From the IMG/VR virus record IMGVR_UViG_3300035190_000748, positions 1-28,762 of that record: 28,762 bases of DNA; one strand, given 5' to 3'. How positions within the stretch are numbered: the first letter of the stretch is position 1; every line of letters begins with the position of its first letter. The DNA is from a virus. The notes under the pieces were generated by a model that searched no databases, was not told the origin of the DNA, and saw only the letters and a program-made list of their open reading frames with translations. The position numbers and the translations under genes are program-made. Shown here piece after piece: positions 1 to 28,762 of this stretch.

Positions 1-8
1 GAAGAATA

Positions 9-359
9 ATGGGAGCTCGTATAAATTTTGTTTTTAAAGATGATTTAGATTCAGCGGTAGTACTGTACAGTCACTGGGGCCAGACAGAATGGCAACGGGA
101 CCTAGCAATGGCTATGAACCATGCTAAACCTAGATGGACAGACTCTTCATATGCAACACGTATGATGATTAGTTACCTTATGCAAGATAGCATTCTAGAA
201 GAAACAGGGTTTGGTATCTATTCAATCACTGGGACCAACTATGACCTGGGGGAGCAGACAGTGGTAATTGATTTAATTAATCATACAGTCACTGATATCC
301 ATCCTGTCAAATGGGATAATTTTATCCAAGCATATTTACCTGAGCACGCAGCGGTATAA
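9..359 (+). CDS. Hypothetical protein, 116 aa
   Basis: An open frame of 116 codons starting ATG at 9 and ending TAA. It has no signal peptide, membrane segment or motif that I recognise; it is rich in aromatic and acidic residues and looks like a small soluble protein. The gene is followed directly by two stem-loops, the second a good intrinsic terminator, so it is probably the last gene of a plus-strand transcript entering from the left. An earlier start outside the window cannot be excluded because only 8 bases lie upstream. Confidence 0.7.
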   Translation: MGARINFVFKDDLDSAVVLYSHWGQTEWQRDLAMAMNHAKPRWTDSSYATRMMISYLMQDSILEETGFGIYSITGTNYDLGEQTVVIDLINHTVTDIHPVKWDNFIQAYLPEHAAV

Positions 360-370
360 GCAGACGCTGC
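348..370 (+). other. Stem-loop over the stop codon of the first gene
   Basis: GCAGCG at 348-353 is perfectly complementary to CGCTGC at 365-370, with an 11-nt loop that contains the TAA stop codon of the upstream gene. It lies just before the terminator and could protect the 3' end of the mRNA. It has no T-run of its own. Confidence 0.45.
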
Positions 371-373
371 AAC

Positions 374-417
374 GGGGGAGTGCGATTTGTGGTGGGTTGC
401 GCTCCCCCCTTCTTTTT
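374..417 (+). terminator. Intrinsic terminator
   Basis: GGGGGAG (374-380) pairs with CTCCCCC (402-408), with possible further GC pairing inside, and is followed by the T-rich tail TTCTTTTT (410-417). This is a standard Rho-independent terminator on the plus strand for the gene ending at 359. Confidence 0.8.
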
Positions 418-441
418 GATACAATGAACTGAGGGAGAACT

Positions 442-654
442 ATGAGACGAAAACTAATAACCAAAGAAGAAAAGGTAGCAATCCAACTATCTAATGTTTT
501 GGCAGACCTTCGCCTTGACCTTGACATGGTGGGACAGTATCTTGCAGAGTCATCTCCCAATGTAATCTACAATCGTTTAATTACTATTGCAGACTCAGCG
601 GAACATACAAAGCAAGAGCAATACAATCACTACAATAACTACAAACTATTCTAG
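442..654 (+). CDS. Hypothetical protein, 70 aa
   Basis: A 70-codon gene with a clear Shine-Dalgarno (GAGGGAG, about 5 nt before ATG). An extended -10, TGATACAAT at 417-425, lies in the tail of the preceding terminator, so it would have a short leader of about 10 nt. The protein is predicted helical (residues about 8-50) with a polar C-terminus rich in Asn, Tyr and Gln. No family recognised. A 12-bp hairpin follows the stop codon. Confidence 0.7.
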   Translation: MRRKLITKEEKVAIQLSNVLADLRLDLDMVGQYLAESSPNVIYNRLITIADSAEHTKQEQYNHYNNYKLF

Positions 655-662
655 AAAGGCTG

Positions 663-693
663 CAGCGGTGGGCTTGACAAGAGCCTGCCGTTG
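663..693 (+). other. 12-bp hairpin after the 442-654 gene
   Basis: Bases 663-674 pair with 682-693 around a 7-nt loop (12 pairs including three G-T pairs). There is no T-run after it, so it is not a normal intrinsic terminator. It marks the left edge of the non-coding repeat region and could be an mRNA 3' end or a structured origin-proximal element. Confidence 0.45.
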
Positions 694-852
694 TGCCCGA
701 GAAACCTTCTTTCAAACCTTATTACGATAGAGCTAAAAATTTCCCATTTTCTAGACATTACGACAGCTCAAAAATTTTCTCCTAATTTAGACATTACGAA
801 CAATCAAAAAATTTTCCAGATTGTAGCCTATCAAACCTTATATGTCAAACCA

Positions 853-861
853 TGTTATAAT
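853..861 (+). promoter_or_regulatory. Extended -10 promoter, leaderless layout (ATG 868)
   Basis: TGtTATAAT ends 6 nt before ATG 868, the same geometry as many promoters in this window. TCAAACC motifs at 831 and 845 overlap the -35 side, so it may be controlled by the protein that binds the repeats. Confidence 0.55.
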
Positions 862-867
862 GGTTTT

Positions 868-1092
868 ATGGGAAGAGATCATTTTGCTCAGCTATCTAGA
901 CAAACCTCTCATCGCCATGATCAACCACATGATATAGAAACCTTCAATAAAGACTTTGGTGCTATATGTGGTATGTTGTATAGTGTTATAACTCTTAAGT
1001 GTTTCTTTCCTAAGTTCCCCGCCCAAAACGTGACTAATAATCCTGTCAGTGATTCTGCGGGACGGTATATACAAGAACAACTACCACTCTAA
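868..1092 (+). CDS. Possible small protein inside the repeat region, 74 aa
   Basis: The frame runs from ATG 868 to TAA 1092. The case for it is its start: TGtTATAAT lies exactly 6 nt upstream, matching the leaderless rule seen at clearly real genes. The protein starts with a polar, His-rich stretch and has no recognisable domain, so coding potential is weak. The open frame extends upstream to 691, but that part overlaps repeats and is probably non-coding. It could be a small regulator of the adjacent repeats or a spurious frame. Apart from this gene, 655-1565 holds only repeats, promoters and DnaA boxes. Confidence 0.35.
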   Translation: MGRDHFAQLSRQTSHRHDQPHDIETFNKDFGAICGMLYSVITLKCFFPKFPAQNVTNNPVSDSAGRYIQEQLPL

Positions 1093-1242
1093 ATCCCTAT
1101 AGTATATAAGACATTACGATATCAAACCTTTTCTCCTGGTTTTTGATATCTTTTTAAATATTATCAAACCTTTATATAATATTATTGGACATTTCGGACG
1201 ATTTTGTATAGGGTTTTATATAAGGTTTGTAAGGTTTGATAC

Positions 1243-1271
1243 TTGACAAATGTGAGGTTTGGGTATATAAT
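1243..1271 (+). promoter_or_regulatory. Consensus sigma70-type promoter in the repeat region
   Basis: TTGACA (1243-1248), a 17-bp spacer and TATAAT (1266-1271) match both consensus hexamers. A GAGGTTTGG motif lies in the spacer, AAGGTTTGATA sits just upstream and two 22-bp repeats lie just downstream. No open frame follows for about 290 nt, so the transcript would be non-coding and would run through the AT-rich stretch and DnaA boxes. Confidence 0.75.
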
Positions 1272-1274
1272 GCA

Positions 1275-1315
1275 AGCCAGATGTAAGGTTTGATAAAGCC
1301 AGATGTAAGGTTTGA
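1275..1315 (+). repeat. Two 22-bp-spaced direct repeats (iteron-like)
   Basis: The 19-bp string AGCCAGATGTAAGGTTTGA is found at 1275-1293 and again at 1297-1315, a period of 22 bp or about two helical turns. A third partial copy of its 3' half follows at 1315. The spacing is typical of iterons bound by plasmid or phage initiators. Confidence 0.75.
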
Positions 1316-1441
1316 AGGTTTGGTATGTGAGGTTTTAAAGCCGTTGACATTACGGCCCCATCTGTATAAGAGCTCAATAACCCATTAGACATATTGAAAG
1401 TACATGTAAACCATATATAAAAAATATCAGTAAGATTTATA

Positions 1442-1516
1442 TGTGGATAACCTGTGGATAACTATGTGTAAAACCACTAATTTAGGCTATCCAAATTATC
1501 GTTTAGCTGTGGATAA
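1442..1516. other. Cluster of three perfect DnaA boxes, candidate replication origin
   Basis: TGTGGATAA, the complement of the classic DnaA box TTATCCACA, occurs at 1442-1450, 1453-1461 and 1508-1516, all in one orientation. The preceding 1370-1440 is very AT-rich and could be the unwinding element. With the iteron-like repeats and the strong promoter upstream, this is the best candidate for a replication origin in the window. DnaA boxes imply use of the host initiator; this is inference. Confidence 0.7.
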
Positions 1517-1550
1517 CTATAACACTTCTATATTCAATTGCGTATAGATG

Positions 1551-1559
1551 TGCTATCAT
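1551..1559 (+). promoter_or_regulatory. Extended -10 promoter, leaderless layout (ATG 1566)
   Basis: TGcTATCAT lies 6 nt before ATG 1566. No good -35 is visible and no Shine-Dalgarno precedes the gene, so the mRNA probably begins at the start codon. Confidence 0.6.
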
Positions 1560-1565
1560 TAACAT

Positions 1566-2108
1566 ATGATAACTCCTGAGATACTAGAAACCATCAAGCA
1601 ACACAAGAAAGACTCTAAAATTGCGGTAATTAAAGATTTCTGCACAGACACTCCATCATGGCAAGAGTTCATTGATTACATAGACAAAGGCTCTAATGCT
1701 AAAGAACCTACTATGCCTCAACCAGGTGAGTATGATAAATCTTTGGGTGGTGTAACCATTGGTAATGTTATGATCAAACAAAACTTCTACTTCTATATAT
1801 CAGGAAGTGGTCCTATAGGAAAAGCCAGTCAAGAAATACAAGACTCTTTCACTCACGAGTTTGGTACCTATGGGGGTATTAGTACTCTTTATGTTAACTT
1901 CTCTACAAACCTAAGTAATATTCCACAACACTTTGATCCACATGATAACTTCTATTGGCAGTGCATAGGCTCAACTACATGGCATTGTGAAGATAAGACA
2001 TATGAGGTAAATCCAGGAGATCTGGTATACATCCCATCTAAGACCTATCATGGAGTAGATTTCTCTATGCCTAGGGCTGCTGTAGGCTTTAGCTGGAACC
2101 TAGACTAA
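1566..2108 (+). CDS. Cupin/JmjC-like Fe(II) oxygenase
   Basis: A 180-aa soluble protein whose C-terminal two thirds look like a JmjC or cupin-4 barrel. HFDPHDNFYWQCIGSTTW near residues 122-139 carries the H-x-D type metal ligands and the aromatic-Gln pattern of that fold. The NPGDLVYIPSKTYHGV stretch near 149-164 is the usual turn plus distal His. Proteins of this type hydroxylate proteins or small molecules using 2-oxoglutarate; the substrate cannot be read from sequence. It is one of four putative Fe(II) oxygenases in the window. The start is set by the leaderless promoter 6 nt upstream. Confidence 0.7.
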   Translation: MITPEILETIKQHKKDSKIAVIKDFCTDTPSWQEFIDYIDKGSNAKEPTMPQPGEYDKSLGGVTIGNVMIKQNFYFYISGSGPIGKASQEIQDSFTHEFGTYGGISTLYVNFSTNLSNIPQHFDPHDNFYWQCIGSTTWHCEDKTYEVNPGDLVYIPSKTYHGVDFSMPRAAVGFSWNLD

Positions 2109-2193
2109 AAAACGGTACACGCTCTTAGGCTATTGGGCATATGGGCATATCCTTCTATAGGGGTTATTTACTATAGGGATTATGGTTTCTTAT

Positions 2194-2222
2194 TTGACTT
2201 ACCCGTTTTTTTCTGAGACAAT
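2194..2222 (+). promoter_or_regulatory. Promoter for the 2229 gene, leaderless layout
   Basis: TTGACT (2194-2199), a 17-bp spacer and TGaGACAAT (2214-2222) precede ATG 2229 by 6 nt. The -10 hexamer differs from consensus at two bases but has the extended TG. Confidence 0.55.
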
Positions 2223-2228
2223 AGGGTT

Positions 2229-2387
2229 ATGAAACCTTTATCAGATAGACAAGTAGACAACCGCTTCTGGAACATGATTAGAGATAACTGTGACCATGTG
2301 TTTGAATGGTCATTGCAATGTGGTGAAGTAGCCTGTGATAAGTGCTATACAACCTATGATAAGTATAAGAAGATATCTCAAGAATGA
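2229..2387 (+). CDS. Small zinc-binding-like protein, 52 aa
   Basis: A short gene of 52 codons from ATG 2229 to TGA 2387. It overlaps the next gene by ATGA, a classic translational-coupling overlap, which supports both. The sequence has a C-D-H pair near residues 20-22, then C31 and C37-x2-C40. The next protein has the same kind of pattern (C-E-H ... C-x2-C) near its C-terminus, suggesting two related zinc knuckles. Function unknown. Confidence 0.65.
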   Translation: MKPLSDRQVDNRFWNMIRDNCDHVFEWSLQCGEVACDKCYTTYDKYKKISQE

Positions 2388-2620
2388 AAAAATGTTACGC
2401 TACCAAGAACAATGGCAAGACCTGCTTTGCTAATGTTACTGCTGCCTGGCCTGCTCAAACATGCCACATACATGACCCAAATGGAAAGTTTAGACAACAA
2501 TTAAAGGCTAAAGGAATGGGTAAGAGTTATGTTGTTAAGTGTGAACATAAATGGTATATGCGTGAAGAAGGCATTCAATGCGAGAAATGTCTTTTAGTGT
2601 GGCAAAAGGGAATGGATTAA
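2384..2620 (+). CDS. Small zinc-finger-like protein, 78 aa
   Basis: A 78-aa protein overlapping the previous gene by 4 nt. The N-terminal half has C4, C14 and a CHIHDPNGKFR motif near 27-37, resembling small phage proteins with a C-x-G-x-C...CHxHGG zinc fold. The C-terminal half has C-E-H near 53-55 and C-x2-C near 66-69. Two separate zinc modules are likely. Such proteins are common in actinobacterial phages and usually uncharacterised. Expressed from the promoter of the upstream gene. Confidence 0.75.
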   Translation: MKKCYATKNNGKTCFANVTAAWPAQTCHIHDPNGKFRQQLKAKGMGKSYVVKCEHKWYMREEGIQCEKCLLVWQKGMD

Positions 2621-2635
2621 AATATATGGAGAATC

Positions 2636-2761
2636 ATGGTATTTAACGATTGGTTTCACATGCTAATGTCTTTTTGGGTTTATGGGATGGCAACAAGCTT
2701 TTCCCTTATTTGTTTATGGCTAATAAAAGACCTTGTAAAGATTATTATAAAAGGTGAGTAG
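2636..2761 (+). CDS. Small single-span membrane protein, 41 aa
   Basis: ATG 2636 to TAG 2761, preceded by a GGAG ribosome site. The middle of the 41-residue product is one long hydrophobic stretch (about residues 8-34) followed by a lysine-bearing tail, so a single membrane helix is predicted. No family recognised. Confidence 0.55.
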   Translation: MVFNDWFHMLMSFWVYGMATSFSLICLWLIKDLVKIIIKGE

Positions 2762-2768
2762 AATCATA

Positions 2769-2858
2769 GTGTGTCCTGTATGCAAGAAAGAATGGGAGTT
2801 TAGAAAAGGCTTTGCTTACGAAAGTCTATATAAGCATATGAAGGTTTGTAACCAATAG
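2769..2858 (+). CDS. Possible 29-aa zinc-finger peptide (GTG start)
   Basis: A GTG-started frame of 29 codons encoding CPVC at residues 2-5, then a His near 23 and a Cys at 27 (C-x2-C...H-x3-C), a compact single zinc finger. It starts 8 nt after the stop of the preceding membrane protein. Its small size and non-ATG start make it uncertain. Confidence 0.4.
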   Translation: MCPVCKKEWEFRKGFAYESLYKHMKVCNQ

Positions 2859-2910
2859 TGCCCGTGTAGGGCATTCAAAGGTTTGCTTACCTCTATTTTG
2901 CCGCCGAACT

Positions 2911-4035
2911 TTAAAGACGATTGATCTGCTTATTGACGAACTCTAAAAATTTGCCCGTAATAAGTGCGAAACCTAATTCAGGCTTTGCACTGACGCATGC
3001 TGGACTTACTATATACTTTGCCCATTCCTTTACAGCTTCCTTGTTCTTGCCTGCTGTATCTGCTAGAAGGTAGGATACGATGCCTAGAGGGTATGCCCCA
3101 GGCTCTTTGGTGGAATAGTCATAGGTAAGTATGTTATTTGAGTCAATAGAGGCTTCTCCAAGGAATGCTGAGACATTTGCGCTGTTTGGCTCAACGAAGT
3201 TACCAGATGCATTACCTATATTTACTACCTTTAAGTTAAAGAACTTAGCAAAGGAAACTTCTGCATAAGTAATAGAGTACTTAGTCTTTGATGCAAGTGT
3301 TGCTACACCTTGTGACTGGTTTGCTCCAACAATTCTTCCCATGTTACCAATGTCATTTATATTCTTTGGAAATGATGTTGAGAATGAGTCAGACACTGGC
3401 TTTGTCCAAACCTCTGGTAGTGATGCCTTCATGTATCTAACAAAGTTATTTGTTGTTCCAGAGTTATCAAGTCTAAACACCACCTTGATCTTTTGATTGG
3501 GAAGTGTATATACAATACTCTTGGTTGCTATTCTTAATACTACTGGGTTGCCATACTTGTCTTTAACTAGATTACCAGACTTATCTTTTCTGTAAATAAC
3601 TTCTTTAATCTTTCTATTGTTATCAGCTTTAATAGCAGGATCATTCCACATTGTTATGTCCCCTGCAAAAATCTTAGCAATAGTGGTTGATGATAGATAA
3701 ACCTGTCTGTTACCTGGAAGGTTATGCATTACAGCAATAGGTGCTGCAACAACTGGTATGTGTATGATGGATGGCTTCTTAGTTGCTGCAGTGTGTGCTG
3801 AATCGGAGAACCAGAAATCACCAATGCCCTTGTCTGATGATGTCTTGCCAGCCCCAGAGCCATTTGGAGAGTATGTAACTACATTACCTGTTGACTTGGC
3901 ATAAGATGATCTGCATTCGTCAATAAGGTTTGCTGGAAAAGATGCTCCATTACCAACAATATTTTCTGCTGCAAAAGCAGGGGTAGAAATAGATAGAGCA
4001 GCAACGACTGCTATTACGATAAGTTTAAGTCTCAT
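2911..4035 (-). CDS. pstS: PstS-like phosphate-binding protein
   Basis: A 374-aa protein with a signal peptide ending near residue 23 (AFAA) and the PstS pattern. NGASFPANL is near 28-36 and NGSGAGKTSSDKGIGDF, the phosphate-loop region, near 57-73. The IFAGDITMWNDP motif near 128-139 is found in nearly all PstS proteins. Periplasmic or surface PstS feeds the Pst ABC transporter, and phage copies are known mainly from cyanophages as auxiliary genes for phosphate uptake during infection. No PstABC or PhoU gene is present, so it would work with host transporters. It is isolated on the minus strand and has its own leaderless-type promoter. Confidence 0.85.
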   Translation of the reverse strand: MRLKLIVIAVVAALSISTPAFAAENIVGNGASFPANLIDECRSSYAKSTGNVVTYSPNGSGAGKTSSDKGIGDFWFSDSAHTAATKKPSIIHIPVVAAPIAVMHNLPGNRQVYLSSTTIAKIFAGDITMWNDPAIKADNNRKIKEVIYRKDKSGNLVKDKYGNPVVLRIATKSIVYTLPNQKIKVVFRLDNSGTTNNFVRYMKASLPEVWTKPVSDSFSTSFPKNINDIGNMGRIVGANQSQGVATLASKTKYSITYAEVSFAKFFNLKVVNIGNASGNFVEPNSANVSAFLGEASIDSNNILTYDYSTKEPGAYPLGIVSYLLADTAGKNKEAVKEWAKYIVSPACVSAKPELGFALITGKFLEFVNKQINRL

Positions 4036-4041
4036 AATAAG

Positions 4042-4047
4042 AGTATA
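4042..4047 (-). promoter_or_regulatory. -10 element for the PstS-like gene, leaderless layout
   Basis: On the minus strand TATACT ends 6 nt before ATG 4035. There is no Shine-Dalgarno. The -35 side is weak (TTGCTA with a 19-bp spacer). No Pho-box-like repeat was recognised. Confidence 0.5.
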
Positions 4048-4135
4048 TAGTAAATAAACTATATTCTAGCAAACAATAGGCTCATTTAACCAAGTGTTCA
4101 TCTAATGTTTTATATACTGACATATAGCATAAGTA

Positions 4136-4144
4136 TGATACTAT
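4136..4144 (+). promoter_or_regulatory. Extended -10 promoter, leaderless layout (ATG 4151)
   Basis: TGaTACTAT ends 6 nt before ATG 4151. The -10 hexamer keeps the key T, A and final T positions. It is divergent from the PstS promoter about 90 bp away. Confidence 0.45.
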
Positions 4145-4150
4145 ATATAC

Positions 4151-4825
4151 ATGAAGCCAATCCTAAAGCCATTGATAGAAATTAATATTACAAACAATCA
4201 TAACGAATCCTTTACCCTTAAAACATTTGATCATGTTTCCTTGATAGTAGAGCACGAGCATGCATCTCTTAATAATTCTTTTGCTTTAAGATTTTGTGGT
4301 GATAAAGACAATGGAACCTATGTTGAGATTGGATCATCACACTGGGTTGAGGGAAACCATACATACATGCTTGAGAAAGAATTTGGATGGACAGGTGTAG
4401 GAATAGACATTGAAAAACACCATGCAGATAAATATAACGAAGCTAGGTCTAACCCATGCATAGAGGGTGATGCTACGACATTTAACTGGGATAAGTACTT
4501 TGAAGAAAATAACTTTCCAAATCAAATAGACTTTTTATCAATAGACACTGACGCATCAAACCTTTTATCACTAATAAATCTTCCATTGTCAAGATATAGA
4601 TTTTCTACTATTGTTTTAGAAAACAAAGAAAGCTCAAACCAAGCATTAGATATTGATGAAAAAGTAAAAAAAATACAACGAGAAATTCTTGCTAAATACA
4701 ACTATACACTCATTGGGTCTGGGTTTACAGATGATTTTTGGATAGATAATACATATCTTGATCTTCAAGGAAATCAGTGGGACCCCTTAGCCTTTGCTTT
4801 CTGGAATAAACTGATACACAACTAA
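4151..4825 (+). CDS. FkbM-family-like SAM methyltransferase
   Basis: A 224-aa protein with the FkbM (Methyltransf_21) signature. GTYVEIGSSHW near 55-65 is the SAM-binding loop, EFGWTGVGIDIEKH near 77-90 the acidic end of strand 2, and DFLSIDTDASNLL near 127-139 the motif preceding the substrate site. FkbM enzymes O-methylate sugars or natural products. A second related enzyme follows at 5001, separated by a tiny zinc protein. The two share the layout and the phrase FEENNFP, so they are probably paralogues. The substrate is likely a glycan, inferred from neighbouring glycosyltransferases. Confidence 0.75.
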   Translation: MKPILKPLIEINITNNHNESFTLKTFDHVSLIVEHEHASLNNSFALRFCGDKDNGTYVEIGSSHWVEGNHTYMLEKEFGWTGVGIDIEKHHADKYNEARSNPCIEGDATTFNWDKYFEENNFPNQIDFLSIDTDASNLLSLINLPLSRYRFSTIVLENKESSNQALDIDEKVKKIQREILAKYNYTLIGSGFTDDFWIDNTYLDLQGNQWDPLAFAFWNKLIHN

Positions 4826-4834
4826 TAGCATTTA

Positions 4835-4843
4835 TGGTATGAT
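4835..4843 (+). promoter_or_regulatory. Extended -10 promoter TGGTATGAT, leaderless layout (ATG 4850)
   Basis: TGgTATGAT ends 6 nt before ATG 4850. The same nonamer recurs before the genes at 8052 (minus) and 8106 (plus). A TACACA -35-like hexamer lies 17 bp upstream. Confidence 0.7.
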
Positions 4844-4849
4844 ATAGGT

Positions 4850-4975
4850 ATGAATAAAACAAAGTGCTTCTTTTGTGACAAAGAGGCTGCATACCTAGAC
4901 GTTGTGGTTAATCATGCAGACTACATAGTTGCAGACGTATGTGAAAAGCATTTACAAATGGGACTGTCTTCTTAA
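4850..4975 (+). CDS. Small C-x2-C...C-x2-H zinc protein, 41 aa
   Basis: ATG 4850 to TAA 4975, 41 codons, with a strong leaderless promoter. C6-x2-C9 and C31-x2-H34 form a four-ligand zinc site with about 20 residues between pairs. The same spacing is seen in the DUF7455-like protein at 21625-21855, so this may be a minimal member of that fold. It sits between two FkbM-type methyltransferase genes and may be cotranscribed with the second. Confidence 0.65.
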   Translation: MNKTKCFFCDKEAAYLDVVVNHADYIVADVCEKHLQMGLSS

Positions 4976-4977
4976 GT

Positions 4978-4993
4978 CCCCCAAAAAAAGGGG
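4978..4993 (+). promoter_or_regulatory. Hairpin covering the ribosome site of the 5001 gene
   Basis: CCCC (4979-4982) can pair with GGGG (4990-4993) around seven A residues. GGGG is part of the AAGGGG ribosome site for ATG 5001. A competing hairpin, GGACT (4961-4965) with AGTCC (4975-4979), overlaps the upstream stop codon. Translation of the small gene could therefore control access to this site. Confidence 0.35.
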
Positions 4994-5000
4994 TAACGCA

Positions 5001-5594
5001 ATGAATCAGGGATGGCAAAACAAAAGCGAGCAAGAAGAGTTTGTATTAAAACTACTTAATAATAAAAAAGAGGGTTACTACGTTGAGTTGGGTGCTGCTC
5101 ATTCAAAGAACGGAAGTAATACCTATAGGCTTGAAAATGAGTTTGACTGGAAAGGTGTTTCATTTGAGATTGTTCCAGAACTGCACGAAGAAATATCTGC
5201 AAATAGAAAGAATCCATGCATATTAGGAGATGCCACTAAGTTTAACTATATAAGCTATTTTGAAGAAAATAACTTTCCAGAACAAATAGATTATCTTCAG
5301 GTAGACATTGATGCTGGGTATCAGTGGGATGGTAGACCAGCTGGTAACCATTACACAACATTGCATGGACTAATTGCGGTGCCACTAAACAAGTATAGGT
5401 TTTCAGTTATTACATTTGAACATGATTCCAACATGTACTGGAGAAATACAGCCATGAGAGATGCACAACGAGAGATTCTTGATTCACTTGGATACTCCTT
5501 AGTTGTAAGACAAATTCATGAAGACTGGTGGGTTGATCCAAATGTTATTGGTTTAGAAGACTATAGAAGTAGTTTTAAATGGGATACTCTATAG
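5001..5594 (+). CDS. FkbM-family-like SAM methyltransferase
   Basis: A 197-aa enzyme with YYVELGAAHSKNGSNTYRLE near residues 24-43 (SAM loop and the S-N-T-x-x-LE pattern of FkbM proteins) and DYLQVDID near 95-102. I prefer ATG 5001 because AAGGGG precedes it by 6 nt; an upstream ATG at 4929 would overlap the small zinc gene and gives a poor N-terminus. It is related to the protein at 4151 but carries an extra loop of about 20 residues after the DID motif. The likely role is O-methylation of a sugar. The last 16 nt overlap the next gene if that gene begins at 5579. Confidence 0.75.
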   Translation: MNQGWQNKSEQEEFVLKLLNNKKEGYYVELGAAHSKNGSNTYRLENEFDWKGVSFEIVPELHEEISANRKNPCILGDATKFNYISYFEENNFPEQIDYLQVDIDAGYQWDGRPAGNHYTTLHGLIAVPLNKYRFSVITFEHDSNMYWRNTAMRDAQREILDSLGYSLVVRQIHEDWWVDPNVIGLEDYRSSFKWDTL

Positions 5595-6232
5595 GAATGG
5601 ATACTTTTCATGTAGAACATTTTTTCCCAACAATGGAAAAAATAGGTGATGAAGTATATGTTTACAGAGGTTTTTTATCAAAAGAAAAAGTAAAGCAATA
5701 TTTAGACATTATTCTTGATCAAAAAGAATGGATAGATGGTGCACAGTTCAACAAGCCAACAATTGAAACATTTTCAAATCCTATATTTGGAGACCTGTTA
5801 AAAAAAATTCAGGATGAATTAGCTTTAGAAAAAATGTTTCTTGAATTTACTCCAAGCATAACAAAAATAAAAACTGGAAATGGTATGGAAGAACATTCTG
5901 ATGATTGCCCATATTGTTGGAAAGTCAGGGACCCAGAAATAAATATAAGTGATAACGAAGGCAAGAGATGTGTTCTTTATGGCATAGTTTTATATTTTAG
6001 CGATTTTGAGGGTGGAGATATATACTATCCAGAACAAGGTATATCCTTTAAACCAGAACCTGGTGACTTAATCATGCACTCAACAAAAAAGTACTGTAAG
6101 CATGGGGTCAGTCCAGTTACTAGTGGTACAAGGTATTCCTTATCTCCTTATATAGTTCAATATCACTCTGAATCTGACGAAAAAGTGGCATATGATTTTT
6201 GGAATAATTACACATTAAAAAATATTTTTTAA
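5579..6232 (+). CDS. Prolyl-4-hydroxylase-type 2OG-Fe(II) oxygenase
   Basis: A protein of about 217 aa with the double-stranded beta-helix of P4H-type dioxygenases. HSDD near 97-100 gives the H-x-D ligands. YFSDFEGGDIYYP near 139-151 is the usual Gly-Gly turn, PEPGDLIMH near 158-166 the next strand, KHGV the distal His and TRYSLSPY the 2-oxoglutarate Arg. All three iron ligands and the Arg are present, so it should be active. The substrate (protein or glycan) is unknown. ATG 5579 overlaps the upstream gene; ATG 5597 is an alternative start, and neither has a strong ribosome site. Confidence 0.75.
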   Translation: MGYSIGMDTFHVEHFFPTMEKIGDEVYVYRGFLSKEKVKQYLDIILDQKEWIDGAQFNKPTIETFSNPIFGDLLKKIQDELALEKMFLEFTPSITKIKTGNGMEEHSDDCPYCWKVRDPEINISDNEGKRCVLYGIVLYFSDFEGGDIYYPEQGISFKPEPGDLIMHSTKKYCKHGVSPVTSGTRYSLSPYIVQYHSESDEKVAYDFWNNYTLKNIF

Positions 6233-6241
6233 TATAAAGGG

Positions 6242-6270
6242 TTGACAAACAACATTGTAGTTGATATACT
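6242..6270 (+). promoter_or_regulatory. Consensus promoter, leaderless layout (ATG 6277)
   Basis: TTGACA (6242-6247), 17-bp spacer, TGaTATACT (6262-6270), then 6 nt to ATG 6277. This is the best-formed leaderless promoter in the window because both hexamers and the extended TG are present. Confidence 0.8.
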
Positions 6271-6276
6271 AATTAT

Positions 6277-6408
6277 ATGAAAGAACCAAGCATTATGAAA
6301 ATGGACTGGAAGGCTTTAGGGTATGAAAGAGAGTATAAAGATGGAAGACTCAGATGGGTTCCTCAGAATGTCACAGAAAATACAAAGGACAAAGATACTT
6401 CCTCTTAG
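6277..6408 (+). CDS. Hypothetical protein, 43 aa
   Basis: ATG 6277 to TAG 6408, initiated from a consensus leaderless promoter, which is the main evidence for it. The product is charged and polar with a basic-aromatic middle (KALGYEREYKDGRLRWVP), no membrane segment and no recognised family. Its 3' half overlaps the following gene in a different frame. Confidence 0.55.
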   Translation: MKEPSIMKMDWKALGYEREYKDGRLRWVPQNVTENTKDKDTSS

Positions 6409-6592
6409 GTGGATAGGTAATGCCTGTAGTGATATCGCTACTAGGAGTTTGCTTAAAGCTTTTGATTTAGATGAGCAAGGCAATTATGGATACCGTTTCA
6501 AATTTCATAGTAAGGTATGGGTTAAGTTCAACAAGCCCTATGAACGTTGGGGAACATACTACACAATTGATACAAGTGGGTGGGAAAATTAA
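6323..6592 (+). CDS. Hypothetical protein, up to 89 aa, start uncertain
   Basis: The C-terminal part from about residue 28 (LRWIGNACSDIATRSLLKAF onward) looks like a real folded domain with many aromatics. The N-terminal part overlaps the 6277-6408 gene out of frame. Possible starts are ATG 6323, 6341 and 6368; 6341 has the better purine-rich upstream site (GAAAGAG, about 9 nt away). It ends TAA 6592, three bases before the next gene. No family recognised. A programmed frameshift joining it to the 6277 gene is possible but no slippery motif is obvious. Confidence 0.5.
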   Translation: MKESIKMEDSDGFLRMSQKIQRTKILPLRWIGNACSDIATRSLLKAFDLDEQGNYGYRFKFHSKVWVKFNKPYERWGTYYTIDTSGWEN

Positions 6593-6594
6593 TT

Positions 6595-6705
6595 ATGGGA
6601 TGTAATAAATGCGGTATGACAAAAGAAAATATATCCTACTGGGATACTCATCAGACTATGAGCGACTATAGCATTTGGTGTTTAAAGAAAGTTGTGGTAT
6701 TATAA
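6595..6705 (+). CDS. Tiny CxxC protein, 36 aa
   Basis: ATG 6595 to TAA 6705, 36 codons, beginning two bases after the preceding stop. C3-x2-C6 near the N-terminus and C29 could bind a metal as part of a dimer. The end overlaps the extended -10 promoter of the next gene. Function unknown; short length limits confidence. Confidence 0.45.
   Translation: MGCNKCGMTKENISYWDTHQTMSDYSIWCLKKVVVL
6695..6703 (+). promoter_or_regulatory. Extended -10 promoter TGGTATTAT, leaderless layout (ATG 6710)
   Basis: TGgTATTAT ends 6 nt before ATG 6710; TTGGTG lies 17 bp upstream as a weak -35. It supports ATG 6710 over an in-frame TTG at 6692. Confidence 0.65.
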
Positions 6706-6709
6706 AACT

Positions 6710-7408
6710 ATGGAAAAAACATACTTAGATGATAACAAAAAAATATGGGTTATAGAAAATTTTTTGACCCAAGAAGAAATAGACTGGTTTAAAGTTCAAA
6801 CGGATGATCCTAATGGTTGGTATGCTACCATGCGTTCTCCATATGGAAACATTTTAAATAAATTTTTAGATGTTTTACCAGTATACGATAATGAAGGAAA
6901 GATTGAATTTCCTAATCAATTTTCAAAGTCTATAGATCTTCCAGTATTTTCTAGTCCTGGAGGTATTTGGGAACGACTTGAGTCTGTCTTGCCAGAGGGA
7001 TATAGGAGGCATGCAACTCTTCAAACTTTTAAGTATATGACAGATGAAGAAATTCAGACTAACTTAAACCATGCATTCTTTGAGCCTTATAATACACCAG
7101 AAGTGACGATACAAAAAGACAAAATTGACTTTGCAATGTACTGGCATTATGATCCAGGATTGGAAAGTAACATTCTTATATCTTTTAGCTTATACCTAAA
7201 TGATGATTTTGACGGTGGAGAATTAGAGTTTGCAAACTTACCAATAAAAATAAAACCAAAGTCAGGAATGTTAGTTGGAATACCTGGTGGAGAGTTTTAT
7301 ACACACAGAGTTGCCAAAGTTCTTGGTCCAAACTCAAGGCATACTCTTTATGGCAATTCTTATGTAAATCCTCAGAGTGCTCCAATTAGCACTGCTGATG
7401 ACTGCTAA
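6710..7408 (+). CDS. P4H-like 2OG-Fe(II) oxygenase
   Basis: A 232-aa protein. YWHYDPG near 142-148 gives the H-x-D pair, LYLNDDFDGGELEF near 159-172 is the Gly-Gly turn typical of P4H-type dioxygenases, KSGMLVGIPG follows, THRV holds the distal His and SRHTLYG the 2-oxoglutarate Arg. All catalytic residues are visible. It differs clearly from the neighbour at 5579, so the two probably have different substrates. The N-terminal 120 residues are a separate cap region. Start chosen from the leaderless promoter. Confidence 0.75.
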   Translation: MEKTYLDDNKKIWVIENFLTQEEIDWFKVQTDDPNGWYATMRSPYGNILNKFLDVLPVYDNEGKIEFPNQFSKSIDLPVFSSPGGIWERLESVLPEGYRRHATLQTFKYMTDEEIQTNLNHAFFEPYNTPEVTIQKDKIDFAMYWHYDPGLESNILISFSLYLNDDFDGGELEFANLPIKIKPKSGMLVGIPGGEFYTHRVAKVLGPNSRHTLYGNSYVNPQSAPISTADDC

Positions 7409-7415
7409 TTTGATA

Positions 7416-7625
7416 ATGAATAAACATTACGATATCCCTGATCCATTTCAAACCTTTGTAGCCAAGAAGTATGCTAATGCCAAAGGCTATGTGCATGATT
7501 TCTTTACTGGGGAATGGTCTTATAAGTGTATTGCTTGTAAGGATGATCTTTCTGCTCCATCCCGCAAAATTATGACAAAGATTAGACTGTTTCACACACG
7601 CAACGAGTGTCTTGGAGGATACTAA
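7416..7625 (+). CDS. Small zinc-binding-like protein, 69 aa
   Basis: I use ATG 7416; upstream in-frame ATGs at 7377 and 7398 overlap the preceding oxygenase gene. The protein has C-x2-C near residues 38-41 and a His and Cys near the C-terminus (H60, C65), a plausible four-ligand zinc site. It ends TAA 7625, overlapping the next ATG by one base. The codons near 7424 contain an ACATTACGA motif of the origin region, perhaps by chance. Confidence 0.6.
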   Translation: MNKHYDIPDPFQTFVAKKYANAKGYVHDFFTGEWSYKCIACKDDLSAPSRKIMTKIRLFHTRNECLGGY

Positions 7626-7771
7626 TGAGAATTAAAATTAATCGTGGCAAGCAGGTTGCTAACTATTCTTTGGGAGTCTATGCACATAACTGGGCGTATC
7701 CTATTGCCAATGAATGGGAAGTTGGTATATACTTTTTAAAGTGGTATGTGGGAGTGGAGTTGTTTAGATGA
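7625..7771 (+). CDS. Hypothetical protein, 48 aa
   Basis: ATG 7625 shares its A with the preceding TAA stop (TAATG) and the gene ends in an ATGA overlap with the next, a chain of coupled small genes. The product has a basic N-terminus and an aromatic-rich C-terminal half (several Trp, Tyr and Phe); no domain recognised. Confidence 0.5.
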   Translation: MRIKINRGKQVANYSLGVYAHNWAYPIANEWEVGIYFLKWYVGVELFR

Positions 7772-7887
7772 ACGAATCAGAGTTTGACCAAGAGTTTAGT
7801 GTTGAAGACATTACGAACGCCATAGTTAATCAGGCTAAGGCTGAGGTTAAGTCTAAGTTTGGCAATAAGAAACGGCATAGACAATAA
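7768..7887 (+). CDS. Hypothetical protein, 39 aa
   Basis: ATG 7768 overlaps the previous stop by ATGA and ends TAA 7887. The N-terminus is acidic and the C-terminus strongly basic (KSKFGNKKRHRQ), suggesting a nucleic-acid-binding tail on a short helix. It contains an exact GACATTACGA in its coding sequence (7807-7816). It converges with the minus-strand gene ending at 7888. Confidence 0.45.
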   Translation: MNESEFDQEFSVEDITNAIVNQAKAEVKSKFGNKKRHRQ

Positions 7888-8052
7888 TTAAAGATAAATA
7901 TCTTCAAGACATCTATTACAAAACCAGTCAGCTGAACCTGCAACCTTTCTAGAACCACCATAAACAACTTCATTATTGTCTACCTTATCAATTACTTCCC
8001 CATACATATATCCGTATACTATTGGTATTAGCCAGTGGTCGCATTCATACAT
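7888..8052 (-). CDS. Small zinc-ribbon-like protein, 54 aa
   Basis: The start is set at ATG 8052 because TGgTATGAT lies exactly 6 nt upstream; a longer frame from 8115 would overlap the divergent gene. The protein begins YECDHWLIPIVYG and ends WFCNRC, a Cys-His near the N-terminus paired with C-x2-C near the C-terminus. The C-x-H-W...PIVYG...C-x2-C pattern recalls uncharacterised proteins found in actinobacteria and their phages. Probably a zinc ribbon; function unknown. Confidence 0.7.
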   Translation of the reverse strand: MYECDHWLIPIVYGYMYGEVIDKVDNNEVVYGGSRKVAGSADWFCNRCLEDIYL

Positions 8053-8058
8053 ACAATA

Positions 8059-8067
8059 ATCATACCA
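8059..8067 (-). promoter_or_regulatory. Extended -10 promoter TGGTATGAT (minus), ATG 8052
   Basis: On the minus strand TGgTATGAT (8067 down to 8059) is followed by 6 nt and ATG 8052. It is divergent from the identical plus-strand element at 8091-8099. Confidence 0.7.
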
Positions 8068-8090
8068 TACTTGCATTACCGCTGAGTTTC

Positions 8091-8099
8091 TGGTATGAT
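8091..8099 (+). promoter_or_regulatory. Extended -10 promoter TGGTATGAT (plus), ATG 8106
   Basis: TGgTATGAT is followed by 6 nt and ATG 8106; TTGCAT at 8071-8076 is 17 bp upstream. This is one of three identical nonamers at this spacing in the window. Confidence 0.75.
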
Positions 8100-8105
8100 T
8101 GACAT

Positions 8106-8333
8106 ATGGAAACAAATGGGTGGACTAAAGACTTAGATGATGAACAAAAGGCCTACGTTATGGACCTAGTTATCACTACAGTCAAAGAAATTAGAGAGCA
8201 GATTGCTCAAGATATTGAGGCAACTGTTCCTGTTTGGCAAGGCTTGGGTTTTATGAAGAGTCGTAGAACAAAGGCTGCATTTAAAGTATGTGCTGCAATT
8301 GCAAGAGGACAAAATGAAAGGGTACCTATATAA
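8106..8333 (+). CDS. Hypothetical helical protein, 75 aa
   Basis: A 75-aa, largely helical, charged protein with no recognised motif. It begins directly at a leaderless promoter and its TAA overlaps the ATG of the next gene by one base (TAATG), so the three genes 8106, 8333 and 8563 form a coupled unit. The two following genes encode membrane proteins. Confidence 0.7.
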   Translation: METNGWTKDLDDEQKAYVMDLVITTVKEIREQIAQDIEATVPVWQGLGFMKSRRTKAAFKVCAAIARGQNERVPI

Positions 8334-8566
8334 TGTGGTCATGGGTTCTAGCAATACTAGGCATCACTGGAATATTTCTTGTTGGAAGAAAAACAATATG
8401 GGGTTGGTTAGTACTTTGTGCTAATGAAGTTCTTTGGGTTACATATGCTTTAGTAACCAAACAATATGGATTTATAGCAATGGCAATTGCATATGTTGTA
8501 GTATATCTTAAGTCGTACTCTCACTGGAGAAAAGATCATTTACAAATAGAAAAGGAAAATAAATGA
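8333..8566 (+). CDS. Small membrane protein, 77 aa, PnuC-like fragment pattern
   Basis: Three hydrophobic segments (about residues 2-16, 22-39 and 45-60) followed by a charged C-terminus. The pattern W-GW-L...N-x-LW-x-x-YA-L-x-T-x-Q-x-G resembles a family of short phage or actinobacterial membrane proteins distantly like one repeat of PnuC-type transporters. At 77 aa it is too short for a transporter and may act as an oligomer. A holin role is possible but not supported by context. Confidence 0.65.
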   Translation: MWSWVLAILGITGIFLVGRKTIWGWLVLCANEVLWVTYALVTKQYGFIAMAIAYVVVYLKSYSHWRKDHLQIEKENK

Positions 8567-8667
8567 ACATAGCAGAAGCACTTGTACTTGGACTATTTGC
8601 ATTCTTTGCAGGGTATGGAGTATCATATCTTGTAATGACAATTGGTATTAAGCAAGATAAAGAATAG
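8563..8667 (+). CDS. Single-span membrane peptide, 34 aa
   Basis: ATG 8563 overlaps the preceding stop (ATGA) and has AAAAGGAAA upstream as ribosome site. Residues 5-27 form one hydrophobic helix with a short charged tail. It ends 8 nt before tRNA-Met. Likely a small membrane partner of the preceding protein. Confidence 0.6.
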   Translation: MNIAEALVLGLFAFFAGYGVSYLVMTIGIKQDKE

Positions 8668-8675
8668 TGGTATTA

Positions 8676-8749
8676 GCTCCAGTAGCTCAGTTGGTTAGAG
8701 CCCCAAACTCATAATTTGGTCGTCGTAGGTTCAAGTCCTACCTGGTGCA
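8676..8749 (+). tRNA. tRNA-Met (CAU anticodon)
   Basis: A full cloverleaf can be drawn: acceptor GCTCCAG/CTGGTGC (one T-T mismatch at pair 3-70), D arm GCTC...GAGC, anticodon arm CCAAA-CTCATAA-TTTGG with CAT, and T arm GTAGG-TTCAAGT-CCTAC. No CCA is encoded. A CAU tRNA could be Met or lysidine-modified Ile. Because an Ile(UAU) tRNA is present at 9876, Met is the simpler call. Confidence 0.85.
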
Positions 8750-8788
8750 CAAGATCTGTTTATAGATCTACTTATATAAGGAGAATAA

Positions 8789-9325
8789 ATGAAAACTGTA
8801 GGAGAAAAACTTGGTAACTTTGCCGTTACTGGAGTTAAACCTGGGGCACTATCTTATGATGATTCCTCATTTGAAGTACTAACACAAGATTCTTTTCCAG
8901 GCAAATGGAAGATTATTGTATTCTATCCAAAGGACTTTACATTTGTATGCCCAACAGAAATTGTTGCATATGATGCACTTGTAAATGATTTCAATGATCG
9001 TGATGCAGTCCTTATGACTGGATCAGTTGATAACGAGTTCTGTAAGGTTGCATGGAGAAATGCACATGATGATCTAAAGAAGACAAACTCATGGGCATTT
9101 GCAGACACAGCACATCAGTTAGCTGGAGACCTTGGTGTTCATCATTCATCTGGTGTTACATATCGTGCAACATTTATTGTTGATCCAGAAAACACTATTC
9201 AACACATTACAGTAAATAATCTTGATGTTGGTCGTAATGCAGATGAGGCTCTTCGTGTGCTTGATGCACTACAAACAGGAGAGCTTTGTGCATGCAATAG
9301 ACCTCTTGGAGGAGAGACTCTATAA
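8789..9325 (+). CDS. ahpC: Peroxiredoxin AhpC
   Basis: A 178-aa typical 2-Cys peroxiredoxin that reduces hydrogen peroxide, organic peroxides and peroxynitrite in the cytoplasm. YPKDFTFVCPTEI holds the peroxidatic Cys at residue 54, and CACNRPLGG at the C-terminus (C167, C169) supplies the resolving Cys, as in actinobacterial AhpC. The ribosome site AAGGAG is strong. AGATCT occurs twice (8752 and 8764), forming a 6-bp hairpin in the leader. The stop overlaps the ahpD start (TAATG). The ahpC-ahpD order is the mycobacterial arrangement, where AhpD recycles AhpC in place of AhpF. A host-derived auxiliary gene is likely. Confidence 0.93.
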   Translation: MKTVGEKLGNFAVTGVKPGALSYDDSSFEVLTQDSFPGKWKIIVFYPKDFTFVCPTEIVAYDALVNDFNDRDAVLMTGSVDNEFCKVAWRNAHDDLKKTNSWAFADTAHQLAGDLGVHHSSGVTYRATFIVDPENTIQHITVNNLDVGRNADEALRVLDALQTGELCACNRPLGGETL

Positions 9326-9837
9326 TGTCTTGGGTTGATCAGCTTAAGGAAAACCTTCCAGAGTATGCAAAGGACATTAAGTTAAATCTTGATGCAGTAA
9401 TTAATAGATCATCTATTGATCCTGATCATGCTACATACCTTGCTTTAGCAGCAGCATTTTCCACAGGCAATGGCAAGCTTGTTGCTTTTATTACAGCAAG
9501 TGCAACTGATCAAGTAGAACGAGATGCAGCATTAACTGCTGGTGCAATCATGGCACAAAACAATGTTTGGTATCCATACTTAGAAATGGCAGATGATGCT
9601 AACCTAACTGGACTACCAGCACAACTTCGTATGAATGCAATTGCATCTCATGGTGGTACAACAAAGGGCAAGTTTGAGGCATACTCTCTTGCTTCATCTA
9701 TTGTTGGTAAGTGTCACTTCTGTGTTAAAGCACACTATGAAACATTGAAAGAAGAAGGCTATACAGTTGAACAGTTGCGTGATATCGGAAGAATTGCAGC
9801 AACAGTTAATGCATTAGCAAAGATACTTTCAGCTTAG
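9325..9837 (+). CDS. ahpD: Alkylhydroperoxidase AhpD
   Basis: A 170-aa CMD-fold protein translated by coupling to ahpC. The catalytic set E118, C130-x2-C133 and H137 is in place, at the same numbers as I recall for the mycobacterial enzyme. AhpD reduces oxidised AhpC and is itself reduced by lipoyl proteins (in Mycobacterium through SucB and Lpd). The phage therefore carries the two dedicated proteins and relies on the host for lipoamide and its reductase. Two tRNA genes follow. Confidence 0.93.
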   Translation: MSWVDQLKENLPEYAKDIKLNLDAVINRSSIDPDHATYLALAAAFSTGNGKLVAFITASATDQVERDAALTAGAIMAQNNVWYPYLEMADDANLTGLPAQLRMNAIASHGGTTKGKFEAYSLASSIVGKCHFCVKAHYETLKEEGYTVEQLRDIGRIAATVNALAKILSA

Positions 9838-9875
9838 CAAAAGTCCTGGGTATGACTAAAACTGCCTAACTTTAA

Positions 9876-9952
9876 ACATCTGTAACTCAGTTGGTTAGAG
9901 TACCTGCCTTATATGCAGAGAGCCGTAGGTTCAAGTCCTACCAGATGTACCA
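9876..9952 (+). tRNA. tRNA-Ile (UAU anticodon), CCA encoded
   Basis: Acceptor ACATCTG/CAGATGT pairs perfectly. The D arm is ACTC...GAGT, the anticodon arm CCTGC-CTTATAT-GCAGA carries TAT (closing pair mismatched) and the T arm is GTAGG-TTCAAGT-CCTAC. The discriminator A is followed by CCA at 9950-9952. A UAU-Ile tRNA reads AUA, a codon frequent in this AT-rich phage; most bacteria use a lysidine tRNA for it. Confidence 0.9.
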
Positions 9953-9953
9953 A

Positions 9954-10025
9954 GCCTTTATAGCTCAGCGGAAGAGCGGACGGTTTCTACCCGTTAGGTC
10001 GGAGGTTCAAATCCTTCTAAGGGCG
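9954..10025 (+). tRNA. tRNA-Arg (UCU anticodon)
   Basis: Acceptor GCCTTTA/TAAGGGC, D arm GCTC...GAGC, anticodon arm GACGG-TTTCTAC-CCGTT with TCT, T arm GGAGG-TTCAAAT-CCTTC. It reads AGA and AGG. It starts one base after the CCA of tRNA-Ile, so the two are cotranscribed. Its last 9 nt overlap the stop codon and end of the minus-strand methyltransferase gene. A T-run (CTTTTT) follows and may end transcription. Confidence 0.9.
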
Positions 10026-10598
10026 CTTTTTAATGTATACATCTGCATACATGTTTTCTTGTAATGCAAAACCAATAACTTCCCAGTCTTTGTTTTGATC
10101 TAAAAATTCACACACAACTTCAATAACACCGTAGTCTACTCCATGATCTTGGTCTACTATATAGTCGTTAAACCCAATGATTCCATCTTCCGCTAAAAGC
10201 AAAAGGGAATTAATTAAATCAGTTTTACAGTGATTGTAGTCATGGTTAGCATCAATGTAAATATAGTCAAACTTTTTATCAAGTGTTGGCATAATGTCAT
10301 CACTATATCCTCTATGATAAGTAATAGTTTTAACATTCTTAAATCTATTTTTTACAAAATCAAAATGTCCTGCTTTATTAAACCTATTGCAGTCAGGCCA
10401 ATCGTTGGCTTTAAACACGTCTACAAGGTCAATAGAGACTGGATTAACTTCTTTTATAAGTACTTCTGCATAGTCTCCAGCAAGTGTGCCTATCTCAAGT
10501 ATTCTTGATCCCTTTGGTATGTGCTTGGCAAATTCTTCTTTGCTTGTAAAAAGTCTTGCATTATTTAGCTGATCTTGTGATATAGTTTTAATAGGCAT
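10017..10598 (-). CDS. Class I SAM methyltransferase (Methyltransf_24-like)
   Basis: A 193-aa Rossmann methyltransferase. RILEIGTLAGDYAEVL near 32-47 is the SAM loop, DLVDVF near 57-62 the acidic end of strand 2, FDYIYIDANHDY near 110-121 the motif that gives Methyltransf_24 proteins their D-x-x-H signature, and IIGFNDYI the next strand. Such enzymes are often encoded in glycan clusters. A divergent protein of the same family begins 40 bp away. Its start fits a leaderless promoter, and its 3' end overlaps tRNA-Arg. Confidence 0.8.
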   Translation of the reverse strand: MPIKTISQDQLNNARLFTSKEEFAKHIPKGSRILEIGTLAGDYAEVLIKEVNPVSIDLVDVFKANDWPDCNRFNKAGHFDFVKNRFKNVKTITYHRGYSDDIMPTLDKKFDYIYIDANHDYNHCKTDLINSLLLLAEDGIIGFNDYIVDQDHGVDYGVIEVVCEFLDQNKDWEVIGFALQENMYADVYIKKRP

Positions 10599-10604
10599 AA
10601 GCCT

Positions 10605-10613
10605 AGTATATCA
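10605..10613 (-). promoter_or_regulatory. Extended -10 promoter, leaderless layout (ATG 10598)
   Basis: On the minus strand TGaTATACT (10613 down to 10605) ends 6 nt before ATG 10598. Only 12 bp separate it from the plus-strand TATAAT at 10626, so the two polymerases must compete. Confidence 0.65.
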
Positions 10614-10625
10614 GAGTCTCTAGTG

Positions 10626-10631
10626 TATAAT
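10626..10631 (+). promoter_or_regulatory. -10 element TATAAT for ATG 10639
   Basis: TATAAT ends 7 nt before ATG 10639. The in-frame ATG at 10630 overlaps this hexamer and is unlikely to be in the mRNA, so 10639 is preferred. Confidence 0.6.
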
Positions 10632-10638
10632 GATATAC

Positions 10639-11214
10639 ATGGGGTATCCAAATTGGTTTAATATAAGTGCCGTTAAATATTTTGATTTAATCTTACCACG
10701 CAGGTTTGCAGGTAAACCACTCATAGACTTTCTACAGATAGGTGCGTACACTGGTGATGCTAGTGAATGGATGTTAGATAATATACTTACAGATCCAACT
10801 TCATGGCTTACTGATGTTGATACCTGGTCTGGGTCTGAAGAAGAAGCACACAAGAAATTTGACTGGAATGAACTTGAACAGTTTTATGATAGCAGAATGT
10901 CTGCTTATACAAATGTATGTAAAGTTAAAGGGTACTCTGAAGAGTTCCTTAATACCGCTGAGAAATCACACTATGATTTTATATACATAGATGGCGATCA
11001 TACTGCACATGGAGTATATACAGATGCAATACTTGGCTGGGATAAGCTAAAAATTAATGGGATAATGGCATTTGATGACTACCTATGGCAACATGATACA
11101 TACCAGGAACACCTTAGACCTAAGCCAGGAATAGATAGGTTTTTACAAGAGCATAGTGGTAAATATCAGATACTGATTATGGATGAGCAAGTTTGGATAT
11201 TAAAGCATGAGTAA
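10639..11214 (+). CDS. Class I SAM methyltransferase (Methyltransf_24-like)
   Basis: A 191-aa protein with FLQIGAYTGDASEWML near 28-43 (SAM loop), DFIYIDGDHTAHGVYTD near 113-129 (the D-x-D-H signature) and IMAFDDYLW near 139-147. It is related in layout to the divergent gene at 10017-10598. It overlaps the following glycosyltransferase by 8 nt, so methylation of a glycan is plausible. The start is chosen by the -10 element; ATG 10630 would add three residues. Confidence 0.8.
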   Translation: MGYPNWFNISAVKYFDLILPRRFAGKPLIDFLQIGAYTGDASEWMLDNILTDPTSWLTDVDTWSGSEEEAHKKFDWNELEQFYDSRMSAYTNVCKVKGYSEEFLNTAEKSHYDFIYIDGDHTAHGVYTDAILGWDKLKINGIMAFDDYLWQHDTYQEHLRPKPGIDRFLQEHSGKYQILIMDEQVWILKHE

Positions 11215-12682
11215 GCTTAAAGGGTTTGGGCCAGCGTATGTTATAAATCTTAAAGACCACACTCATAGATTAAAGAATGTAGAGGATCAGTTTAATAAGT
11301 ACGGAGTAACTGATTATACTATTATTGAAGCAGTTGATGGTAGGAAAAGCGATCTTTCTGATCAAATATCTGGAAAGTATCCTAAGTTAAAACCATCAGA
11401 AATTGGATGCATGATATCTCATATTAAAACTATAAAGCATTGGCTTGATACTTCTGATAGTGATTATGCAATTATAATGGAGGATGACTTTAGTTTTGAT
11501 ACAGTTGAGCATTGGTCATGGGATTGGCAATATGTAATAAATAATCTACCAAAAAGGTGGGATATTGTACAACTAATAATGATTAAGAATGAGCCAGTTA
11601 AATTTAGTCTTCATAAAAAAGAAAAGTATAACGTTAATACAAGAGGCTCGTATGAGTGGTCAACTGCATGCTATATTATTAATAGAAAATATGCAGAGTC
11701 ATTTATTAAAGATCATACGATAGAAGATAAATATGTTCTTAAAAATTATGGATTGAAAAATCAAGCAGCAGATGTTATTTTGTATAACCTTGGTGAAGCA
11801 TATTCTATGCCACTATTTACACATATACTAGATCCAAAAAATTCAATAAATAAAAATCATGAAGACTTTCATTTAAAGTCTAGCAACTATATAAATAAAT
11901 GGTGGGCAAAGAATGGTAAACTTTATCCCAAAGAACAATTTTTTAATATTAATGAAGGCCTCAATAATAAGGTTGGAAAACCAAATATTTGTTTTAAGAT
12001 ATTTCATAACGAAGAAGATACTCCTATGATGGAAAAAAGAAATATACTAACTAAGCGTGCTATCACACAACTGGAAAAAGATTTTGATAACTTTGATACG
12101 CCAACAATAATGATTAAAAACACAGACGACATAAAATCTTTTTATAAAAATGCACAAATAAAGGTTGATCCAAAAGGATGGCTAGGTGAAGGTTGGAAGC
12201 CTGGAGAGCTTGGAATTTGGGCAAGTAACTATACGGCATGGAAAAACTTTTCTGAATCTAGTTATGACCATATTATATTAATGGAAGATGATATACAACT
12301 TTCAAAAGACTTTAGTGAAAAACTATATGAGTACATAGACGAACTTCCAGAGGACTGGGATGTATTCACAGTTTATGTTCCTCCAACTGGCAACGTAAGA
12401 TACAAGAAAGATGGAAAGCATCTGGACATTGGAAAGAAAAATGTATGTAAGGTTTATCAATCATGGTCATGCTTATGCTATGTTGTAAGCAAGGATGGTG
12501 CTAAAAAATTAACTGAAATGGTAAAAACTCCAGTATCAAGACCAATTGATCACTATCTATTTTATAATGAAGATATAAATGTTTATGCTATAAAATACAA
12601 TAGAGCTAATATTTGTAATATATATTCAACAACATCAACTGTTCAGCATACAAAAAAACAAGATATGACAGGATATCTTTAA
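11207..12682 (+). CDS. Tandem GT25-like glycosyltransferase
   Basis: A 491-aa protein with two related halves. The first (about 1-215) has AYVINLKDHTHRL near the start, an E-A-V-D-G-R motif, SEIGCMISHIKTIKHWL and IIMEDDFSF, the standard GT25 (LPS glycosyltransferase) order with its acidic nucleotide-sugar motif. The second half (about 258-491) has CFKIFHNEED at its start, LGIWASNYTAWKNF and HIILMEDDIQL, a second, more diverged GT25-like domain. Each half probably transfers one sugar. GT25 enzymes build surface polysaccharides or glycosylate proteins. It overlaps the methyltransferase before it and converges with the sugar transferase after it. Confidence 0.85.
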   Translation: MSKLKGFGPAYVINLKDHTHRLKNVEDQFNKYGVTDYTIIEAVDGRKSDLSDQISGKYPKLKPSEIGCMISHIKTIKHWLDTSDSDYAIIMEDDFSFDTVEHWSWDWQYVINNLPKRWDIVQLIMIKNEPVKFSLHKKEKYNVNTRGSYEWSTACYIINRKYAESFIKDHTIEDKYVLKNYGLKNQAADVILYNLGEAYSMPLFTHILDPKNSINKNHEDFHLKSSNYINKWWAKNGKLYPKEQFFNINEGLNNKVGKPNICFKIFHNEEDTPMMEKRNILTKRAITQLEKDFDNFDTPTIMIKNTDDIKSFYKNAQIKVDPKGWLGEGWKPGELGIWASNYTAWKNFSESSYDHIILMEDDIQLSKDFSEKLYEYIDELPEDWDVFTVYVPPTGNVRYKKDGKHLDIGKKNVCKVYQSWSCLCYVVSKDGAKKLTEMVKTPVSRPIDHYLFYNEDINVYAIKYNRANICNIYSTTSTVQHTKKQDMTGYL

Positions 12683-13377
12683 ACAAACTTGTTGTAAAAA
12701 TATTCTATTGCAGAACCTTTAGGAAGATCGTTCTTGTCAATGCCTTCTCTATTTAAGAATTGATTCCATATCTGCAGTGTGTGTGAATACTTACACTTTT
12801 CTAAGACTTCTTCTAGGTGTTCACTCATCCAAATCTTCTTCCATTGCCAAAAATGAATTGGATAGAAAACCTTTGGTTGCTGTGCATATCTCAAAAGCCC
12901 AAGCTTTTTAGCACACTTGGTTACAAGTAGTGGACCTATTTCTGACCAAACTATCTTTGTCTTATCATAATTAACTGAATTATCTATTAGCATATTAACA
13001 AGGTTAGAGTCTTGTGGCATTCTTAATATGCCGTTTGCAAGTCGTCCCTCTTCTTCATAGCCAAACAGATAATCTCCAAAATCCCATTTATGCCTAAGAC
13101 ATATAGAGTCTGTATCAGTCCATGTAAGTCCTGTCTTTTGTATCATTGTATATCTAAACATATCAGCAAACGGTCCATATGAATTCTGTATTGTAAAAAT
13201 CTCAGACTCAGGAATTATTTTATTTGCATCTTCTTTTACTACACCTTTTGGAACCTTCATGTCCATGTCATAAACAAACAGGGTAAAGGAATGACCATAA
13301 TATATAAATGAAGCAAGAGCTGTTTGTTCAACCTTACTTAAAGGATTGCCTATCCACAAAGATCCAAAATCAGCCAT
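12679..13377 (-). CDS. DXD sugar transferase (Gly_transf_sug/A4GALT-like)
   Basis: A 232-aa protein starting SLWIGNPLSKVEQTALASF, the N-terminal strand and helix of GT32/alpha-1,4-glycosyltransferase-type enzymes. The DXD metal and nucleotide-sugar motif (TWTDTDSICLR) lies near residues 84-94. No membrane segment is seen, so it is cytoplasmic. Its stop overlaps the end of the GT25 gene by 4 nt on the opposite strand. An AGGA element about 7 nt before the ATG is its ribosome site. The acceptor is unknown. Confidence 0.75.
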   Translation of the reverse strand: MADFGSLWIGNPLSKVEQTALASFIYYGHSFTLFVYDMDMKVPKGVVKEDANKIIPESEIFTIQNSYGPFADMFRYTMIQKTGLTWTDTDSICLRHKWDFGDYLFGYEEEGRLANGILRMPQDSNLVNMLIDNSVNYDKTKIVWSEIGPLLVTKCAKKLGLLRYAQQPKVFYPIHFWQWKKIWMSEHLEEVLEKCKYSHTLQIWNQFLNREGIDKNDLPKGSAIEYFYNKFV

Positions 13378-13394
13378 GAGTATATCCTATCATA

Positions 13395-13426
13395 ATAAAG
13401 AAGGCCAGCCTACGAATAGACTGGCC
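13395..13426 (-). terminator. Intrinsic terminator of the 17155-13442 transcript
   Basis: On the minus strand GGCCAGTCT pairs with AGGCTGGCC (9 bp, one T-G pair) around a 6-nt loop and is followed by TTCTTTATT. It lies just after the stop of the 13442-13708 gene and closes a run of eleven minus-strand genes. Confidence 0.85.
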
Positions 13427-13441
13427 CCCATATATATTGTA

Positions 13442-13708
13442 TTACTTTACTGGCTTCTTAGCAGCCTTCTTCTTTACAGGTGCCTTAGCAGCCTTCAGAG
13501 CCTCATCTACAGCCTTAGCATCTGGCAAGATACCAAATGACTTGTCGTTAGGGTTGAGTGCTCTAATGGCAACTGGTGCGATAGCAGCAACAAGTGCTGT
13601 CCATAGATCCTTTGGATCTGTCACGCCTGCCATGTATAGGGCAAGTCCTGATGCAAGTACTGATCTTCCGTATGAAGATAGTAGTGCCTTTAGTTGTTCT
13701 GTATTCAT
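13442..13708 (-). CDS. Holin-like or membrane-associated protein, 88 aa
   Basis: Start at ATG 13708, preceded by an ideal AGGAGG. Residues about 13-27 and 34-49 are hydrophobic (SVLASGLALYMAG and LWTALVAAIAPVAIRAL) and an NPND motif follows. The C-terminal tail is a run of Lys and Ala (KAPVKKKAAKKPVK). Two short helices plus a basic tail suit a holin-like protein or a membrane-tethered nucleic-acid binder. It is the last gene before the terminator and follows two other membrane proteins. The endolysin gene is 9 kb away, which weakens a holin call. Confidence 0.6.
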   Translation of the reverse strand: MNTEQLKALLSSYGRSVLASGLALYMAGVTDPKDLWTALVAAIAPVAIRALNPNDKSFGILPDAKAVDEALKAAKAPVKKKAAKKPVK

Positions 13709-13716
13709 TTTTCCTC

Positions 13717-13875
13717 CTAGGATATTACTCGTGTTAGTAATGTAAAGCCAATCCATAGACCAATAATTCCTGCGACTCCCGCAAAAACTGGTGGTGCTGG
13801 TACTGGCAATTTGAATGCTGCGAACACGACACCGCACCCAAAACCTGTTAGTGTTGATAATAAAATATCTTTCAT
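13717..13875 (-). CDS. XapX-domain small membrane protein, 52 aa
   Basis: ATG 13875 overlaps the upstream stop (ATGA). The 52-aa product has two membrane helices joined by FKLPVPAPPVFAGVAGIIG, the hallmark of the XapX family (about 50 aa, function unknown, sometimes fused to transporters or near xanthosine and quinone genes). Length and motif fit very well. It lies between a membrane-anchored protein and the holin-like protein, suggesting a membrane cassette. Confidence 0.75.
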   Translation of the reverse strand: MKDILLSTLTGFGCGVVFAAFKLPVPAPPVFAGVAGIIGLWIGFTLLTRVIS

Positions 13876-14282
13876 TGTTCTTCCTCCGTTGGCAAAAGCT
13901 TTTTCAGTTCTTGATATTCTTTTGATATTTTTTTCATTGAATGATAGTGTGGGTATGCTTCACCTACAAGACCATATTCATCAAAGTATGCTATCTCAGG
14001 TTCAATCTCGTTAACAAATTTTGTTAGACCTTTTTGAACATCTTCAATGTAAAGATAAGCCCAATCACGTGAATCAGATAAAAATTTAATAAAGTTTTCT
14101 TTATGTACGTCACTGTCAGACTCTTCTTGCTTTGTGCTATTAAAAATGTCTTGAACTCTAGCCAGAGATACCACTAAGACTTTCATTCTTTGTCTTAGTG
14201 TGATTACCTTGAAAGTCATAGCTATTGCAATAATTGAAACAACTATAACAAGTGCTCCAGATATAAGTGTTACTGGTTCCAT
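13872..14282 (-). CDS. Membrane-anchored cytoplasmic protein, 136 aa
   Basis: Residues about 6-27 form an N-terminal membrane helix. The rest is acidic and helical, with FIKFLSDSRDWAYLYIEDVQ near 65-84 and ISKEYQELKKLLPTEEEQ at the end. I recall similar proteins as uncharacterised genes in actinobacterial phages, but assign no function. It starts one base after the upstream gene's stop and overlaps the XapX gene by 4 nt. Confidence 0.7.
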   Translation of the reverse strand: MEPVTLISGALVIVVSIIAIAMTFKVITLRQRMKVLVVSLARVQDIFNSTKQEESDSDVHKENFIKFLSDSRDWAYLYIEDVQKGLTKFVNEIEPEIAYFDEYGLVGEAYPHYHSMKKISKEYQELKKLLPTEEEQ

Positions 14283-14513
14283 TTACTTCACCGCTTCTCT
14301 AGATACTAACACAACTGCACCTTCCATTTCTAGTGCATTTTTTAGTTGAACAACATATTGCAATGCTTTTATCTTTTCGTCATGACTCATTGATATAAAA
14401 TCATACTCATTAAGCTTAATTGTAAGGAAATGTTCATTGTCTATTATATTAACCCCAAAACCTTTAGGAGCAAGTATAGAGTGAGCTGCTCTACGCATTG
14501 AGTCTGTATACAT
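14283..14513 (-). CDS. Hypothetical protein, 76 aa
   Basis: A small soluble protein. Its ATG shares a base with the stop of the preceding gene (14513) and its stop abuts the next start. The N-terminal segment is basic (SMRRAAHSIL) and the remainder has a beta-beta-helix look. No family recognised. Part of the coupled minus-strand transcript from 17155. Confidence 0.65.
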   Translation of the reverse strand: MYTDSMRRAAHSILAPKGFGVNIIDNEHFLTIKLNEYDFISMSHDEKIKALQYVVQLKNALEMEGAVVLVSREAVK

Positions 14514-14818
14514 TAAACATCCTTCTTTCCATCATCTACAAAATTAAAGACTTCCTCAAGTGATTCCCAACCTAGATCTTCTTTTATTTCTAGTGCTGCA
14601 AGAAAAATATCCCACGTTTCATATACATATTGCTTTGCAAGCTTGCTTGGCTCTACAAGTTCATTGTCAATTAAAAATGCAATGGGCAAACCAATATCAT
14701 TATATTCAATAAAGTCTTTAAAGTATTTGTCAGACTTATAGTCCATCCACAAGTCTCCAAGTATTGAACAGATTGCTTCAAAACTAGTTACTACTTCTCC
14801 ATTGTTAGAGATTTCCAC
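14513..14818 (-). CDS. Acidic hypothetical protein, 101 aa, GTG start
   Basis: A very acidic, aromatic-rich protein with no recognised domain. The start is GTG 14818, inside the 3' end of the WhiB gene (28-nt overlap), with GGTGAG as ribosome site. No later in-frame ATG gives a sensible protein. An acidic small protein beside a regulator could be a DNA mimic, but nothing in the sequence shows that. Confidence 0.65.
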   Translation of the reverse strand: MEISNNGEVVTSFEAICSILGDLWMDYKSDKYFKDFIEYNDIGLPIAFLIDNELVEPSKLAKQYVYETWDIFLAALEIKEDLGWESLEEVFNFVDDGKKDV

Positions 14819-15075
14819 ATCTCACCCCACTGTTCTTTTGTTCTATGTTTGCTAAACTCTCTGGATATCTCACCATTTTCTAAGTATATGCCTCCCCATA
14901 CTCCCCACTCTTTTCCTGACACGCCATTTGCAAAACATGTTTTTTGAACAGGGCAAGACTTGCATAAGGTGTCTATTGATACTCTTACAAGCTCATTATC
15001 TTCATAGTGATCAAAAAATAAATTAGTATCAGAATCAAAACAGGCACCAGTATCTTTCCATAAGTGTTGTTTCAT
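14791..15075 (-). CDS. WhiB-family iron-sulfur regulator
   Basis: A 94-aa protein with the four conserved cysteines C12, C38-x2-C41 and C47 (C-x25-C-x2-C-x5-C), which bind a 4Fe-4S cluster, followed by the WGVWGG turn near 57-62 and a basic C-terminal region. This architecture is specific to actinobacteria and their phages. WhiB-like proteins bind the primary sigma factor and alter promoter choice, sensing redox state. In mycobacteriophage TM4 a WhiB homologue acts as a dominant negative of host WhiB2; a host-takeover role here is inference. Confidence 0.92.
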   Translation of the reverse strand: MKQHLWKDTGACFDSDTNLFFDHYEDNELVRVSIDTLCKSCPVQKTCFANGVSGKEWGVWGGIYLENGEISREFSKHRTKEQWGEMWKSLTMEK

Positions 15076-15077
15076 AT

Positions 15078-15287
15078 CTATACCTTGTATCTATTTGGAA
15101 TATCCCACCCATTACGATCAGGTACAAAGTTTTTAGCTAAAAACCACTTACCATTACGATAGATTCCATTAATTGCTGTTTTAGCCATATCAGATTGCTT
15201 TGTTTCAACAACTGTCCAGCCATTCCAATGAAGGTTGTAGTTCTTTGCTACAATTTTTTCCATTGCTTCTAAATTATTTACTATCAT
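15078..15287 (-). CDS. Hypothetical protein, 69 aa
   Basis: A small soluble protein with WNGWTVVETKQ near 21-31, a basic aromatic middle (YRNGKWFLAKNF) and a short C-terminus. It appears related to short hypothetical proteins common in actinobacterial phages; no function known. Located between the SLOG-like protein and WhiB, two bases before the WhiB start. Confidence 0.65.
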   Translation of the reverse strand: MIVNNLEAMEKIVAKNYNLHWNGWTVVETKQSDMAKTAINGIYRNGKWFLAKNFVPDRNGWDIPNRYKV

Positions 15288-15296
15288 TTTTACCCC

Positions 15297-15659
15297 TTAG
15301 TATCGGAAAATTCCAACTTCAACATTATTTTTTTCAGCAATTGTAACAAGTTTTGATATAGGCTGCCTAGGCTTGCTTAAAAAAGCAAGATAATTTACAT
15401 GAGACATGTTTTCCTCAATCCATGAAGAAGGAACCTTATGTAACTTAATCTTGCGTCCACGAGACTTCATTCCTCTTTCAGACAAATTACAAAACTCAGA
15501 AGCAAAAGAATTAATTGCTGCTGGTCCTGCTGAATAAATTACGAACTCTTTATCTCCAGTCTTCATTCCAGAAAGAGCAACACTCATAGCACGAAGAAAG
15601 ACTTGATAATTATCAAAGTCCGTTGTTCCATGCACCGCTACTATCATCAGAATTTCCAT
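15297..15659 (-). CDS. SLOG-like nucleotide-binding protein, 120 aa
   Basis: The N-terminal strand and loop (MIVAVHGTTDFDNYQVFLRA), the later IYSAGPAAINSFASEFC and a central strand ending in KVPSSW resemble SLOG or DprA/YspA-type Rossmann proteins that bind nucleotides or nucleotide-derived signals. It is a single small domain. It overlaps the upstream gene by 47 nt if it begins at ATG 15659; ATG 15647 is an alternative. The assignment is by pattern only and moderate. Confidence 0.55.
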   Translation of the reverse strand: MEILMIVAVHGTTDFDNYQVFLRAMSVALSGMKTGDKEFVIYSAGPAAINSFASEFCNLSERGMKSRGRKIKLHKVPSSWIEENMSHVNYLAFLSKPRQPISKLVTIAEKNNVEVGIFRY

Positions 15660-16038
15660 TCTTTAAACTATCCAAAATGAATAGCATCTTATCAATATCC
15701 CGATTTGACATATTGCTTGTATCAACTGGCTTAACTGTTTCTGGATTAACTAATCCATTAGCAATGTCTGCCACATAAAACATATTGTCATGTACCCAAT
15801 ATGCATGATCTTCAACCATTAGAACCCTTACGCTGTTATTCTTCAAATGCTTTCTAGCTTGTGAAGGACGCTTTGGTTCATCAAAAAGATCCTTTGGAAT
15901 AAAGTGTTTTACTATGCTGTGTATATCACTTTGTGTATATACAACTTTAGCAAAGTATTTTTTACTCCTTTTTACCGCTATTACAATTATAGAGCATCCC
16001 GCTATCAATGTCAAGCTGATAGCAAGCAATGTAATCAT
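15613..16038 (-). CDS. Membrane-anchored phage protein, 141 aa
   Basis: An N-terminal helix of about 22 hydrophobic residues anchors a soluble domain with DNMFYVADIANGLVNPETV near its middle and SNRDIDKMLFILDSL near its end. The C-terminus is rich in Asn, Ser and Asp. It overlaps its upstream neighbour by one base (TAATG) and has AAGGAAAA as ribosome site. No function recognised. Confidence 0.65.
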   Translation of the reverse strand: MITLLAISLTLIAGCSIIVIAVKRSKKYFAKVVYTQSDIHSIVKHFIPKDLFDEPKRPSQARKHLKNNSVRVLMVEDHAYWVHDNMFYVADIANGLVNPETVKPVDTSNMSNRDIDKMLFILDSLKNGNSDDSSGAWNNGL

Positions 16039-16172
16039 TAGTTTTCCTTTTTAGTATGCTTAACAGTATAGTTATCAATGATAGATTTAACTGTACCGTT
16101 TTTATTTAAGCGCACAATCTTTCCATCTTTAATCTGTGTTGCATTAAAAGATCCAGCCTTTTTCTTTGGCAT
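16038..16172 (-). CDS. Small basic protein, 44 aa
   Basis: ATG 16172 and TAA 16038-16040 each share one base with a neighbouring gene (TAATG at both ends), strong evidence for real translation. The 44-aa product is highly basic, starting PKKKAGSFN and ending HTKKEN, with DGKIVRLNKNGTVKSI in between, like a short beta hairpin. It could bind nucleic acid. It lies between the head-associated protein and the membrane-anchored protein. Confidence 0.65.
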   Translation of the reverse strand: MPKKKAGSFNATQIKDGKIVRLNKNGTVKSIIDNYTVKHTKKEN

Positions 16173-17155
16173 TACTTTTCACCCTCTTGTTTTGTATTAA
16201 ATATATGAGTTAGTGATTCTGCTCTTGTATAATCCTTACCAAAGTCAGCAAACAATGCCTTATCTTTTTCACGATTAACAATTCCTCTTGACCATGAGAA
16301 ACCTGCATCCCCACCCCATGCAAGCCACATTATGTATCCATTAGATGGGTTAGCTGTGTTTCCCCAGTCTTTGCCCTTCTTATCTACTTCGTGGCGTGAG
16401 AAGTATGAGTACATTCTTTTAACAGTACTAAGAGAAATAGTTTCTCCTCTTGCCAGCTGACCTGCACGAGTCCAACCAACTGCAGTTCCTGCACCAGTTG
16501 CCTTACCATCTTCTTTAAACTTAATTGCTCTACGAGCTGCAGATCTTGCTCCTGCTGGTGGTGAGTACCCATCTGCTTTTGAAACTGTATCTGTTTCATA
16601 TTCAACTGTGTCGTCATCTTCAAACAGATCGTCTGCTTTTGCAGCAGGAACACAGTTAGGAACCCTCTTCCCATCTTTTCCTGGCTTCATTCCACGCTGT
16701 ACATATCCATCCCAGCAAGGAGCTTGCTTGTTCATTTCATCTTTACAAACTGGACAGTCTGGACAATCAACATCTAATTCTTTGCATGTTTCACATCCAC
16801 AACCTTGATATGCTTTATCAATTGAGGTACTTTCTGGGCAACAGTGAGACTTGCCAATTGATGCGTCATACATTGCTATTTCAACTTCTGAATCCATTTC
16901 ATGTCCTTCCAGACTATCAAGTCTTGTTGCATCCATATACATCATCCCAATACTATAAGCAGTCTCTTCCCACTTACCGTCTTCTTGCTCATACATCCTG
17001 ACAGACATAGCTGGGTTGTCTGGTGGCATTGACTCAAGGGCATACTCAGAACCAGGGGTTCCTAGTGTTCCACCCTCTATCATAATGTGTTCTACCCTAC
17101 CATGAACCATGCCTTCTTTGGTCATGCCCATTACAAAATCGCCTTCTTTTATCAT
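16172..17155 (-). CDS. Phage head-associated conserved protein, 327 aa
   Basis: Three regions are visible. Residues 1-85 form a small beta-rich domain (GDFVMGMTKEGMVHGRVEHI). Residues about 100-150 are cysteine-rich (several C-x2-C pairs), suggesting metal binding. Residues about 197-300 contain PPAGARSAARRAIKF, GTAVGWTRAGQLARG, VKRMYSYFSRHEVDK and GYIMWLAWGGDAGFSW. The last region is a conserved module that I recall from phage head-maturation or portal-linked proteins. A structural or morphogenesis role is likely, but the exact role is unknown. First gene of an eleven-gene transcript. Confidence 0.7.
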   Translation of the reverse strand: MIKEGDFVMGMTKEGMVHGRVEHIMIEGGTLGTPGSEYALESMPPDNPAMSVRMYEQEDGKWEETAYSIGMMYMDATRLDSLEGHEMDSEVEIAMYDASIGKSHCCPESTSIDKAYQGCGCETCKELDVDCPDCPVCKDEMNKQAPCWDGYVQRGMKPGKDGKRVPNCVPAAKADDLFEDDDTVEYETDTVSKADGYSPPAGARSAARRAIKFKEDGKATGAGTAVGWTRAGQLARGETISLSTVKRMYSYFSRHEVDKKGKDWGNTANPSNGYIMWLAWGGDAGFSWSRGIVNREKDKALFADFGKDYTRAESLTHIFNTKQEGEK

Positions 17156-17161
17156 ATACTG

Positions 17162-17170
17162 ATTATATCA
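17162..17170 (-). promoter_or_regulatory. Extended -10 promoter TGATATAAT, leaderless layout (ATG 17155)
   Basis: On the minus strand TGaTATAAT (17170 down to 17162) ends 6 nt before ATG 17155. No clear -35. It starts the transcript that ends at the terminator near 13410. Confidence 0.7.
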
Positions 17171-17206
17171 GAATTGTTGATTATATTAATTGGTTTTATC
17201 CCTGTG

Positions 17207-18265
17207 TTATTTTTCAGTAAAGCCTATTTTTGCTTTAGCAGCCATCAAGGACTCTTTATCTGGAGCCCCCCAATAACCTAAATATTCACCACTAAATATT
17301 TCCTTATATATTTTTTCAGAATCAGCATGCATTCTACCTTGATAGTCTGAGCCAGATTGATTAATATTTTTGTTCATTCTCCAATTCCATTCTGGATCTA
17401 TAAAATCATTATTTTTATCGCTGGGAAGAGTTTGTTCGTGATACTTATTTAATGTTAAAAGAAGGGGATGCTTTATGGCAAAAATTTTATATCCTCTAGA
17501 CAAAAGCCTTAATCCATGATTAATTTGATCTCCATTGAAAAAATCTGATGGGTCGTGCATAACTTCCCTTATAGTGCTATATTTAAAAAATACCAATGAG
17601 GCATGTATACAATTTACTTCTTCATACTCCTCGGACTCAAAAATATGTGTTCCATATGTGATTGGTAAACCAACATTATATTCGGAAAAATGTTTTCCTT
17701 GCCAACCATCAAACCTAATCTCTGGCTTTGTATTATGATAGTCTATTAATTCATGATATTTATTGTTGTAAGGATCTATCTTGTTTTTACCGTCTGTTGA
17801 TAGTGCAGTATCTGTAGAAAACATTGTGTCTCTATCTTTTGTATCATAGTATAGGTTTCCTCTTGGGATTGCAGTTAAAACCAATCTATCAGTTTTAGCA
17901 TGGTCAACAATTTTTTCAAAATTCTCTATAAGCTTTAAGTCCCAATCTTTTGTGAATACTGTGTGTGCATCTATTTGCAAAACATAATCATGTTTACGTG
18001 TGGATAAAAGAGATGCGTTCATTCTTCCAAAACCAGTTCCCATAGGTGATGGTGTGAATATCTCAGCATAGAATATGTTTGAATTATTTGTAAAAAAATC
18101 ATTGTCTAATAGTGAGTGCTCTTTTGTTAATATGTTGTTAAATACACCAAAGAATATTCTATCTGGTTTATTGGCCATCAGCATTGCACTTTTAATTGTT
18201 TGCTCAAGAAAGTATTCTTCACATGATGCCATTGTAACAAAAATTGTATTTTCTATATTATTCAT
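17207..18265 (-). CDS. GT60/Skp1-type GlcNAc-transferase-like protein
   Basis: A 352-aa protein starting IENTIFVTMASCEEYFLEQT, with PDRIFFGVFNN near 33-43, GFGRMNASLLS near 78-88, HDYVLQIDAHTVFTKDWD near 91-108 and a DLVL-like strand after it. This order matches the GlcNAc domain (PF11397), whose D-x-H motif binds the metal and UDP-sugar. Family members add GlcNAc to hydroxyproline in Skp1, a link of interest given the P4H-type hydroxylases in this window. It is cytoplasmic and the last gene of the transcript that starts with the endolysin. Confidence 0.75.
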   Translation of the reverse strand: MNNIENTIFVTMASCEEYFLEQTIKSAMLMANKPDRIFFGVFNNILTKEHSLLDNDFFTNNSNIFYAEIFTPSPMGTGFGRMNASLLSTRKHDYVLQIDAHTVFTKDWDLKLIENFEKIVDHAKTDRLVLTAIPRGNLYYDTKDRDTMFSTDTALSTDGKNKIDPYNNKYHELIDYHNTKPEIRFDGWQGKHFSEYNVGLPITYGTHIFESEEYEEVNCIHASLVFFKYSTIREVMHDPSDFFNGDQINHGLRLLSRGYKIFAIKHPLLLTLNKYHEQTLPSDKNNDFIDPEWNWRMNKNINQSGSDYQGRMHADSEKIYKEIFSGEYLGYWGAPDKESLMAAKAKIGFTEK

Positions 18266-18599
18266 TTTTATTTATCACCCTTTTTAGTTCTTGTAATGAC
18301 CACCTTTCTTGTTTAGAAAGTGCCTGTATTTCTTTTGGATCGTAAGATTTTTTAGTTAAAGATATTGCTGGGTCTTCCATTAATAAATCTATATTTACAT
18401 ATCCTTTTTCCCAAAGAGCCATTAGTTCAGCATTTACAAAGTTAAGATGGTCAGCATAAAGCTCTGGCATTATTTCTTTTACTTTTGGTGTAAAAGCATA
18501 AAGCATTTCTCCACTATCAGGATCTACTCCTGCTACCTCTATTCCACCTTCAAGAATTAAGTAGTCTATCATTTCACTAATACGCTCATCATCAAACAT
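18258..18599 (-). CDS. Hypothetical protein, 113 aa
   Basis: An acidic, helical protein of 113 aa with DYLILEGGIEVAGVDPDSGE near its N-terminus and a C-terminal KEIQALSKQERWSLQELKRV. It overlaps both neighbours (thioredoxin by 8 nt, glycosyltransferase by 8 nt). I recall comparable phage proteins of unknown function. Nothing indicates an enzyme. Confidence 0.65.
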   Translation of the reverse strand: MFDDERISEMIDYLILEGGIEVAGVDPDSGEMLYAFTPKVKEIMPELYADHLNFVNAELMALWEKGYVNIDLLMEDPAISLTKKSYDPKEIQALSKQERWSLQELKRVINKNE

Positions 18600-18843
18600 C
18601 TATAAAGTCCAAGAACTCTTGACGAGTCTTTGCACCATTCATACGCTTTATTTCTCTTCCATCTTCCAAGAGTACGTATGTTGGAATAGACTTAATGCCA
18701 AACTTTTCTAATAGCTCTATCTCTGTATCTGCATCAACAAAAATAAAATCAATCACTCCATCTTTTTTTAATTCTTCTGCAACTGGTCTTGTACGCTGAC
18801 AAGGGTTACACCACTCAGCAGTAAAGTAAAGGACGTGGCTCAT
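18592..18843 (-). CDS. Thioredoxin-like protein with WCNPC active site
   Basis: An 83-aa minimal thioredoxin fold. FTAEWCNPC near residues 7-15 gives the redox pair C12 and C15, with Asn in place of the usual Gly, and SIPTYVL near 52-58 gives the cis-Pro. It lacks the N-terminal strand-helix of full-length thioredoxins, as in many phage versions. It should reduce disulfides in the cytoplasm and could serve the phage peroxidase or methionine-sulfoxide systems. It overlaps the nuclease gene by 4 nt. Confidence 0.88.
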   Translation of the reverse strand: MSHVLYFTAEWCNPCQRTRPVAEELKKDGVIDFIFVDADTEIELLEKFGIKSIPTYVLLEDGREIKRMNGAKTRQEFLDFIDV

Positions 18844-19247
18844 TTTCCAGACTTCTTTCTAGCTTTTGCAAGTAAATCAAAGTCTTTAACTTTAGTATCT
18901 CCCATGTATCCCCATGCATAACCATCATTAATCATAATATCATTCAAGGATACTGTGTCTCCATTGATATATACCCAGCCCAGTATGCGACCATACTTCT
19001 CAGATGAGTCCATCTTCTCTGTCTTAATAACAACAGACTTAGCATCCTTAAGGTTCTTCTTTAGGTACTCTTTAGACTCAAGACCTAGAGCCTTTTCTTT
19101 AAGGTCCTTTGTACGAGACTCAGGGGTATCAATGCCAGCTAATCTTACACGGGACTGAAATAGAATATCAAATCCTAAATCAATAAGAACGTCAATGGTA
19201 TCTCCATCTACTACGTTCTCTACTTTTCTTACATAGTATTCATACAT
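18840..19247 (-). CDS. Thermonuclease (SNase)-like protein
   Basis: A 135-aa OB-fold nuclease with VVDGDTIDVLID near 12-23, RLAGIDTPESRTKD near 35-48, SEKYGRILGWVYING near 82-96 and LNDIMINDGYAWGYMG near 101-116. The catalytic set of staphylococcal nuclease (two Asp, Arg, Glu, Arg) is matched by D15 or D20, R35, E43 and R87. There is no signal peptide, so it acts inside the cell or is packaged. It may degrade host DNA or RNA. It overlaps both neighbours by a few bases. Confidence 0.85.
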   Translation of the reverse strand: MYEYYVRKVENVVDGDTIDVLIDLGFDILFQSRVRLAGIDTPESRTKDLKEKALGLESKEYLKKNLKDAKSVVIKTEKMDSSEKYGRILGWVYINGDTVSLNDIMINDGYAWGYMGDTKVKDFDLLAKARKKSGK

Positions 19248-20052
19248 TTGTAGCCTCCTTGTTTTTTACAAAATTGTAAACCTGTAAATCTATACTGTTG
19301 AGTTCTAAAATCCTATCTTTTTCCGCCTGGGTTAATAGGCTTACAAAATACTCAGAAGAAACACTCTCTTTGTTTAGCTCAGATGGTCCAACATTAATCT
19401 TAGTATTAAAATCAAAGTTTATTTCAATATCGTGATTCAGTAAAAACCAATCCTTAATTTTACCACAAAATACTTTAATATTTTCAACTGTGTTTACTAT
19501 TTCAAAGCTGTTTATATTATCAATTGCATTGGACAAAGATGTTTTTTCATTTCCAACAAACCAATCAAATCCACCACCTTCATGATATTTTTTCATTATT
19601 TCTGATCCATACTTTGTATAAAAAGATTTTGGATCCCAGGACCTTGGGTCAGCAGAGTTACAAATAAACCTACTCTGATAATTATTATGAATTAAAAAGT
19701 TTTTGTCTTCAAACAAATAATATAAAAATTTTTCTTTGTTGTCTTCTATACTTGTATACTCAGGTCTGTTTTTTAAATATCTTGGATATATAAAATTAAA
19801 GTAGCTTGCTCTTGCCTCTATTGGTTCCCTAACTATTGTTGCCGTGTCAACATCTTTTAAAAATTCTATTGGGTATGTTCCAGCATGAGCAGAAATATAA
19901 ATTTTTGAATGTAAAAATTCATTATTATTTGGATAGTGAGTGCTAACATAAGATAAAAAATCATTGCTTATACTATTCTTTATGTTATGAGAGATAAATT
20001 TTCCAGCAGTTTTTGGTATGTGCAAAAAGTATAGCTGCTTACCTACGCTCAT
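19240..20052 (-). CDS. Sulfotransferase-like protein
   Basis: A 270-aa protein. LYFLHIPKTAGKFISHNI near 7-24 is the 5'-phosphosulfate-binding loop in the form used by Sulfotransfer_2-type carbohydrate sulfotransferases, and TATIVREPIEARASYFNF near 70-87 is the 3'-phosphate-binding motif (R75, S83). No membrane anchor is seen. It would move sulfate from PAPS to a sugar or other hydroxyl. The same transcript encodes an APS-kinase-like protein 0.25 kb upstream, so donor synthesis and use may be linked. Overlaps neighbours by 4 and 8 nt. Confidence 0.8.
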   Translation of the reverse strand: MSVGKQLYFLHIPKTAGKFISHNIKNSISNDFLSYVSTHYPNNNEFLHSKIYISAHAGTYPIEFLKDVDTATIVREPIEARASYFNFIYPRYLKNRPEYTSIEDNKEKFLYYLFEDKNFLIHNNYQSRFICNSADPRSWDPKSFYTKYGSEIMKKYHEGGGFDWFVGNEKTSLSNAIDNINSFEIVNTVENIKVFCGKIKDWFLLNHDIEINFDFNTKINVGPSELNKESVSSEYFVSLLTQAEKDRILELNSIDLQVYNFVKNKEATNV

Positions 20053-20252
20053 TTTCTACCCCATTGTATATAATTCCATCCACGCTCGTGTGCGTAGTAG
20101 ATGAATATTTTAACTACCGTTTCCCAAAATGCAATTGTGACAGACAGGGCAGCATTCTTTGTAATAACATAAGCAACAGCAACTGAGGAAAGTGTTCCCC
20201 ATATACGATAACTTAGTGCCTTAGCAAACGACCTGGCCTTTGTTACTTTCAT
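20049..20252 (-). CDS. DUF2061 small membrane protein (first copy)
   Basis: About 67 aa. The motif RSFAKALSYRIWGTLSSVAVAYVITKNA, then AFWETVVKIFIYYAHERGWNYI, is the DUF2061 signature (two membrane helices and a terminal HERxW). ATG 20252 is preferred because GGAG lies 8 nt upstream; GTG 20261 is the alternative. I recall DUF2061 proteins near sulfate-activation genes, which fits the APS kinase and sulfotransferase on either side. Function unknown. A second copy lies at 22047-22265. Confidence 0.8.
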   Translation of the reverse strand: MKVTKARSFAKALSYRIWGTLSSVAVAYVITKNAALSVTIAFWETVVKIFIYYAHERGWNYIQWGRK

Positions 20253-20344
20253 GCTGGCCACTCCATATTGTTAGGTCCTTTACTAATTGAGTTCCAAATT
20301 TTAGATACCCATTTCTTTACGTTTTTGCGTAGCCGAAATAGCAT
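20249..20344 (-). CDS. Possible 31-aa peptide overlapping the APS-kinase gene
   Basis: A frame from ATG 20344 to TGA 20249 overlaps the 3' end of the kinase gene by 44 nt and the DUF2061 start by ATGA. The product is basic then aromatic (RLRKNVKKWVSKIWNSI) and ends GPNNMEWPA. There is no ribosome site, so only the fit of the overlaps supports it. Confidence 0.3.
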   Translation of the reverse strand: MLFRLRKNVKKWVSKIWNSISKGPNNMEWPA

Positions 20345-21062
20345 GAATGTCTGCCCCCAAATCTACTTGTTCAATCTTGTATCCTACATCACGACCATAT
20401 ACAATGTTGGTAATGTTAGGCAGTCTTAGTACTAATGCTCCATCCATAAATTCATCCTTGGCAATATACTCCTTTACCTGATCAAACTTAAGTGGATCTT
20501 TTTCACTTGTATTGTATGTATTGCGTACACCAAGAAGAACCTGGTCTGTTCTTTTACCCGCCTCTTTATAAAGAGCATGGTGTCCTTCATGCCATGGTTG
20601 GTATCGGCCAAGCATTAGTGTTGTTGGAGCTGACCAATCATGAAGGCTAAACTTATCAATGATGTGAGATGCCTTTGCTTCTGCATCTAAGTTGTGACTA
20701 ATAAAAGAAACATCTGTATTGGTTGGTCGTTCAAACATTTTATTTGTATCTTCAAATCTGCCCTCAGCAATTGTGTCCATAAACACCAAGATATCTGGGT
20801 TACCAAACGCTGCACGAGTAAGATCAGTTGGGCATACAAAGTCAACAATTACTGGAGCAACTCCCTGCCTAGATATAAGCCTTGCTATCTCGCCCATGCG
20901 TCGTGATTGTTCAAGTCTATCTTCAGAAGAGAAACCTAAATCTGAATTTACAGTTGCACGTACCTCATCTGCATTAAGATGAATAGCATTTATGCGTTCT
21001 TTTAGAGCCTTTGCCAACTCTGTTTTACCAGAGCCAGGGAGACCAATAATCTGAATAATCAT
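20301..21062 (-). CDS. APS kinase-like / HxGH nucleotidyltransferase fusion
   Basis: A 253-aa two-domain protein. The N-terminal part has a P-loop (GLPGSGKT, 7-14), HLNADEVRATVNSDLGF near 28-44 and the EDRLEQSRRMGEIARLI helix, the pattern of CysC adenylylsulfate kinases, which make PAPS from APS. The C-terminal part (about 145-253) begins TTLMLGRYQPWHEGHHALY, the GRxQPxHxGH motif of NMN-adenylyltransferase-like cytidylyltransferase-fold enzymes. ATP sulfurylase uses a related HxxH fold, so this half could make APS, or act on another substrate such as NMN. It lies upstream of the sulfotransferase in the same transcript. Confidence 0.8.
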   Translation of the reverse strand: MIIQIIGLPGSGKTELAKALKERINAIHLNADEVRATVNSDLGFSSEDRLEQSRRMGEIARLISRQGVAPVIVDFVCPTDLTRAAFGNPDILVFMDTIAEGRFEDTNKMFERPTNTDVSFISHNLDAEAKASHIIDKFSLHDWSAPTTLMLGRYQPWHEGHHALYKEAGKRTDQVLLGVRNTYNTSEKDPLKFDQVKEYIAKDEFMDGALVLRLPNITNIVYGRDVGYKIEQVDLGADIHAISATQKRKEMGI

Positions 21063-21622
21063 TTTTTTCTCATTTCTTTATTTGGCATTATATCAATAAG
21101 CAAATGAACCCTATCGTCTTTGCCATTATTTTCTACTGCATGTACTCTTGAATTATTAATCTCCCAGCATTCTCCTTCAGCCATATTAATCTTTTCTGAT
21201 CCAACAGTAAAGAATGTTTGATCTGATGTAATTATTGGTATATGATGCCTTCTTGAAGAAATAAGATATTCTCCGCTATCTGAATGTGCAGAAATATTAT
21301 GACCTGCTTTTAACTTTATTAAAAGAACATTACTTCTAATTCCATGATGCTTTAATTCTAAATCTGTAATAATTGGATTGATCATATCAAGCAATGTATT
21401 ATCATTGCTTTTTTGCTCAACAACAAGATATTCTCCTTGCTTCCAACCAAGATTTGTTTTATATATAAAATAAGAATTTGTATCTTTGTGTGCATGAAAA
21501 ACATCTTGCCTTGATGTATCAATAAACCATTCATCAGAAAAACTATTTATATATTCTTTAATTGGCAATACATCGTAGTTGCCAAGAAAATTAAAGTTAA
21601 AGTCTTCTAATAACTTGCTCAT
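21059..21622 (-). CDS. Aspartyl/asparaginyl beta-hydroxylase-like oxygenase
   Basis: A 187-aa protein whose C-terminal half matches the Asp/Asn hydroxylase fold. LKAGHNISAHSDSGEY near 103-118 holds the first His, RRHHIPII follows, then the strand-turn GECWEINNSRVHAVENNG with the distal His, and DRVHLLID with the 2-oxoglutarate-binding Arg. The iron ligands are present. These Fe(II)/2OG enzymes hydroxylate peptides or sugar-linked substrates. It overlaps the kinase fusion by 4 nt. The N-terminal 70 residues are not recognised. Confidence 0.8.
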   Translation of the reverse strand: MSKLLEDFNFNFLGNYDVLPIKEYINSFSDEWFIDTSRQDVFHAHKDTNSYFIYKTNLGWKQGEYLVVEQKSNDNTLLDMINPIITDLELKHHGIRSNVLLIKLKAGHNISAHSDSGEYLISSRRHHIPIITSDQTFFTVGSEKINMAEGECWEINNSRVHAVENNGKDDRVHLLIDIMPNKEMRKK

Positions 21623-21624
21623 TG

Positions 21625-21855
21625 TTAGCTAACTAGTTTTTCTCGTTCATCAAGAATTGTCAGCGCAAAAGACATCATTTTCTTATAACCTTCAGCATTA
21701 TCCATGATTTTGTTATAGTGATGTCCACAAAACATTAAGTCACCAGACAGTCCAGTTACTTTCACTAAAGCTTCTGCAGCACAAGAATCACAACGATCTG
21801 ATGGCTTCAACACCCATTCTTTTGTTACTTCTTCTTCTGTAACCATTGTATTCAT
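21625..21855 (-). CDS. DUF7455-like zinc protein, 76 aa
   Basis: The core DRCDSCAAEALVKVTGLSGD then FCGHHYNKI gives C-x2-C and C-x2-H, the layout of DUF7455 proteins common in actinobacteria and their phages. It starts 9 nt after the FmdB-like stop with AAGGG as ribosome site. Predicted to bind one zinc. A smaller protein with the same ligand spacing lies at 4850-4975. Function unknown. Confidence 0.75.
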   Translation of the reverse strand: MNTMVTEEEVTKEWVLKPSDRCDSCAAEALVKVTGLSGDLMFCGHHYNKIMDNAEGYKKMMSFALTILDEREKLVS

Positions 21856-21864
21856 AGTATACCC

Positions 21865-22047
21865 TTACTTTCTGTTATCAGTGGAATAAAAACCACTACC
21901 GTTGAAAACTGCTCCTACATTAGAGTATACACGAACCAGTGGTAGATTGCAATCTTCACAATCATACCCTGGGTCATTTTCTTTGATAGATCTTTCTTTT
22001 ATATACCGTGTTGCACAAGGCATACAGTCATATTCGTACGCTGGCAT
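21865..22047 (-). CDS. FmdB-like zinc ribbon, 60 aa
   Basis: MPAYEYDCMPCATRY at the N-terminus, C-x2-C near 30-33, and RVYSNVGAVFNGSGFYSTD at the C-terminus match the FmdB/CxxC-CxxC-SSSS family of small zinc ribbons, often annotated as regulators. The length is typical for the core domain. Its ATG shares one base with the stop of the DUF2061 gene upstream. Confidence 0.82.
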   Translation of the reverse strand: MPAYEYDCMPCATRYIKERSIKENDPGYDCEDCNLPLVRVYSNVGAVFNGSGFYSTDNRK

Positions 22048-22265
22048 TACTTAACCTTACGACCAAACCTTGCCCACATTCTTTCATGAATATAGAAGAA
22101 AGTCATTTCTAGTGAAAGATACATCAATCCATACAGACCAACATACTCCCACTCTGCCTCTCCAGTAAAATACTTTAGAACAAAATAAATTATTCCAGCT
22201 ACAAAAGTAAAGTGTACGAAAGGCCAACTAACAGTCTTTAGTAATGACTTTTTTTTAGACTCCAT
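22047..22265 (-). CDS. DUF2061-like membrane protein (second copy)
   Basis: A 72-aa protein with two membrane helices. LLKTVSWPFVHFTFVAGII near 8-26 and SLEMTFFYIHERMWARFGRK near 51-70 fit DUF2061, including the terminal HERxW. It differs from the copy at 20049 mainly in the N-terminal helix. Its start shares one base with the endolysin stop, which puts it immediately downstream of the lysis gene in the same mRNA. Confidence 0.75.
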   Translation of the reverse strand: MESKKKSLLKTVSWPFVHFTFVAGIIYFVLKYFTGEAEWEYVGLYGLMYLSLEMTFFYIHERMWARFGRKVK

Positions 22266-22927
22266 TACAGTGCTACCTTATTTGTCTTTCCGCCACCGCC
22301 ACCAGAAGACTTCTTGGCAGATGGCTTTGCAGCCTTCTTAGCAGCATCTGGAGATGCAGCCTTGACAGGTGTTGGTGTTGATGCTAACTTATTAAGAAGT
22401 GGAATATTCTCTTCACCAGTATATACTGGGCGACCCCAACCAACGATTCCGTTAATTAACTTCTTTTTGTTATTCTTTACATATGCACGAGTTTTTTCTA
22501 CGCACATTCCGCCATTGCGTTGATCTCCCTTGGCAGTTCCTGAAGTGTTTCCTTCAATTACTTGGATTGTTCCATCGCCGTTGTTCTTAATGCAAATACC
22601 AACATGTGAAATACGATTTACACCGTCATCTGGAAAATCAAAATAGATCCAGTCTCCTGGCATTGGATCATCATTACGGGCATCTGACCAACGCTCATTC
22701 TTCTTAAACCAATCTGATGCTGCTACTGTTGAAGCAGACTTTGGATACTTCTTTGGATTTAAACCAGATGTGAATGCACACCAAGAAACAAATGACTGGC
22801 ACCATGGCTGAAAATTCATTCCAGTCCACTTTCCATATTTTGTTTCATTATCTTTAGGACCTTCAATGGTCCCCACTTCTGCCTTTGCAACCTCAATGAT
22901 TGCTTCTAGTGATCCTTTAATTGACAT
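22265..22927 (-). CDS. CHAP-domain endolysin
   Basis: A 220-aa lysin. The CHAP/NlpC-type catalytic residues are seen as C43 in QPWCQSFVSWC, H108 in RISHVGI, and E125/N127 in VIEGNT. The substrate is host peptidoglycan (amide or peptide bonds). The last 45 residues are Ala, Lys, Pro and Gly rich (AAKKAAKPSAKK, then a glycine run), a flexible basic tail that may bind wall polymers. No signal peptide, so a holin or other route is needed for release. It has a perfect ribosome site (AGGAGG) and a consensus promoter. Confidence 0.85.
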   Translation of the reverse strand: MSIKGSLEAIIEVAKAEVGTIEGPKDNETKYGKWTGMNFQPWCQSFVSWCAFTSGLNPKKYPKSASTVAASDWFKKNERWSDARNDDPMPGDWIYFDFPDDGVNRISHVGICIKNNGDGTIQVIEGNTSGTAKGDQRNGGMCVEKTRAYVKNNKKKLINGIVGWGRPVYTGEENIPLLNKLASTPTPVKAASPDAAKKAAKPSAKKSSGGGGGKTNKVAL

Positions 22928-22952
22928 TTTACCCTCCTATAGGTATCTATCT

Positions 22953-22982
22953 ATTATAGCACTAGGAGGCTTTGTGTGTCAA
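22953..22982 (-). promoter_or_regulatory. Consensus promoter for the endolysin transcript
   Basis: On the minus strand TTGACA (22982 down to 22977), an 18-bp spacer and TATAAT (22958 down to 22953) match both consensus hexamers. The leader is about 20 nt with a full Shine-Dalgarno. The -35 lies inside the end of the HNH gene. Genes overlap or nearly abut from here to 17207, so this promoter may drive all of them. Confidence 0.85.
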
Positions 22983-23237
22983 ACGATAATGAGTCCTTAT
23001 TCTATGACAGTTAGCACACACAACTTCACACTTGGCTATTTCTTTTTTAATTGCTGCCCAAGAAAATCCATCATGAATCATACGTGAAACATTATATTTT
23101 TTATCTTTAAGATGATCAAAGTCTAAGACTATTGGGTTGTTTGCTCCACAGTCTGCACAGCCAGATGCTTCCTTTATATCTGAAAGCCTTTTTTTTAGCT
23201 GTTGTTTATTATAATGTGCTAACTCTTTGTCAGTCAT
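22962..23237 (-). CDS. HNH endonuclease, 91 aa
   Basis: SGCADCGANNPIVLDFDHLK near 25-44 and CEVVCANCHRIRTHYR near 70-85 form the beta-beta-alpha-metal fold of HNH nucleases with two C-x2-C zinc pairs. It may be a free-standing homing-type nuclease or serve packaging or recombination. It has its own possible leaderless promoter (TATAAC ending 7 nt before ATG 23237). Confidence 0.85.
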   Translation of the reverse strand: MTDKELAHYNKQQLKKRLSDIKEASGCADCGANNPIVLDFDHLKDKKYNVSRMIHDGFSWAAIKKEIAKCEVVCANCHRIRTHYRLTHKAS

Positions 23238-23258
23238 AATAATAGTTATATATTGTAT

Positions 23259-24041
23259 TTAACTATTTTCAGGATTTATAATAGATTTTTTTCCAGCAAT
23301 TAGTGATTCTATTTCTTTACAAACCACTTCATACTCTTCTTCAAATATTTTCTTAGATCTTCCAGGACCAACGTCTATAGGTATTCCTGCTTTTTCCGCA
23401 GCTTCTTTAACACCCTTTTCAGAATCATAATTTAAAACAGTGCACTGATACCATTTAGAGATGTACCCATCTTTATCAATGAGATACTTTTCAAAGTTTC
23501 CGCCTTGCTCACCACCACATGCCTGATCCATGTTTAGCCAGTACGAGTAGTATTCCTTTTTATTTATAATGCCCAAATCTTTTTCTTTATTGGCAATATT
23601 ATTCATATGGTTTTTAACTTCTTTATACAGTTCATGAGGTTCTTGTCTTGGTTGACCTAAACCATTTACAGTTGTGTCCCCGTTATGAGGATTAAGCTCA
23701 TTTACAGACATGTTTGGATTTGATGCCACCATTTCTGAAAACTGAAAGGTAGTTCCATAAACATCTCTTCCATACTCTTGTGAATCTAATCCACAAGTAA
23801 TTCCTTGTGACCACTTTCCATGAGTAATTCCAGGACCACAATAATCATTGGTTGGGATAGCAATAACTTGGAAGTCATCTCCACCATACTTATCTTGAAG
23901 CCATTGTAGGATTTCCATTTGGTTAGCATTGCCACAACCAACTGTTGTGTTTACTAATAGTCCAACCTTGCCTTTAAACTGATCTAAGAAGTTCGGCGCA
24001 TCTTCAGCCGAGTTAAGAGGGATTGAGTAGATGGGTTTCAT
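23259..24041 (-). CDS. Glutathione-peroxidase-like protein
   Basis: A 260-aa protein of the GPx/thioredoxin fold. KGKVGLLVNTTVGCGNANQ near 23-41 places the peroxidatic Cys at C36 where the family has Cys or Sec, VIAIPTNDYCGPG near 59-71 matches the NQF-G strand, and YGTTFQFSEMV and NFEKYLIDKDG follow. An insertion of about 70 residues and the lack of the usual Trp before NFEKY set it apart from normal GPx (about 160 aa). It would reduce peroxides using thioredoxin. ATG 24041 is fixed by a leaderless promoter; a longer frame from 24113 crosses the structured RNA and is rejected. Confidence 0.72.
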   Translation of the reverse strand: MKPIYSIPLNSAEDAPNFLDQFKGKVGLLVNTTVGCGNANQMEILQWLQDKYGGDDFQVIAIPTNDYCGPGITHGKWSQGITCGLDSQEYGRDVYGTTFQFSEMVASNPNMSVNELNPHNGDTTVNGLGQPRQEPHELYKEVKNHMNNIANKEKDLGIINKKEYYSYWLNMDQACGGEQGGNFEKYLIDKDGYISKWYQCTVLNYDSEKGVKEAAEKAGIPIDVGPGRSKKIFEEEYEVVCKEIESLIAGKKSIINPENS

Positions 24042-24047
24042 GTAATT

Positions 24048-24056
24048 ATTATAGCA
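24048..24056 (-). promoter_or_regulatory. Extended -10 promoter TGCTATAAT, leaderless layout (ATG 24041)
   Basis: On the minus strand TGcTATAAT (24056 down to 24048) ends 6 nt before ATG 24041. It starts only 4 nt after the T-run that ends the structured element at 24067-24149. Confidence 0.7.
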
Positions 24057-24060
24057 TATG

Positions 24061-24149
24061 TTAAAAGCCCCACACAGGCAATTCACCTGACTTGCGCCAC
24101 GGTCTCTATCCAATGGGTAACTAATCCATCACTAAGGTCCTGTGTGGGG
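24061..24149 (-). ncRNA. Structured RNA or large terminator with an 11-bp closing stem
   Basis: Minus-strand CCCCACACAGG (24149 down to 24139) is perfectly complementary to CCTGTGTGGGG (24078 down to 24068), enclosing 60 nt. Inside, ACCT can pair with AGGT and two further hairpins are possible (ATGG...CCAT and GAC...GTC), giving a three-way, tRNA-like layout. CTTTT follows the closing stem, as in a terminator. It sits between the Hsp20 gene and the GPx-like gene. It may simply end the Hsp20 mRNA, but the conserved-looking 60-nt interior suggests a small RNA or cis element. I could not match it to a known riboswitch or ribozyme. Confidence 0.5.
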
Positions 24150-24163
24150 ACATTTATATTGTA

Positions 24164-24595
24164 CTACTTGATTTTGATTGTCTTAGGCTTCTTCTCTTCT
24201 GGAACAACACGATCAATACTAATATTGAGCATACCGTCCTTTAGATCTGCCCCAGTCACTTCCATGTATTCACCAAGAGCAAATGATCGCACAAACTTGC
24301 GACCAGCAATTCCCTTATGAACAACTTCGGCATCTGTAACATCTACAATCTCACCCTTAATTACAAGAGTTCCATTTTCAACTATTACTGAAATATCATC
24401 TCTAGTAAAACCTGCAATAGCAAGTGATAGCTTGTATGTATCTTCATCTAGTTTAAGAAGATCATATGGAGGATATGACTGTGAATTTATTTTATGTAAA
24501 CTATCTAAACGGCTTAAGTCTCTATTAAAGCCAATAAAAAATGGATCATTGAAAAAATTTCCAAAAGATCCGTTATATGTATATGATGCTACCAT
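24164..24595 (-). CDS. Hsp20-family small heat-shock protein (IbpA-like)
   Basis: A 143-aa protein. Residues about 40-135 form the alpha-crystallin domain: YPPYDLLKLDEDTYKLSLAI, then GFTRDDISVIVENGTLVIKG, RKFVRSFALGEYMEV and DGMLNISIDR, followed by an I-x-I tail (TIKIK). The N-terminal arm has NDPFFIGFNRD, as in IbpA-type proteins. It is an ATP-independent holdase that keeps unfolding proteins soluble. Hsp20 genes are also known in cyanophages. It has AAAGGGG as ribosome site and a leader of about 50 nt. Confidence 0.92.
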   Translation of the reverse strand: MVASYTYNGSFGNFFNDPFFIGFNRDLSRLDSLHKINSQSYPPYDLLKLDEDTYKLSLAIAGFTRDDISVIVENGTLVIKGEIVDVTDAEVVHKGIAGRKFVRSFALGEYMEVTGADLKDGMLNISIDRVVPEEKKPKTIKIK

Positions 24596-24650
24596 TTTAT
24601 TCCCCTTTCAAGCGAATAAGTTAGTGTACCCCCGTAGGCAGTACATATAT

Positions 24651-24659
24651 ATTATATCA
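24651..24659 (-). promoter_or_regulatory. Extended -10 promoter for hsp20
   Basis: On the minus strand TGaTATAAT (24659 down to 24651) lies between tRNA-Asn and the Hsp20 gene. Transcription would begin near 24644, giving a leader of about 49 nt with a ribosome site, unlike the leaderless promoters. Confidence 0.65.
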
Positions 24660-24667
24660 AACTTTTG

Positions 24668-24740
24668 CTGGTCTGGCAAGACTTGAACTTGCGACATGGG
24701 CATTAACAGTGCCCCGCTCTGCCAACTGAGCTACAGACCA
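24668..24740 (-). tRNA. tRNA-Asn (GUU anticodon)
   Basis: The cloverleaf has acceptor TGGTCTG/CAGACCA, D arm GCTC...GAGC, anticodon arm GGGCA-CTGTTAA-TGCCC with GTT, and T arm GCAAG-TTCAAGT-CTTGC. The discriminator is G and no CCA is encoded. It lies between the subtilase and Hsp20 genes on the same strand. Confidence 0.92.
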
Positions 24741-24747
24741 AACTCTT

Positions 24748-25611
24748 TTACTTAGAGATGTAAGGATATCCCAATACATTTACCAACTTTGAAGCAAAGT
24801 CAGAAAAAGTTTTATCATTAGACTTTAAGTATGATGCTGCGGAAAGTACTGTTGCTCCTGAAGTTGAATTTGTTGAGCCAGGTGTACCGTTATATCTAAC
24901 AATAGAGATATCTCCTGGAGCAACTAAATCAAGTCCAGGCCCTCTGTTTGTAGTTCCGTCAAAGTTATTGTATACAGTTGGAGTTTTTGGAAATGCTGCA
25001 AGTGCACCAACACCAATCACACCATTAACACAAGATGGGAATCCAACTATTGTTTGTGATTTGTTATTTCCTGTAGCAGCAAAAGTTGGAATATTTTGTG
25101 CATTTAAAGATGAAATAGCATTAATAGTTTTTACATCAGAAGAACACGCCAACAGGTTATTCTTTGACGTTCCTGACTGACTAATAGAAACAGCGTCAAT
25201 ACTATATTTTGATGCATTCTTTGATACCCAGTCAATTGCTAAAGACAAAGACTGTGGTTGGTTTCCTGAGTTTCCTGCTGCTGAAATATCTGCAATTCTA
25301 ACAAATACAATCTTAATGTTTGGGTTAATTGCTAAAGCTGCCTGTGTCATATTGTAACCATGATATGTATCGTTACGAATATCTGCTGGCCATGCTGTAG
25401 AATTAGCTGACCCAACACCCTCCATAAAGGCTGTTTTGTTTGGACAAGATCTATTTACAGTAAAGCATGCTTCGTAAATTACTGCAGGAATCTTTTTTGA
25501 ATCAATTGCTGTGTCAATAATTGCTAAGACCTTTTGATCTTGTGCATGTGCTGGCTCAACTGCCAATAGTGCAAGTACTGCTGATAGTGCTACGATTACT
25601 AGTTTCTTCAT
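24748..25611 (-). CDS. Secreted subtilisin-like serine protease (S8)
   Basis: A 287-aa protein with a Sec signal peptide (cleavage near AHA, residue 23). The triad is visible: D33 in AIIDTAID, H84 in YHGYNMTQAAL, and S251 in STSGATVLSAA. The oxyanion Asn is N182 in AATGNNKSQ, and a LVAPGDI strand lies at 229-235. There is no propeptide domain and the enzyme is compact. It has AAGGGG as ribosome site. A phage-encoded secreted protease may act on host surface proteins or on virion proteins outside the membrane. It is unusual in tailed phages. Confidence 0.85.
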   Translation of the reverse strand: MKKLVIVALSAVLALLAVEPAHAQDQKVLAIIDTAIDSKKIPAVIYEACFTVNRSCPNKTAFMEGVGSANSTAWPADIRNDTYHGYNMTQAALAINPNIKIVFVRIADISAAGNSGNQPQSLSLAIDWVSKNASKYSIDAVSISQSGTSKNNLLACSSDVKTINAISSLNAQNIPTFAATGNNKSQTIVGFPSCVNGVIGVGALAAFPKTPTVYNNFDGTTNRGPGLDLVAPGDISIVRYNGTPGSTNSTSGATVLSAASYLKSNDKTFSDFASKLVNVLGYPYISK

Positions 25612-25631
25612 TTTATTACCCCTTTTATTTT

Positions 25632-25853
25632 TTATTGTTGTATGATTTTAAAAACTACTTGGCATGGGTCTCCGCCTTGCTCCCACTCTTGCATTTCTTC
25701 ATCTGTCATGTAACTATCACCTTCGTGTGTGTTACAAAATGGTGGAGATATCCACTTACGCTTGATACCGTTTTCCATCCAGATTTCAAATTCATCATAG
25801 TCAGACTCTAATGCCTGAATATCTTTTAGTATTTCATCAAACTCTTCGTCCAT
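25632..25853 (-). CDS. Hypothetical acidic protein, 73 aa
   Basis: A very acidic N-terminal helix (MDEEFDEILKDIQALESDYD) is followed by PPFCNTHEG and, near the C-terminus, GDPCQVVFKII. C40, H43 and C64 could bind a metal. It has a leaderless promoter (TATACT 6 nt before the ATG). I recall similar Cys-His proteins from actinobacterial phages; function unknown. It sits upstream of the subtilase. Confidence 0.65.
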   Translation of the reverse strand: MDEEFDEILKDIQALESDYDEFEIWMENGIKRKWISPPFCNTHEGDSYMTDEEMQEWEQGGDPCQVVFKIIQQ

Positions 25854-25859
25854 AATATA

Positions 25860-25865
25860 AGTATA
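25860..25865 (-). promoter_or_regulatory. -10 element TATACT, leaderless layout (ATG 25853)
   Basis: On the minus strand TATACT (25865 down to 25860) ends 6 nt before ATG 25853. No extended TG. It overlaps the last codons of the HslV-like gene region. Confidence 0.55.
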
Positions 25866-25868
25866 CCT

Positions 25869-26387
25869 CTAAGCAGTTAGTATGTCAACTGGACCAATAC
25901 AAGATGTACTGTATGCAACCGCTGCATTTAAAGCTAGAGTCAGACGACGCTTGGGATCTTTATGATTTTGGGTAGCATGAAGAGAACCCATAGCGAAGTC
26001 TGCTCCAGATCCTATAGCACAGAAGTCTCTGTCATAGGAAACTAATGTAAGGCCATCTGCATCATGTTCATACAGCTTTCCTTTTACTCCAATCAATAGG
26101 GATAATTCGCTATCCTTACCGCCAATATCCCACTCAGTATAAAAAGCTTTTAGTGATTTTAAAAATTTACCATGCATAAATTTATCAGGGTTGCCTTCTA
26201 ATGCAGGTGGTACAAAGTTGTATTGAATAATCTGACCATCAAATGTACCAGCAAAACCAAATATGTAAGGACCTGATTTCCATATTTTTGGTTTGTCAAT
26301 AGGAACAATGTAGGTACCTTCAGATGCCCCACGTTCTCCAGCAAGGTATACCTTACCGTCCTTCATTATTCCTGCAATGCAAGTCAT
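25869..26387 (-). CDS. HslV/proteasome beta-like Ntn hydrolase
   Basis: A 172-aa protein beginning MTCIAGIMKDGKVYLAGERGAS, the N-terminus of proteasome-type Ntn hydrolases. Thr2 becomes the nucleophile after Met removal, and the E/D and K of the family are matched by GER at 18-20 and KPKIWKSG near 32-39. IFGFAGTFDGQ and, further on, DFCAIGSGADFAMGSLHA match the later strands. No HslU-type ATPase is present. It could work alone, with a host ATPase, or as a virion-linked hydrolase. It has a perfect promoter and a leader with AGGGGT. Confidence 0.78.
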   Translation of the reverse strand: MTCIAGIMKDGKVYLAGERGASEGTYIVPIDKPKIWKSGPYIFGFAGTFDGQIIQYNFVPPALEGNPDKFMHGKFLKSLKAFYTEWDIGGKDSELSLLIGVKGKLYEHDADGLTLVSYDRDFCAIGSGADFAMGSLHATQNHKDPKRRLTLALNAAVAYSTSCIGPVDILTA

Positions 26388-26413
26388 GCCTACCCCTAAG
26401 TCACTATATTACT

Positions 26414-26442
26414 AGTATACCAGAGGCAGGCATGAGTGTCAA
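26414..26442 (-). promoter_or_regulatory. Consensus promoter for the HslV-like gene
   Basis: On the minus strand TTGACA (26442 down to 26437), a 17-bp spacer and TATACT (26419 down to 26414). The leader is about 20 nt with a ribosome site (AGGGGT), so this gene is not leaderless. Confidence 0.85.
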
Positions 26443-26452
26443 ATATGATTAA

Positions 26453-26752
26453 TTATACTAACTTTGACTTTGCTCTACGCTTTTCTACAGCAACATCTTG
26501 TACAGTTACTGCATTTTTGTCTGTAGTGGAAAATGCTGCGTTGATTTCATCTCTTGTAAGCTTGCCATCGTCCATAAATGCACGAGCTAGCTTCTCAACA
26601 ACAACTGCTACTGCACTAAGTCCAGCAACTGTCATAGCCTTTGCTACTGAAATTCCTGCGATTGCTCCAGCACCAATTACTGCAAGTGCATTTGCTGCAA
26701 AGACTGCAACGATACGCATCAAGATGTTCCAAATATTTGTTATGCTATTCAT
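26453..26752 (-). CDS. Small membrane protein with an EF-hand-like tail, 99 aa
   Basis: Residues about 9-55 are hydrophobic, forming two helices (IVAVFAANALAVIGAGAI and MTVAGLSAVAVVVEKL). The polar C-terminus contains DDGKLTRDEINAAF, which resembles an EF-hand or dockerin-type calcium loop, then a basic end. Holin-like by size and layout. It follows another membrane protein and the giant coiled-coil protein with tiny gaps, so the three are probably made together. Confidence 0.65.
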   Translation of the reverse strand: MNSITNIWNILMRIVAVFAANALAVIGAGAIAGISVAKAMTVAGLSAVAVVVEKLARAFMDDGKLTRDEINAAFSTTDKNAVTVQDVAVEKRRAKSKLV

Positions 26753-26754
26753 TT

Positions 26755-26934
26755 TTACTCCTCTCTATTTCTAATTGGACTTGTTAGTATCCATAATGCT
26801 GTTGTTGCCATGATTCCATAACCAACAATAGTTTTAGCACTACCGTCCAAAACTACCCAGGCAATAAACATACCAAGAAGGGTCCACGCCTGGTCTACCA
26901 TATCCTTTAGGATATTCTTTATTATTCTTACCAT
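26755..26934 (-). CDS. Small two-span membrane protein, 59 aa
   Basis: ATG 26934 lies inside the end of the long upstream gene (7-nt overlap) with a perfect AGGAGG site; the gene ends TAA 26755, two bases before the next start. Two hydrophobic stretches (about 16-29 and 36-49) with a basic N-terminus and a charged C-terminus. Probably a holin or virion-membrane partner; no family recognised. Confidence 0.7.
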   Translation of the reverse strand: MVRIIKNILKDMVDQAWTLLGMFIAWVVLDGSAKTIVGYGIMATTALWILTSPIRNREE

Positions 26935-28762
26935 CTTCTTCCTCCTCTTGAACCTGGTGAATTGGAACCTGATGCTCCACCTCCACCAGAACTTCCTCCA
27001 CCCGTACTTCCTCCTGTTGCCCCACCAGTTGCTACTGCAGCTGCGTTAATTGCTGCTCCTGCTGCTACAACAGTAGCAACGACCATATCTGTAGCTTCTT
27101 CTCTTTCTTCTTCAGTCATGTCTGCACCAATACTTCCAAGTGCTTGTAAAGCTGCACCTGGATCTGAAAACGCTGCCTCTAACAATGCTCCTGGATCTTG
27201 AACTAATTCAATATTTGCTGCAACTTCAGCAGTAATAACAAGAGCATTACCATTTTCATCAGTGCGAACTTCAACTGGTGTTGATGCTGGAAGATCAGAA
27301 TATGAAATTCCAGATGCTTGTACTTGTTCTGCTGAAATAGACTCTCCTGGTTTTAAGTCTGCAACTAGTGATGTTACAACTGCAGATACTTCTTCTTTTG
27401 ATAACTCTTTTCCAGCTTTTGCTTCTTCAGCAATTTTTGCTAATCTTTCTGCCTCAGCTTTTTCAGCAGCAATACGTTCTGCTTCTTGCTTTTCTTTCAA
27501 CTCAGCAGCAGCCTTAGCCTCTGCTTCCTGCTTGGCCTTTAGTTCTGCAGCAGCCTTTGCTTCTGCTTCCTGCTTAGCTTTGAGTTCTGCTGCAATTCTG
27601 TCTTTCTCTGCTTGAATTCTTGCCTCTTCTTCAGCCTTAGCCTTAGCCTCTGCTGCTAATCTTTCTGCTTCAATCTTTGCAAGACGTTCTGCTTCTAATC
27701 TTTCTGCTTCTGCTTTTTCAGCAGCAATTCTTTCTGCTTCCAAACGAGCCTCTGCCTCAGCCTTTAGCCTAGCTTCCTCTGCTGCTAATCGTTCAGCTTC
27801 TAAACGAGCTTCTTCTTCAGCTTTGGCTTTAGCAATCTCTGCTGCTATTCTTTCTTCTTCAATTCTTTTAGCTTCAGCCTCTGCTGCTGCTTTTTCAGCT
27901 GCTATACGCTCTGCTTCAATCTTTGCTGCAAGTTCTGCTGCAATTCTTTCTGCCTCAATCTTGGCTAGACGTTCTTCCTCAGCTTTGGCTTCTGCTTCTT
28001 GTTTTGCTTTTAATTCTGCAGCAATTCTTTCAGCTTCAATCTTTGCAAGACGCTCTGCTTCAGCTTTTGCTGCTGCTTCTGCTTCAAGTCGTTGACGTTC
28101 TAATTCTGCCAAACGTGCTGCTTCTGCTTCAGCAGCAAGCCTTTGTCTCTCAATCTCTGCTAGCCTTTCTTGTTCAGCAATAGCAGCAAGTCTTTGACGC
28201 TCTAGTTCTGCAAGTCGTTCTTGTTCAGCAATTGCAGATAATCTTTGTGCTTCTAACTCTGCAGCAATTCTATCTTGTTCTGCTTTAATTGCAGCTTGTC
28301 TTGCTATCTCAGCTAATCTTTCTTGTTCCGCAGCAATTGCAGCCTGACGTGCTGCTTCCTCTGCTGCTAACCTTTGACGTTCTAACTCTGCTAATCTTTC
28401 TTGCTCTGCAATTGCTGCTTGTCTTGCAGCCTCTGCTGCTAACGCAGCCTGACGTGCTGCTTCTTGCTCTGCTGCAATTCTGGCTGCCTCAGCAAGTGCA
28501 GCTTGTCTTTCTGCTTCAACTCTTGCTGCTTCTTGTTCTGCAGCAATTCTTGCAGCCTCTGCTGCTAACGCAGCCTGACGTGCTGCTTCTTGTTCTGCAG
28601 CAATTCTTGCAGCCTCTGCTGCTAACGCAGCCTGACGTGCTGCTTCTTGTTGAGCTGCCAGTAATGCTGCTGCTTCTGCTTCAAGTCTAGCGACTTCTGC
28701 TAGTCTAGCAACCTCTGCAAGTCTTGCTATTTCAGCCAGCCTAGCAACTTCTTCTAATCGTG
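26928..28762 (-). CDS. Giant Ala/Glu-rich coiled-coil (TolA-like) protein, 5' end outside window
   Basis: The frame is open from the right edge (no stop and no required Met) to TAG 26928, at least 611 codons. The first 460 or so residues are almost only A, E, R, K, L, I and Q in heptad-like repeats such as RLAEIEAERIAAE, predicting a long rigid helix similar to the TolA stalk. A globular part follows (KEEVSAVVTSLVADLKPGES to about residue 560), then an Ala helix and a Gly/Ser-rich tail ending SRGGRRW. This layout suits a virion fibre or tape-like structural protein, but a surface protein is possible. An internal ATG at 28112 is not needed. Confidence 0.75.
   Translation of the reverse strand, partial: RLEEVARLAEIARLAEVARLAEVARLEAEAAALLAAQQEAARQAALAAEAARIAAEQEAARQAALAAEAARIAAEQEAARVEAERQAALAEAARIAAEQEAARQAALAAEAARQAAIAEQERLAELERQRLAAEEAARQAAIAAEQERLAEIARQAAIKAEQDRIAAELEAQRLSAIAEQERLAELERQRLAAIAEQERLAEIERQRLAAEAEAARLAELERQRLEAEAAAKAEAERLAKIEAERIAAELKAKQEAEAKAEEERLAKIEAERIAAELAAKIEAERIAAEKAAAEAEAKRIEEERIAAEIAKAKAEEEARLEAERLAAEEARLKAEAEARLEAERIAAEKAEAERLEAERLAKIEAERLAAEAKAKAEEEARIQAEKDRIAAELKAKQEAEAKAAAELKAKQEAEAKAAAELKEKQEAERIAAEKAEAERLAKIAEEAKAGKELSKEEVSAVVTSLVADLKPGESISAEQVQASGISYSDLPASTPVEVRTDENGNALVITAEVAANIELVQDPGALLEAAFSDPGAALQALGSIGADMTEEEREEATDMVVATVVAAGAAINAAAVATGGATGGSTGGGSSGGGGASGSNSPGSRGGRRW
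28426..28668 (-). repeat. Tandem 57-nt coding repeats in the coiled-coil gene
   Basis: The string GCAGCCTCTGCTGCTAACGC starts at 28426, 28552 and 28609. The last two copies are nearly identical over a full 57-nt unit, which encodes the 19-residue QEAARQAALAAEAARIAAE type repeat. Near-identity at DNA level suggests recent duplication and possible length variation. Confidence 0.75.

Follow-up and report, generated by a model that had tools for sequence, protein, structure and literature searches.

Hexamers of the −10 type at a fixed distance from ATG start codons, probably giving leaderless mRNAs, in an uncultured phage lineage

Introduction

In the window analyzed here (the whole stretch of viral DNA, 28,762 nucleotides), −10-like hexamers on both strands end 6 nt before an ATG, raising the question of whether promoters are fused to start codons and give mRNAs without a leader. 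The original prediction listed 14 such starts and described a phage-wide rule. Below, Nk denotes k nucleotides between the hexamer and the start codon. Judged from sequence comparison, about half of the unit-leading genes appear to have a promoter joined to the start codon with a constant spacing.

Position of the hexamers in the window

Candidate starts were read letter by letter for the hexamer, the TG and the distance to the ATG. TANNNT at exactly N6 was detected in 13 of the 14 listed starts, the exception being 2229, with GACAAT. On the plus strand, TGTTATAAT precedes ATG 868 (853..870, 74-aa ORF), where N6 was found in 6/6 distinct upstreams, and TGCTATCAT precedes ATG 1566 (1551..1568, 180 aa), which has a single ATG-aligned relative. 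TGATACTAT is found at ATG 4151 (4136..4153, 224 aa; sole relative 100% identical in protein), and TGGTATGAT both at ATG 4850 (4835..4852, 41 aa; N6 in 16/17 upstreams, N5 in 1/17) and at ATG 8106 (8091..8108, 75 aa; 5/5 relatives), the latter pairing divergently with 8052. The ATG at 6277 (6262..6279, 43 aa) has TGATATACT and a −35 TTGACA at N17; N6 was detected in 13/20 of its ATG rows and N7 in 1/20, and the other 6/20 are without a promoter-like upstream and resemble different gene contexts. TGGTATTAT precedes ATG 6710 (6695..6712, 232 aa; 2/2 relatives). The weakest of the set is TGAGACAAT at ATG 2229 (2214..2231, 52 aa), whose sole relative is 100% identical in protein.

On the minus strand, TATACT without TG precedes ATG 4035 (4033..4050, 374 aa; 18/18 relatives), TGGTATGAT precedes ATG 8052 (8050..8067, 54 aa; 5/5), and TGATATACT precedes ATG 10598 (10596..10613, 193 aa, Methyltransf_24 by Pfam; 3/3). 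TGATATAAT is found at ATG 17155 (17153..17170, 327 aa), with N6 in 14/19 ATG rows and the remaining five resembling alignments within other genes, and TGCTATAAT at ATG 24041 (24039..24056, 260 aa, GSHPx-like by Pfam), with N6 in 34/47 rows and N7 in 12/47. ATG 25853 (25851..25868, 73 aa; 23/23 relatives) has TATACT and a −35 TTGACA at N17, the latter inside the HslV-like gene, at its 3′ end. We also detected a start overlooked in the earlier list, TGATAGGAT-N6-ATG at 13377 (13375..13392, minus strand, 232 aa, Gb3_synth-type glycosyltransferase by Pfam), conserved in 2/2 relatives, both of which also carry an SD-like stretch. The Pfam scan left out the plus-strand genes 868–6710.

The predicted prevalence of TG was borne out: it is present in 13/15 N6 starts (2229 included) and absent only from 4035 and 25853. 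The N7 spacing expected at 10639 was likewise observed (TATAAT-N7-ATG, 10626..10641, plus strand, 191 aa, Methyltransf_24 by Pfam); this gene pairs divergently with 10598, and its relatives have N7 in 3/4 cases and N6 in 1/4. The second suggested N7 case, 23237, was rejected, because neither an N6 nor an N7 TANNNT precedes it in the window and its spacers are scattered over 30 relatives. GTG or TTG at N6 was found neither in the window nor in G002 and G003, relatives of 109 and 108 kb.

The scan proposed with the original prediction, of N6 against other spacers and shuffled sequence, gave a sharp peak. The window contains 17 matches to the pattern TGNTANNNT-N6-ATG, compared with a mean of 2.43 over 200 dinucleotide shuffles (shuffle maximum 7), and for k from 0 to 25 the sole sharp peak of TGNTANNNT-Nk-ATG is at k=6, no other spacing giving more than 7. 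With the ATG required to head a frame of at least 60 aa, 9 matches were observed against 0.03 in shuffles. Twelve of the 17 strict matches head genes, and five do not (1412 minus, 6720 minus, 18222 minus, 22468 plus and 23446 plus; chance expectation 2.4). TANNNT without TG, with frames ignored, shows no N6 peak, with 40 matches over all ATGs at N6 (about 34 expected) and 44 at each of N16 and N20.

Among 54 hand-curated ORFs in the window, the N6 hexamer precedes 15/29 unit-leading genes (14 if the GACAAT of 2229 is not counted) versus 1/25 internal genes (Fisher p 0.0002), so that the layout falls short of being phage-wide. Promoter-like sites were defined as intergenic, at most 60 nt from a start, with a score of at least 10.5 under hand-set consensus weights; 11/14 lie at N6 and the remaining three at 25, 26 and 55 nt. 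These three are the best-scoring sites of all and are leadered: TGCTATAAT with TTGACA, the top score (22953..22961, minus strand, 25 nt before the start of the CHAP lysin at 22927), TGATATAAT (24651..24659, minus strand, 55 nt before the Hsp20 start at 24595), and TGGTATACT with TTGACA (26414..26422, minus strand, 26 nt before the HslV-like start at 26387). The phage apparently makes leadered transcripts as well, for instance for the lysin and Hsp20 genes. Ribosome sites had been proposed for all three genes; SD-like motifs in relatives agree with this for lysin (27/28) and Hsp20 (8/14), but are weak for the HslV-like gene (5/38).

Conservation in related phages

Aligned ATG upstreams of relatives have TANNNT at N6 in 144/173 cases, at N7 in 16 and at N5 in 1, compared with N6 in 17/442 for control genes. 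The position −1, which lies outside the filter, is a pyrimidine in 0.99 of the N6 rows versus 0.35 at controls, which a transcription start on the A of the ATG would predict. In pairs with diverged flanks, hexamer identity is 0.74–1.00, with three hexamer positions fixed by the filter, while the spacer from −6 to −2 reaches just 0.36–0.71. All 143/143 N6 rows (14 families) start with ATG, and the controls include 19 GTG and 7 TTG of 442. The conservation at 25853 is confounded, since this promoter lies within upstream coding sequence. Neither TG nor a −35-like site was found with the patterns used in all 18 rows of 4035 and in 17/34 N6 rows of 24041.

SD-like motifs are absent from 11/14 N6 families versus 8/28 control families (mean 0.10 vs 0.30), the exceptions being 13377, part of 25853 and part of 24041. 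This is weak evidence, because 8/28 control families are without SD too and SD-like stretches occur in the 13377 rows and in 0.30 of the 25853 rows.

Counting frames of at least 40 aa, G002 has 14 strict N6 starts and G003 has 10; 7/14 and 5/10 of these, respectively, are in genes without a homologue in the window. For frames of at least 60 aa, N6 is barely ahead of N7 (8 vs 5 in G002, 7 vs 6 in G003). The raw pool of all loci, ungrouped by gene, has 252 at N6, 210 at N2 and 177 at N8; restricted to frames of at least 60 aa, it has 113 at N6, 44 at N1 and 38 at N7. Two further relatives, G007 and G009, have N6 counts no higher than those of the reversed pattern (3 vs 5 and 2 vs 2).

The start differs from the longest frame at 8052, 24041, 10639 and 6710. 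The corrections proposed for the first three are consistent with the relatives, the ATG being kept and, at 24041 (47 ATG rows), the preceding sequence diverged; the evidence for 8052 comes from 5 rows and that for 10639 from 4, and each query began at the proposed start, making this a partial test of the longer forms.

Proposed mechanism and alternatives

The best explanation of the whole, and a very probable one, is that these promoters are of the host sigma type and yield mRNAs without a leader. At the 14 TANNNT-N6 starts (13 listed and 13377), a promoter of the type used by the host primary sigma factor would be fused to the start codon, and 2229 (GACAAT) and 10639 (N7) probably represent the same fusion. 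RNA polymerase would melt the −10 hexamer and initiate at the pyrimidine-A step 7 nt past it, and the initiating A would be the first base of the ATG, leaving the mRNA without a leader. As in mycobacteria, host 70S ribosomes would then start at the 5′-terminal AUG and need no Shine-Dalgarno pairing. The majority of the promoters would be of the extended −10 (TGN) type, and some would rely on TTGACA instead. The leaderless expression without Shine-Dalgarno that was originally predicted, which we infer from sequence, is well supported computationally by the spacing peak, conservation, low SD counts, the −1 pyrimidine, the ATG-only starts and the T4 control described below.

Chance in AT-rich DNA, with ATGs picked to fit, could draw on the frequency of TANNNT at every spacing and on the five strict matches heading no gene, but it was ruled out and has a practically negligible probability: no shuffle of 200 exceeded 7 matches, the spacing is kept in relatives far above controls, and T4 (1–50 kb, 34% GC) has 0 matches at N6. 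It is quite improbable that the −10 promoters are real but leaderless expression is minor, with transcription starting a few nucleotides off (leaders of 1–5 nt) or longer transcripts arriving from upstream. The N7 spacing at 10639 and in rows of 24041 would fit slightly shifted starts, and further promoter-like sites upstream of some genes would fit longer transcripts; the almost invariant −1 pyrimidine points instead to a start exactly at the A, and the families with no SD-like motif also count against this reading.

An extended −10 without −35 could also mark a promoter class peculiar to the phage, recognized by its own sigma factor or by a host polymerase that the phage WhiB has modified; this is compatible with leaderless mRNAs and fairly unlikely. 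TG at 13/15 N6 starts (2229 included) far exceeds its frequency in Mtb (PMC3898074), the window has a WhiB gene (14791–15075, Pfam 2.4e-11), and WhiB is found in 15/16 phage records. Two cultured Nanopelagicales phages encode both WhiB and a sigma-70 factor (PMC10202952). Against this, Sigma70_r2 (PF04542) has no match in 16/16 phage records, several of them >100 kb, and a phage-encoded sigma factor was rejected on this basis, save for a possible remote one. The −35-reliant members (25853, 6277) keep the same spacing, and G011, perhaps a fragment, has 12 pattern matches (control 4) with WhiB not detected.

Known leaderless systems

The putative leaderless promoters discussed here share a spacing that is already published for actinobacteria, and is thus not peculiar to this phage; what is new is the density, conservation and lineage. 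TA-led genes of Actinobacteria and Deinococcus-Thermus have TANNNT about 12 bp (first T) upstream of the start, without SD (PMC3160421), and this −10 element, 6–7 bp upstream of the start, has been experimentally tested in Deinococcus (PMC3160421; PMC12340547). Such genes make up over 20% of cellular genes, and nearly a third in D. radiodurans (PMC3160421; PMC12340547). The spacing is common to both; here it occurs in a phage, with TG in most N6 starts and ATG alone seen. In Mtb, −1 C and +2 T are commonest at transcription start sites, and TG is present in 7% of TANNNT promoters (PMC3898074); in mycobacteria a 5′ ATG or GTG is necessary and sufficient for leaderless translation (PMC4633059). 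Leaderless transcripts of Mtb and M. smegmatis share TANNNT and the −1 pyrimidine with the phage set (PMC3898074, PMC4633059), but GTG works and TGN is rare there, whereas in the phage GTG was not seen and TGN is common.

Among phages, the SigA-like promoters PL1 and PR2 of cluster O mycobacteriophages (Corndog) are predicted to be leaderless, with PL2 similarly organized (PMC4351075), as is P90 of Adephagia (PMC11373665). In these, +1 is likewise predicted to fall on the start codon's first base, and PL1/PR2 form a divergent pair; as described, one to three are named per genome, compared with about 15 in 29 kb here, where the spacing, unlike in those descriptions, was traced across relatives. 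Leaderless mRNAs are also named for lambda and P2 (PMC4633059), and phage transcripts are called "often leaderless" in the AR9 paper (PMC5312081), but the setting is E. coli or Bacillus and the passages concerned describe no fixed many-gene layout. Among the matches listed from open-licence PMC articles, titles and abstract beginnings described no dense fixed layout in one phage.

For a group of uncultured actinophages, the layout would supply a rule by which start codons can be placed, as at 8052, 24041, 10639 and 6710. Leaderless expression in actinophages would grow from a few predicted promoters to a set that is dense and conserved, and phage dependence on the host's leaderless-mRNA initiation becomes testable. 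It is rather improbable that much of the accessory region in this lineage consists of self-contained modules, each with a 15-nt promoter joined directly to the start codon of its gene. After moving, a gene would then be expressible immediately, using host sigma and 70S ribosomes and no SD pairing, and would perhaps remain translatable if the anti-SD is removed by toxins or if initiation factors are limiting.

Hosts and other phages

The host is probably an actinobacterium, since the phage encodes WhiB. The HslV-like gene has no relative in the genome contigs searched, and the AhpC-like gene gave its lowest E-value with an Actinomycetota MAG (G016). This MAG has no N6 excess (21 vs 45 in the reversed control) and is thus not shown to be the host; in its order, 12/31 genomes match a narrower pattern. 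In a phylum survey, 156/198 genomes had a pattern match and the survey looked enriched over the reversed pattern; of the 65 high-count genomes compared, 63 were above the control. Twelve survey genomes, chosen for high N6 count or excess and giving no frequency estimate, were retested at N5–N8, and N6 was highest in 7/12 and not in 5/12 (for instance, 7, 33, 13, 11 in G052 and 58, 32, 39, 45 in G141). The N5, N7 and N8 counts show that the reversed pattern is not a strict enough control, so the 63/65 carries no weight.

Thermus phage P23-45, intended as a positive control, has 0 strict N6 matches in its first 50 kb and supports nothing here, and Grayson (80–130 kb) has no clear peak, with 2 strict matches at N6. 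The Streptomyces phage LilMartin, whose record alone provides the family name Stanwilliamsviridae, has a small N6 peak in 1–50 kb (3 strict; other spacings at most 2), but differs from this phage in having 49–50% GC and few N6 starts; its 82–132 kb segment, in part a repeat of the left end, has 1 strict match at N6 and 2 at N7. The portal, DnaE and protease of G002, encoded by genes outside the window, have their best matches in Streptomyces phages (~38–55% identity); the portal and DnaE are 45.8% and 52.3% identical to those of LilMartin, and the protease is up to 41.4% identical to those of Streptomyces phages.

Spacing of the -10 hexamer at start codons

The original prediction listed 14 genes whose -10 hexamer (TANNNT) ends exactly 6 nt before ATG (N6). 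Read directly, 13 of the 14 carry TANNNT at this place, and 2229 has GACAAT instead. ATG 10639, named as an N7 case, does have 7 nt; 23237, suggested as another, carries the hexamer at neither N6 nor N7. The pattern scan of the window detected one overlooked N6 start, 13377.

A peak at N6 had been expected over shuffled sequence, and one was found on scanning both strands. There are 17 instances of TGNTANNNT-N6-ATG, compared with 2.43 for 200 dinucleotide shuffles (maximum 7); at ATGs with frames of at least 60 codons there are 9, compared with 0.03 (maximum 1). Other spacers in the range 0-25 gave at most 7 (all ATGs) and at most 3 (frames of at least 60 codons). Twelve of the 17 strict matches (extended -10) head genes and five do not. 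TANNNT with no TG required still peaks at N6 when only long-frame ATGs are counted (16, with 8 at the next-best spacer). Over all window ATGs it shows no such peak (40 there, as many as 44 at other spacers).

Among 54 hand-curated ORFs, the hexamer stands at N6 before 15/29 unit-leading genes (opposite-strand neighbour, or a gap of at least 15 nt) versus 1/25 internal genes (Fisher p 0.0002), a count that leans towards N6 by admitting 2229 (14/29 without it) and through the starts we chose at 8052, 24041, 10639 and 6710. Sites were also scored for -35 and -10 with hand-set consensus weights, chosen when the sites were already known yet not fitted to them. Of the intergenic sites reaching 10.5, 14 have a start on the same strand no more than 60 nt away: 11 are at N6 and three lie 25 (lysin), 26 (HslV-like) and 55 nt (Hsp20) away. 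Intragenic promoter-like sites have other distances, e.g., 20 nt before 14282, 24 nt before 21062 and 52 nt before 15287. Two modes therefore appear to coexist in the window, one with the hexamer at N6 and one with a leader of about 18 nt or longer, and the rule is not phage-wide.

Conservation in relatives

Scans with three window proteins gave 166 viral loci (66, 80 and 20), some sharing contigs; these loci plus 15 further stretches made up the search set. We read distinct upstreams of tblastn-aligned ATG starts in the 14 N6 gene families and 10639. TANNNT was at N6 in 144/173, at N7 in 16, at N5 in 1 and at none of these in 12; the count excludes 2229 and rows whose aligned codon is not ATG, includes a copy in a near-identical record, and covers families of 1-47 members with close relatives non-independent. 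In 28 control genes it was at N6 in 17/442 (rows without ATG, GTG or TTG excluded). Most of the 12 non-conforming upstreams (6277 family 6, 17155 family 5, 24041 family 1) look like other gene contexts. The raw pool of loci, ungrouped by gene, is noisier (252 at N6, 210 at N2, 177 at N8; for frames of at least 60 aa, 113 at N6, next 44 at N1).

In seven families, for diverged pairs selected to be <55% identical over -50..-16, mean identity was 0.74-1.00 in the hexamer, 0.36-0.71 in the spacer (-6..-2) and 0.31-0.50 over -50..-16. Because the filter itself sets three hexamer positions, hexamer identity is partly built in. Independent evidence comes from the remaining three, from the TG and most of all from position -1, where the pyrimidine fraction is 0.99 (family mean) vs 0.35 in controls. 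At mapped Mtb start sites, position -1 is most often C and position +2 most often T (PMC3898074); ATG itself provides A(+1)T(+2).

In two large relatives, G002 (109 kb) and G003 (108 kb), 14 and 10 starts match the strict N6 pattern and open a frame of at least 40 aa. Seven and five of these belong to genes with no homologue in the window, showing that the layout recurs on other genes. For frames of at least 60 aa, N7 is close behind N6 (8 vs 5 and 7 vs 6, N6 first). GTG or TTG at N6 was absent from the window, G002 and G003, a weak result as both codons are rare there at all spacers. Per Mb, TGNTANNAT-N6-ATG reaches a density of 452 in the window versus 119 (G002) and 102 (G003), so the window is a rich stretch, untypical of a whole genome; among 65 high-count actinobacterial genomes (of 198 surveyed) it is at most 24 per Mb. 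Two other records of about 100 kb found via the GSHPx-like gene, L101/G007 and L128/G009, have N6 at control level, with no excess; each has three WhiB matches.

Among other phages, LilMartin (Streptomyces) has a small N6 peak in 1-50 kb, T4 has 0 at N6 and P23-45 (Thermus) 0 strict N6 in 1-50 kb, and Grayson has no clear N6 peak in 80-130 kb. N6 is the commonest of N5-N8 in 7/12 actinobacterial genomes picked for high N6 counts, and not in 5/12; some of the phylum thus share the spacing, in agreement with PMC3160421.

Promoter types and proposed mechanism

TG precedes the hexamer at 13/15 window N6 starts (2229 included) and in every N6 row of families 868, 4850, 8106, 8052 and 17155. The 25853 family never has TG and carries a -35-like site in 23/23 rows; coding constraint may account for part of this conservation, because the -35 sits within the upstream HslV-like gene. 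The 6277 family has a -35-like site in 12/13 rows. By the patterns used, neither element was found in 18/18 rows of 4035 and 17/34 of 24041.

In the divergent pairs 8052/8106 and 10598/10639, 53 and 40 nt separate the start codons, and the promoters of each pair should therefore overlap. At 840-870, the 868 promoter has an inverted repeat, AAACCAT-N6-ATGGTTT, around the -10, a possible operator; relatives retain CAAACCATGTTATAAT, and some have lost the right arm.

The N6 layout is a real, conserved feature of a sort already known. From the observed layout and conservation we infer that a host primary-type sigma would recognise the extended or -35-assisted -10, transcription would begin 7 nt after it, with the A of ATG as the first base, and translation would be initiated on the 5' AUG by 70S ribosomes. 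Recognition by a phage-encoded sigma factor is unlikely, with no Sigma70_r2 match in 16 of 16 phage records, and the phage WhiB (14791-15075) may influence these promoters. Leaderless layout is less novel given that PMC5312081 calls phage transcripts 'often leaderless' in a passing remark; as far as the open-licence literature searched reaches, the N6 layout is dense for a phage.

Host and other features

The window's IMG/VR virus record has no near-identity match among named phages. WhiB points to a host in Actinobacteria, and the G002 portal, DnaE-type polymerase and head protease find their nearest matches in Streptomyces phages. Two proteins match cyanophages best, which permits a guess of aquatic origin. 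Upstream of the WhiB gene, 5/24 relatives have TANNNT at N6 and the window does not; the gene possibly switches between leaderless and internal expression.

The long intergenic stretch at 1100-1560 has repeated AGGTTTG/CAAACCT beside three TGTGGATAA sequences, which we take to be DnaA-box-like, and is a possible replication origin. Adjacent AhpC-like and CMD-domain (AhpD-like) genes lie at 8789-9837; the genome match with the lowest E-value is an Actinomycetota MAG (64% identity), the others being mostly Proteobacteria. The window also has a low-complexity A/E/K-rich frame of 394 codons (26928-28112, minus strand) and four tRNA genes, Met(CAT), Ile(TAT), Arg(TCT) and Asn(GTT), at 8676-10026 and 24667-24740.
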